DNA of 64,000 bases from Chloranthus sessilifolius. Its lineage: Eukaryota > Streptophyta > Magnoliopsida > Chloranthales > Chloranthaceae. The stretch is taken from the NCBI GenBank assembly GCA_021018995.1, contig CM037598.1, positions 44,570,685 to 44,634,684 on the forward strand, in the 5' to 3' direction. A model generated the notes under the pieces. The model had not been told where the DNA came from. It made no database searches and saw only the letters and a program-made list of their open reading frames with translations. Position numbers and translations under genes: made by a program. Within the stretch, counting starts at the first letter, position 1; each line of letters starts with the position of its first letter. Positions 1 to 64,000 of the stretch are shown one piece after another.

Positions 1-84
1 AACAGTGGGTGTTGGGGCATCAGTGGCCTCCACAGTAGAGGATGTAGCAATCCTCACAGATTTTTGGGTGGAGCTGGAAGCCAT
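1..84 (-). CDS. ORF3 N-terminus of element A2 (partial)
   Basis: On the minus strand an ATG at 84 opens 28 codons without a stop to the window edge, beginning MASSSTQKSVRIATSSTVEA. It sits 3' of integrase in the place where elements B and C carry ORF3, and it has the same Ser/Thr- and Lys-containing start. I infer that it is the first part of A2's ORF3. The domain that defines the family would lie outside the window, so the assignment rests on position and composition only. Confidence 0.5.
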   Translation of the reverse strand, partial: MASSSTQKSVRIATSSTVEATDAPTPTV

Positions 85-1073
85 TTATTCAAAACATAGA
101 CTTCTTCCACTCAAATTATGAACCCTAGGTTGCCTACAGATCTACTGAGATCTCTTCTCAAAATCTCCTAAAAAAACCAAACTATTATCTAGACACAATA
201 GACCATTACACACAGCTGGAGAAAATTGAGAAACTTACCCCAAACCACTAGGATTTCAAAATCACAGATGCTCAGTTGACCAAATCCGCCCTTGACAAGT
301 GTAAAATGATAGGGCAATGAAGATTAGTAATATAACCAAAGTAGGGTGCATGTGTTGGAGCAAAATGGACAGTGAAGAAGAAAGTTGGAATGCTCAGCTG
401 TGAGTTAGGGTTGAGAGCTTGTGCAGAGAAATCAAGTGAAGGAGAGTGCTGTCGCGAGGATTAAAGAAGCTGAAGCTTGAGCTTCACGAGGCTCTCGCAA
501 GGATCTCGCGAGGATAAAACAAATGGCATTGATCCTCGTACACAAATGAGGAATGAAATTTGTGCAGTTCAATTTGAACTGCGCGACTAGCTGTTCTATT
601 GTAAATGAGGGCCTCGTGAGGCTCTCGCTAGGATCTTCAAGTCATTTTGCTCGCGAAGTTCTCACGCAGCTCATTTGTTTCATAGTAGAGCCTGTCTAGG
701 CCATTTCTGTCATGGCTCTATGTTTCCACATCAATTTCAAAACATGCTCCCTTCATGATTCATGAATCATGCACACTTTTTCATGCTTTATTTACACAGA
801 TTACTCACAACATAGATCACTCATACTCACAAGCAAGCTCATAATGAAGCATAGAAACCAAGTTTCACAATTCACCTAACACCCAATTCACACATATAGA
901 TTACACAACCCTCAGTAAATGAAGATTCATGTACTTAGATATAGATTCCCTAGGCACTAAAATGCTCACATAAAATTCTACAGCACATAAAAAACATACA
1001 AAAAAAATAGTAAATGACAAAATTTCAACATCAAATAAAAATAGTTAAGTTACATAGTATACAAGGCTGGGGA
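85..1073 (-). other. Spacer between integrase and ORF3 of A2
   Basis: About 1 kb of non-coding sequence separates the integrase stop (1074) from the ORF3 ATG (84). The integrase-proximal part (about 700-1070) is AT-rich and holds nothing I recognise. The ORF3-proximal part holds the CTCGCGAG-type cluster described separately. Elements B and C have comparable leaders before ORF3. Confidence 0.6.
436..665 (-). promoter_or_regulatory. CTCGCGAG-type palindrome cluster upstream of A2 ORF3
   Basis: Several variants of a CG-rich word are packed here: GTCGCGAGGAT near 452, TCACGAGG near 484, CTCGCAAGG near 493, CTCGCGAGGAT at 505-515, GCGCGAC near 580, CTCGTGAGG near 610, and CTCGCGAAGTTCTCACGCAG near 651. 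The exact word CTCGCGAGGAT recurs in the U3 of the same element's LTR at 9534-9544. CTCGCGAG is a perfect palindrome. A role as a protein-binding array is inference. Confidence 0.55.
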
Positions 1074-2340
1074 TTATTGATCATTGGGAGGTTCATGAAG
1101 GTACATGGTTGTAGAGGTCTCCAAAGAATTTTCCACACATATCTTGAGTCTCTGACCATTCACTTTTATAATCCTCCTAGAGGTGGGGTCCATAATCTCC
1201 ACAGCCTCAGATGGGAATGCATGGATGATAGTGAAAGGTCCATCCCTTCTGGCTCTCAGCTTACCAGGAAAGAACTTTAGCTTGGAGTTAAAAAGCCATA
1301 CCTTAGCTCCATCAGAAAAAAATTTCTTGAGGAGGTTCTTGTCAAAGAATGCTTTGGCTTTTTCTTTATAAATCCTTGAATTGGAATAAGCATCCAACCT
1401 TAGCTCCTCTAGCTCAGATAGTTGCAGTCTCTTGTTTGCACCAGTAGCAATTAAATCCAAATTCAAGCCCTTAATGGCCTAAAATGCCTTGTGTTCCAAC
1501 TCTACTGGCAAATGACAAGCTTTGCCATAGACTAATCTAAATGGGGACATTCCAATTAGGGTCTTATAGGTTGTCCTATAGGCCCACAATGCATCATTAA
1601 GCTTCACAGCCCAATCCTTCCTATAAGTCTTAACTGTCTTCTCAAGGATATGCTTAATTTCCCTATTAGAAATCTCCACTTGCCCACTGGTCTAAGGGTG
1701 ATAAGGGGTAGCAATCCTATGAGTAACAGCATACTTCTTGAGCAAGCTATCAAAGTGTTTGTTATAAAAGTGGCTACCCCCATCACTGATTATGGCTCTA
1801 GGGGTGCTAAATCAGGAGTAAATATTTTCTTTGATCAATTTTAGGACAACCTTATGATCATTTGTCCTTGTAGCAGCTGCTTTCACCCATTTGGAAACAT
1901 AATCCATAGCTACAAGGATGAAGTTATAAACCATTGAAGGAGGAAAGGGGCCCATAAAATCTATCCCTCAAATGTCAAATAGTTCTGCAACAAGGATGGG
2001 TTTCAGTGGCATTGAATTTCTCTTTAAAATGCCACCATCCTCTGACATTTTAAACAGGCTTGGTAGTGTGTATGGGCATCCTTGAACAAGGAAGGCTAAT
2101 AAAAACCACAGTACAACACCTTTGCTCTATCTTTTTCCCACTAAAGTGACCCCACAGGCATTTTCATAGCACATGCTAAGAATACTGTTGATGTCACTAT
2201 CAGGGACACACTTTCTAAAGACCTTGTCCGCACTATAGTTAAACAAGCATGGATCCTCCCAGAAAAAATGTTTGACTTATGAGAAGAACAAGTCCTTGTC
2301 CATTTTGGACTAGTGGGAAGGGATCCTACCTCCAACAAGG
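1074..2340 (-). pseudogene. Integrase remnant of A2
   Basis: Minus-strand fragments match the integrase of element C block for block. The C-terminal part (1466-1074) has the run [16 protein letters not shown] and ends near HEPPND. The end of the catalytic core (1679-1479) has [16 protein letters not shown], which includes the third acidic residue of the DDE triad, and ALWAYRT. The region 1690-2340 keeps scattered homology to the zinc-binding region and the first two catalytic Asp positions, broken by stops and frame changes. Integrase inserts retrotransposon cDNA in the nucleus. This copy cannot be functional. Confidence 0.85.
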
Positions 2341-2375
2341 TAGTTGACTATGTTGGCAAACCAGGGGACAACTAA

Positions 2376-2935
2376 CTAGATGGCAAATAATTGCTCATCA
2401 GGGAAAGAATCTCTTAATAGTGTAGCAAGACACTCCTCAACTAAAATCGTGGACAGGTGATCAACCACCACATTTTCTACTCCTTTTTTGTCTTGGATTT
2501 CAAGATCAAACTCCTGCAATAGGAGGATCCATCTAGTTAACCTTGGCTTTGCATCTTTCTTAGCCAGTAGGTACTTGAGGGCAAAATGATCAGTGAAGAC
2601 TATAATTTTATACCCAAGTAGATAGGATCTAAATTTATCCACAGCAAACACTACTGCTAGAAGCTCCTTCTCAGTTATTGTATAATTTAGTAGAGCTTTT
2701 GTTAGTGATTTGTTGGCATAATATACCACACTAGGCAGTTTATCTTTCCTCTGACCCAAAATACTACCCACAGCCAGGTTTGATGCATCACACATTAATT
2801 CAAAAGGTAGGGAGTAGTCAGGGGCTTAGATCACAGGGGAAGTGATTAAATATTTCTTTAACACGTCAAAAGCATCAAAACATTCATCATCAAAATTAAA
2901 TGGTATATCCTGGTACAGCTGGTGACATAGAGGTT
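2376..2935 (-). pseudogene. RNase H remnant of A2
   Basis: The 139-residue frame from 2795 to 2376 starts at [15 protein letters not shown], the typical start of the Ty3/gypsy RNase H domain. It continues through [17 protein letters not shown] and [20 protein letters not shown] to the connection with integrase. A short decayed stretch at 2800-2935 links it to the RT thumb. RNase H removes the RNA strand during reverse transcription. Confidence 0.85.
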
Positions 2936-3780
2936 TGGAAATTTTGTTGAAGTCTTTGATGAACCTTCTATAAAATCCTGCATGTCCTAAGAAAGACCTG
3001 ATTTGTTTGACTATTTTTGGTGGGCAAGTGTGAGATTAAGTCAACCTTAGTTCTATCAACCTCTATGCCTCTATGGGAAACCACATGGCTAAGCACTATG
3101 CCTTGGTTGACTATGAAATGACTTTTCTCTTAGCTAGAGACCAGGTTGGTATCTTCACATATTTGAAGAACAAGGCTGAGGCAATGCAAACACTAACTAA
3201 AATTATCCCTAAAAACTAAGAAATCATCCATAAAAATCTCTAAAAACTTATCAATCATGTATGAAAAAATTACATACATGCATCTTTGGAAGAGGGTTGG
3301 AGCATTACACAGTCTAAAAGGCATTCTTCTATAGGCAAAAGTGCCAAATGGACATGTGAATGTGACCTTTTCCTCGTCCAGTGGGTAAACTAGTTTTTTA
3401 TTGTCGCCAGAGTATCCATCCAGGAAGCAATAGAATGAACTTTCAGCCAGCCTATCCAACATCTGATCAATGAAGGGCAGGGGAAAGCGGTCTTTTCTGG
3501 TCTTGGAGTTCAATTTTTTATAGTCAATGCACACTCTCCAGCCAGTGGTCTCCCTAGCTGGTACTGACTTCCCAGACTCACTTGTAACAACTATAATGCC
3601 TAACTTTTTGGGGACAACTTGGATAGGTGAGACCCACTCAGCATCTGAAATGGGGTATATGACCCCTACATCCAACAGTTTTACAATCTCTTTTAGAACC
3701 ACCTCCTACATATGAGGGTTCAACTTTCTCAGTATTTCCCTTGAGGGTTTGGAACCCTCTTACAAATGTATCTTGTACAT
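2936..3780 (-). pseudogene. Reverse transcriptase remnant of A2
   Basis: The frame from 3702 to 3193 covers the fingers and palm: VIYPISDAEWVSP, TTGWRVCIDYKKLNS, RFPLPFIDQMLDRLA, FTCPFGTFAYRRMPFRLCNAPTLFQ, and the catalytic box FMDDF (a YxDD variant with Phe, as in element C). A frameshift near 3190 separates it from the thumb, where IRSFLGHAGFYRRFIKDFNK can be read on the minus strand at about 2950-3010. One expected Gly in the GLCNAP box is Arg. The copy is non-functional. Confidence 0.9.
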
Positions 3781-3837
3781 ACACACAGATTGGTCAATTC
3801 CTCCCAAATCTATAATGGTCCAGCCAATTACTTTCTT

Positions 3838-4725
3838 TTATTTCCTAAGGACTTCAGGCAGCTCCTCTTCCTTCTCTATAGAGAGAGAGGAATAGATGAT
3901 GACTGACAATTTTTTCTCTTGTCCTAGGAAGGCATATTTTAATGTCTCCAGTAGTTGTTTAAGCTCGAGATCAGGAGGACATTCTATTGAAGGCAACAAA
4001 GGTGCCTTGGAGGGTAGAGGTAGGGACAACAATGTGGGTCTCCAAATGGAGTGTTGCACTAGGCCCTTAGAAGTCTCAACAGTAGTAAAATTTAGGGCCT
4101 CCTCCTTAAGAACCTCAGTCCACACATTCTTAAATTCCTCATAAATTTTATCCTAATCAAGCAGATTGGATAAATTCTCCTCTACCAGGTCCTCTACTGT
4201 ATCCACTGCAAAGCAGTCCTCATTGTCCAGTTGAGGTTACGTGGTAGCATTATACACATTTAATTTCACTGTCATGTCCCCAAATATAACCTCCATCACT
4301 CCAGACCTTCATTACAGGCATTGGCAGTGGCCAAGAATGGCCTGCCCAAGATCACAAGAATTGGGGTGCTACACTTTGAAGGCTCCATGTCCAAGATAAA
4401 AAAATCAGCAGGGTAGAAGAACTTTTCCACCCCCACCAACATATCTTCAACAACTCTCATAGGCCTTCTCTCAGACCTCTCAACCAGCTAGAGCACAATA
4501 GAAGTTGGTTTAAGCTCCCCCAAACCTAACTGTTCAAATACTGAATATGGCAGCAGGTTAACACTGACTCCCAAGTCTAAGAGAGCTCTTCCTATGGTGC
4601 GGTTTCTAGTAATACAGGGGATGGTAGGTAACCCTGGGTCTTGCAGTTTTGTAGGTGTGGCTATTGATAGCACTGATTAACTTGTCCATTAGCAGGTCAA
4701 TAGCCATTGATAGCACTGATTAACT
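3838..4725 (-). pseudogene. Protease and protease-RT linker remnant of A2
   Basis: The frame from 4673 to 4488 reads through GLPTIPCITRNRTIGRALLD and LGVSVNLLPYSVFEQLG. This is the Athila-type aspartic protease box, which element C carries as DLGASVNLLP. Decayed sequence follows to 3838 and includes a linker frame (4125-3838) with homology to C upstream of RT. A 20-bp word, ATTGATAGCACTGATTAACT, occurs twice near 4662 and 4705, so the N-terminal edge of this fragment has been duplicated next to the A1 junction. Confidence 0.75.
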
Positions 4726-4727
4726 AT

Positions 4728-6095
4728 TGTCAACCTATCAAATAGAAGATAGAACCTGTCGAAGGCAACTCTTAACCTATTGAATGGAGTACAAAGTGGA
4801 CTCAGAACCTGTCAAAAGCTTCCCTGAACATCACGACACACGATTTGGGAACTTCTTAGTTCTAGCCATATCAGCAGCTTGCTTCAGTGCTCTGTGCACA
4901 CATTCCAAGGCACTTTAACAACCCTTGGGGATATTTTTGAGACGCAAATGGGAGCGAATGGGAACCCTCTAACCACTTAACATGTACTTGTCTAGTTTAG
5001 ACCAATTAGGGGAGAGTTTCTGAAAGCAAACTCAACTACATCAGCAATTCAGATTAACAGAATTATTCCTTTGAGCTCTAATTGGCTGAAATAGATCTGA
5101 GGATAGAGAGGAAGACTATAAAAGCCTGGGGAGTTTATAGAAGAACCATCCAAAAATTGAGAGAGCTCAGGCCAAATCCGAATTCCTATTTCCATCCTTC
5201 CCTTTTCCTTCTTCCCCATTCACTATTTAGACCAACCATGGTTGGCTAAACCCTTTTAGTAGCTAGGGTGAGGTTGAGAGCTATTTAAGAGGTTTAAAGC
5301 TTTGTAGGAGGATTAGATGTTGCACTGATTGTAGATCTGAGAACAATTAGGCTGTAAGTATATTGATTAAGTAATTATTGAATGTAAAGTTAATTTGGAT
5401 CCATAAATCTTGTGATTATCATTTGATTTCCCTAGATCTAATATCCCTGTGGATGCCTGAGCTTGTAGCCTTGCATCCACAACATCTACAATAGTTTAAT
5501 TATTCTAATTAAGATCCTTAAATTAGAGGAATCTCTTGGATGATCTGTGACCATTCAAGTGGACAAATCGCAGCCTTAGGATCACTCCAATTCTCGGATT
5601 GGTGTTGGAATCTTATACCTTGCATTTGAGGTTGTAGCCGATGAAGGATTGTTGCAAATTAGTTTCCTGTACTGCCTTTGAACCAAACAATTTTTCGTAA
5701 AGACCAAAATCCCTAGCTATTATTCTCTCCCTTTTGATCTTAATCCTGTTCTCCATCTCCCTAAATCTGTGTTTTAATCAGTTCTATCTCATTTGCATTT
5801 TTATTTTCTATAGTTCTAGTAAAGTGACAACCCTTTAGAAACCTCTCCTCTTTCCTCTCTTGCTTTGTTTTAAACTAGGATAGGCTAGAGTGCCAGATCT
5901 GACATAGATCTGGAGATTTACTCCATTTTGAAGCATATTTCCCTGTGGACATACCCTCACTTATCCCTTAAAGCTTGCTGCAATAGCTCTGATTCTTGTA
6001 GATCTGATTGCTTACCTTGATCCCATTTCTCTGTGATTTTACCTTTAGTTTGATATTTTTAACCCTTTAATAATTATTAGGTAAGTAATACAATA
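4728..6095 (+). repeat. LTR of fragment A1 (possibly 5'-truncated)
   Basis: The right edge is set by the PBS at 6102 and by alignment of the LTR end (CAATA here, CAACA in C). A TATA box (TATAAAAG) is at 5117-5124. A 32-nt hairpin shared with A2, B and C is at 5540-5571. The U5 block beginning TTTCCCTGTGGAC near 5938 also aligns with B and C. Upstream of the TATA box there are repeats of an AACCTGTCGAA-like word (4730-4810), which would be this element's counterpart of the U3 words in the other elements. Confidence 0.7.
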
Positions 6096-6101
6096 AGTTT
6101 T

Positions 6102-6119
6102 TGGCGCCGCTATCGAAGA
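6102..6119 (+). other. Primer binding site of A1 (tRNA-Asp type, decayed)
   Basis: TGGCGCCGCTATCGAAGA follows the LTR end and resembles the TGGCGCCGTTGCC... primer binding site, complementary to tRNA-Asp, that is typical of Athila and Tat elements. The first eight bases are perfect. Confidence 0.75.
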
Positions 6120-6438
6120 TCTATATTTTTAGAATTGGTAGCTCTAAGTTTTCCTCATTTTAGATTTAGATTTATAATTGCCAATTTTGTGTTTGATTAA
6201 TTGTTGATGTAGATTTTTTTATAGTTTAATTTTGTATTGCAGATCTAGATTTGTTGTTTTGAGAGGAGCATTGTGCTCATTGGAGGAGCAAGATGTACTA
6301 AAGTTTACATTTCCTAACTTATTTACATTTTTAGATCTGCACATTTTGAGATCCGCAGCAATAGTGTGTGTTTTTATAATTGTTTTGCTAAAATTTATGT
6401 TGTAATTCTGTGTGTTGTACTTGGTCCATGCTGTGTGT

Positions 6439-6760
6439 ATGCTTGGGAGATTGTTCCTTTAGATCTTGAAGTTGAGAGACTTCTCAAACCTAAGCAGTCC
6501 CTACACACACTTGTGGTTAATTGTGAGCTTTCTGTAATGGAAGACCCATACAAGCAAATTGATGAATTTCTAGGACTATGCACTACTTTCAACAGTGAAG
6601 GTTTGGGGGAGGAAGCAACCGGGTTGAGACTCTTTTCTTTTTCACTAAAGGATAGAGCCAGAACTTCGCTATCAATCCTCCCAACCAGTAATATTTATTC
6701 TTGGAATGACCTCCAATGTCAATTTTTGGCCAAGTTTTTCCACTAGTGCAACCAGTCTAG
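6439..6760 (+). pseudogene. gag fragment of A1
   Basis: The ATG at 6439 (MLGR...) corresponds to the gag start in B and C, but a small deletion changes frame before IVPLDLEVERLLKPK. A further in-frame deletion of roughly 50 residues joins the N-terminal region to EDPYKQIDEFLGLCTTFNS. Homology then runs through LKDRARTSLSILP and SWNDLQCQFLAKFF and stops. Gag forms the virus-like particle. This copy is truncated and dead. Confidence 0.8.
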
Positions 6761-6777
6761 GTTGCATCACACCCATT

Positions 6778-7410
6778 AACGTGTTAAATTAGGCTCAGGC
6801 TGTCCTCCTTCCTTTCCAAGTCACTTGACACATTGACCTTATACATCCTTCCTTTGGAGGTGGATTCTTTCACCATTTTAGCTTGAATCTCAATGTCATT
6901 TCGGGACAGAGACTCTTGCTAAACTGGCTAGTTTTAAACATGGGAAAAATTTAGCTAAAAATTGGCATTGGAGATCATTCTAGGATTTTATGCTGCCTGT
7001 TGGGAGCATGGAGAGCCAAGTTTTGTCTTTATCGTTTAAGGAAAAAGGAAAAAACTTAAGTTTGGAAGCTTCCTCTCCCAAGTCAGCAATATTAATTGTG
7101 GTGCATAAAGCAAGAAACTCATCTATGTGCTTATTCAGGTCTTCTTTACTCAGCCCATGGAACGATGACGGCATTTGGATGGTTGATAATTGATTTCATA
7201 ATTGCCTTCTACTGCAGGAAATTGAATGCATAAGGGGGAAGAATACACCCCTGGTGCGTTGTATTCTTTCAGTGTTCTTTGTGGCTCACCCATCACAGCT
7301 AGTTCAATATTAACAACAGGGGCTTCTGTGGTGTTCCTAAGTCTAAGTACCCTCTTTACCTCAGAATTGAAAGGTTCTATTGGAGTTCTAAGAGACCTTC
7401 AACCAAACAT
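6778..7410 (-). pseudogene. gag remnant of A2
   Basis: On the minus strand an ATG at 7410 begins MFG followed by a stop and then residues aligning with the gag N-terminus of C and B. The frame at 7174-6980 reads SSFHGLSKEDLNKHIDEFLA and LKFFPFSLNDKDKTWLSMLP, the conserved core of Athila gag. Downstream, to about 6780, pieces of FLAKFFP and the mid-gag region survive in a different frame. The C-terminal third with the zinc knuckle is missing, probably lost at the junction with A1. Confidence 0.85.
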
Positions 7411-7749
7411 ACACGCACACAAAAATAAGTAAGGAAAGACACTACAACACACCTTAAAAAAATAAAATTATAAACAAAAATTACTGCTAAAATTCTATTG
7501 TTAAATTTAAGGCACTAACAGAAAAGAAATAAAAAGCAAGGGAGAGGGAGCTGCAAACTAAGGCAAAGAAGCTCCAGCTCCAGCTTCCAACTCCACTTTT
7601 TGTTGTTGTTCCAAATCTGCAAGAATGTAAAATAAATTCAGTAGCACTTTTATTCAAACACAGATACTGTAATAAATGAGTTTATAAACACAGAAAATAA
7701 AACTCAAGCCTACTAATTAGATCAAGGATCCCTGGCAGATGATCAAGGA
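7411..7749 (-). other. 5' untranslated leader of A2
   Basis: Non-coding sequence between the PBS and the gag ATG of A2, read on the minus strand. It is AT-rich with no recognisable motif. Equivalent leaders are present in B (13217-13556) and C (32832-33005). Confidence 0.6.
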
Positions 7750-7767
7750 TCCCTAACAATGACGTCA
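7750..7767 (-). other. Primer binding site of A2 (decayed tRNA-Asp type)
   Basis: The minus strand reads TGACGTCATTGTTAGGGA directly after the LTR end. It differs from element C's PBS at five positions, and all five are C-to-T or G-to-A transitions, as expected from deamination of methylated cytosines. Confidence 0.75.
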
Positions 7768-7773
7768 AAATCT

Positions 7774-10134
7774 TGTTGAATTATTTTAAGATTGTTTGTG
7801 CTTTTATTATGAAGAAAGTGATAAAAATGTGGTATAAAAATCAGATTACACAAAGGGGTAGGAAATGGAATGATCAGCATAATAGACAGCAATCTAAAAA
7901 TATACAGTCCTACATCCAGGGCCTGTTGTAATAAGTTTTGATAAGAAAGGGTTGTCCCATAGGGAAATCTGATCTAGAACCACAAGAGTTGTATAGTAGA
8001 CCTCCAGATCTAGCTACAAATCTGGCAATCCTAAAGAAAGGGAGTTTTGAGGTGTCACTACCTATACTACTTTAAAAACAAATAATAAAACTAAAGTTAA
8101 AGAAGGGGATTAGAGAAGGATGGAAATGGAGTGAGAAAATAATGTAAAAATGATGAGAAATAGATAGCTAAGGTTAAGCCAGCAATGTAACTCAGTGTTA
8201 GAACAAGATCTGCAACATCCCTTCACTTGGCTACAAGCACAAGTGCAAGGTAGAAGAATCCAACTAACTCCTATGGTTTGCACTACTCTTAAGGCTATAA
8301 TCTGTCCTCTTGAATGATCACAGATTATCCTAGGGAGGTGATCCAATCACAGGTGCTAAATTTAGAATATGAACACCATTGCAGACCTATGTTGGAAGGC
8401 TACAAGCTTATGCATTCATAGGAACAAACAGTCCTGGAAATTGAAGTGGAAACCATAAGAAATCCCATGCTAAATGAGGACTTAGACTCAGCTGGTCATT
8501 GCAATAAAAAGGCCTGCAATGACCTAGCTCACAAGTCAGCAATCTCTATAAAAACTTGGATCTAAACACTGATGATGGTGATGCAAAATAGAGGAGAGTT
8601 TAGCTCAGCAATAATCTCTCACTTGGCTACAAGCTCAAGTGCTGAGAAGAAGAATCTATCTAAACCCTATGATCTAGATCAGCCCTAGGGCTATACCCTA
8701 TCCACTTGAATGGCCACAGGCTATCTCAAAGGTTATCCTAAACACAGATGAAGGAGATAGAACATGAATATTACTGTTGTCACCATGGTTGTAGGGCTAC
8801 AAGCTCATGCAACCATGGGATCATCAAATCCATACACATCTATATGAAAAATACAGAGAAAATATGGATCTAATGGAACTTTGAACATGTCATTTCATTG
8901 ATTAAAAGGAACTTACAATGAATGCCCACAAGACAACAGTCTATGCAAAGAATCCCAAAAAGAGCTCTCTATGTAATCATAAAATCGATTACAATGTAGA
9001 AATAAACTCAGCTTCAACAAAGAACTTAGCCCAACATTGTTGTTGTGCTATGGCAAGAATAAAAGGAAAGAAAAAGAGAAACTAAATCCTAACCCTAATT
9101 CTAAACATAAGTTATGATCCAGCTATTCTCGGATGTTCAACAAAACAGCTTAATGTTGTATTTATACAATCTTTGTAGCTGTTGTGTGTAATAGTCAATT
9201 AGAAATAGGGAGGTTTGGAGTGGATTTTATAGCTAATCTGTGGCCCTTGGATACTTTGGGATGTAGAAAATAGCTTACCATCTCGTGATGTGTGCCCTAA
9301 TTGCTTTGAAACCCTAAAAAAGTCCCTATGTATGAACTAAGAAGTGGGGAGCCCATGCCCCACGAGGTTGAGTCTGCTTATTTTACCTCTCATGTGGTTC
9401 TCATGTGGCTGAATTAGCTCTTGAAAGAACTCGCTAGGTTCAACTTACTATGAATAGTACAGCTTGCACAGATGGGGTTCCAGGTGGCCCAGGTAACGAG
9501 GATCTTGTTAGGCTGAATTGCGGCTCGCGAGGATAGATTTTGAGCTTCACATGAATGATCGCCAAGATAAATTTGAGCATCTCGCATGGATGGCTATGTC
9601 TATTAAGTGCGCGAGGTCTGTGCGACGCAAGCCTTCTGAAGTTTTGACCCTCACGAGGACTGCACGAGTTGCTTTTCTGGAGCTGTACTACAGTGCACTG
9701 AGTGAGATCTGCATGATCTTTTTATTCGTTGCAAGCTTGAGCTTTGCGAAAACTATAGAAGTGGATTTTTTGGGCAAATTGAATTGCGCGAGGGGTACTC
9801 TATGCTTGTCTGATGCTGTGCAGAGCCTGCTGCATCAAGCTTCTCTGCTTGGGTCCATCTTCCTTTCATATGTTGGATTTCTAGGGCACACATAGGCACA
9901 ATCAAAATGGTCACCATGGTATGCACCACCTTGGTGTCTCCTCTGTTCTTCACTCAGCTTTAATATTTGGCTTTTAATTCTCTCTTCCTTGGCCTCTAAA
10001 GCTTGACTATTGCACTAAGTTGTAATTTTATTCTTAACTAGAAAACATGCTTAAAAGGTATTTATTAGATGGCTCTAAGGTGTAGTAAAGGCTACGTTAG
10101 AAGGTGAAAAATAATATTTTCCAGTGACTAAACA
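7774..10134 (-). repeat. 5' LTR of A2
   Basis: On the minus strand it begins TGTTTAGTCACTGG, aligning with the LTR start of B (TGTTAAGACCTG), and ends in CAACA before the PBS. The TATA box is at 9159-9166 (TATAAATA on the minus strand). U3 upstream of it (about 9350-9800) is packed with GCGAGG/CTCGCGAG-type words. Downstream, in the transcribed part, the 32-nt hairpin occurs twice (8693-8724 and 8297-8328) inside a tandemly duplicated block of about 400 bp. The U5 block TCCCTATGGGACAACC lies near 7950. Confidence 0.85.
9350..9800 (-). promoter_or_regulatory. CTCGCGAG-type word cluster in U3 of A2
   Basis: About a dozen variants occur, including CACGAGG (9360), TCGCTAGG (9430), AACGAGGAT (9495), CTCGCGAGGAT (9534-9544), GCGCGAGG (9610), CACGAGGAC (9652) and GCGCGAGG (9785). 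They lie just upstream of the TATA box in transcription order. The same words occur before ORF3 at 436-665. Confidence 0.55.
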
Positions 10135-10204
10135 CCTTCATCTTACAGCGAACATTTATCCTCAGTGTAAGGTTACGTAAGGGGCAACTAAGGACCAGAG
10201 TTAT
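10135..10204. other. Flank between A2 LTR and minisatellite
   Basis: Short unique-looking stretch beginning CCTTC just outside the A2 LTR. The matching TSD of A2 lies off the window and cannot be checked. Confidence 0.4.
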
Positions 10205-11090
10205 GAGACACTGTAGGTGGTGGTGGAGTTTGGGTTATGGCTATGGTTTGGAGTTTCGTTATGATTGGGGTTGTGGTTGTGGTTGGAGCTATGGTTGTGG
10301 TTGGGGCTCGAGGCTAGGGTTGTGGCATGGGTTGGGACTGAGGTTGGGGCTGGGCCTGGGGTAGGGACTAGGACCGGGACTGGGATTGAGATTAGAGTTA
10401 GGGCAGGGGTTGGGACCGGGGTTGGGGCTGGGGCTGGGTCTGGGGTGGGCTCCGACGGGGGTTATGGTTAGGCCCTGGGGGAGCTGGGGCTGGGGTTGGG
10501 TCTAGTGCCAGTGGTGGGTTTTGGGGCGGGGGCTGGATCTAGGGTTGGGGTTGAGGGTATGGGGTTGGGGTTGAGTGTAGTGTTGGGGTAGGGCTTAAGC
10601 AATGATTGTGGTTTGGCCTCAAGGGGTCAGGGGCTGGGGTTGGGTCTAGGGCTGGTGGTGGGGTTAGGCCTGGGGCTGAAACTGGGGTTGTGGTTGGGGT
10701 CGGGGTTGGGTCTGGGGCTGGGGTGGGGCTCGGGCGGTGGTTGTGGTTAGACCTCTAGGGGACTAGGTCTGGGGTTGGGTCTGGGGCTGGTGATTAGGTT
10801 GGGCCTGAGGCTGGAACTAGGGTTGTGGTTGGGGTTGGGTCTGGGACTGTGGTGGGCTCTGGCGGTGGTTGTGGTTGGGTCTCGAGGGGGCTGGGGCAGG
10901 GATTTAGTCTGAGGCTAGTGGTGGGGTTGGGGTTGGGGTTGGGGCTGAAACTAGGATTGGGGTTGGGTCTAGGGTTAAGGTGGGGCTCGGGCGATGGTTG
11001 TGGTTGGGGGTATGGGTGGGGCTCGGACGGTGGTTGTGGTTGGCCCTCAGGGGGGCTGGGGTTGGGTTTGGGTCTGGGGTTGGTGGTGGG
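10205..11090. repeat. G-rich minisatellite, left part
   Basis: Nearly 0.9 kb of G runs of three to five separated by T, TT, CT or A, in loose units such as GGGGTTGGGTCTGGGGCTGG. Longer blocks of about 90-170 bp also recur. C and A are scarce on the plus strand. The array continues after element B at 21129, so B inserted into it. The density of G runs predicts G-quadruplex formation. Open frames through it (PNPNPSP-type repeats) are artefacts of the repeat. Confidence 0.85.
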
Positions 11091-11279
11091 TTTTAAGACC
11101 TGAAAAGTATCACTTTTCACCCCTTAACTTAACCATTGATTAGACCCATAGCCACCTAATAAGTTTTTATAAAGTGTTTTATGTAGGTAATAACCAGCAG
11201 TGAAATAAGGCTAGGAATCCTGCTAAGGAGCCGGTTTTAGTACCAGAAGTCCCTCAGAAGGATGTACTCTGAATTCAGA

Positions 11280-11940
11280 CCTGAAATGAGCCTCGCTCAG
11301 CTAACCCAAGCTTTAGAGGATTAAGGAGAAATATGCCTCGCGCAGTCCAACTGAGCATCCCAAGACTCTACAATAACTTCTCACGCAAATGATTGACTGA
11401 AGAGCTTTAGAAGCACATCCTCACACAGCTCTTGTGAAGTTTAAGAGTAGAACACATCGCGCAGTCTCGTGTAGTTCAAAGCAGACCTCTCTCAACCTTG
11501 CAGTTAACTCGAGCGGTGAGAAGAAGAGCTTGAAGACTCCACTTACGGTATCAGCGCGATCGTCGCAAGATGTAATTATCAGAAGAGAACTCCATGTGCA
11601 GTTCTCGCGCCATTCAAGAAGAAAGCATCCTTGCGAAGGCAAAGCCATCCTCATGAAGATCATTTAAGACATGGAACCTCGCGCAGTTCAGAACTCATTA
11701 AAGACTTGCGAGGTAACTCGCGAAGTCCAGTGAAGAGAAGTGCTCGCGAAGTTCTCGCGCTATTCAAATCTGTCCTCGCGAAGATTAACCCAGCGATCAT
11801 GCAGCTACCTTGTGACTGCTTGAACCCCAACCCAGCGACATCTGAGGCTTTAATGTCTACTCAACCTCGCGACTGCCTGAAGAGCAAACCAAGCCAACCT
11901 CGCGACCATTGAAGTTTCAATATCAAATCATCCTAGCGAA
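11280..11940 (+). promoter_or_regulatory. CTCGCGAAG-type word cluster in U3 of B
   Basis: Repeated variants include GCCTCGCGCAGTCC near 11335, CTCGCGAAGTCC near 11718, CTCGCGAAGTTCTCGCGC near 11743, CCTCGCGAAG near 11773, and CCTCGCGAC near 11865 and 11899. A few copies have decayed to CTCATG or CTCACA, as CpG loss would produce. The same words occur before ORF3 at 15415-15645 and in the 3' LTR at 19360-20075. Confidence 0.6.
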
Positions 11941-12136
11941 GAGCAAAAGCTACCATGTGGCAAGTCTGGAAAACAATGGCTACCTGTGAAGCTTAGAACC
12001 TCAAACTTCCATCTCTTCAGCAGAGGACATAGTGGGAATTTCCAACAATTAGGGCATGCACTCGCACGCTCAAATCTTCGTGCACGCGCCCTAAGGCATC
12101 GAAGGATCACTATTCGGCCATGTGGCATTATTAAAA

Positions 12137-12156
12137 TTAGGGTTTCCTAACCCTAA
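12137..12156. promoter_or_regulatory. Inverted telobox pair upstream of TATA, B 5' LTR
   Basis: TTAGGGTT and AACCCTAA are perfect reverse complements separated by TCCT. The TATA box starts 20 bp further on. The 3' LTR has the identical arrangement at 20222-20241 with its TATA box at 20261. Telobox motifs are known plant promoter elements bound by Myb-type telomere-repeat-binding factors. Confidence 0.6.
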
Positions 12157-13198
12157 CGTGCTGCCACACCACTGCTATAAAAACCCATACTTAGCTTAGG
12201 TTTAAGGGGGGCTTGGACCATCTTTTCTTTCTACATCCTGGAATAGCTGAGGGTGATTCTAATCCACCGATCCAAGATGAATCTTTCTTCTTTACACTTG
12301 AGCTTGTAGAAGCCTGATGGGAGATTGTACGGAGGCAGACTCCCCTATATTTGTATAAATCTGCCATCAGATGTTGGATCTGATCTGGTTATAGAGATTG
12401 TAGACTTGTGACTGGACCATTGTAACCTCACTCAAGCAATGGACAACTTGATCAAAGGTTGTACTCAATCTCTTGTTGGTTCTATGTGTCTGGGCTATCA
12501 TGGTCTTATACAGCCTTAGCCCCACACATAGAGCTTTAGAGGTTGAGGTTCCCTATGGATTCTTGAGCTGGTAGCCTGGATGAAATAGTGCCTATAATGA
12601 TTAACTTGTTTTGTTTTGACCCATCCTTGGATTGTGGTTCCCCTATGGGATAGTCTGTGACCATTTGAGTGGACAGGTTATAACCTTGAGGGATTGAATC
12701 ATGGCAGAGAGATGGATTGGATCCCTTCTCCTCAGTGGTGATAATGTAGCCATTGGACACGATTTCTATAACATCAGATCTGAATCTGAGTTACAAAGCT
12801 CCTCTGATCTCCGCTCAATAACTTACTTCTCACCCTTTTATATTTATTTTCCACACTCCATCCATCCTCTCACACCTTTCTGTAGTGTAGATATTAGGTT
12901 ACCTTAGAATTCCTAAAATAAGGGACCTTAAACTCCCCTCCTTTTTAGGACTGTCAGATCTGTAGTCAGATCTGAAGGGGCTACTAGTGATGGCTCCTTT
13001 GGAGCTGTAGATCACCTTTCCCTGTGGGACAAACTCTTACTTATCAAAACTTGCCACAATGGACCCTGTATCTTGCAGGTCTTGGATTTCTTAGTTGTGC
13101 TTATTCCATCCCTTGTTTTACTCTTTCTTTGATTTTTAAATTACTTTTACCACCAAATAATAAAGCAAGCACAAACTTAGAAATCGCCAACAAATTTT

Positions 13199-13216
13199 TG
13201 GCGCCATTGTCGGGGA
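13199..13216 (+). other. Primer binding site of B (tRNA-Asp type)
   Basis: TGGCGCCATTGTCGGGGA, seven bases after the LTR end, matches the Athila/Tat primer site complementary to the 3' end of tRNA-Asp, with two transitions. Confidence 0.85.
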
Positions 13217-13556
13217 AAGATGATCTATTAGTAGACCCTTAGTTTTTGTATTCTTAGTATTCTTTGCAAATGTGAATAATTGATACTGCTGATATAATTT
13301 TGAACCTATCTTTCAGATCTAGACAGCAGCAGTGAAGGACAGTTGGACTGCAATTGGAGCTTAGCTACCTGTGTTTGCAAATCCTCTAACTTTTAGAACT
13401 CTGTCTATCTTTCTTCAAAATTCTCTAGCAGTATCTAGGATAGTCGTAAATGTATTCTTTGAATAGCTATAAATTAGTTAGATAAATTTGTTAATTGTAA
13501 AGTTATTCATTTGCAATGTGCCTGCAAGAAGCTCTCCTTGCTGTTGGTGTGCTTGT

Positions 13557-15091
13557 ATGCTGGGGAGGAGATCTCTCAGCCCTACTTTAGAGCCTTTTAA
13601 CCCTGAGTTAGAAAGGAGAAGGAGACTTAGAAGAGAAAGGCACACCACAGGAGAGCCCCCAAGTGAAGCTGTGACAGCAAATATGAGTGAAGAAAAACTC
13701 TCAAGGAGTTGAATGCTCTGAATGTCTATAACTCTCCTTTTAGCATTCAATTCCCTAATGTTCAGGGAAATTATGAAATAAAAACTTCAATCATCCAGAT
13801 GCTGCCCTCTTTCCATGGGCTTAGCAAGGAGGACCCTTACAAGCATATTGACCAATTCTTGGCCTTGTGCACCACTTTTAATATCACTGGTTTGGGACCT
13901 GAGGCTACTAGGCTCAAACTCTTTCCCTTCTCTCTGAAGGATAGGGCCAGTACCTGGTTGACCACTCTTCCCAACAATAGCATTGCTTCATGGAAAGACC
14001 TGCAAACCAAGTTCCTGACCAAGTTCTTCCCTGAGACCAAAACTAGCCAGTTGAGGAAAGAGACTTTTGCTTTTACTCAATCCCCAACTGAGGATTTTAA
14101 CTAGTCCTGGGATAGGTTTAAAGAAATGCTCAAACAATGCCCCCACCACAAGATCCCAGAGTGGCAGCTTGTACAAAGCTTCTATAATAGGATTGATGAG
14201 AAAAATAGAGATATGGTCGATGCCTCTTGTGGTGGATCCTACATGCACAAGACTGCTGAGGAGGCATGGGAATTGTTTGAGGTGATTAGTGAGAATGCTT
14301 TTCAAAAGCCATCCCTGACAAGAACTGGTTAGGAAACTGAGTCAAAGGTGGGACCTGCTGTTGGATCAAGAGGAAAAGTTTATGAGGTGTCTGGGAACAA
14401 TGACCTGCAACTGCAGATGGCAAACCTCTCTATGAAGTTTGACAAATTACTGACTGTGATGTAACCCAGAAGGGCTACTCATGTGGCGGAGGCATGTCAG
14501 ATATGCCAGTCCCCACAGCACACAGTGGAGGAATGTCCATCTGCAGGGCAATATCCTGAATTAGTTTTGGAACATGCTGCTACTGCTCAATCTTATGGCC
14601 AACAATAATCTGGGGGCTACAGCAGACAGCCATATGGATACCAGCACCAAAATACTGGTTACCAATGGAGAGACCACCCAAATCTGAGGTGGAGGCAAGA
14701 CAACTACATGCAGCCTCAGCAGATGTTGGCCTCACCACAAAGACCATAGCAGCAGTTCAATCAAGGGAATGTCCCTAGGTTTATCTTCCAGCACCATCAG
14801 CAGTCTCATCAGCAACAAAATCAATTGGTCATACCCCCATCTCAACCCAGAAATACTTCTTTTGAGGACGAGGTCTTGACCTCACTGTAAAACTTGGGTT
14901 CCTTGGCTCAGACTGTGAATTCTCATGGTCAGAGCATCAAGAAGATCGAAGAGAAGATTGTCCAACTAGCGAATACCTTTGCCAAAAGAGAAGAGGGAAG
15001 GTTGCCCAGTCCACCAGTGGTTAAACCCAAGGGCCAATTTTTGATTGGTGAAGGATCCTCAAACCCTGAAGGGGATCTTTCATTGAATTGA
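13557..15091 (+). pseudogene. gag remnant of element B
   Basis: Starts MLGRRSLSPTLEPF at 13557. It changes frame near 13710, continues with SSFHGLSKEDPYKHIDQFLA-like core sequence (about 13800-14040, here PSFHGLSKED) and LTTLPNNSIASWKDL, and then meets stops at 14102, 14330, 14462 and later. The single CCHC knuckle CQICQSPQHTVEEC is readable at about 14495-14535. The Gln-rich region follows, then QTVNSHGQSIKKIEEKIVQL at about 14915. Domain order matches element C's gag. The particle-forming protein of this copy is lost. Confidence 0.9.
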
Positions 15092-15921
15092 TGTTAAGAA
15101 CTGTGCACCTTTGTATGATATGTACTTTACAGTTTAGAGGAATTTGTAGTGATCTTGTTGGAGTCTGAGTTTAGTGCTTGAATGCCTACTTTTATTCTTG
15201 TTCCCTTTGTTGAAAATTTTAAGTGCTTGAATGATGATGGTGTTGTTTTAATGTTTTTCAAGATGTGCGAATTTAATGCTTTGAGAATATGGGAATTTTT
15301 GAATGTCTTATAATGCTTATGGGCATCCCTCGAAGAGATCCTGTGAGAGAAACCACCCATAAAACATAGGTCAAAAGGCTGCCTAGTGGGTGTGTGATTT
15401 CTGAGTCTATTTAAGACGTCGCGAGGTTTTAAAAAAAAAAATTAAAAAAATTGGTTTGGTTTCCTCTCGTGCAGTTCATAAAGAATTACTTTGTTTTGCC
15501 TTCACGAGTTCAGATATAATTGTGTGGGCTTCCTCGCGCAGTTTAAATGAACATCCAATCTCGCGACCCATTCAGCCTATCGAGCGAGCATATATTTTTG
15601 AAGCGCGCCGAGCCTCGCGATATTTAAAATTCAATCTCGCGTTGCGTTTCTTTGCTGCTTTCTCTTTCCTCTCCTGCCAACGAAACCCTAGCTCCCACTC
15701 CTCCTAATCTCTCTCCTCCAGCATCCTGTCTACAATTCATCACTCACTTTGAAATTTTAGCGTTTTATTCTCAAAGCTTCCATCAACAGTTGCCCCCTGC
15801 TAGGAGCTCCTGTGGTCTACCGTGCATCAAATTGAACAAAACCCTAACTTTTAGGGTAAGACTCAGCTTTTGATTGTTTTCTTTCAAAATTTCAACTGCA
15901 CACTTGCCAAGGAGAATCTTA
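15092..15921 (+). other. Leader between gag and ORF3 in B, with pol missing
   Basis: Where A2 and C carry about 4 kb of pol, B has only about 830 bp of non-coding DNA. The first 320 bp resemble nothing I know. The rest holds the CTCGCG word cluster, a possible promoter and a 5'-UTR-like segment with teloboxes at 15683 and 15838. Confidence 0.7.
15415..15645 (+). promoter_or_regulatory. CTCGCG word cluster and possible ORF3 promoter of B
   Basis: Words: GTCGCGAGG (15419), CTCGTGCAG (15465), TCACGAG (15501), CCTCGCGCAG (15532), TCTCGCGAC (15559), CCTCGCGATATTTAAA (15613-15628) and TCTCGCGTTGCG (15635). TATTTAAA at 15621-15628 could serve as a TATA box. AAACCCTA teloboxes follow at 15683 and 15838, and the ORF3 ATG is at 15922. 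The cluster repeats the vocabulary of the LTR U3. Promoter function is inferred. Confidence 0.5.
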
Positions 15922-17244
15922 ATGGCTCTTAAAAGTGCACCTGTGAAGAGAGCCAGGGACCAGGCTCCCGTGGAGCTGGCCCCTAAGAAAGCCAAGTTCT
16001 CTACGACACAACAAAAAGGGAAGGAGGTGGTTCCTGAGGTGGCTGCAAAAATGCCTGATTACTCTACACCCTTTAAGCTCCTCATTTCCATTCCTTTAGA
16101 GCCTGAAGCCATTTTTGATATATCTTTCTTTGAATCTAAGTCGTTGTCATCACCTGCCATTGAGTTCTTGCGCAAGGCTAGTTTGTTCCCCTTGATGCAA
16201 ATGATTCTTGTACTAGCCTATCCTAGGTTAGTGCAACTCTTTTACCAGCACCTTAGGGTCAGACCAGACACACATGGGCAGCCAGGCCTCCTTGTGTTAG
16301 TTGACAATTTTGAGATGCTGCTTAGCCCAGCGTTGATTGCTGAAGTCATGGGCATCCCTACCATTTTTTATCTCAACTGTGATAATGGTGCCCTTGTGAG
16401 TGCCCCCCTTGATACCATTGCCCAGGCCCTTACCAGAGGTTTGAAGGCCACAAGGGACTCCTTCAGAAGAAGATATTTGGATCCCAAACTGCTGTTCATC
16501 AATCAAGTGCTGAGGAAGAATATCTATTGCTCCGGCCATCAGCAAGAGAGGAGGACACCAATTGCTGATGTTCTCTATTCCTTCTCTCTGGGCCATGGAT
16601 TTAATGCTGCATGGTTGATTTTTGAGGCCATGAAGGATATGATGGTGAAGCTCAGGCTGCAAAAGATGTTCCACCCTCTCCCCTATGGAAGACTCATCAC
16701 CAAATTACTTCTGAGGGGAGGGTACAAGATACCAGTGGGGGAGTTATCTGGTGACCTCACTCCCACCACTTTTGCCAAAAGACAATGGGGGATCAGTAGA
16801 AGTCTGATGGATCCCCAGAAGAAGAAGAAGAAGGCTGAAGCTCAGGTTGTTTCTGAGCAGGGAGGGGGAACTACAGTGGCAAAGGCCACCCCTGCCCCCA
16901 AAAAGAAGGCTAAAGCCCCTGCTCCAAAGAAGGTGGTGCGAGCTTCTGTCACCTCTGCTTTTGCAGCAATACCTCCATCCACCACACTTGCCTCTCCATT
17001 AGTTTCTTTGCCTATTCCATCTCTCCCTTTCCCTCTCTTATCTCCCTTTTCCATTCCACCTCCCACTGTGATTCGTTCCTGGGTGGAAAGTGTTGAACCC
17101 CATGACAACACTCCTCCTTCACCCACCTTACCTCAATACACAGCCCCAGTATCTCTAGCATCATCTGACCTCAACCCTGACAGCCCTCCCTTGATAACAT
17201 ACCTTAAAAAGAAAATCTCCCACCAAACCCCCTTCCACCTCTGA
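15922..17244 (+). CDS. ORF3, intact (putative plant transposon protein type)
   Basis: 440 codons from the ATG at 15922. An upstream in-frame ATG at 15874 exists, but 15922 (MALKSAPVKRARDQ) fits the start style of ORF3 in the other elements. Residues 1-40 are basic and nuclear-signal-like (KRARDQ, APKKAK). About 60-310 form the family domain, with LFYQHLRV, LIAEVMGIP, GHQQERRTPIADVLYSFSLG and PLPYGRLITKLL. A Lys-rich patch follows (DPQKKKKKAEA), then a Pro/Ser-rich tail. No signal peptide or membrane segment is visible, so an envelope role is doubtful. This is the longest intact frame in the window. Its molecular function is unknown. Confidence 0.8.
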   Translation: MALKSAPVKRARDQAPVELAPKKAKFSTTQQKGKEVVPEVAAKMPDYSTPFKLLISIPLEPEAIFDISFFESKSLSSPAIEFLRKASLFPLMQMILVLAYPRLVQLFYQHLRVRPDTHGQPGLLVLVDNFEMLLSPALIAEVMGIPTIFYLNCDNGALVSAPLDTIAQALTRGLKATRDSFRRRYLDPKLLFINQVLRKNIYCSGHQQERRTPIADVLYSFSLGHGFNAAWLIFEAMKDMMVKLRLQKMFHPLPYGRLITKLLLRGGYKIPVGELSGDLTPTTFAKRQWGISRSLMDPQKKKKKAEAQVVSEQGGGTTVAKATPAPKKKAKAPAPKKVVRASVTSAFAAIPPSTTLASPLVSLPIPSLPFPLLSPFSIPPPTVIRSWVESVEPHDNTPPSPTLPQYTAPVSLASSDLNPDSPPLITYLKKKISHQTPFHL

Positions 17245-19009
17245 CTCCACGGTTCCACCAGACCTCACCCTATTTGACTTAACTACACCCTTCACCCTCC
17301 AAGACACTATACCACACCACCCCTTGCCCCCCCTTTTTTGTAATTTTCTTTTTTTCGTTTTAATGAAAATTCCTTTTCCTGATATTCTGTACAGTTCTCT
17401 ATTTTTGGTTGTTTTCTTTCTTGCTGTTTCCTTTTATTATGCCCTTAATAAATCTGCTGTAAAGACACCTTTGAACCAGTGAGGACACTGCTCCTCATAG
17501 GTTTGGGGGTGTGGCAGGCCGACCCTGCCTATGGAATAGTTAACCTAAGTGCAGCAGAGTCATCTGAGTAATATGGAAATGGATCTATGTTCACTTAAGA
17601 ATCATGAAAATAAGAAATTTAAAATTTTTGCAAACTTTTGACATTATAAACTTTTAATATTCCACATTTCCATGATAATATCACCAAGAAAACTTACTTG
17701 TATCAACACTTAGTGAATCATTAGAGAGAGAAAAAGGAGAGGACATACTTAAAAGTTCAAAGGAAGACCATAACCAGTGATAATTGGGCCTATAAAATTT
17801 TTTCCATCCTTTGAGGAGTAACCAAGGCAATCTCTTCTAGTTCTAAGGACTGGCTGAGTCACTGTGCTCACTAGAAGTTAGGTAACTCCAAGTTGAAACA
17901 ACTGACAGTACTCATGAGACTTAGGAAAGGATCAAGGCCTTCTCTTGGACAGTTTGAGCCTAAAAGGACCAACCCTAAAGCAACTGCCCTTGTCCATACC
18001 CCCCTTTGAGCTTTAAATCCTAAATTTCTTCAAAATACACCTGAGTACTTGAACCTGAACCTATGAACCTGCTTCAGCCTACCCTCACTCTGAGAATTCA
18101 GAAGGTAAAGGAGAAAAGGTTGGAAATGGACTAGCTATGGTCAACATTAAGTGAATGGAGAAGAAGCATCTCAAAAATTCTGGCAGTATGGTAACTGAGA
18201 ACATGGTGGCATTTCTGAAAAGCAAAAACAAAAATAAAAAGAAGAAAATTCCATCAAAAGGAAACAAAAATAATAATGAAGAGGAGTTAGGGAGGAGTCA
18301 AGAGGAACTTTCATTGGAGAATCAAAATCAAGAAGAGAAATTGATCACTTCAAATCTGAAAATCTCAAAGAAGATGAAGGGAGCTGAATTCAAGAAAGTG
18401 AAGTCATGAATCACCTCTGTCACCTACTGATTTCTCAATTTGGAACCCCTTTTCAACCTTCCATTCATTTTAACCCTACTCCATAAGCCACATTACAGCC
18501 CAGTTAAAAGCCCTTGTGATCCAAAGTTGAGTGAGCTGTCATGTGAAGATAAAGAGTTATCCAATCTATGGTGAGGAACTGCCAATGATGTCAGCACTTA
18601 AGAACTCTGCCTATGCTCATGCTTACAGACCCATTTGGGGGATGTAACTGCTCTTGAGCCTGTGAGAAAATGAACCCTCAACAAAACCTTTATGAGAGTA
18701 TGCCCTGCAAAGTTTTTGGGTCTGAACTTGAATGCATTATGTATGACCTATAACCTAATTTTTTGACATGAGGATGGGCTCAGTGCTGGCACACACTTGT
18801 GCAGTTTTCTGTGGTTGTAAACTGATTGGAAGTGCTCTGCATTCATGAAAAGTTTATGTTGTTCTGTGCAACCAATGGATTAAATTTCTTTTATGATTAC
18901 TGATTCAAGAGTAAACGAAGTCTACCCCTTGACTGCTCACTGGATGATATTGCACTTTTGTTAACTGTTTCATTGAAGAAGTTTGTGGGTGTCTTCACTG
19001 AAAACCCTC
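17245..19009 (+). other. 3' untranslated region of element B
   Basis: About 1.8 kb between ORF3 and the twin hairpin. It starts with a Pro-coding remnant and T-rich sequence, then an internal PPT-like tract (17499-17516), then a stretch that aligns in patches with element C (41814-43250), for example GGACAGTTTGA with CACTAGAAGTTA nearby. A Lys/Asn-rich frame at 18155-18409 is low-complexity and not conserved in C, so I do not call it a gene. Confidence 0.6.
17499..17516 (+). other. Internal PPT-like tract of B
   Basis: AGGTTTGGGGGTGTGGCA. The core AGGTTTGGGGGTGTG is identical to the sequence across the PPT/3' LTR junction at 19155-19169. Element C has the same 18 bases at 41796-41813, and D has a diverged copy on the minus strand at 27006-27022. 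Confidence 0.6.
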
Positions 19010-19046
19010 AGGAGACTTCACTCCTCCCCTAGGGATCACCTAGGGG
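19010..19046 (+). other. Twin hairpin before the 3' LTR of B
   Basis: Two abutting inverted repeats. AGGAG/CTCCT with a 6-nt loop is at 19010-19025. CCCCTAGG/CCTAGGGG with loop GATCA is at 19026-19046 and is perfect over 8 bp. The same pair, with the same junction, occurs in C (43252-43288) and D (25414-25451, minus strand). Confidence 0.7.
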
Positions 19047-19154
19047 TTTAAAAGGCTTGGTACATATGCTAAATGTATCCGTGCTCCCTACGAATGTGGC
19101 ATTTAATTTTTATAGTAGGTTTAATGTAGCTTTGCTAAGGGACTAGCAAAGATT

Positions 19155-19167
19155 AGGTTTGGGGGTG
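19155..19167 (+). other. Polypurine tract of B
   Basis: AGGTTTGGGGGTG immediately before the 3' LTR start TGTTAAGACC. Position and G-rich purine bias fit the plus-strand primer site. Confidence 0.8.
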
Positions 19168-21128
19168 TGTTAAGACCTGAAAAGTACCACTTTTCACCCC
19201 TTAACATAACCTTTGATTAGACCCATAGCCACCTAATAAGTTCTTATAAAGTGTTTTATGTAGGTAATAACTAGCAGTGAAATAAAGCCAAGAATCCTGC
19301 TAAGGAGCCCGTTTTAGCACCAGAAGTCCCTCAGAAGGATGAACTTTGAATCCAGACCTGAAATGAGCCTCACACAGCTAACCCAAGCTTTAGAGGATTC
19401 AGGAGAAATATGCCTCGCGCAGTCCAACTGAGCATCCTAAGACTCTATAATAACTTCTCACGTAGATGATTAACTGAAGAGCTTCAGAAGCACAAACTCG
19501 CGCAGCTCTCGCAAAGGTCAAGAGTAGAACACATCACGTAGTCTCGCGCAGTTCAAAGCAGACCTCTCTCAACCTCACGCAGTTCGCTCAGAATGGCTGA
19601 GAAGAGAGAGCTTCAGAAGACTCCTTGTGCAGCTGTCACGCAGTCGTCGCGGGATGTAATTATCAGAAGAGAACTCCTCGCGTAGTTCTCGCACCATTCA
19701 AGAAGAAAGCATCCTTGCGAAGGTAAAGCCATCCTCACGAAGATCAATTAAGACATGGAACCTCACGTAGTTCAGAACTCATTAAAGCCTCGCGAGGTAA
19801 CTCGCGAAGTCCAGTGAAGAGAAGTGCTCGCGAAGTTCTCGCACTGTTCAAATCTATCCTCGCAAAGATCAACCCAATGATCACGCAGCTACCTCCCGAC
19901 TGCTTGAACCCCAACCCCGCGACATCTGAGGCTTTGATGTCTACTCAACCTTGCGACTGCCTGAAGAGCATACCAAGCCAACCTCATGACGGTTGAAGTT
20001 TCAATATCAAATCATCCTAGCGAAGAGTAAAAGCTACCACGGGACAAGTCTGGGAAACAATGGCTACCTAGCGAAGCTCTGAACCTCAAACTTCCATCTC
20101 TTCAGCAGAGGACCTTATGGGAATTTCCAGTGATTAGGGCATGCACTCCCACGCTCAAATCTCCGTGCACGCGCCCTATGGTATCGAAGGATCAGTATTC
20201 GGCCACGTGGCATCGTTAAAATTAGGGTTTCCTAACCCTAATGCGCCGCCACACCACTGCTATAAAAACCCATACTTAGCTTAGGTTTAGGGGGGGCTTG
20301 GACCATCTTTTCTTCTACATCCTGGAATAGCTGGGAACGCATCTCATTTCTTAGAGACTTGATCTGAGATCATTTTACTTTTCTTTTTCTAGCTATAAGT
20401 AGTTTTCTTTTTCTTTTTACCTTCTCTCCATAGTCCAGCACTTGCTGGCTATGTCTTTGTATGCTTTTTGAACTAGATTAATGGAAGTTTTGTAATAGGA
20501 TTTGTACTCTGTAGGATTTGTGTTTGAATGTGAGATGCTCTGTGTAAGGCTGCTACCTTGTGATCCGCCATTGCTTTAGCTATGTTTCAAAGCAATGGAG
20601 GACTGATTCTAAGGGTCATTCAGATCCAAGTGACCTATGTGTCTGGGCTATCATGGTCCTATACAGCCTTAGCCCCACCACGAGACCCACTAGATCTGAA
20701 ATCCCTATGAGCGCTTGAGCTGGTAGCCTGGTGACCATGGTGGTGGCAGCGATACTCTTGTTTTGTCTTGGGCTCCGTGAGGAGGATAGCCTCTGGGATA
20801 GTCTATGACCATTTGAGTGGACAAGTTATAGCCTTAGGGTGATTCTAATCCACCGATCCAAGATGGATCTTTCTTCTTTACACCTGAGCTTGTAGAAGCC
20901 TGGTGGGAGATTGTATGGAGGCAGACTCTCCTATATTTTTATAGATCCGCCATCAGATGTTGGATCTGATCTGGTTATAGAGATTGTAGGCTTGTGACTG
21001 GACCATTATAGCCTCACTTAAGCAATGGACAGCTTGATCGAAGGTTGTACTCAATCTCTTTCTTTAATTTTTAAATTACTTTTACCACCAACCAATAAAA
21101 GCAAGCACAAACTTAGAAATCGCCAACA
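19168..21128 (+). repeat. 3' LTR of element B
   Basis: 1961 bp, TGTTAAGACC to CGCCAACA. The U3 word cluster is at about 19360-20075 (for example GCCTCGCGCAGTCC, CCTCGCGAGG, CTCGCGAAGTCC). The inverted telobox pair is at 20222-20241, the TATA box at 20261, and the 32-nt hairpin at 20798-20829. It contains a 502-bp block (20334-20835) missing from the 5' LTR and lacks the 5' LTR's 650-bp block. Confidence 0.9.
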
Positions 21129-21170
21129 GTGGGGTGAGGGTTGGGGCTAGAGCTGGGCTTGGAAACCGCG
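21129..21170. repeat. G-rich minisatellite, right remnant
   Basis: GTGGG (TSD of B) followed by GTGAGGGTTGGGGCTAGAGC and related sequence, continuing the array that ends at 11090. Confidence 0.75.
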
Positions 21171-21479
21171 GGTTTGCCATATAAGAATAATAACAGTTAA
21201 TTTTTAATGAGTAATTAAAATGTAGATGTGATCGCGCTTCATATCCGTAGCGTTGACGCATCATAGTCAATGCATCTATGCTTCTTAGAGGCATCATCGA
21301 TTCAGACTACGACGTATTGGCGCGTCATGTGAAGTCGATGGTGCTTCATGAGAAGGTGTCGACACTTAATATAAGAAGCGCTAGCACTTCTTTATATTTT
21401 CTTCAATTTAGCATATGAAAATACATAGTTTAGAAGCGTACCTCAATTAATTTTTTCATTTCCTACTTCAGAAGCTTAT
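21171..21479. other. Flank with GAAGCGCTAGC-type repeats
   Basis: No gene. It contains GCGCTTC and AGAAGCGCTAGCACTTCTTT (near 21380), forms of a palindromic word that recurs on the other side of the DUF1985-like gene. Confidence 0.5.
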
Positions 21480-23033
21480 GATCATTCTGGAAGAGAACAG
21501 TTGCATAATAAAACTCTGATCCTCCAAGATCTTGGTGTTCTCTTCCTTCAATTTTAGGTTCTCCTATTCCAGCTGGAGAACTTTTAGACTGAGGCAGTCG
21601 AAGCCTCTGGTCCACTCTCCTATTGACTTCTCATAGTCTTAAATTCTTGAATTGGTAGACTGCTTCCATTTTTCATCAATCCGAGGTTGAGCAGACTTTC
21701 AAGCCTTGGGAGCCTTTTCGTCTTCATCATCTTCTTCTTCATCGTCTTCTTCTTCTTCTTCTTCTTCGTCTTCTTCCTCTAATACCAAGTGAATAACATC
21801 AATGTCAATTTTATTTCTCGGCAAAGTAATGGGAGGGACCGAAGGTCCAACACCCGCTTCCGCAGGTCCCTACCTTAGTTGTAGTAGGGCTGCTATCACA
21901 TGTTGCCTCATCTCAGAGATTGTGGGTTCGAGTACCCGGACGCCCTACATGATGATAGATATTCCATATTATTTTTGACTGATAAAGAATTTAAGAAAAC
22001 GCTAACATTACTAGATGAACAGGTTCATTTGGAAGAGGTTGCACTTCTACATAAAGGCGCCGCCTTCGCTTCATTTGGAGGCGATTGCGCTTCTATATGA
22101 AAGCGGTTACACTTTTACATGGAAAAGCATTGGAAGCAACATTCCCTCTTTTAGAATATATGTTATTCTCAAAATCAGGATGTAGTACTTCAACTTACTG
22201 TCGTTCGCTTCCCATTTCAGTAGCCTTGGGAATTAGCGGGGCCCAGGACCCCTAGGCTGGGGCCCACTTGTAGTTAATCTTGTACACCCAGATCTATGAA
22301 AAATAAAATAAACCTTTGATAACTATATTAATGAGCGGCCTTCATAAGAAATAAAATAGGACATTCTAGCAGACGACATTACCTATAGGGCAAGTATGCA
22401 GTCGTAAATATTGAAAACTTGCTTTTCCTTTGCCTTCTTAGCTAGATCCCTGTTCCTATTCACTTTGTTCATGCACATTAGAAGGTGATTGTACGTGCGA
22501 TCACCCCATGGAAAGTTGTTCAAATTTGGGAGATCATCAATGAGCTTGAGGTAGGGCTCATCGATGGTGTATTTTGTGTTTGAGAAGAGGACGGTGGTGA
22601 GGTCGAACAATAGACATAATTTCATAAAGTCTTTGTTAGCATCCAGCGGGAGGCTATTGATGATAGCTAGGATGTGTCCCCTCTTTACAGTGTTAATTTC
22701 CATGAAAAACTTATCTCTTATGGTTTCTTCTTTGGGAATCTTTTTTTGGGAAGGGTAACGAGAAGGGGCGGTCATTTGAAGACTATTTATTCAGGCAAAA
22801 TTAAGGGCCCAAAATCATATATGGCTCTTCCCAAAATCCCAAACGTTTTCCTTGACCCAGAACTTGATCATCGTGTCCAGGAGGTTGTTGATGTTTTTCG
22901 CATCCTTTGCAGCTAGAAAGAATGCCCCGAAGACCGACTCCTCAAACAGTTTTTTCCTCTATACAGATGCCTCATCATAAATGACCTGACACTTTCCAAT
23001 AGTGCACTTAGCTATTGGAGACTTGAGAACCAT
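21480..23033 (-). pseudogene. DUF1985-like transposon gene, decayed
   Basis: On the minus strand an ATG at 23033 starts MVLKSPIAKCTIGKCQVIYD. After one stop it continues SVFGAFFLAAKDAKN. The frame 22775-22383 has the stretch KLCLLFDLTTVLFSN, then LIDDLPNLNNFPWGDRTYNH. The spacing and the PWG motif are characteristic of DUF1985, a domain found in plant Mutator-like and Ulp1-linked transposon proteins. TATAG/GTAATG at about 22381 looks like a splice donor. Further down come an Asp/Glu-rich GAA-repeat exon (about 21783-21724) and a coiled-coil-like piece (LKLKEENTKILEDQ, about 21560-21500). Two or more stops make it a pseudogene. Confidence 0.6.
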
Positions 23034-23510
23034 CTTTAAAATATGTTAAACTGAAAAGGGACAAGTTTAAAGAAGAACATAGTAAGATCTGGAGTAGCGA
23101 CCCTTCCATGATGAGGCGCTAGCGCGTCTTCATAGGAACGGTGAGGCTTCTATTTAGAATTTTTTAAAGCGGAATGAAAATAGAAGGAAACTTATCTTGT
23201 TCTTAGATGCAGGGAAAGGGTTTTTCTGCTTTGATGCTTCTTACTGCACTCTGAGAAGATGAAAATTGGGAGGGCAGAGGTGAAAGGTAATTTGTGAATT
23301 TGTAGTTCACAATATTGCTGCCTTAAACAATATTTTCAAATCGAAGTGATAGCCATTGCAAAGCACGATGTCACACGCCGTAATCCCATATTGTCGTCCC
23401 AATCCTCATTTAATATTCTGACAATGGTAATAAATGACAACAGGCTAGGCATCGCTAAGGAAATATGGCGCTACGTGTTATATACAGGGCACTACCCTTC
23501 TTGACAAAGA
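23034..23510. other. Upstream region of the DUF1985-like gene
   Basis: Non-coding. It holds GAGGCGCTAGCGCGTC (about 23111) and related words. No promoter can be placed with confidence. Confidence 0.4.
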
Positions 23511-23598
23511 GCTAACGCTTCATAATAGTCACGCTAATGCTTCATAATAGTCACACTAACACTTCATAATAGTCACACTAACACTTCTAAATAGAGCG
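23511..23598. repeat. 22-bp tandem repeat carrying a GCTAACGCTTC word
   Basis: Four units of 22 bp, GCTAACGCTTCATAATAGTC plus AC and variants, at 23511, 23533, 23555 and 23577. The last unit is diverged. The core belongs to the same GAAGCGCTAGCGCTTC word family seen across 21180-23790. Confidence 0.75.
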
Positions 23599-23798
23599 AT
23601 AGCGCTTCATCATAAACACGCTATCTCCCATATACGAAGCAAAATTAGTGATGCAAAATGAAGTGCTACGATACATGATAGAAGCGCTAATGATGGCTAT
23701 ATCATTCTCAATGTTTTGAAAATGATGCTGAATTTAAAAATGATTAAATTTGGGTATTACAGGTCTTTTGAAAGTGCTAATGATGACCATGTCAAGGA
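23599..23798. other. Word-rich flank of element D
   Basis: Contains GAGCGATAGCGCTTCATC just before it, then GAAGTGCTACGATACATGAT, GAAGCGCTAATGATGG and GAAAGTGCTAATGATG. It ends at the CGGAT target site of D. Confidence 0.5.
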
Positions 23799-23803
23799 CG
23801 GAT

Positions 23804-25288
23804 TGGTCGATCATGTTATGTATATTAAAATTATGTTAAACTCAAGTCTTAACCTATTGCAAGCGCACAATGGAAATTATAGTACTAGCATAGGATCGTT
23901 CCCACAAGGGAGTTTATTTATCTAATTACTTCTTATTTATATGTTCAATTTAAATCCTTATTTTAAAAACATTTAGTTCTCTTTAAGATCTAATCTACTT
24001 GATAAATATGAATAAAAGAATAGTTTCTAATCTATAGTGCATAAAATAAATCTAAATCCTCCTTCAGATTGAGGTCGCCAATCCCAATCTTCAGCTAACG
24101 GATATTTATGAATTTAAATAGTATTGTTATACCATATCTCTAGTTTCTTAGCATTGGTCGTCAATCAAGTCTAAGATCCTACCAATACAGATTTAATCTA
24201 ATCAACAACTTCCTAAAATCTAGGCGTCAATCAAACCTTAAAAAACTGAAGATGGAAAAGTATAAACCATTATATTAATCTGCAAATTCTAACCTGAGTC
24301 TTTACTTCAAATTAAAACTTGGAGATGTTTACAAAGCATGAAAGTAAAGAAAAATAAAATTTAAACTAGAAAGCAAATAAATATATCTTTCACCCCTCAG
24401 TTGTAGTCATCAATTGCTTCTGAGAAACTAGGATATCTATACTAATCTTCAACACTCAATTGCAGCCGTCAATTGCTCTTGAGAAACCTCGGATATCTAA
24501 TCTACTCTAACTATTATACACTACTTTGATCGAAAGAAAATCCAACCTCAGTTGTCTATTGATGCTGAAATTCTTCGATGCTTATTCCTACACCAAGCTC
24601 TCTTATTTATAGATCATAAGGAGTCAGTTTATAAAGACTTTTAATTCTAATAAAAGAAACTACTAAAAACAAAAGATTCCTAATATAACTCTAATTCCTA
24701 ATTTTATCTTTTCCTTGCTTAGACGGTAGATGTGTTTTTGGATTGTTCTCTTTTATTTCAGCAACCGAGATTTCCTAAAGCTTATCTTAATCAATCTTCT
24801 CAGATCCGTGATTCATCAGACTTCGAATTTTATATATCTTCTAATTATGTTCATGGCTGTGTAATATGCATGTGATGAGCAGCACCAACAGTAGCAACAG
24901 TAGGAAAACTTCTTTTCTAGGAAATCGTAAATCACAATTTCTCATTTTCTTCTCTTTCTTTAGAAAATCGTAAATCATAATTTTCTATCTTTCATAGCTT
25001 CCTCATAGTTGACGATTCTCTGGATTATGATTTTTCGCTTTTCTTCTTTTGTTTCTTTTACAGAATCGTAAAGTACTATTTTCTGGCTTTCAATAGGCGA
25101 GAAATCATCTTTTTCTCTCAATCATCTTTCTTATGGGCTTTTTGAGTTTATTTTGATGAATATTAACACTTTGGATCTCTTTTACTGGTTATCTCTAATA
25201 TTTGCACATCATCAAGTTCTTAGTAGTACACTATGGCCTAGCATCACTAAGTTAAGGTTGATAAAATAAGAAATTATGTGACTGATCA
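23804..25288 (-). repeat. 3' LTR of element D
   Basis: 1485 bp. On the minus strand it runs from TGATCAGTCACAT to GATCGACCA. It aligns along its length with 59549-61005. TATAAATA (minus strand) is at 24604-24611. Upstream of it in transcription order the word AAATCGTAAATC (plus-strand reading) recurs at 24922 and 24965, with variants to about 25090. Confidence 0.9.
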
Positions 25289-25301
25289 TACCCCCAAACA
25301 T
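25289..25301 (-). other. Polypurine tract of D
   Basis: Minus strand ATGTTTGGGGGTA directly precedes the 3' LTR. It matches the AGGTTTGGGGGTG tract of B and C. Confidence 0.8.
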
Positions 25302-25413
25302 AAGTTTTACTAGTCCTTAGCAAACAAGGAAACATAAAATATCTAAACTATAAATTTAAATACCACTTTTGTAGGGAGACAATTACATTTAGCAGATGCA
25401 ACAAGCCTTTAAA

Positions 25414-25451
25414 CCCCTAGGTGATCCCTAGTGGAGGAGTTGTAGTCTCCT
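25414..25451 (-). other. Twin hairpin before the 3' LTR of D
   Basis: Plus-strand arms CCCCTAGG and CCTAGTGG (one mismatch, 5-nt loop) are followed without a gap by AGGAG/CTCCT with a 7-nt loop. Order and adjacency match B and C when read on the minus strand. Confidence 0.7.
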
Positions 25452-27771
25452 GAAGGTTTTCAGTAAAGTTACCTACAAACTTCCAATATTTTTGGATTTT
25501 TCAAAATAGTTTTCAAAACTAAAAATTTAAAATATAGATTGAATAAACTAATTTCTCAGTCAATCATTATATGTTTATTTTTTTTTTAATTTTTTTAAAT
25601 CTTTTATCCTCAGCCTTCCATCATCGTAATCATCCTCTATTATAACTCAATAATTTCAATTCGGCATAGAGTGGAGTGTGTGCATATCAGTAAAAAGTTT
25701 ATTCATCATAGATTTTTTTAAATTGTAATTTTTAAAAAATATTTTCATTCAAACTCTCACTTATTGGCATACTCTAAAAAAATAGCCAAAATTTTGGGTT
25801 CTAACAATATTATAGATATATATGAAAATTTCATCGAACAATTAACTAAGAAGATAAATCTCATAGATAGGATAATCAATTTTGTTCATATAATTTATTT
25901 ATTTATTTATTCATAGTATCTATTTTATATATCTCTCTAGACTCATATTCTTGCAAATCGTAAATCACAAAGGTCTTTCCTTCAGCTTGTAATGGGGCTT
26001 TGGATTTTCAGAAGGTTTCAAAGAAAAAGGTAAAGAGGATTCAAAATTATTTATGAGAATTTAGCACTTCCTTCTCTTCTTCTATATTTTTTAGCTTCAG
26101 CAAGTATCCTTATTTTTGATAACTTCTTCCCATTTCTTTTCTAGTATAAATCTCATATTCTTTTCTAGTTGGAAGCGTTTCGCTTCTCTTTTTTTTTTCA
26201 TGAAATTGTCTTTTTACGATTTCATTTTCTTTTCCAATATTTTCATACAATTGTATTTCTTCTTACTTATACCATTTTCAGCAGATCCTTTATTTGTTAC
26301 ACATATACTCCTTTCACTCCCTCTTCTCCTCTTCTTTTACATTCTAAACTCTCAGAAATTGTAAGGGTCAAGGATAGAAAGTTTTGGATAGTACATATGG
26401 TTAAAGGTTTATAAATTTTTTGTATAAAGAAATTCGATTTTTAGGCTTCTAATATGGGTTCAAAGGATAAAATATTCTGAGATTTTGGCTTTTTATCTCA
26501 GGTTTAACAAAAGATGGCCTTTGGTCATTTTCACGATTTACTAATACGGATGCCTTATTGCTTTGATATATTTAATAAACAATTCTAAATAAATAAATCA
26601 TCATATTTGTAGAATATCTTAATTCTAAGTTCAATAATATGAGATTTGAAATAGTAGAGAAGTTCAAGGAAAATTTAGTATGAATAAAAATAGTCTCCCT
26701 TTGTCTGAATAAAAGAGGAAATAGGCTCAATAGCTCACTAGTTATATGATTTTGAAACTATAATCTAAAATATATGCTATTTAGATCAATCGTATAGTTT
26801 CAAACATTCTCCTGATGCAGTGTTCTAGAGATGCTTTACTTTGAATTATAACTATTTCTATTTTGATTTTTGAATTACTACTAGGATGGGTTGCTAAGAA
26901 TTTTGGATAATTTTTTTTTTTGTTTGTAATCTCATATAATGATTAACTTAAAAAAAACTCTAAAAAAAACTATACTAATATATTATATTTTTCAAAATTG
27001 ATATGTATATCCCCCTCAAACTTAAATAGGGCAATGCCCTCATTGTGCAAAACATGAGACATACAAAAATTATTACCATACTTTATTACTGCTAGGTTAG
27101 TTATCGGGTTTATAATCTGCAAAAAGAATAAAAACTCTTCCTCCAAACATAGTAGAAAAATACTACCGGTTCTATGAAAAAAACGTTAGATGTTAGTAAC
27201 GCTATTTGAAAATTAGTCAAAAACAGCAAAGAAAAAAAAAATTTCATATATATATGAACTAATTACAGAAACATGGAAAGAAAACTAATTACATCAAAGA
27301 AATTCTAGGAAAAATTTAGACACACACTAGACTAAAACACTGGAAGCAATGTTTGAGAGAAATCTTCGCTGAAGCTCGGTCCTCCGGCTTCTAGCCACCT
27401 TTAATCCCAATCTCTCATTCCTTCCTACCAAAAGAGTGTCCACTCCTTTGTAGGGTCACCTCCCTCAAGAGCTGCAGAACACTCCTCTCTGCCCTTCTTT
27501 ATCGTGCATCCCTAAAAAGGAGCACCTCACATTCCTTCCTTGGAAGAAATGCAATGCCATATGGGAGTGCTTCGAAGGATGAGGAAGTGAATACATCTCC
27601 AGATCACCAGTCACCTATACTGCTCCCTTATGAAAACTATGTGAAGAGAATGTAGCGCAAGCGAAGGGAGAAGATAAGCAATGGAGAGGGGTGGTGAGGG
27701 ACGGCTCAACCCACCATCATAATATGGTAGTTTGCATTCAGAGTGGGTTGTGATGGTGTAAAGGTTAGGAA
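25452..27771 (-). other. 3' non-coding region of D
   Basis: AT-rich, with T runs. Phe-rich open frames near 26116-26414 come from the T runs and have no family resemblance. AAATCGTAAATCACAA at 25955 is an exact copy of the word in D's LTR. A PPT-like tract lies at 27006-27022. Confidence 0.5.
27006..27022 (-). other. Internal PPT-like tract of D
   Basis: Minus strand AAGTTTGAGGGGGATAT, preceded by GAGGGCATTGCCCT. It corresponds to the tract after ORF3 in B (17499) and C (41796). Confidence 0.5.
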
Positions 27772-27980
27772 GTGAGGGAAAATGGGTTACTGGTATATGG
27801 TTTCAGATTTGGGTTAGGTTTAGGGTTAAGGGTAGTTTTGGTGGACAATTCAGCATCTCGAGTAGGATGCTGGTGCTTCAGATTGTCTACTTTTTGTTAT
27901 GCAACCTGTAGCTCGGCCTTGTGTAACTCGAGGATTCTATCAAGTTGCTTACTAAAATCGCTCTGATTATTCTCTTCCAT
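27772..27980 (-). pseudogene. Short coiled-coil-like ORF of D, unidentified
   Basis: Minus-strand ATG at 27980: MEENNQSDFSKQLDRILELH continues through KAELQVA to a stop, then VDNLKHQHPTRD and a Pro/Asn/Ser tail in the same frame. It lies where ORF3 is expected and resembles only the tail style (coiled coil, then low complexity) of ORF3 in C and T. It could be a relic of ORF3 or chance. I cannot assign a function. Confidence 0.25.
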
Positions 27981-28359
27981 CAAGGGGTTTTAAGTATGAA
28001 AGATGGAAGACGAAAGAGATGAGTTGGTTTATGGATGGGTATGGAATTATAGGGAAGTGGCTCTGTTTTGAACCGTCACATTAAAATAAATTTCTATGTG
28101 TAGGTTCCTAGGCAAGGGTGGTTGGGAAGTGATAGTCTTGAATGCAATGTTTGTTTATTTCCCTTATGAGTTGAATGGGTTTGAATTCCAACATAATCGA
28201 TAAGATCGGACACTGGAGTTGCCTGTTCCCTTGAATTTCCATTTGCAATTCAATAGAAGGAAAGTGAGACTTATTGATGTTTCAAATCATACTCACTATG
28301 ATTTGACTCTACATATCACCAGAAGTCATAAATCCATAGGCTTTTGGTGATTATGACCT

Positions 28360-28412
28360 AAAGAGATTTTTACGATTGACTGTACTTTTACATACCGTAA
28401 ATCGTAGAATAT
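28360..28412 (-). promoter_or_regulatory. TTACGATT words in the post-gag leader of D
   Basis: TTTTTACGATTGAC and CCGTAAATCGTAGAAT lie between the gag end and the small ORF. They share the core CGTAAATC / GATTTACG with the AAATCGTAAATC word in D's LTR U3. Confidence 0.35.
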
Positions 28413-28479
28413 TCTTTTTCTAATATTATATACATATGTTATTGATGTTTCGCTACGGGTGAGTCGGTAGCTCGACGGG

Positions 28480-28927
28480 TTCTAGAGGGGACTAATTAGA
28501 AACAGAGGGAGTTGATGTGCCTCCCACAGATATATATTCTCTAGACGTAACAAATGCATGTGAAGGTGATATGTTACTCTCTCCTCCCATAATATTTTGT
28601 TGTTCAATTTGAGTTTCCAGCCTTACGAAAGAATTCGTAGGTGATTGAGTAACTTTATCTATGTGCGGCTATGTTGCACCCAACTGTCTATTATTTGCAA
28701 CAGGGCATCCTCATTAGCGGTGTGGTATTGGGCTTCTGTGGGGCCAAAAGGAGCAGTAGGATGCTATGGAGGTACTTGAGTTGGGCTATGGTTAGGACCA
28801 CAAGTTTTACCTTGTCCAGATGTTGGGTGTGATTTTATACCCACAAGAAATTGAAATTTTCCCTTCCAAAGCTTCAACTTCGGAAGACCTTTCGTCATTG
28901 ACTTCAATTTATATAATCCTCCTTGCA
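28480..28927 (-). pseudogene. gag C-terminal remnant of D
   Basis: Minus-strand frames from 28927 read GGLYKLKSMTKGLPKLKLWK, and later SPTNSFVRLETQIEQQNIM, which resembles the post-knuckle part of Athila gag (a coiled segment before the C-terminal tail). Stops and frame changes are frequent. The N-terminal part is at 58540-59233, on the other side of element T. Confidence 0.5.
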
Positions 28928-28932
28928 TAGGG

Positions 28933-29442
28933 TGTGACAGCCCAACGTATCCCAGTCTCTGAACTAGGAAAGGTCGCGCCATCGGATCACCTGATATGAT
29001 CCTTTCATCAAGGGGTTCCTTATTTTATATCAAAGTTTTACAAAATGCGGAAGAAATGTGTTTAAACTCTGACAAATAACTAAGATGACAAAATAACTAC
29101 TAAATAGAACTAAAATATGCGATAAACAGAAGTCACGTATCTGATGTATAACTTTTCACCGATGACGGCCACCCGTCATCAAAACAGTGAAAAGAAACCT
29201 ATACATCCTAAGATCATCCCATCAGAAATCTAAAACCAACATATATCATTTATACAGATCAAAAATATCTTTTCCCTTTTTCTCTCTCTCTCTAACCCAA
29301 TGCCCCATATCCCAAGCTACAAACCTAACTACGGGAAGAACTCCTCTGGGGCATCGTCTTCCTCATAGTCGTCGTCGTCTTCCTCCTCCTCCTCTGGCAC
29401 GTATGTAGGGTCAGCCGCGTGCTCAGGGTCAGGGTCTGCAGC
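28933..29442 (-). repeat. 3' LTR of T, distal piece
   Basis: Plus-strand TGTGACAGCCCAACG to GGTCTGCAGC, aligning with 55561-56070. It is cut at 29443 by element C and resumes after the duplicated GCAGC at 45257. It contains a short TC/GTC-rich tract near 29350-29400. Confidence 0.9.
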
Positions 29443-29707
29443 TGTTGAGAACTAGAAAATACCATTTTCCACCCTTTAACCTAGGCCTTGATAGACCCTT
29501 GAGAGAACTAAATAAGTGTTTTAAGTGCTTGTGTTACAGCTAACAATAAAGACAGGCTTAACCATGAAAGCAGCCTAAAAGTGCCAAAAAGATGATAATC
29601 CATGTCGATCCAAAGGAAGAAAGAGAAGGGACAACCTCACTAGCTGTCAAAATGCCTGAACTGAAGACGTAAAGACCTGGTCTCCACCTAGAAAAGAAAT
29701 GTGGAGC

Positions 29708-29960
29708 AATTCGAACAGAAAAATGTACTACAGAGTGCTTTTCGAAAAGAATCTGAACATTTCGAAAAGAACCTGAACTCTGCGAAAAGAACTAAAAGCT
29801 CCAGGCTTAGTTTTCAAAGAGTACCTGAACTCTTCAAAAGGATGATTGACCTTTTTGAAAAGAACAGAACTCCTTGCGAACAGAACCTGAACTTTGTGAA
29901 AAGAGCTTCAGGAGTCACAGTACCTTGCGAAAAGTTCCCTAAACTATGTGAAATGGTATT
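29708..29960 (+). promoter_or_regulatory. TTTTCGAAAAG word cluster in U3 of C
   Basis: About ten forms in 250 bp, including AATTCGAACAG, TTTTCGAAAAG (29739), ATTTCGAAAAG, CTGCGAAAAG and CTTGCGAAAAG. Several are followed by AACCTGAACTC at a spacing of about 20 bp. TTTTCGAAAA is a perfect palindrome. The 3' LTR repeats the cluster at 43670-43915, and the leader before ORF3 carries it at 38557-38880. Confidence 0.6.
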
Positions 29961-30182
29961 CTGGAGATTCCTAGCTTTTGCAAGGGTAATTCAGTAATCT
30001 TTTTCACGTGTCCCAATGCATTTAAAAACCTAGGGACATTCCAAAAGATTCTAAGCACGAAGCGAAGGCATATTCCACCCCATGTGAGCACCCGAAGATG
30101 AAATCACTTGGCGGAAACTTCTAGAAGCTCTAATAGATTTTCAAATTGCATAACAGAATTGATGCTTATGTCGCCTGATTGG

Positions 30183-31762
30183 TGATGAGTAGTGAAATAT
30201 GATGATATTTCACCCCTAGATACCTATATTTAGCTATCCGATGAAGGCTATCTGATAAGAATTATTAGATTTGAAGTGTTTCAGGTAAATACAAGCTAAG
30301 TGCAGAAAACAACCCAAGAATTTTGAAAATAATGTCAAAACACTGTAACTTTGGGTCATCGAGAACTTGGTGCGACTTGCAGATCAATTTGGACATTCAA
30401 AATGGCCGAATTATGAAATTGTCAAAACACAAGTTGTAGAGCTTTCTGTCAGCTTTCCAACGGCACAAGAATCGCCTCAATCTGAGTTCGGGACAGAAAG
30501 TTATGGCCAAACTACCGAAGCAGTGTCTGATGCAAAGTTCGGCGCGAATTCACAAAAATCTGGGAGGTCGATGCATCGACCCTATTGGATCGATTAATCG
30601 ACCCTAAATTTTTGAGTTGGAAAACCTCTGCGGCTGGGAAACTTCGGCTCTATTTAAAGCGGATCAAACACTTCGGAAAAGAGGAATTAGAGATAAAAAA
30701 TTAGAGATAAAAAATTAGAGATAGGAATTAGAGAGAGGAATTAGAGGTAGATAATTAGAGAGTTAGTTTTGGCTTTTCTTTTTTTAGAGTTTTTGGAGAG
30801 AATTTTTTAAAAGATTATTATTCATTATTATTATTTTTGGTTTTAGACTCCTCTTGGCATCTTTTCAAGAGTTCTTCTTTCTCCTTCTTCTAGGGTTCCA
30901 TCTGGGTAGATTGTACCTAGGATTTGCATTGTTTTTCCTTTACGTTCATGAAAGCATAGATTGTATTTAGGAAAAGGCATTGTAAACAAAGATCTTTGGA
31001 AGAAATAAAAAGAGGAATGACTTTGAATGAACAAGGAGATCATGTACCAAAGATGAGCGGCTAAATCAGTTGATCGGGAAAGATGCGATCCCCAGATAAG
31101 TACCCATATTTATGATTAATACCATAGTCGATTTATTGTCATCATGGAATCGTTTTGCTAAAAGTTTGTGTTATTGAAAATATATTGAATGCTTGTTATG
31201 ACCGTTGATTGCGCGTATCAATGACTATAATCGCTAGATCTGGACCTGCAGACTGATCTAGGCTACGGAGCGATTTTGTTTTTACTGTTGTGATCTAAAC
31301 ATCATGAGATACGCTATGCTTCTTACATGACTCATACCGCAATGATAGGCTGAGTCATTGTTTTTAGATAGGGTATGCCGGATTGATGATCATATTTTAT
31401 TTTGAATCATTTTTTTATAGATGAATGATGGTGTGAATGATGCTTTAATGAAACTGCGGGTTTTAATGATAGAAAAGGGGTACAAATCTGGGGTAGCATA
31501 TTCCTTGATCTCATTTAATTATTATTTTAGATTCATCGGTAATTAGTTGTTTAGATTAATTAATTTATTTTTCTTGCATTTAGAAAAAGTGATAAAATTT
31601 TGGTTAAATTGAATCTGCCCCTTGGTACTTCCTTGGGGTCGTTTTTAAATCTCTAAAAGAATTAATTAAAATTCAAGATTTCCCTGTGGGTTCGACACCT
31701 TTGTTCTTGCCATACTGCAATAGATCTTGTGCACTTGCAAGGGTTACATTTAAAATCAATCA
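30183..31762 (+). mobile_element. Solo LTR E
   Basis: 1580 bp starting TGATGAGTAG and ending AATCAATCA. It is flanked by ATTGG at 30178-30182 and 31763-31767 and is absent from the 3' LTR of C, where the site reads CCTGATTGGCTGAACC. TATTTAAAG at 30651, and TTCCCTGTGGG-like U5 sequence near 31678, give it plus orientation. Upstream of the TATA box are GGTCGATGCATCGACC (30566-30581, a perfect 16-bp palindrome) and TCGATTAATCGA (30590-30601). An ATTAGAGATA repeat lies at about 30686-30760. The lineage is unclear. Confidence 0.9.
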
Positions 31763-32813
31763 ATTGGTTGAACCAGATCGAGCAATTCTGATTGGCCGGA
31801 ACAGATCTGGATCCTTGTGCTCGACTACCATTGGTTGATACAGATCTGAGCACTTCTGATTGGTCGATACGCATCTAAGCTAGACCTGGGGAAAACTATA
31901 AATAGATGAATCATTTGCCCAATTTGGGCATCCAGATTTTGAGTTTCATTCCTATTCCCCCATTTCCAAATCAGCTACTTTGTCTGAAACCCCTGTAATA
32001 ACCTAACTTTTACTTACAATCTGAGAGCTGTTTAAGCCGTGCTTTGTAATTATAATGATGAATTTGAAAAGGTTGCTGTAACCGTACATTCTCAATTGGA
32101 TTCGTGTTAAGGATTCCCTCTGATCTCCTTATTGCACGAGACTCCTTTAGATTTACTGTTTTTTATGCAATTTCCCCTGATTCATCAACCCTGTGGGAAT
32201 TAGTGTTTGTAACCTAATCTCTCACAGCATTTGTAGTGATATTTCTTATTCTAAATTAAGGGTTTAGATTAAAGACTATTGGATGGTCTGTGGCCATTGA
32301 AGTGGACAGACCATAGCCATAAGCCTAAATCAAATCCTTGAGTTAGATTTATTTCTCTTACATCTGTGCTTGTAAGCAGATGAAGATTGGATCATCTCTC
32401 ATTTGATCTGCAGTCATTCTCATTGTGTTTCAAGGACTAAATCAAAGTTAGATATTATTTCTCCATTTGTATAAGTTTACATCAAAATTCCCCCAACTCA
32501 GATCTGGATCATTTAGTTAACGTGACAAATTCAACCTCCCATCTTATGTGCTCTGTAGATAGGATAAGAGGCCAGATCTGGTAGCTCAGATCTGGAGGTT
32601 TATCTTGCATTTTAAACAAATTCCCTGTGGACGATCTTTTACTCACTTACATTTAAAACTTGCTACAATTGGCCCTGATCTTGCAGTCTAATTCACTTCT
32701 CTCTGTGCTGATATTTCTTTATTCTTTTTCCCAGATTCAGTATAACTTAGCATTTGTAAACCTGTTTTGAAAACACAAATAAATCATGCACACTCAGAAC
32801 GCCAACATGTTTT

Positions 32814-32831
32814 TGGCGCCGTTGCCAGGGA
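32814..32831 (+). other. Primer binding site of C (tRNA-Asp type)
   Basis: TGGCGCCGTTGCCAGGGA, six bases after the LTR end. It differs at one base from the usual Athila/Tat tRNA-Asp site. Confidence 0.9.
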
Positions 32832-33005
32832 ATTTGTTTTAAAATAGGTAGACCTAAGTTTTCATTTTTATTTTTACATCAGTGCTAAACTATTCTATTG
32901 TTTATATCTGTTCAGTTATTCATATCCATTTTGAAGAGGGGAATCTACTTTAAAAGGAATTCTGAAGGTTTGCTGTGCATAATCTAATTCTCTGTTCTGT
33001 GTTGT

Positions 33006-34533
33006 ATGTTTGGTAGGAGGACTCTCAGCCCTGAGATTGTCCCTCTAAATTTAAAAGTTGAAAGGCTATTACGAAGCAGACAAACAACACAGAATTCTGC
33101 TGAATCAATTACTATGGGTGAAGAACCTCGACTTTTGATGGATTACTTTGCACCTGGTGCTTATAATTCTCCCTTTTGCATTCAATTTCCTACTGTTGAA
33201 GGAAATTATGAGATCAAATCATCGACTATCCAAATGCTTTCTTCCTTCCATGGGTTGAGTAAGGAAGATCCATACAAACATGTGAATGAATTCTTGTCTC
33301 GTTGCGCCACATTCAACATAGTTGGACTTGGTCCAGAGGCAACCAAGCTTAGGCTCTTTCCTTTTTCATTAAAGGACAAAGCTAGAGCATGGTTGTCTAT
33401 GTTAGCACCAAATAGTATCACTTCTTGGAATGATTTGCAGTGTCAATTTTTAGCCAAATACTTCCCAATGTCTAAAACAAGCCAATTGAGACAGTATTAT
33501 TTCCTTCTTACAAAACTCAACTGAAACTTTCCATGAAGCATGGGAAAGGTTTAAGGAACTTTTAAGGCAATGTCCTCATCATCAAATTCCCCGATGGCAG
33601 CTTGTTCAAAGCTTCTATTAAGGAATTGATCAAAAAGGCAAGAATATGGTAGATGTTTCCTGTGGAGGCACTTACATGCAAAAAATAGTTGAGGAGGTTT
33701 GGGACTTATTTGAAGTAATTGGTGAAAACACAACTCAACAGGAATCTTTGTCAAGAGATATTGAGAATCCTGCTAGGTTGAACAATCAACAAACCACCGA
33801 AGGAAAGATTTATGAGGTGAATGAGTTGGAAAGAAAGATGGATAATTTAACCACAAAGTTTGATAGATTGATGGACTCACTCAAAAATCCAATGGTTGCA
33901 AGAGTAGATGAGGCATGTCTGATATGCCAGTCCCCTACTCATTCACTTGACCAATGTCCCGCTGCACCACAGTTCCCAGGTCTAGTGGTGGAACAAGCTC
34001 ATGCTGCCGAATCATTTGGACAGATACAGTCAAATGAATATCCATGGAGAGGGCACCCCAATTTGAGGTGGAGCCAGGGGAATTATAAATCACAACAGCA
34101 GCAGCAACCAAAGAACCAAATGCCTTTCAAAACCGCTCAGCCTTATCAGCAGAATTTTTATGCCATGCCAAATTTTCAGCAGCCCATTCCACAACAACCT
34201 GTACAGCAAGCTGCTCCAGTTCAAGTCCCTTCCAAGTCCACTTCTTTTGAAGATCAAGTCCTAAATTCACTCCAGAATTTAGGATCTTTAACTCAGACTG
34301 TGAACTTTCACAGTCAGAGCATAAAGAAGATTGAAGAAACATTGGGTCAACTTTCAAATACTTTGGCCAAAAGAGAGGAAGGAAAGTTACCCAGCCAAAC
34401 TTTGAACAATCCCAAAGGACAGTTCATGGTTGGAGAGGCTTCTATTTCACATGAAGAAGTAAAAACTGTCACAAATTTGAGAAGTGGAAGAATTATAAAT
34501 AACAAAGTGTGTACTGAAGAAGAAAAAAATTGA
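33006..34533 (+). pseudogene. gag of element C, broken
   Basis: Starts MFGRRTLSPEIVPLNLKVER. The capsid-like core is at about 33190-33490 (SSFHGLSKEDPYKHVNEFLS, FPFSLKDKARAWLSML, WNDLQCQFLAKYFP). A frameshift near 33490 leads to a stop at 33524, and a TAA at 33618 interrupts the FYxGID region. From 33646 the frame is open to 34533: the CCHC knuckle CLICQSPTHSLDQC, a Gln/Pro-rich stretch, a coiled segment (QSIKKIEETLGQLSNTLAKR) and the tail. Gag packages the RNA. Two lesions inactivate this copy. Confidence 0.9.
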
Positions 34534-34805
34534 GGAAAATGATAAAGATATGCAGCAGGAGCAGCATAATGTTAGCAGTGGGGGTGCTGATGTACCTCAG
34601 AAAAATCAAAAAAATGAAAAACAAAAAAATCAAAAAGATTCTGATAATGCTTCTAAAGTTGTAGATGAAGGACTAGTTCCTCATTTACCATTTCCTCATG
34701 CCATGAAATCAGATCCCTTTCGATAAAGGGAACACAAAATAGATGAAATGAAGCAAGTCAAGATAGCTTGATGCAATCAAACAAATTCCAGCATATGCAA
34801 AATTT

Positions 34806-35600
34806 TTGAAAGATATTTGCACTCACAAAAGACAGTCTAGGATACAGTTATCCAAGAAGGTCCTTGCTGTGGAAAGAGTTAATCAGGTGTTGTCTATTAC
34901 CACTCCTCCTAAACTTCAAGATCCTGGAATCCCCACAATCCCTTGCATTATTGGGGAACATACCATTGAAAAGGCTTTATTAGATTTGGGTGCTAGTGTC
35001 AACCTGCTTCCATATTCTGTATATGAGAAACTAGGTTGGGGAGAATTAAAACCCACTCATGTGGTGCTACAACTAGCAGACAGATATGAAAGAAAGCCAG
35101 TTTGAATGATTGAGGATGTATTGGTAGGAGTAGATAAATTTTTCTATCCTGCTGATTTTCTAGTTTTGGACATGGAACCTACAAAAAGTAAAACTTCCAT
35201 CCCTGTCATTTTGGGAAGACCATTCCTGGCTACAGCAAATGCTTGCATTCAATGCAGGTCTGGTATTATGGAAGTCTCTTTTGGAAATATGAAGGTGAAA
35301 TTAAATGTTTATAATGCAGTCACACAGCCTCAATTTAGCTTTGAGGAATGTTTTCATGTTGATCTATTGGATGAACTGGTGGAAGAGACTTTACAATAGT
35401 TTTTACAGTGTGAAGATTTAACCACAGATTCTAAAGATGCTTGGGGAAATTCCGAGGAAGAAACATTTTGTACCTCAAAGTCTGAGGAAGTAAATGCTGT
35501 GCAAGGAACTCATAATCAATCAGCAAGTTTCTCTTCTTGGAAACCTGCTATTCTTCCCCTTCCACAAACAACTAAGGTAATTTTTGCTACCTTCTTTTCT
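34806..35600 (+). pseudogene. Protease region of element C
   Basis: The frame 34806-35105 has the Athila-type protease box, ALLDLGASVNLLPYSVYEKL, in which the catalytic Asp sits in DLGAS instead of D-S/T-G. A TGA at 35103-35105 interrupts it. The same frame continues to 35399 with SKTSIPVILGRPFLATANA, the flap-to-C-terminus region. A TAG then ends it. The stretch to 35600 is a linker to RT. Confidence 0.85.
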
Positions 35601-36700
35601 CAAATTTCACCGATGTAGAAGCAGTTGCCAGAAAATTTGAAATATGTGTTTTTAGGAGACCATAAATCATTGCCTGCGATTATTTCTTCCTCCCTCACAA
35701 AGGAGCAGGAGGAAGAGTTGTTGATTGTTTTGAAACAACATAAAAGGGCAATTGGCTGGACTATTGCTGATTTGGGAGGAATCAGTCTAGCTATTTGCAT
35801 GCATAAAATCCATTTGGAAGAAGATGCAAAGCCTTCTAGGGAAATGGAAAGGAGGTTCAACCCTCATATGCAAGAAATGGTCATGAAAGAAGTTGTTAAG
35901 TTGTTGGATGCAGGGGTCATTTACCCCATTTCAGATTCAGCTTGGGTGGCACCTACACAGGTGGTACCTAAGAAATCTGGGATCACTGTTGTATCCTCAG
36001 ATTCTGGTGAGCTTATGTCAACCAGACAAACAACTGGTTGGAGGGTCTGTATTGATTACAGAAAATTAAATTCAATGACCAGAAAAGACCAATTCCCTCT
36101 CCCATTCATTGATCAAATTTTAGATAAGCTAGCAGGAAAAGCTTATTACTATTTTCTTGATGGTTACTCTGGTTACAACCAGATTCCTGTGTACCCACAA
36201 GATCAGGAAAATACCACATTCACTTACCCTTTTGGCACTTTTGCCTATAGGAGAATGCCTTTTGGTCTTTGTAATGCTCCTGCTACCTTTCAAAGATGCA
36301 TGTACTCCATTTCTCTGATATGATTAACCAATTTTTGGAGATTTTTATGGATGATTTTTTAATCTATGGAGACAGTTTTGCCCAGTGTTTACATCATCTC
36401 AAATTGGTGTTACAGAGATGTGAAGAAACCAATCTAGTTTTGAGCTAGGAGAAGAGCCATTTCATGGTCACCCAGGGCATTGTCCTTGGCCATGTTGTCT
36501 CCCACAAGGGCATTGAGGTAGACAGAGAAAAAATTGATTTAATTGCACATTTGCCACCTCCCAAAACTGTTAAACAGATCAGAAGTTTTCTAGGACATGC
36601 TGGATTTTATAGAAGGCTCATTAAGGACTTCAGTAAAATAACCAAGCCTCTTTGTCATTTATTGTGCCAAGATGTCCCTTTTGTTTTCAACAATGAATGA
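35601..36700 (+). pseudogene. Reverse transcriptase of element C, frameshifted
   Basis: The open frame 35625-36323 carries GVIYPISDSAWVAPTQVVPK, TTGWRVCIDYRKLNS, QFPLPFIDQILDKLAG, YYFLDGYSGYNQIPV and FGTFAYRRMPFGLCNAPATF. A frameshift near 36315 follows. The catalytic box FMDDFLIYGDSF is readable at about 36345-36375 in another frame. The thumb (IRSFLGHAGFYRRLIKDFSK) lies in 36464-36700, ending in TGA. The enzyme would make cDNA from element RNA. This copy cannot make a full-length product. Confidence 0.9.
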
Positions 36701-37189
36701 ATGAAGGCATTTGAATTCTTAAAAAATTGTTTGATTTTAGCTCCAATATTACAGTCTCCAGATTATTCATCGCTTTTGAAGCGATGTGATGCATCAGATT
36801 ATGCTTTGCGAGCTGTCCTTGCACAGAGAAAGGATAAGCTGCCTCATGTCATAACTTATGCCAGTAGATCAATGATTGATGCACAGCTCAAATACACAAC
36901 AAGCGAGAAGGAGGCTCGGCAATTGTTTTTGCTTTAGAAATTCAGTCATATGTCTTGGGTTCACAAATAGTGGTGTTCATGACCACTCTTTGAAATACCT
37001 TACATCTAAGAAGGACACCAAACCAAGATTAAACAGTTGGATCCGCCTAATACAGTAGTTTGTTGTGCAGATTAAAGATAAAAAGGGTCTGGAAAATCTG
37101 GTGGCTGCTCACCTGTCTAGAATTCTAGCTGCTGAGATCGATAGGCTGCCTATCAATGAATCTTCTCCTGATGAGCCACTTTTTGCTAT
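36701..37189 (+). pseudogene. RNase H of element C, broken
   Basis: The frame 36701-36937 includes KRCDASDYALRAVLAQRKDK and ends after TSEKEARQ by frameshift. The remainder (LKYLTSKKDTKPRLNSWIRL, then LENLVAAHLSRI) lies in two further frames to about 37190. At least two frame changes and a stop near 37059 break it. Confidence 0.85.
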
Positions 37190-38476
37190 TTGTATACACA
37201 CCCCTTGGTCTGCAACCATAGTCCACTTTTGGCTCTTGGAAGAATTCCTCAACATTGGAATAAAATGGATAAAGATCTTTTCTTCTCAAAGGTTAAACAT
37301 TTTATTTGGGAAGATCCTTATCTGTTTAAGATTTGTGCAGACCAAATAATAAGAAGATGTGTCCCTGAAGAAGAATTTCATAGCATACTTTCTATGTGTC
37401 GTCATTTTAGTGGAAACAAAACTGCTGCAAAGGTTTTGCAGTGTGGATTTTATTGGCCTACACTTTTCAAAGATGCTCTGCAGCACTGTAAGTCTTGCCA
37501 GAACTGCCAGAAATTGGGCAGCATTTCCAAGAGAAACTCAATGCCTTTACAGCCCATTTTGGTAGTTGAATTGTTTGATATTTGGGGGATAGACTTCATG
37601 GGTCCCTTTCCTCCTTCCAATGGGTGTAATTTCATTTTAGTAGCTGTGGATTATGTATCCAAATGGGTTGAAGCCACAGCCACTAAAACCAATGATCACA
37701 GAGTGGTTCTGAAATTTTTAAAGGATCACATTTTTTCCAGGTTTGGTTTTCCCAGAGCTATTATCAGTGATGGGGGAAGCCATTTTTGTAATAAACATTT
37801 TGAAGCTTTATTGAAAAAATACTCTGTGACTCATAGAGTAGCTACTCCATATCATCCACAAACCAGTGGACAAGTGGAGATTTCCAATAGAGAAATCAAA
37901 CATATACTGGAAAAGACTGTGAAGAAGGACAGAAAGGATTGGTCCTTTAAACTGAATGATGCATTGTGGGCATATAGGACAGCCTGTAAAACCCCAATTG
38001 GCATGCCCCCATTCAGATTGGTCTATGGCAAAGCATGCCATTTACCAGTGGAGTTAGAATATAAAGCCTTTTGGGCTATTAAAACATTGAACATGGATCT
38101 GACTACTGCTGGTAATCATAGGAAACTGCAACTTGCTGAGTTGGAGGAGCTGAGAATGGATGCATACACCAATTCAAGATCTTACAAAGAGAAACTCAAA
38201 GCCTTCCATGATAAAAATTTGTTGAGAAAAGAGTTCACAGCTGGCTCTAAGGTATGGCTATTTAACTCAAAACTTAATTTTTTTCCTGAAAAGATGAGAT
38301 CCAGTTGGGAAGGGCCATATACTGTCATTCATGCAGCTCCTTCTGGGGCTGTTGAAATTTTAGACCCAAGTGATGGAGGAATCTTGAAAGTAAATGGTCA
38401 GAGGCTCAAACCATGCATTGAAAATACCCAGGAGCCTGTGCTGCCCATCTATCATCAAGAACCTCCCCAAATCTGA
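37190..38476 (+). CDS. Integrase of element C, open over 428 codons
   Basis: The zinc-binding region is at about residues 45-110, with C-x2-C as CKSCQNCQ and upstream His in CRHFSG. The core follows with the DDE triad: Asp in [10 protein letters not shown], Asp in IISDGGSHF, Glu in [12 protein letters not shown]. The C-terminal domain has [16 protein letters not shown], and the frame ends HQEPPQI. No stop or shift lies within it. In an intact element it would be cut from the pol polyprotein and insert cDNA. Here the upstream lesions prevent normal expression. The ATG used is only the first in the frame, not a true start. Confidence 0.85.
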
Positions 38477-39188
38477 TGGTATACAACTGTACAATATGTT
38501 TTTATTCTGTAGTTTTTGCATAGTTTTCTATTTCTCTGTTTTTAGTTATGTTTGTTCTCTTTTCGAGAAGTTTAAATATGTGAAAAATTAATTCGCAAAG
38601 TAAAAATTGTATTTTCGCAAAGTTCAATTTGCTTTTCAAAAAGGATCTGTATTTGTAACGAACTGCTCGAAAGCAATGATTTGCTTTTCGAATAGTTGTT
38701 TCTGAAGCCATTTGCTTTTCGAAAAGTTGTTTCTGAAGCTATTAGCTTTTCGAATGGTACTGATGCCATCCTCTATTGTAAAAAGGATTGTTTTTATCTT
38801 TTCAAAAACTTAAAAATTACTTTGCGAAAGTAACTTTGAGCATATTTAAACCCTTTCAAAGTAAGGGTTTCATATTCGAAAGCTTTCTGAGAACGTCCTG
38901 TTTCACAGAAACCCCATTTCTTTCTTTCCTTGCGTGATTTTAGAATTCAGCCACACTTTTCTTCACATTTGTTTGATCATTTAAGCTTGAAGAGAGGGAC
39001 TTTAGCCTCTGGTTTTGGTGGACTTCAGCGAGCAAGCAACACGTTCAACAAAAACCCTAGATTTCGGTCTTTTTCTGTGCATTTCCTCTGTTTATCATTT
39101 GCAAAGTTTGATTTTGTGTCAGCATTTGTTGTGGGCATTTTTATACACAACTTTAGAATCGGGAAAGCTGAAAAATCACTGGCTGCCA
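38477..39188 (+). other. Leader between integrase and ORF3 of C
   Basis: Non-coding. It holds the TTTTCGAAAA-type cluster (38557-38880), TATTTAAA at 38843-38850 and an AAACCCTAG telobox at 39052-39060 before the ORF3 ATG at 39189. The order of parts is the same as in element B. Confidence 0.6.
38557..38880 (+). promoter_or_regulatory. TTTTCGAAAAG word cluster before ORF3 of C
   Basis: Forms include CTTTTCGAGAAG (38559), ATTTTCGCAAAG (38612), GCTTTTCGAATAG, GCTTTTCGAAAAG (38715) and GCTTTTCGAATGG (38746), TTTGCGAAAG (38821), and ATTCGAAAGC (38874). Three of them are spaced by a TTGTTTCTGAAGC repeat of about 35 bp. The vocabulary matches the LTR U3 of the same element. Confidence 0.6.
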
Positions 39189-41638
39189 TGTTTCCAAAAT
39201 CTTCTACTAAGAAAATTAGCAAACCAACCCCAAAAGAAAAAACCAAAGCTTCAGCCAAAAAAAAACTATCAATGGATAGAGCTGATAGGATTGAGAAAGG
39301 GAAGAAGGTTAAACATGAGGAACCCATCCCAGCAGCTGCTAGTCCTGAGCCTGAGCTTCCTCCTCTGTCTATGCATTTGGTACTGCCAAATCCATTCATT
39401 GAAGCTCAGAAGCTGATTCCTGAGCTTATCGTGGATGAAACTTTTTTCGTCAACAAACCGGACTGTCAGCTATCTTTAAGATACATTAGGGATGCCTCAC
39501 TGAGCAATATCCTTACCCCTCTGCCAGAGAAAATTTATCCGCGAATGGTGAAATTATGGTACCAAAACCTGGTAAAAGTGAGAGAAAGATGCTGATGTCC
39601 CTACTCTTGTTATCTTCATTGATGATTGTGATCTAACTGTTACATATGAAGACATTGGGAATGCTTTAGGGATACCATTTCAATATGATCCTGCTGGTCC
39701 ATTGGCTGCACCAGAAGCAGCCTCTTTCAGAGAAATGGCTGCATATTTAACCCAAGGGATCCTTGGAACTGGACAATCCATAATGAGGAGAGACCTAGCA
39801 CCTCAATTTTTACTGATGGATTCAATTTTGAGGGGAAGTTTTTATGTCACTAGGCACAGCCAAGAAAGGAGGACACCAATTTTAGAGGCTCTCTTTCATT
39901 TTTCTAAGGGGCAATTTTTCAATGCCCCTATGTTAAATTTTGAAGCCATGGCTGATATTAGTGCCAAGTTGAAAAAGGAGCAGAAATTAGCTGGAATCCC
40001 ATTTGGTAGACTGATCACAGCCCTACTAGGAGCTAAGTTTGATATTGATGACCAGGAGCCATTTGAAGTCATAACTCCTCATACTTTTGGGAAAAAGGCT
40101 TGGACTAAAAGCCAAGCAATGCTGAAAAGAATGAGAGAGGAAGGTGAGCTCACACTGCAATTGCTCTTGAGCACACTGCATCTGCTGCTAGTGGACTCCA
40201 TACATGAACTGCCCTGCTCCCTTAGAATGCTTTGCAGGACCACAGGGTGACCAGCTCTTTAGCTGCACCCATTCTTGAAGAAGTTGTCCTTCCTGTGGTG
40301 ACCAGCTCTTCAGCTGCACCCATTCTTGAAGAAGTTGTCATTTTACCCTCCTCACCTAGTCCAGCTCCTGCCACTTCACCTATTCCAGCAGTCCCATCTC
40401 CCATACCCACCATTATCCCAATTGCAGACTCCCCCTCTACACCAACCACTCCAGCCATACTCACACCACCAATTTCTCCCACCAATGCCCAAGACCTGGC
40501 CACAGATTTTATTGAACAATCTCCTAGCACTCCTCTTCTCCAAAGCCTCTCAAGTTCACCTGCTCCTTCAGCCCACACACCTGAAGTAACCCATACCCCT
40601 GAACCTGAGATTTTCACTACAGAGGCTTATTCATCATTGATGGGGTCTATTTTTGAAAACGTTGGGCTTGAATCTGTCCCTATACCTGACCCTCCTCATT
40701 TCACTCACTTGGCTACTTCTCCCTTTACAGCCATTTCACCCATTGCACCTCCACCATCCACTTCAGTTTTACCAGCCCCTGCTATGCATACCACACCCAC
40801 ACCTGAATCAATTAGCCAAATATTTACCTTTCTCCAATCCATCCAAGCCCAACTACAGATCAACACAGATAATCAGTCTGTGACCAATGACCTTCTCCAA
40901 ACCTTAGCCTCCACATCCCACACAACTACCTTAGCCACTTTACCTGCTGTTGATGACCATGCTACCCAAATAGAACCTGAGGTAGTATTGGTTGACCCAC
41001 CCACCCTCACCACTACTGCCCATTCTACCCAAACTGAACCTGAGGTAGCTCTTGTTGAGCCCCCTTCACCTCTCCTCACTTTCTTTGATCAAGCCAATCA
41101 GACCGACCCTAAAGTCATCCTCCTGGACCCCTCTTCTCCCACTCCCACAGCTGGGATACCTTTGGTCCCCTACCATTCTATTCCCATTCCCAGATTTGCC
41201 GCTCTCAAAAGGGCTATGGAAGAGAATCCATATATCTGTCGAGATGTCCTCAAGGGGTTAGCTAATTTGCAAGCTTACATTAGAACCCCTTATGAAAACC
41301 AGATTAGGAAATTGGAGTTATTCATGAAATTTGAGAGAGAGAAAATGAAGGACCTGCTGGGTCAAACATTTCAAATGGTTAGGAGTGAGCAGCACAAGGT
41401 GACCATGTTGCAAGCACAGCATGAACAGGAAAAACTGAGGACTACTAGACTTGGAAAGTACATTGGCCTCACCAAAAAGATCAAATCAGAGGAATACACT
41501 GAGCTGCAAAACACAATCCTAGAGAAGGCTAAATCAAGTTCAGACTCCAATACTGATTTTAGTTCTGACTCTGACAGTGACTCCAGTTCTGATCCCATTG
41601 AACCAACTTATGATACGGATTTTTACCTCAGTTATTAG
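39189..41638 (+). pseudogene. ORF3 of element C, frameshifted
   Basis: Starts MFPKSSTKKISKPTPKEKTK, a strongly basic N-terminus. The family domain follows in two frames: LPEKIYPRMVKLWYQNLV (to about 39590) and, after a shift, HSQERRTPILEALFHFSKGQ and GIPFGRLITALLGAKFDI (39702-40250). Another shift near 40235 opens 40232-41638: a Pro/Ser/Thr-rich region, three TQTEPEVALV-like repeats, then a coiled coil (about 41330-41500) and an acidic Ser/Asp tail. A 51-bp tandem duplication (SSxAAPILEEVV) lies at about 40250-40345. No membrane segment is visible. The role is unknown. Confidence 0.75.
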
Positions 41639-43251
41639 ATCACATTGTACTTATCTGTGTTATGAGTTTGTAATATAAAATTTTGGTTTTTCTTGTGTAA
41701 TTACTGTGCATTTCCGTTCTTTCTTCTTGTCATTATGATTTCTGCTTGATTGTTTCTTTTCTTTGCTTTGGACCAGTGCGGACCCTGCTCACCATAGGTT
41801 TGGGGGTGTGGCAGAAATGTCAATAATTGAGTTAACATCAATGCAGCTTATGATCAGTAGAATTTTTGAAAATGAAGTAATTTCACACCTGTTGTTTTGA
41901 AAAATGAGAAAGTTAAAACTTTTTAAAATTAATTTCTAGTGTAATTCTAATACTTTCATGAAGTGAATATTAGAAAATTTAAATTTCCAAAAGAAAATTA
42001 ATGTTTTAGTAAACCTAAAAAGAGAGAAAACGGTGATGATATACCTCAGGAATTTGATAGAAAACCACACCCAGTGAGATTTGGACCTGAACTGTATTCT
42101 TTGGAGGTATGAATTCGCAATTTTTTCTGCTCTTGGGACAGTTTGAACCTGCTTCTTTTCACTAGAAGTTACACATATTCAAATTGAAATAACTTGATAG
42201 CAATCATGATATTAAAGACATGATGTAAGGCCTCCTTTTGGACAGTTTGAACCTTACAAAGCCCCACCTTTTGAAACTGCCCTTGATACACACCATTTGA
42301 GCTTTATAAATCTAAGATTTCTTTGAAACCTCATCAACCTCATTTAGCCTAATCCTCACTCTGAGAAGTCAGAAGATAAAGGGAAGGAAGCTGAAGAAAG
42401 GAGAATTGAGTAACAGTTTGATAAAAGAAGAAGAATCATAATTGAAGGCAATAATGTATCAGCAGAAGAAATGTGGCATTCCAGTCAATGTTATCTTGAT
42501 AAATAAAATAAAAAATAAAAAATAAAAAAAAGAAAAAAGAAGGAGAAGGCATTTCATTGGAAGTTTAAAAAAGAAAGAGAAAAAGATGGCCACTTTGGCT
42601 CTGAAAATTCAAAGAAGAAGATAAAATTATTCTGAATTGAAGAAGATGTGTCTATCACCTCCTTACCTTGACTGACTTCTCAATTTTGAACTCCATTCCA
42701 CCCCTTCTTTCTTGATAAATTTCACCCATAAGCCACATTACAACCCAAGTTAAAGTCCTTACTGATCAATGATGGATTGAGCTGTCACATGGAGATAAGG
42801 ATTTGTGTAATCTATGGTGAAAAGAGCAGTGAATTCAGAACTAAAAAAGCAATGCATATGCTCATGCTTACAGTCCTATTTGAGGGCTGTAACTGCTCTT
42901 GAGCCATGTAAAATGGTACAACCCTCTTATTTGCATATTGAGTGAAAATCTTGGAGAGAGTTGGGTTTGAAATCAACTCATTGGGGTAACATCAAAACTG
43001 AATTCGCAAATGGAAGGCAAGCTGTTCATTAATTTTTCTTGTAAATAACTTTTTGACACAAATTGAGTTAATGGTAAAAGGAATTACAGCAGAATTTTAG
43101 TTTTGAACTGATGTTTTCTTGAAAATCTTCTTACAGCCTGACTGATGTAGGTGTGAATAATCTGATTGGATGAAAGTTTGCTTTAACAGAACTGCATTGG
43201 TCTTAACTGATTTATTGGAGAAGTTTGTGGGTACCTTCAATGAAAACCCTC
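41639..43251 (+). other. 3' untranslated region of element C
   Basis: Aligns in patches with B 17245-19009. It holds the internal PPT-like tract (41796-41813), A-rich tracts near 42500-42560, and no credible gene. Confidence 0.6.
41796..41813 (+). other. Internal PPT-like tract of C
   Basis: AGGTTTGGGGGTGTGGCA, identical to 17499-17516 of B and matching the true PPT at 43392. Confidence 0.6.
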
Positions 43252-43288
43252 AGGAGACTTCACTCCTCCACTAGGGATCACCTAGGGG
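43252..43288 (+). other. Twin hairpin before the 3' LTR of C
   Basis: AGGAG/CTCCT with a 6-nt loop, then CCACTAGG/CCTAGGGG (one mismatch, loop GATCA), with no gap between them. Same layout as B and D. Confidence 0.7.
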
Positions 43289-43391
43289 TTTAAAAGGCTT
43301 GTTGTATATGGTAAATGCAACTGTGTCCCCTACAAAAGTGGCTTTTTATTCTGTTTTTAATTTTGACTTTGCTAAGGGACTAGCTAAGCTT

Positions 43392-43404
43392 AGGTTTGGG
43401 GGTG
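43392..43404 (+). other. Polypurine tract of C
   Basis: AGGTTTGGGGGTG directly before the 3' LTR start TGTTGAGAAC. Confidence 0.85.
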
Positions 43405-45256
43405 TGTTGAGAACTAGAAAATACCATTTTCCACCCTTTAACTTGGGCCTTGATAGACCCTTGAGAGAACTAAATAAGTGTTTTAAGTGCTTGTGTTACA
43501 GCTAACAATAAAGACAGGCTTAACCATGAAAGCAACCTAAAAGTGCCAAAAAGATGATAATCCATGTCGATCCAAAGGAAGAAAGAGAAGGGGCAACCTC
43601 ACTAGCTGTCAAAATGCCTGAACTGAAGAGGCAAAGACTTGGTCTCAACCCAAAAAAGAAATGTGGAGCAATTCGAACAGAAAAATGCACTACAGAGTGC
43701 TTTTCGAAAAGAATCTGAACATTTCGAAAAGAACCTGAACTCTGTGAAAAGAACTAAAAGCTCCAGGCTTAGTTTTCGAAGAGCACCTGAACTCTTCGAA
43801 AGGATGATTGACCTTTTCGAAAAGAAGAGAACTCCTTCGTAACTAACTTTGTGAAAAGAGCTTCAGAGTCACAAGATTCATAAAAGTTCCCTAAACTATG
43901 CGAAACGGTATTCTGGAGATTCCTAGCTTTTGCAAGGGTAATTCAATAATCTTTTTCATGCATCCCAATGCATTTAAAAACCTAGGGACATTCCAGAAGA
44001 TTCTAAGCACGAAGCGAAGGCATATTCCACCCCATGTGAGCACCCGAAGATGAAATCATTTGGCGGGAACTTCTAGAAGCTCTAACAGATTTTCAAATTG
44101 TATAACAGAATTGATGCTTATGTCACCTGATTGGCTGAACCAGATCGAGCAATTCTGATTGGCCAGAACAGATCTAGATCCTTGTGCTCGACTACCATTG
44201 GTTGATACAGATCTGAGCACTTCTGATTGGTCGATATGCATCTGAGCTAGACCTGGGGAAAACTATAAATAGATGAATCATTTGCCCAATTTGGGTATCC
44301 AGATTTTGAGTTTCATTCCTATTCCCCCATTTCCAAATCAGCTAGTTTGTCTGAAACCCCTGTAATAGCCTAACTTTTACTTGCAATTGAGAGCTGTGAG
44401 ATACCTCTGTAATTCAAAAGAAAATTGTATTCAAGACTACAAATCTGAGAGCTGTTTAAGCCGTGCTCTGTAATTGTAATGGTGAATTTGAAAAGGTTGT
44501 TGTAACCGTACATTCTCAATTGGATTCGTGTAAAGGATTCCCTCTGATCTCCTTATTGCACCAAACTCCTTTAGATTTACTATTTTTCATGCAATTTCCC
44601 CTGATTCATTAACCCTGTGGGAATTAGTGTTTGTAACCTAATCTCTCACAGCATTTGTAGTGATATTTCTTGTTCTAAATTAAGGGTTTAGATTAAAGAC
44701 TATTGGATGGTCTGTGGCCATTGAAGTGGACAGACCATAGCCATAAGCCTAAATCTAATCCTTGAGTTAGATTTATTTCTCTTACATCTGTGCTTGTAAG
44801 CAGATGAAGATTGGATCATCTCTCATTTGATCTGCAGTCATTCTCATTGTGTTTCAAGGACCAAATCAAAGTTAGATATTATTTCTCCATTTTTATAAGT
44901 TTACATCAAAATTCCCCCAACTCAGATCTGGATCATTTAGTGTAACTTTTACTTTTATCATTTAGTTAACGTGACAAATTCAACCTCCCATCTTATGTGC
45001 TCTGTAGATAGGATAAGAGGCCAGATCTGGTAGCTCAGATCTGGAGGTTTATCTTGCATTTTAAACAAATTTCCTGTGGATGATCTTTTACTCACTTACA
45101 TTTAAAACTTGTTACAATTGGCCCTGATCTTGCAGGCTAATTCACTTCTCTCTATGCTGATGTTTCTTTATTCTTTTTCCCAGATTCAGTATAACTTAGC
45201 ATTTGTAAACCTGTTTCCAAAACACAAATAAATCATGCACACTCAGAACCCCAACA
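43405..45256 (+). repeat. 3' LTR of element C
   Basis: 1852 bp, TGTTGAGAAC to CCCCAACA. It includes the TTTTCGAAAAG cluster (43670-43915), TATAAATA at 44264-44271 and the 32-nt hairpin at 44707-44738. It lacks the solo LTR E and so shows the empty site. Confidence 0.95.
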
Positions 45257-45261
45257 GCAGC

Positions 45262-47715
45262 TAAGACAATTAAGTCGAGGAATGAGCTATCATCCAAAGC
45301 TCAGTAGAGAATATTGCATTGTTATTTCATATTGACAGTTTATCACTTTTTCATAGAAGAGCATAAAATAACATACGATTAACATGATGAAAGGCTGAAA
45401 TTATTCATGGTATAACAAGTGTGAGAAACAAATTGAACTGAAAATACATGCTGGCAAAAACAGGAAATGAACATGGTCAAGCTCCTGAGTTTGCGGGATC
45501 AGTTGTCAAGCTCTCGAGTTAGCGGGATCACTTCGACGAGAATAATTCAAGCTATCAAGTTAGCGGGATCACTTGTAAAACTCCCGAGTTAGCGGGATCA
45601 CTTGGACGAGAATAATTCAAGCTCTCGAGTTTGTGGGATCACTTGATTTACACTGGAGCAATAGCATATCAAAAACATTGAATTTAAAAGGGTCTGAGTA
45701 CTGACTCACGTAGATTGACCAAGAAATTTATTTGCATGTATGGCTTTATGATGCAATGTAATCAAAACTGTCACAGCTAGATAATAGCATTATTTATATT
45801 CAATGCAGAGTTCTTTACTAATGCTATATATTTATATCACTTTTCTCATCAGATTTCTAGCAATTCAGACTTTTATATTTCAGAGCTAATCAAGTCCATC
45901 AGCTTACATAAAACTCAAATTTTTCTCCTATTATGTTATTCAGTACTATCATGAATATTCATCAATTTCTTTCTATGAAAACTAGTGACAATGCATATAC
46001 AAGTATAAAATACCAACGTTAATTCCCTACCTGTGTGCATCAAATTTTATGTGTACTATCGTTGTTGATGCACGCTCAGGCATCTGAAGACCTTATGCGA
46101 CGTTCATTTCTTCACAATAGTTTAAGTGCTCCATGTGGCACCAAGCTAGTAATAATAGATTTATTTTAATAAACTAATATTTTATAGATGACCCAGGGGG
46201 TTATACATGGCTCACAGTGGACCAAGCTGAAAATAGGCAAGCGTCATGGACTCAAGGTCCAAAGTGCAGAAGATGTAGGCCAACCTACAAAAACCCAGAG
46301 CTGGGGAGGTTGCCGCAGCAACACACAGTACTTGCCGCGGCAAGCCCTTCAGCTGGCTTGCTTGCCGCGGAAACCTTATAGTGTTGCCGCGGCAAGCCTG
46401 TCTATGTTTGGCTTGCTGGGGTTTTGTTGGGTTCTTCTTGACCTTATGATTTGCAGTACTTTTCCTTGATATGTTTTTCTATTTATTTCTCTTCATATAT
46501 ATATCTATACATATATATTTATACTAGCTTTGTATAAATCTGTAGCAAGTTGCTATATATATATATATTTGTTTTCCTATTTTGAGATTTACAGATCTTC
46601 AATGAAGATCCGGAGTGCAATGATCTGCACTCTACTTCATTTCATATTTAGGCTAATTTCTGAGCTAAAGTTCTTTCTGATCACCTCTTTTGTATACAGA
46701 CAAACAATTAACTAACCTTTTGGAGAATTTGTGTTAACACTCGACCATCGATGCCGTTTTTGCCGAGTTGAGAGTGATGAGATTGTTACAACGAAATGCT
46801 ACTGTGGATTTCACATAAGTTAGCCTCAATCTAGTGGATGCAAGAAGAACAATTGAATTTGCGGAATTCTGAAATGCAAGATGGTTGCATATGGTATTAG
46901 AGGTAATAAGGACTGAGCAGGGATCACTGTATGTGATCCATGGTCTTTAGCTTTGGAGACCCTAGGTGTAGGATTCTCTTGCCATGAAACTTAAAGGAGG
47001 AAGATGTCGGCTCTGTTTAGAAAGTTTATAAGGGATTGATGCACTTTGCGTGCATGAACCCGTAAAGTGACTCATGTGAGTCGTGTTACAATTTTCTCAT
47101 GCAAGTAGCTTATAAGCTACATTAAGATAACCTCCTATGAGGGCCACCATATATATATGTAGTTTGTTACCGAAAAAACAAAACCAAGAAAATCTATTGT
47201 ATATTGCTTGAACCGGTTTTAGTTGCTAAGCATTTTAGTATATAAAACAAAACAGGGAGAATTACTTGTATGTGTTTTCAAACACTTGTGTAAGTTGAAA
47301 ACAAAACAAAATTCTAGTGTTTATATTTTTTTTTGTTTCAGGTAAGACAAAATGGGAAAACTACCAATGGCCTCCTTCTCTCTTCTTGGTTAGTTTTAAA
47401 ACGAAACTAGCTACATTATAAGCTTGAATCTTGGCTATAATTCCATGCAAATACTCACACGTTTTGGGTCTGTATAGGCAGATAAAACCAATCGATTTTG
47501 GCTTCAGCTTAAAATGTAGATACTACTGATTAGGTATAAGAACCTGATTATTGATTAAATTTGTATTATTATAATATGGTTGTATCTAGTTTGAAGCCCA
47601 ATGTCAAATGTCTTACTTTGTGCACAGATTTATCGGTTAGTTTAGTGAGGTCCTTACATGTGAGTGACCTGACCAAACTCTTACCACTACAGTGTTAATT
47701 CTGGGAATCGTTACA
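45262..47715 (-). repeat. 3' LTR of T, main piece
   Basis: Continues T's LTR after element C and aligns with 56066-58534. Minus-strand TATAAATA is at 45829-45836. Four TTGCCGCGGCAA-type words lie at 46310-46395, upstream of the TATA box in transcription order. AGCTCTCGAGTTAGCGGGAT repeats lie at about 45478-45640. Confidence 0.9.
46310..46395 (-). promoter_or_regulatory. TTGCCGCGGCAA palindromes in U3 of T
   Basis: TTGCCGCAGCAA (46310), TTGCCGCGGCAA (46332, perfect 12-bp palindrome), TTGCCGCGGAAA (46362) and TTGCCGCGGCAA (46384). The other LTR has diverged forms at 57117, 57139, 57169 and 57191. The same word occurs four times before ORF3 of T. Confidence 0.65.
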
Positions 47716-47729
47716 TTCCCCCCTATGTT
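47716..47729 (-). other. Polypurine tract of T
   Basis: Minus strand ACATAGGGGGGAAT abuts the 3' LTR start TGTAACG, and CGAGGACGAAAATGCC stands just upstream, as usual for Tekay elements. Confidence 0.8.
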
Positions 47730-48164
47730 AGGCATTTTCGTCCTCGAAAATCAATCGAGACTATCTGGGTAATAGTAAAGCTGCAGTGTTCATACTATCT
47801 GTGGTGTTTTATTCACCAAATTTATCACAAGACAAGATGAATCATTAAACAGGCAAAACCAACATCAAAGCTACAGCTGTGAGAAAAAACTGAAATTTTG
47901 GAATTAACCACTCATGTGGCACCTGATTTCTGAGTTCATGTGTCTTACTGAACATAGAGTTATTTCTCTTTCTTGTGGCACCTGATGAGTAGTATTTGAA
48001 AAATTTTAACGTGGATGCTCAAAGGAACATTAGACCATTCACATACAAATACCAAAGTGAACTACTCCTTATCATTATTAAAACAAAACCGGTAGTATCT
48101 CAAACATCAGAATTTCTACAATCACTAAACTAAGTTGCCATAAATAGGCTTGGTTTATTTGAGA
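47730..48164 (-). other. 3' untranslated region of T
   Basis: About 430 bp between ORF3 and the PPT. No recognisable motif other than the CGAGGACGAAAA block at its end. Confidence 0.6.
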
Positions 48165-49526
48165 TTAATTCAAGTAATAATATTTACCAGGCTGATGATC
48201 TGTTTGCTGTTGGCCCGCTGAGGATGTACCAGCTTCCTGTTGTTGTTGTTGGAAGTCTTGCTGGAATTCCGGGACCAATAATGCTACGTTGCGGGTATAT
48301 TGGGTGATGTAGTTGCGCACCCACCCAATGTAAGTATTTACAGCACTTTGAAAGGTATGCTCCATCATGATATTCGTCGCTTCTTCAACATAATCGATAC
48401 GTTGATGAAGCATGTAGTGATTTCGATAAAGATTATCGAATTGAAGGAGGGTTTGCTCATGGTTTTCACGCATGAGCTGAACAAGGTCGGCGGTGGTGTA
48501 GGTCCCTTGAGCCAGAGGGACCGAATCGGGTCGAGGTTGGGGTTATCGTTGAGGAGGGACGGGGATTTCTTGGGATATTTCTTGTTGGACTTGGGGAGGA
48601 TGACGAATTTGTTTCGTTTGGCGGTTATTTACCGCTTGAAAAGAGGGTTGGTAAATATTTCTCCAAATTGTTGGGCTAAAGACCCGCATGTTATCAGTGC
48701 GGACCTCTTCGCCAACTGAGATTTGAAAGGGGATGAGATTGACACTATCAAAGTGTCCTTCAAACATGGGAGAGATTAGTCTAGGGTAGGGGCAAGAAGG
48801 CATGGAAGGTGACACGTTGCTTTATAGATGCTCATTGGCATACTTGAAGCCTTCCCAAACCACCCTAGGACCACTTATCCATCATCCTTCATGGACGGCA
48901 AAAAGAGCTTGTAAGAGAGCATCTTGGCGCTCTCGTTCATGCTGCATGGGGTACAAATAATATCGAAATATACAATCCAAAAATCACATCCGTTATGGTT
49001 ACTGGCTGTGACGTACGGCAAGACTATGGTCAGAAGCGATCTGACCATTAGTCATTTTCGAGGTGATGTGGTGAATTTTCGCATCCCTCTGTCAGGGTAT
49101 TTGTAGTCTAGAAGTGACGTCATAGTCAGCACTATAGTCCATTGCTTTCGCTATGTGCAGGATATTGAAATAAAATTTATGACCATCAATTTCGGTCTGT
49201 AATTGACCGACAGTAGTGGTGACGACCAGATTTTGATAAAATAATCAGACTAAACGGGGGTAAAATTGGTTATGGATCGGTTGATACAAGGCACTTAACT
49301 GCACATGTTCGATATAGTGAAGTGACCATGCAGTCTGGTTATTTGGGGTCAGAAGTTTATCGTCCACGATCCATTCTGGTTCCATCGCTTTCGCAGCCCA
49401 CCACGGAATGGGCTGTTCCGTCACTTCAGGTGGATCGATTGGCTCGCGTAAGGAAGAAGGGCCTTTGCCCTTTTCTTGAGCCAAGGACTTCTGGGGTTTC
49501 GACACGCGTACTTTTCTAGGTGGCAT
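48165..49526 (-). pseudogene. ORF3 of Tekay element T, broken
   Basis: On the minus strand the ATG at 49526 gives MPPRKVRVSKPQKSLAQEKG, a basic start like ORF3 of C. Then come ALYQPIHNQFYPRLV, a stop at 49245, and in the same frame LFYQNLVVTTTVGQL and FYFNILHIAKAMDY. This is the block seen as YPRLVQLFYQHL and LIAEVMGIP in B. After several stops, CPYPRLISPMFEGHF (about 48790) matches PLPYGRLITKLL of B. The C-terminal part (48473-48168) is Gln-rich with heptad-like sequence. Position (after the chromodomain, same strand, inside T's LTRs) shows it belongs to T. Confidence 0.7.
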
Positions 49527-50413
49527 TTTTGAATCTAAAAGATAATAAAAGACAAAACAAAACAAAAACAAGAGGAGGGAGTTTGCTTTGTTTTACCTCT
49601 AAGCTTCACAAAAATCAGTCGGAAATGAGAGTTAAATCATAAACAAAAGGGGTTGTTGGAGTAGATCAGGTAAATGCAACGGCTATGGATCTGATTTGAA
49701 GGTGTGCATGCATGAATCTTTGCTTGGAAGGTTGAAGAAGACGAAATATCCACACTTCTTTAATAGAAAACGGTTTAGAAATGGGTTTCGGACCCACCAT
49801 AACATAACAAAGTTGTCGCGACAACACTTTAAGCTTGCTGCGGCAAGTGACTTGCCGCGGAAACACTTAGCCCTTGTCGCGGCAAGGAGGTCTTGATGGT
49901 GAATGGCCCGAATTTCGGGGCTCTAGTGTTCTTAACAGGTAAGGGGTTTATAGAAAATATGTATTAGTAATTTTGATGTATTTTGCTATGTTAAAATTTT
50001 TTATTTCGATGAAATTTAATCCATTTTGCAATATTGTGTATACAATTATTATAAAAATATTATATTTGGCCATCAATGGCCCTTGGATTAGTCACTTGGG
50101 AAAGGTGGTAGTAATTTGGGATACACCTGCGCTTCGGTGTCCCATAGGTGTCACCATATACATTATTTTTTCATCATTTTATACAATTTATTTTTATAAT
50201 TTAATTGTATTTTAGTGTTAACATAAAATAATGCTATTTTTGAGGTTCAAGATTTATGACACTTAATTCATATACTACGTTGGATGTGATTCTTATATAC
50301 TGATGCAGGGCACATTAACAATAATTTTAAAACAAGATAAACTCATAATGGAAATAAGTTAAATTCATTTGACTATGTATATGTATACTGTAAGGGGATT
50401 TTCAGTACGTACC
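49527..50413 (-). other. Leader between pol and ORF3 of T
   Basis: Non-coding, AT-rich, with the palindrome cluster at 49813-49885. I see no clear TATA box between the cluster and the ORF3 ATG. Confidence 0.6.
49813..49885 (-). promoter_or_regulatory. TTGCCGCGGCAA-type palindromes before ORF3 of T
   Basis: Four 12-bp words in 73 bp: TTGTCGCGACAA (49813, perfect palindrome), TTGCTGCGGCAA (49835), TTGCCGCGGAAA (49852) and TTGTCGCGGCAA (49874). They match the words in T's LTR U3, which ties this leader and ORF3 to T. Confidence 0.65.
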
Positions 50414-51830
50414 CTATGGAAATAATCGAGGGTACTGAGCACGAATATCAGCTTTGCACTCCCAGGTAGCTTCATGCGATCCATGATTCTTCCATTGGAT
50501 CAACACGAGTGGATTCCATTTTGTTCTCAGAATTTGATCTTTGTGGTCCAAAATCTGACCTGGTTCTTCGGTTACCGTTAGATCTTGTTGGATGTCCAAC
50601 GGTTGATAATCCAACACATGCATCGGGTCACTGACGTATTTTCTCAGCATCGATACATGAAATACGTCGTGAATGCCTGCCAAGTGCAGAGGTAACGCGA
50701 GTCGATACGCTACTTCTCCTACTCTGCCTAATATAGGGAATGGTCCAACATAAAGAGGACTTAGCTTGCCTCGTTTCCCGAACCGCATCACTCCTTTAGT
50801 CGGAGAGATTTTTATAAAGATGTGCTCGCCAATCTATATATCATTTCATCAAACTAATAATATAGCTTTAATCAATTGATAAAAGGTTTATCAGGATCAA
50901 ATATTACCTGAAAATCAACACTAGTTCTTTTGAGATCAGCGTAACTCTTTTGTCGACTCTGAGCACTCTTCAATCGTTCCTGAATAATGTGAAGAACTGC
51001 ATTGGTGCTTTCTATCAGGTCAGGGCCTAAAATCAACCGTGCTCCAGCTTCTTCCCAGTTAATCGGAGATTTACATCAGTGTCCATACAGTGCTTCGAAT
51101 GGTGCCATACCGATGCTTGACTGGAAACTATTATTGTATGCGAATTCGATCAAGGGTAAGTGTTTATCCCATGAGCCTTGAAAATCGAGCATACAGGCCC
51201 TTAACATGTCTTCAATCACTTGATTAACCCTCTATGTCTTCCCGTCAGTCTGAGGATGAAATGTTGTACTGAAGTCTAACTTGGAACCTATACCTTCTTG
51301 GAAACTTTGCCAAAATCGCAAAGTATACAAAGGATCGCGATCCGACACGATGCTTACGGGTATCCCATGTAGTCGTACAATCTCTCTCAGATAGATTTCG
51401 GCTAGTTTTGATGTTGTATATCGCGTACTATAAGGTAAGAAATGCATCGATTTGGTGAGACGATCAACAATCACCCAAATGGCGTTGTAACCTTTCTGAG
51501 TACGGGGCAAACCAAGAATGAAATCCATGGAAATATTTTCCTATTTCCATTTTGGAATAGGCAATGGCTGTAGCAGACCAACAGGATGCTTGTGCTCGAC
51601 CTTTACTTGTTGACATGTTAAACACTTTGCGACATAATCCGCTACATCACGTTTTAAACAGTTCCACCAAAACATTTGTTTAAGATCCTGGTACATCTTG
51701 GTACTACTAGGGTGAATAACATATGCTGACTTGTGAGCTTCTTCAAGGATTTCTTGACGTAAAGCATGATCATCAGGGACACATACTCATCCTCGAAATA
51801 ATAATGACCCATCATCCTTGATTATGAATT
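50414..51830 (-). pseudogene. Integrase with chromodomain, element T
   Basis: Minus strand. The zinc-binding part reads VAKCLTCQQVKVEHKHPVG (about 51650-51590). The core (51528-51232) has MDFILGLPRTQKGYNAIWVI with the first Asp, IVSDRDPLYT with the second, and FHPQTDGKT. The third acidic residue region is decayed. The C-terminal part has RQKSYADLKR, then a 74-bp intron, then VMRFGKRGKLSPLYVGPFPI. The frame ends in a chromodomain (ILRTKWNPLVLIQWKNH, EATWE), which identifies a chromovirus. Chromodomains steer integration to marked chromatin. Stops make the copy inactive. Confidence 0.85.
50834..50907 (-). other. 74-bp spliceosomal-type intron in T integrase
   Basis: On the minus strand TTTTCAG/GTAATATTTG is the donor and GATATATAG/ATTGGCGAG the acceptor. 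The insert is AT-rich. Removing it joins ...TSVDFQ to IGEHIFIKISPTKG in phase 0, restoring the usual Ty3/gypsy integrase sequence without a change of frame. See the separate finding. Confidence 0.65.
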
Positions 51831-51858
51831 CTGGCTGTAGCCCACTTTATACCCCATG

Positions 51859-52370
51859 TTAGATGGAAATAAGCTCTGCATCTTGTATTTGGAGCTCTCT
51901 AATGTTATCAAAAAGTGGAGCTCGGATCATTACTGTAGCAAGCAAACCTCCATTTGCTATTGCTCGAAGAGTGGCACTCGATGATACAATATCATTGAGT
52001 AGTTTCCATCTTTGTAGTCTTGTAAGAAGATGAGATAACTGAGCTGAGGATTTACGGCTAAGTGCATCAGCTACAACATTGGCTTTACCGGGATGGTAAT
52101 GAATCGAACAGTCATAGTCTTTCAAAAATACCATCCACCTTCTCTGTCTTAAATTTAACTCTTTCTGAGGGAAGAGATATTTAAGACTCATGTGATCGGT
52201 GAAGATTTCGAAGGTTTCACCGTACAGATAGTGTCTCCAGATTTTCAATGCGAAAATAACTGCTGCTAGTTCTAGGTCATGAGTAGGATAATTCTTCTCA
52301 TGATCTTTCAACTGACAAGAATCATACACAATTACGCATTCCCATTGGTTCAACACACATCCTAACCCAC
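51859..52370 (-). pseudogene. RNase H of element T
   Basis: Minus-strand frame 52356-51859: [52 protein letters not shown] and [15 protein letters not shown]. These are the standard chromovirus RNase H and tether motifs. The N-terminal DASxxGxG part is decayed upstream. Confidence 0.9.
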
Positions 52371-53219
52371 CGTATGAGGCATCACTGAAGACAACCTAAC
52401 CACCACTGCAAGATGGTAATGCTAGAACAGGTGTGAAAGTAAGTCTTCTTTTCAATTCTTGGAAACCTTGTTCACACGCCTTAGTCCACTCGAATTTAAC
52501 ATTTTTTCGAGTGAGCTGCATGAGTGGTCCAGCAAGTCGTGAAAATCCTTCCACAAAGCGTCGATAATAACCTGCAAGACCAAGAAAACTTCAGATCTCG
52601 TTACGGTTTGTGGTTGCTTTCACTGTACTACAGCTTCAATCTTTGCAGGATCAACCGTGATACCTGCTTTAGATATAATATGCCCCATAAAACTGACTTG
52701 ATTCAACCAGAAGTCGCATTTATTGAATTTAGCATACAACTGCGAATCTCTCAGTGTTTACAATGCCAGACGCAAATGATCTTCATGCTCTGTCTTTGTC
52801 ATAGAATAAATAAGTATATCGTCGATGACTACCACGATACACAAATCAAGATAAGGTTTTAAGACTCTATTCATCAAGTCCATAAAAGCAGCCAGTGCAT
52901 TGGTCAACCTGAAGGGCATGACAAGAAACTCGTAATGACCATAGCGTGTTTGGAAAGCTATCTTTGAAATATCTTCAGCTTTCACCTTCATCTGGTGATA
53001 ACCTGATCGTAGGTCAATCTTTGAAAAGCACCACGCTCCTTGTAGCTAATCAAAGAGATCATTGATTTGAGGTAGCAGATATCTATTCTTGATCGTTAAT
53101 TTATTGAGTTGATGATAATCAATGCAGAGGCGCATTGAAACGTCCTTCTTCTTCATTAATAACACCAGTGTGCCCCACGGAGACACACTCGGTCTGATAA
53201 AGCCTTTATCAAGAAGCTC
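52371..53219 (-). pseudogene. Reverse transcriptase of element T
   Basis: Minus strand. The fingers and palm are spread over 53219-52371. The frame 52991-52758 has [20 protein letters not shown] and the catalytic box [13 protein letters not shown] (VIDD, usually FIDD). A TAG near 53048 replaces the expected Gln in the LFDQLQGA block, and further stops follow. It is inactive. Confidence 0.9.
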
Positions 53220-53910
53220 TTATAATTTCTCCTTGAGCTCTTTCAATTCTGCCGGCGCCATTCTATATGGTGCTTTTGATACTGGGTCGGTACCTAGAGC
53301 TAACTCAATTGCGAATTCAACTTCTCTGTCAGGTGGTAGTCCTGGTAGTTCATCAGGAAACACGTCACGATATTCACAAGCAATAGGTACATTTGAAAGT
53401 GAAATTTCCTTCTTTTTCTCCTCATCACTTTGTATTAAAGCAATATACCCTTGAGCACCATCATCAAGCAATTGTCGTTCTTGAATTGCAGATATCAACA
53501 AAAGGTTCGTTGATGGTACGCCATAAAATTTAGCTGACACCTTCTTTTGTGGGCGAAAGGAGACAATCTTCTTGCGACAGTCAACGTTTACATGGTGAGT
53601 GAACAACCAATCCATGCTAAGGATCACGTCGTATCCTTGCATTGGTAACAGGATCAAATCAGCTATCACTTCATATCCCCAATAATCCTTGATGGATACG
53701 ATAATCGACCGGTATACTTTGTCAGTCGTGATAAATTGTCCAGTCGGAAGTGTAACATCGAGAATAAAGTCGAGAGGTTCTAGAATACCTCCTAACTTCT
53801 TTAACTTTTCAGCAAACTGGGGTGTAACAAACGAGTGTGTAGATCCGAGATCTATCAAGACTCTGCGTCGTAACACAAATAAGCATCTTTTGGGTATAGT
53901 TGTAAAATAC
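53220..53910 (-). pseudogene. Protease and protease-RT linker of element T
   Basis: The frame 53876-53220 begins next to VLIDLGSTHSFVTPQFAEKL, the retropepsin box with Asp in DLGST. It continues with GYDVILSMDWLFTHHVNVDC, a hallmark of chromovirus protease, and the linker IACEYRDVFPDELPGLPPDR leading to RT. A one-base shift lies between here and the preceding exon (about 53870-53900). Confidence 0.9.
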
Positions 53911-54077
53911 CTAAGGTATACAAACTAGTGTTAGCTAGATTACTTATAAGTATCAAATAATAGTATGTTATTGGAGGAATTTAGAATGTAATTTTCCTAA
54001 TTTACGATATGCACCTTTTCTATCAAAAATGTTCATTAATTTAAATTTGTTAACATAAAAATAATGGACAACCATAC
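53911..54077 (-). other. Candidate 167-bp intron between gag and protease of T
   Basis: Minus strand CAAG/GTATGG ... ACCTTAG/GTATTT. The stretch is AT-rich with in-frame stops. Joining the flanks gives DIIQGILQLYPKDAYL, which resembles the usual gag-protease linker of chromoviruses, but a one-base shift follows before the protease box. Plausible, less certain than the integrase intron. Confidence 0.4.
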
Positions 54078-55416
54078 CTTGAATAATATCATGGCTAGTT
54101 CTCGCATCCTTTGTAGTAACAACATAAGCTTGGCCTTGTACCATAGGTTGTGCCGATCGTAACACTGGTCCTGCCTTCGTCGCTATTTCGACCATTTCCG
54201 GGCATTCTATGATCCGATGTCCCATCTTGCCACATCGAAAATATGCACCAGAAGCTTTACGACACTCATCAGTTTTGTGTGCCTTCCCACACTTCCCACA
54301 AATATCTTTGGAGGCAACTGATGAAGCTGTATAAGAATCTGTGCGAGATCCTGTCGATTGTGCTTGACAAAACCCAGATGTGCTTCGAGCCGCTGAAAAA
54401 GATGGATTCTGAACACGTGGAATCCTTGGTGGTGCGGAGAACATTGATGGATTATAAGGCCGTGCAGATGTGCCTGTAGCTGATTGAAAAGCGGTCTGTC
54501 CTTAGAATCATGGTCGTTTATTAATTTGACCCGTGCTATAGGACTGTGGAGCTTTCCTGGCCTTCTACTTTTCGTCTCTCCTTTTAAACATGGCATCCAC
54601 ATCGGTTTCCGCAATCAATGCCAATTTCATCACGTCGGCATAGGTCGTCGCCTGAAACAACGAAATGAGCTCTTTAATCAAAGGTTTTAAACCCCTTTCA
54701 AACTTTTGGGTTTTCATCAGCTCGGTGGCGACTAGCAACAGTGCGAAGCGAGAAAGAAGAGTAAATTCTTATTCATATTCTCTCACCGTCATCTGACCTT
54801 GTACCAATGTTGCAAACTGTACCTCGAGCTTATACCTCTCAGGTGCTAGGAAATATTTTTCATTAAAGGCCTCAATGAATTCTGCCCATGTCCATGGTAC
54901 TCCTTGCATCCTTGTTCTTTCGACAGACTGCCACCATGGCTCTGCCTCACTCTCTAGTTTGTATGCTACCCAACTTACTTTTTCTTCCTCTGTACAAGTG
55001 ACTCTTTGCAGCACTTTCTCGATCTGTGTTAACCACTTCTCAGCCTCCATTGGGTCAGGCTGACAGTAGAAACTCGGTGGTCGAAGTCGAATAAAGTCCG
55101 TAAAACCATCGGGACGTCAAACAGCAAGCATGGCCATAGTTTTGACCATGGTCTCCATTAACTACGGATGGTGTCTCACATTTTTTTCAGCACCACGAAC
55201 ACTTCCCATCGGTGGAGTATTTATAACTGGCGGAGTTTGCTCTGGCGGAGTATGCTCTGCAACATTCTCCATTGTCGTTCAACTTTCAGCCAGATCGGCA
55301 TTCTCACCACCTCCTAAAGCAATGTCATGCTCCTATCCGTCTACCGGAATAGTATTTGGCCCAGTATAATAAGTCAACGGTGGTCTACCTTTGCCTCTTC
55401 CACGACGCGGAGGCAT
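54078..55416 (-). pseudogene. gag of element T
   Basis: Minus-strand ATG at 55416 (MPPRRGRGKGRPPLTYYTGP). A stop follows near 55336. The capsid part 55050-54769 reads AEKWLTQIEKVLQRVTCTEE, VAYKLESEAEPWWQSVER and FIEAFNEKYFLAPERYKLEV, the standard retrotransposon gag domain. The nucleocapsid part has knuckles CGKCGKAHKTDEC and CGKMGHRIIEC (54300-54190), then QGQAYVVTTKDARTSHDIIQ. Several stops and frame changes lie between these parts. Confidence 0.9.
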
Positions 55417-55546
55417 CGTAACCTATTTCAGATAAAAAGTTAATCAGACCTACAACTCACTCTAACTCCAATCTCTATTCTATTAACAAATATTTTACCA
55501 TATTTGTATATGTTAGAGTTCAATCTCCAATGACTTAACGTCGGGA

Positions 55547-55558
55547 GCTCTGATACCA
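55547..55558 (-). other. Primer binding site of T (initiator tRNA-Met)
   Basis: Minus strand TGGTATCAGAGC, two bases after the 5' LTR end. This is the classic primer site complementary to initiator tRNA-Met used by Tekay elements. Confidence 0.95.
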
Positions 55559-56283
55559 CCTGTGACAGCCCAACGTTTCCCAGTCTCTCAATTAGGAAAG
55601 GTCGCGCCATCGGATCACCTGATATGATCCTTTCATCAAGGGGTTCCTTATTTTATATCAAAGTTTTACAAAATGTGGAAGCAATGTGTTTAAACTCTGA
55701 CAAATAACTAAGATGGCAAAATAACTACTAAATAGAACTAAAATATACGATAAGCAGAAGTCACGTATCTGATGTATAGCTTTTCACCGATGACAGCCAC
55801 CCATCATCAGAATAGTGAAAAGAAACGTATACATCCTAACATCATCCCATCAGAAATCTAAAACCAAAATATATCATTTATACAGACCAAAAATATCTTT
55901 TCCCTTTTTCTCTCTCTCTCTGCCCAATGCCCCATATCCCAAGCTTCAAACCTAACTACAGGAAGAACTCCTCTGGGGCGTCGTCTTCCTCGTCGTTGTC
56001 GTCGTCTTCCTCCTCCTCCTCAGGCACGTATGTAGGGTCAGCCGCGTGCTCAGGGTCCGGGTCTGCAGCTAAGACAATTTAGTTGAGGAATGAGCTATCA
56101 TCCAAAGCTCTGAGATAATATTGCATTGCTATTTCATATTGACAATTTATCACTTTTTCATAGAAGAGCATAAAATAACATATGATTAACATGATGAAAT
56201 GCTGAAATTATGCATGGTATAACAAGTGTGAGAAACAAACTGAACTGAAAATACATGCTGGCGAAAACAGGAAATCAACAAGG

Positions 56284-56455
56284 TCAAGCTCTCGAGTTAG
56301 CGGGATCACTTGTCAAGCTCTCGAGTTAGCGGGATCACTTGGACGAGAATAATTCAAGCTCCCGAGTTAGCGGTATCACTTGTCAAGCTCCCAACTTAGA
56401 CGGATCACTTGGACGAGAATAATTCAAGCTCCCGAGTTAGCGGGATCACTTGATT
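56284..56455. repeat. AGCTCTCGAGTTAGCGGGAT subrepeats in T's LTR
   Basis: Five imperfect copies separated either by CACTTGTCA or by CACTTGGACGAGAATAATTC. The 3' LTR has a matching array at about 45478-45640 with a different mix of units. In transcription order they are downstream of the TATA box. Confidence 0.7.
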
Positions 56456-57116
56456 TACACTGGAGCAATAACATATCAAAACCATTGAATTTAAAAGGGT
56501 CTGAGTACTGACTCACGTAGATTGACCAAGAAATGTATTTGCATGTATGGCTTTATGATGCAATGTAATCAAAACTGTCACAACTAGATAATAGCATTAT
56601 TTATATTCAATGTAGAGCTCTTTACTAATGCTATATATTTATATCACTTTTCTCATCAAATTTCAAGCAATTCAGACTTTTACATTTCAGAGCTAATCAA
56701 GTTCATCAGCTTACATAAAACTCAAAATTTTCTCCTATTATGCTATTCAGTACTATCATGATTATTCATCAATTTCTTTCTATGAAAACTACTGACAATG
56801 CTTATACAAGTATAAAATACCAACGTATATTCCCTACCTATGTGCGTCAAATTTTATGCGTACTATCATTGTTGATGCATGCTCAGGCATCCGAAGACCT
56901 TATGCGACGTTCATTTCTTCACAATAGTTTAAGTGCTCCATGTGGCACCAAGCTAGTAAAAATAGACTTATTTTAATAAAGTAATATTTTATAGATGGGC
57001 CAGGGGGTTATACATGGCTCACAGTGCACCAAGCTGAAAATAGGCAAGCATCATGGACTCAAGGTCCAAAGTGCAGAAGATGTAGGCCAACCTATAAAAA
57101 CCCAGTGCTGGGGAGG

Positions 57117-57202
57117 TTGCCGCAGCAACACACAGTGCTTCTCGCGGCAAGCCTTTCAGCTGGCCTGCTTTCCGCGACAACCTTATAGTGTTGCTGCGGC
57201 AA
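57117..57202 (-). promoter_or_regulatory. TTGCCGCGGCAA-type words in U3 of T (5' LTR)
   Basis: TTGCCGCAGCAA (57117), TTCTCGCGGCAA (57139), TTTCCGCGACAA (57169) and TTGCTGCGGCAA (57191). Positions are equivalent to 46310-46395 in the 3' LTR. Confidence 0.6.
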
Positions 57203-58539
57203 GCCTGTCTACGTTTGGCTTGCCGGGGTTCTGTTGGGTTCTTCTTGGCCTTATGATTTGCAGTACTTTTCCTTGATATGTTTTTCTATTTATTTCTCTT
57301 CATATATATATCTATACGTATATATTTATACTAGCTTTGTATAAATCTGTAGTAATTTGCTATATATATATATAGCTATATATATATATTTGTTTTCCTA
57401 TTTTCAGATTTACAAATCTTCAATGAAGATCCAGAGTGCAACGATCTGCACTCTATTTCATTTCATATTTAGGCTAATTTCTGAGCTAAAATTCTTTATG
57501 ATCATCTCTTTTGTATACAGACAAACAATTAACTAACCTTTTGGAGAATTTGTGTTAACACTCGACCATCGATGCCATTTTTGCCGAGTTGAGAGTGATG
57601 AGATTGTTACAACGAAATGCTACTGTGGATTTCACGTAAGTTAGCCTCAATCTAGTGGATGCAAGAGGAACAATTGAATTTGTGGAATTCTGAAATGCAA
57701 GATGGTTGCATACGGTATTAGAGGTAATCAGGACTGAGCAGGGATCACTTTATGTGATCCATGGTCTTTAGCTTTGGAGACCCTAGGTGTAGGATTCTCT
57801 TGCCATGAAACTTAAAGGAGGAAGATGCTGGCTCTATTTAGAAAGTTTATAAGCGATTGATGCACTTTGCGTGCATGAACCCGTAAGGTGACTTATGTGA
57901 GTCGTGTTACAATTTTCTCATGCAAGTAGGTTATAAGCTACATTAAGATAACCTCTCATGTCGGTCACCATATATATATGTAGTTTGTTACAGAAAAAAC
58001 AAAACCAAGAAAATCTATTGTATATTGCTTGAACCAGTTTTAGTTGCTAAGCATTTTAGTATATAAAACAAAACAAGGAGAATTACTTGTATGTGTTTTC
58101 AAACACTTGTATAAGTGGAAAACAAAACAAAATTCTAGTGTTTATATTTTTTTTTGTTTCAGGTAAGCAAAATGGGAAAACTACAATAGCCTCCTTCTTT
58201 CTTCTTGGTTAATTTTAAAACGAAACTAGCTACATCTTAAGCTTGAATCTTGGCTATAATTCCATGCAAATACTCACACGTATTGGGTTTGTATAGGCAG
58301 ATAAAACCAATCGATTTTGGCTTCGGCTTAAAATGTAGATACTACTGATTTGGTATAAGAACCTGATTATTGATTAAATTTGTATTATTATAATATGGTT
58401 GTATCTAGTTTGAAGCCCAATGTCAAATGTCTTACTTTGTGCACAGATTTATCGGTTAGTTTAGTGAGGTCCTTACACGTGATTGACCTGACCAAACTAT
58501 TACCACTACAATGTTAATTCTGGGGATCGTTACATAGGG

Positions 58540-59233
58540 GGTATATTCCTAGAAGTCTCTAAAATAATCTCATCCGGTGCATGGTGTTGCACCGTTTCCT
58601 TGCTAAGGGTCTCAAAGAGTTCCCAAGCATCCACTGCTGCTAAATTATGAAATATACCACCACAGAAAATATCAATCACATGGCTAGTTTGGCCATTCAA
58701 TCCTTCATAGAAAGTGAGCACTATTTGCCATTTCATGACCCTATGATGAGGGCATATATAGAGAAGTTCCTCGAGGTGACTCAAACTCTCTTGAAGAGGT
58801 TCATCCGAAAATTGATGGAACGTTAAAATAAGATACCAGATTTTATTCATTTTGCACATTGGGAAGTACTTCATAAGGAATTCACATTTCAATCCCTCCT
58901 AATCAGCAATCGAATCTCGGGGTAAAGAGTATAACCACTGCTTTGCCTCATCTTTATGAGAATATGAGAATATCCTTAAACGAACGGATACTCCTGTCAG
59001 TTCTCTGATTCGAATAATGTTACACATTTCTATAAAATTATTTAAATGCCATTGGGGGTCTTCCTCAATCAGCCCACGAAAAGTAGGAAGTATTTAAAGA
59101 ACATTTGGCATGATTTTGAAAGCCTCATAACCAATAATAGCTGTGTGAATACATGGGGGAGTGTAAGAGGTGTCAATGCATAATATTGTCCCATTGTTTT
59201 AGCCTTACTATGTTTTACTCCTGCCAGATTCAT
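58540..59233 (-). pseudogene. gag N-terminal part of element D
   Basis: Minus-strand ATG at 59233 (MNLAGVKHSKAKTMGQYYAL). After frame changes the core reads FRGLIEEDPQWHLNNFIEMC and KDEAKQWLYSLPRDSI. The open frame 58892-58530 then has CEFLMKYFPMCKMNK, LEELLYICPHHRVMKWQIVL, FYEGLNGQTSHVIDIFCGG and AWELFETLSKETVQ. Its order matches Athila gag of B and C. It is cut at 58539 by element T. Confidence 0.8.
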
Positions 59234-59524
59234 ATTGACTTAGAATTGAGGTAGGTTTGCTAGAATGCAATATGTCTAGTTTTAGTTCAGGTTTATTTGA
59301 TTTTTATTCTAGAAAGTAGGGAAAGAAACAAATCTGAGCTTTTAAATTCTGTGGCTGGCAGAAGTTGGAAACTTTTGATTCGCTGCTCCGAATAAACCTA
59401 TAAAAGATTAATAAGTGATCAAAGAAAAATAAAAATATAAAGAAATATAAAAAGAGAAAGATAAATATTAGTTTCTAAAAGAATAAAAATATTAGATAAA
59501 ATAGAAATAAAGATAAATTTCGCT

Positions 59525-59548
59525 TCTCCGACAGCAACGGCAAAAACT
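59525..59548 (-). other. Primer binding site-like sequence of D
   Basis: Minus strand TTTTTGCCGTTGCTGTCGGA follows the 5' LTR end. It resembles the TTTTTGGCGCCGTTGCC... tRNA-Asp site of Athila/Tat but lacks two bases and carries changes. Confidence 0.55.
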
Positions 59549-61005
59549 TGGTCGATCTTGTTATGTATATTAAAATTATGTTAAACTCAAGTCTTATCCT
59601 ATTCCAAGCGCACAATGGAAATTATAGTATTAGCATAGGATCATTCCCACGAGGAAGTTTATTTATCTAATTACTTCTTATTTATATCTTCTATTTAAAT
59701 CATTATTTTAAAAACTTCCATTTCTCTTTAAGATCTAATCTACTGGAGAAATATCAATAAAAGAATGGTTTCTAATCTAAAGTGCATAAAATAAATCTAA
59801 ATCCTCCTTCAGATTGAGGTCATTAATCCCAATCTTCAGCTATCGAATATTTATGAATTTAAACAGTACCGTTACACCATATCTTAACTTCTTAGCATTG
59901 GTTGTCAATCAACTCTAAGATCCTATCAATACAGATTTAATCTAATTAACAACTTCCTAAAATCTGGGCGTCGATCAAACTATAGAAAACTGAAGATGGA
60001 AAAGTAAAAACCGTTACACTAATCTGTAAATTCTAACATAACTTGAAGATGTTTATAAAGCATAAAAATAAAGTAAAATAAAATCTAAACTAGAAAGCAA
60101 ATAAATATATCTTTCACCCCTCAACTGCAGTCGTCAATTGCTTTTAAGAAACTAGGATATCTACACTAATCTTCAATACTCAATTGCAGTCGTCAATTTC
60201 TCTTGAGAAACCTCTGATATCTAATCTACTCTAACTATTTTATATTACTTTAATTGGAAGAAAATCCAACCTCAGTTGTCAATTGATGCTGAAATTATTT
60301 GATGCTTATTCCTATACCAAGGTCTCTTATTTATAGATCATAAGGAGTCGGTTTACAAAGACTTCTCATTCTAATAAAAGAAACTACTAAAAATAAAAGA
60401 TTCCTAATATAACTCTAATTCCTTATATTATCTTTTCCTTGCTTAGATGGTAAGTGTGCTTCTGGATGGTTATCCTTTATTTCAGCAACTAAGATTTCCT
60501 AAAGCTTATCTTCATCAATCTTCTCAGATCCGTGATTCACCAGACTTCTAATTTCATATATCTTCTAATTTTGTACATGGCGGGGTAATATGCACATGAT
60601 CAGCAACAACAACCACAATAGGAAAGCTTCTTTTAAGAGAAATCGTAAATCACAATTTCTCATTTTCTTCTCTTTCTTTAGAACATCGAAAGTTACAATT
60701 TTCTATCTTTCATAGCTTCCTCATAGTTGATGATTTTCTGGATTACGATTTTTCGCTTTTCTTCTTTTGTCTCTTTTGCAGAATTGTAAATTATGATTTT
60801 CTGGCTTTCAGTAAGCGGGAAATCGTCTTTTTTGCTTAATCATCTTTCTTATAGCTTTTTGAGTTCATTTTGATGAATATTAATACTTTGGCTTTCTTTT
60901 ACAGGTTATCTCTAATATCTGCACATCATCAACTTGTTAGTAGCAAACTATGGCCTAACATTACTAAGTTAAGGCTGATAAAATTGTAAACGATGTGACT
61001 AATCA
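59549..61005 (-). repeat. 5' LTR of element D
   Basis: 1457 bp, plus-strand TGGTCGATC to GTGACTAATCA, then TSD CGGAT. TATAAATA (minus strand) is at 60328-60335, and the word AAATCGTAAATC at 60640-60651 with decayed relatives to about 60790. Confidence 0.9.
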
Positions 61006-61010
61006 CGGAT

Positions 61011-61194
61011 CCCCAGCGCTAGCCCTGATTTGCCTTGATGATACTGCCAGTAGTAACGATGGTTAAAGCGAGGTTAAATGAAGTATATGGGAGAATGTCG
61101 TATCATCCCCAGAAGAGCTACATGTGAAGCTCCTATCGATATTCGCAGAGATATCTCTATGCCCGAGTGCATATCCCCGACCCTCTCTCTCTCC

Positions 61195-61239
<45 letters not shown>

Positions 61240-64000
61240 GAGAAAATTAGGTAAAGGGTTGGCGAGGAAAACTTTAATAAGGACAAAAATAACTCTATAA
61301 TTTAGATAAGGTTCATTTTAGTTAAAGAAATCAATGTCGTTAAAAAAGAATTTTGAGGAACCATATCTAGAACCTTAATAGCCCTATAATATCCTTTTAA
61401 TACTTTTCATTTTTCTTTCTTACTTTTTGATCGTCTTTTTTATTTTCCATAGGGATAAAAGTGGATTGAGTGAACAATTATTTAGTAGTACTAGTAAAAA
61501 GGATGCATGGGTTGAAGTAGATGTTGAGTTCATCAAATTTCGTCCGTACGGTGGCAACCTGTGTAACCGTGGAATTTTAACAATCCGTTGCGATGATGTG
61601 CTCTTACAAAAAATATAGAGTCGCCACCCAGAGCTTTTGGTATCCCGGGATACCCAAATCGATATGATGAACACCGAAGTGCAAAATATATGACTCTGAT
61701 TTCGGTTTACGCCAAAGGCTCTTGGGTAGGGGCTTCGGTTATTGAATGGGAAGGTGTTAGCTACCCGATCAACTTGCTCGTAAGTGGTTTCAACTATGGC
61801 TATTTGGATGTGTATATAAAATATAAATAATTATATATATAAAAAGAAAGGAAAATAGGCAACACTTCCTCTTGCTCGAAGGCACGTCGATCCTATTGAG
61901 CCCTTCCCACTTGCCAAAATTTGGGCAGCATAACGACTCAATTCTAGGATAGAGGAAAAGAGGAGGGAGCCGGAGCTCTCAGTCCCTTGTAGCACTGCTG
62001 TGGACCTTCGCGCGAGAGCGACACCGGTGAGATTCCGATAACAAACGGGTTGATGGATAGGTTTTAGCTTCTAAGGCTTGATAGCAAGGAGATAGGAGAG
62101 GTAAGCTAGGAGCTCTCTCTTACTAAAGCTAAGGATTTAATGATGGAGAATGGGGTTTTCAAGATGAACTAAGGTGCTAAAATTTCAATGGACAAATGCT
62201 AAAAAGGGAGGAGAGGAATAGCTAATGCCTTTTCTCTCTTTTAAAATTTTTTTGAAGCCTTTAATCAAGAGGGGGGTCTCCCTATTTATAGAGAAAGGAG
62301 GGATTAGTGAAGGGTTAAAGTCCTAATTTGGTTAGAAATTAGGTAATCCTAGATCTAAGGATTTTGGGTTTTTCAAAGTTATGGGAAGGTGTGAATGGGG
62401 TTTAATGGTAGATGATAGGGTGGGGATTTAAAAAGTTAGAGGGTTGCAAATTGGCTAAATAGAGGTGAAACAGTCCTAAAGAAACCCACTCTAAACATTA
62501 GGATGGTCAACAAGTCAAACCCCAAATTTGCACAAAATCCCAAAAATACTATAGCTAAGCTTAGTGTGTATATTATACACGCTGGGCTTAGGAACAGTGT
62601 CTCTAAGAAGTTCAAAGCTCGTTCTGGAGCTCTATCCTGGAAGAAGAAGGCCAATAAAATCTTGCAAAATTGGCCTACTGTGTATATTATACACGCTAGG
62701 CCAAATTTTTACATTATTGCCTCATTTTCAAACTACCATAACTTTTGATATACAACTCCGATTGAGGTGATTGTCAGCTTGTTGGAAAGCTGGGAACATC
62801 TTCTTTCTATAGTATAGCTATCAACTCTAATAGAGATTTGTGCAAACTATGGAACTCCTCTCTCCAACCATAGTTTAGGAGGGTTCGAGACTGGTCCAGG
62901 AAAGGTTTTAATGAGTTTGGAAAGGATAGGGTTGATTCTTAAGGGTTTGGGAAGGGTTCTAAAAGTTTTGGGGTGACTCCTAAGGGTTTGGGGAATGCCT
63001 TCGAAAGTCGGGGGTATGCCTTTTTAGAAGTATGTCGATCAGGCCTTCGGACAAATTTGGGTGTCTATAAATGCCCCTCTTTGGTATCCGATTACTAATG
63101 ATCGAATGCCAAAGAAAAAGACATCTGAAGAGGCCCAAGGCACGATAAAAGTCCCCCCTATTCAAAGCAAACCATAAACATCAAGTGGTAACATGGTGAG
63201 TATACAGAAGCCCTACATGTCGGGAATAAACATCCGTTCCTCAAGGCTATCGGTCCCCAAGCGCTTAGCGAGATTACCAGGCATGACCAAGATAGTGCAA
63301 GTTGTGAAAGTTCAATATACTAGGAAAAATGTCCGCTTCTCAATATAATTGATGGTATTTGATATTCAAGTTTCATTCTGAATAAAATAGCCCTGTGAGC
63401 GGGAGGGTGATCACACTCATACCTAAAAATTAGCGTAAACCAATGATGAGAAGATCCACAGTTTGTGTCCAATCGCATGAGGCATTGATTGCCCCATTTG
63501 ATCGGCCACGGGTGCCCCTACGTGAGGTAGGGTTCAAGACTTTCGGGTGAACCCAACAATCTCGAGGATAATTTAGCATAATTTTTTGAGCAGACCGAAT
63601 ATTGATTTCGCAATGCTTTTTCAGAGTGTGTGCCATTTTTCTAGAATGTGCCTTAGATCAACATGACCTAGAGCACTTAACTTCAAATAATACTGAACAG
63701 ATCCGGCCAAAATTGGATATCTACCGAAGGAGACACCTAATCCTACTCTCTGTCAACAATAATCTTATAAATCATTTAACTATACATAAATATGCACCCA
63801 TTAAGGTCGATAAGCAACAAAGGCGATGGAAGTCCCAAACCAGATCCCGTCTGGGTACAATGTACAGGAACATGCGACCATCCTATCGATACCCAGATGC
63901 ATGCTCCTATTTAAGGGAAATTGTGTCAATGCAAGTTTTAAGTCTACAGAAAAATAAGGGAAATGAACCCTACTGCATGCATGTTTATACATAGTTGATC
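61011..64000. other. Decayed LTR-retrotransposon-like DNA, no gene
   Basis: No credible coding region. An AT dinucleotide run lies at about 61193-61234. GGGAAGGTGTTAGCTACCC (61749) and AAATGCCCCTCTTTGG (63070) resemble phrases I associate with Ogre/Tat LTRs and leaders, but no LTR ends, PBS or PPT could be found. GTGTATATTATACACGCT occurs at about 62565 and 62680. Small open frames here look random. Confidence 0.35.

What the first reader, a model, noticed from the sequence alone, without database searches (positions are those of the whole stretch)
436..49885. Each element repeats its own short, mostly palindromic word in U3 and again before ORF3
Seen directly. A2 uses CTCGCGAG(GAT) at 9350-9800 (U3) and 436-665 (before ORF3). 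B uses CTCGCG(A/C)AG at 11280-11940, 19360-20075 and 15415-15645. C uses TTTTCGAAAA(G) at 29708-29960, 43670-43915 and 38557-38880. T uses TTGCCGCGGCAA at 46310-46395, 57117-57202 and 49813-49885. D, more weakly, uses AAATCGTAAATC in its LTRs and near 28360-28412. The words differ between elements, but the two positions do not: just upstream of the TATA box in the LTR, and just upstream of ORF3. All but D's word have a palindromic CG core. Inference: the word is bound by an element-specific factor, perhaps ORF3 itself, whose sequence looks nuclear. A known parallel is the VANC proteins of VANDAL DNA transposons, which recognise short repeated motifs in their own non-coding DNA and counter silencing. 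I know of no such system for LTR retrotransposons.
Basis: partly seen in the sequence, partly recalled or inferred. Interest (0 to 1): 0.92.

Follow-up and report, generated by a model that had tools for sequence, protein, structure and literature searches.

The report
Shared DNA words at retrotransposon promoters
Several plant retrotransposons each carry their own short, mostly palindromic DNA word in two places, the main promoter in the long terminal repeat and what looks like a second promoter in front of an extra gene, which suggests that one DNA-binding protein, perhaps made by that gene, controls both.

Summary
It recurs in the genome: 30 of 30 C copies (one is the window's own) and 10 of 10 further T copies keep the word in the leader. 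Exact spaced word pairs number 1337 (C) and 988 (T), against 0 for the reversed pattern. T is a chromodomain element, not Athila, yet has a degraded Athila-like ORF3 after pol. Leaders look like promoters: a TATA-like box at a near-constant place in 18 of 20 related leaders. Best reading: ORF3 has its own promoter, sharing family-specific operators with U3 for one factor, most likely ORF3 itself (foamy-virus Tas logic, VANC-like words). Binding is inferred only. The layout is not new to LTR elements: Sireviruses have palindromic repeats in the LTR and 5' of ENV (PMC2829016). New here: Athila and a chromovirus, genome-scale counts, promoter anatomy. CpG decay gave no sign of methylation protection.

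The parts
9430..9660 (-). A2 U3 word cluster (CTCGCGAG type); LTR 5' edge at 10134, TATAAAA near 9231
436..665 (-). A2 ORF3 leader word cluster; top internal window for sharing with own U3
1..84 (-). start of A2 ORF3 (ATG at 84); continues left of the window in L049 (199-aa open piece)
11337..11941 (+). B U3 word cluster, 5' LTR (LTR from about 11093; TATAAAAA near 12176)
19360..20075 (+). B U3 word cluster, 3' LTR
15415..15645 (+). B ORF3 leader word cluster, with TATTTAAA at 15621
15922..17244 (+). B ORF3, open frame, PF20167 (Transposase_32) match E 8.9e-9 (35.9 bits, below the 45-bit cut-off)
29738..29934 (+). C U3 word cluster, 5' LTR (LTR starts 29443; TATA-like ATTTAAAA at 30020)
43700..43858 (+). 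C U3 word cluster, 3' LTR
38559..38809 (+). C ORF3 leader word cluster, 7 words spaced 52,21,52,31,31,52; TATTTAAA at 38843
39188..41638 (+). C ORF3 region (ATG at 39188), split over three frames
57117..57202 (-). T word cluster in the right (5') LTR
46310..46395 (-). T word cluster in the left (3') LTR
49813..49885 (-). T ORF3 leader word cluster, 4 palindrome-like words spaced 22,17,22
48165..49526 (-). T ORF3 region, Athila-like, several stops
50414..50833 (-). T integrase C-terminus with chromodomain, upstream of the ORF3 leader on the same strand

Best explanation
ORF3 of these elements is a separate transcription unit with its own internal promoter. The U3 promoter and this internal promoter carry arrays of one family-specific operator word. 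One sequence-specific, probably dimeric DNA-binding protein occupies both arrays and couples full-length and ORF3 transcription. The most likely binder is ORF3 itself, acting as a self-encoded transactivator or anti-silencer. Shown: paired arrays in four elements, family specificity (C, T and A2/B differ), recurrence of the C and T arrays in the genome, a TATA-like box and a 5'-splice-like site in leaders of A2 relatives, an Athila-like ORF3 in a chromovirus. Inferred: transcription from the leader, dimeric binding, and ORF3 as binder.
For: Leader is the top internal match to own U3 in 4 of 5 elements (12-mers). 30 of 30 C copies (29 plus the window's own) hold 6-10 words in the leader and none in about 2.8 kb upstream. 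In 17 of 18 pieces running from C leader into the 3' LTR (13 of these copies are also among the 30) there is a second cluster; in the 11 whose LTR start was found it is at about +304 to +511. 10 of 10 further T copies (78-90% identity) keep 3-5 palindromes in the leader, 7 of 10 U3 pieces 2-6. Exact pairs 1337 (C) and 988 (T) against 0 for reversed patterns; the 10-bp spacers of the 12 T pairs printed vary. TATA-like box at a near-constant place in 18 of 20 A2-clade leaders and GGTAAG in 14 of 20. In those 18, 80 of 83 CTCGCGAG-like words lie upstream of the box. C leaders keep CATATTTAAACCC exactly in 25 of 30, with 1 mismatch in 4. T, a chromovirus, has both an Athila-like ORF3 and the double array. 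A2 and B, which share a word, have the closest ORF3 pair (90/194 identical; B-C 64/189; A2-C 34/92). Basic N-termini of A2, B and C ORF3.
Against: No binding, expression or methylation data. ORF3 has no recognised DNA-binding fold: no significant PDB match (best E 0.33) and an unusable model (pLDDT 34). A blind count of repeated 8-mers inside each leader put a CG-bearing word first and above 5 shuffles in only 6 of 20 A2-clade leaders (L083, L085, L087, L088, L090, L093; L088 owes it to an inserted LTR) and, of the window elements, only in C; old copies may have lost CpGs. U3s of the A2-clade relatives were not obtained, so the pairing is untested there. The word/ORF3 agreement rests on three pairs and could reflect overall phylogeny. 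L083, with ORF3 70% identical to A2's, has mainly CTCGAGAG-type words, so words can shift with modest protein change. T's leader has no TATA-like box 3' of its words, and A2's own leader none at the usual place. CpG decay shows no protection. The T ORF3 match is weak, in pieces, and two T pieces tried gave no PF20167 match. Six ENV-bearing Sireviruses lack the repeats.
Confidence: 0.5

Rival explanations
1. The words bind host transcription factors. Each family has adopted a host site and placed it in both of its promoters so that ORF3 and the full-length RNA are switched on together. ORF3 does something else.
For: Repeat arrays, some palindromic, are common in TE cis-regulatory regions (stated in PMC10760457, passages). 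Bousios et al. thought small changes in the Sirevirus repeats may allow different nuclear factors (PMC2829016, passages). CpG decay gives no sign of self-protection.
Against: Words differ between families of one genome while staying the same at both places. The set-up accompanies ORF3 even in a chromovirus. Among 13 Sireviruses with repeats, the nine with ENV have internal copies and the four without have none.
Confidence: 0.32
2. The leader array is an old copy of the U3 promoter, or of a tandem repeat, kept alike by gene conversion. The words have no factor of their own.
For: Array length varies by 31-bp units in C leaders. Some spacer sequence is shared between U3 and leader in T (by eye). 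In the T leader alignment spacers are more conserved than words (94% vs 88%).
Against: Spacers differ between U3 and leader in C (by eye) and vary around exact T palindromes in the 12 pairs printed.
Confidence: 0.1
3. The words act in RNA: palindromic repeats fold and affect small RNA production, splicing or packaging.
For: Clusters of palindromes in maize Sireviruses attract small RNAs (reported in PMC10760457, passages).
Against: U3 words lie upstream of the TATA box and so outside a transcript started there. Many short separate units fit DNA binding better than one RNA fold. No RNA fold was tested here.
Confidence: 0.06
4. ORF3 is an envelope-like gene expressed by splicing of the full-length RNA, and the leader is not a promoter. 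(This rival concerns the promoter, not the binder, so it is not exclusive of the others.)
For: Splice acceptors were predicted for BAGY2 and Athila env-like genes (cited in PMC2829016, passage).
Against: Leaders of A2 relatives have a TATA-like box (18 of 20) and a donor-like GGTAAG before the ATG (14 of 20). A donor there fits a transcript that starts in the leader. The word arrays have no role in this view.
Confidence: 0.12

Closest known systems
Sirevirus repeated motifs (RM) in LTR and 5' of ENV (Bousios et al. 2010, PMC2829016, passages read)
   Same: Element-specific palindromic words with CG in the core, arrayed upstream of the LTR TATA box and again 5' of the extra 3' gene; internal promoter proposed.
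   Different: Ty1/copia lineage; CGG-CCG core not shared by C or A2/B words; authors spoke of nuclear factors and could not conclusively identify an internal promoter. Here Ty3/gypsy Athila and a chromovirus, with a TATA-like box at a near-constant place in A2 relatives, B and C.
Foamy virus Tas/Bel1 with LTR and internal promoter (PMC4929722, passages read)
   Same: Works like: a self-encoded nuclear factor binding both the LTR and an internal promoter in the 3' part of the element that drives its own gene.
   Different: Animal retrovirus; no Pfam or PDB relation found for ORF3; binding unproven here; word arrays here are many and family-specific.
VANC anti-silencing proteins of VANDAL transposons (Hosaka et al. 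2017, PMC5735166, passages read)
   Same: Short family-specific motifs, tandemly arrayed in non-coding DNA and changing between families; array length varies between copies.
   Different: DNA transposons; VANC21 and VANC6 motifs are not palindromic as printed; demethylation demonstrated there, untested here.
Accessory genes of Grande and Retand (Tat clade)
   Same: Extra gene in the 3' internal region; [quoted passage not shown] The Retand TRP28 domain probably can bind DNA (abstract, same call).
   Different: Antisense ORFs in Retand, a different domain (PF04195), no U3-shared word reported in the passages read.

Membership tests
Athila lineage (A2, B, C) | Ty3/gypsy pol with Asp-tRNA-type PBS | tested here: inconclusive
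   C: met (PBS with 1 mismatch at 32814, RT before integrase). B: PBS with 2 mismatches at 13199, but no stretch aligning to C's pol. A2: pol aligned to C's, no PBS found. The Asp-PBS hallmark is recalled; no tree was made.
Athila lineage (A2, B, C) | 3' extra ORF of the PF20167 type | tested here: inconclusive
   B E 8.9e-9 (35.9 bits), C 0.0029 (18 bits), both below the 45-bit cut-off. Sunflower Athila extra ORF has partial similarity to the same domain. A2 by similarity to B.
Chromovirus, Tekay-like (T) | Chromodomain at integrase C-terminus and initiator-Met PBS | tested here: met
   PF24626 8e-24 and Chromo 0.00048 (20.4 bits, cut-off 25.1); PBS-type sequence with 1 mismatch beside the right LTR. 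The Tekay label itself is recalled; no clade tree was made.
Sirevirus RM system | Ty1/copia Sirevirus element | tested here: not met
   C has RT before integrase and T RNase H before integrase, the Ty3/gypsy order.
Sirevirus RM system | Palindromic repeats upstream of LTR TATA and 5' of the extra gene | tested here: met
   A2, B, C, T; B's word only half palindromic.
VANC system | VANC protein homology | tested here: inconclusive
   Pfam scans of ORF3 gave PF20167 in B and C and no other convincing family; no direct comparison with a VANC protein was made.
VANC system | Protein binds the motif and lowers methylation | not testable with these tools
   Only an indirect look: CpG decay equal inside words and after the array.
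Foamy virus Tas-like transactivation | Internal promoter ahead of the transactivator gene | tested here: inconclusive
   TATA-like box in 18 of 20 A2-clade leaders and, with at most 1 mismatch, 29 of 30 C copies; no transcript data.
Foamy virus Tas-like transactivation | Self-encoded protein binds both promoters | not testable with these tools
   No binding data; model unusable.

The most novel reading that the evidence does not exclude
Plant 'envelope-like' ORF3 is a self-encoded, sequence-specific regulator. ORF3 and its operator word form a portable cassette that works in Athila and has moved into a chromovirus, where U3 and ORF3 promoter acquired the matching word. Words diverge between families so that each regulator serves only its own family.
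Probability: 0.38. Interest if true: 0.9.

Novelty: new variant of a known kind. Interest (0 to 1): 0.72.

Why it matters
The role of the env-like third gene of plant retroelements has stayed open. A sunflower methylation study says it 'remains to be investigated' whether Tork and Athila encode such proteins and whether these modulate the elements' epigenetic landscape (PMC12844716, passages). The shared words give that gene a concrete, testable target: the element's own promoters. If true, three lineages (Sireviruses, Athila, a chromovirus) would share one logic of self-regulation, resembling foamy viruses more than enveloped retroviruses.

Tried and rejected
D's word: near chance and not in the top window; rejected. 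L088 seemed to be an A2-type ORF3 with a C word, but an inverted C-type LTR lies in its leader (by eye against C's LTR); not a counter-example. L086's leader is deleted: pol sequence runs to just before ORF3 (by eye). Both stay in the counts as misses. L083's U3 was sought as a prediction test, but the 801 bases fetched align to T's pol (72%, another chromovirus piece): uninformative. Structure of B ORF3: pLDDT 34, no fold search made. Relatives outside this genome: none for B ORF3 in the protein collection, none for C integrase in viral contigs. In one search the N-terminal piece of C ORF3 (C1) was read in the wrong frame, so it was not compared. Helical phasing: in C all 50 listed exact pairs (of 1337) are 20, 21, 30, 31 or 40 apart out of 13-43 possible, but duplicated units make these non-independent. 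T fits worse: of 50 listed pairs 29 at 21-24, 15 at 29-31, 4 at 36-39, 2 at 43, and 17 in inexact pairs. So it is not used as evidence. CpG protection: no effect. Linkage of T ORF3 to the chromodomain in other copies and the CCTCGCGAGG pair count were asked repeatedly and never answered.


Full report
What is in the window. The window is a nest of plant LTR retrotransposons. C (plus strand, 29443-45256, 5-bp duplication GCAGC) sits inside the left LTR of T (minus strand, about 28936-58536). T sits inside D (minus strand, LTRs about 23803-25288 and 59548-61005). B (plus strand, LTRs from about 11093 and 19168) and A2 (minus strand, running off the left edge) lie to the left. C has an Asp-type primer site and RT and integrase domains. 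B has an Asp-type site, gag-like stretches and an open ORF3, but nothing that aligns to C's pol. T has a chromodomain integrase and an initiator-Met-type primer site, so it is a chromovirus, not Athila. Even so, after its pol lies a degraded ORF3 whose pieces match those of A2, B and C: T4-C2 12/32 identical, z 10; T1-A2 24/86, z 7.7; T1-B 26/83, z 4.3. Two T pieces tried gave no PF20167 match.

Noticed in passing
window 11093-21060: B keeps gag-like stretches and an open ORF3 but nothing aligning to C's pol; its ORF3 had 49,004 first-look candidates in the genome, 96 scored at 84-100% identity, so a pol-less element may be mobilised by relatives.
   Followed up: partly
window 17502 and 41799: Perfect extra copies of the polypurine-tract string TTTGGGGGTGTG lie 160-260 bp after ORF3 in B and C; one extra tract is mentioned for Athila4 and Calypso in PMC2829016.
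   Followed up: no
window 45511-45629 and 56289-56436: T's LTR holds a second, different tandem repeat with CTC(C/T)CGAG-like units, nearer the 3' end of the LTR.
   Followed up: no
window 30183-31762: C's 5' LTR has about 1.6 kb not aligned to its 3' LTR.
   Followed up: no
window 5446-6741: A plus-strand Athila-like piece with a primer-site-like sequence at 6102 (5 mismatches) lies within the A2 region, perhaps a rearranged second element.
   Followed up: no
window 22383-22790: Fragment with DUF1985 (E 5e-9), a domain recalled from plant transposons, left of D.
   Followed up: no
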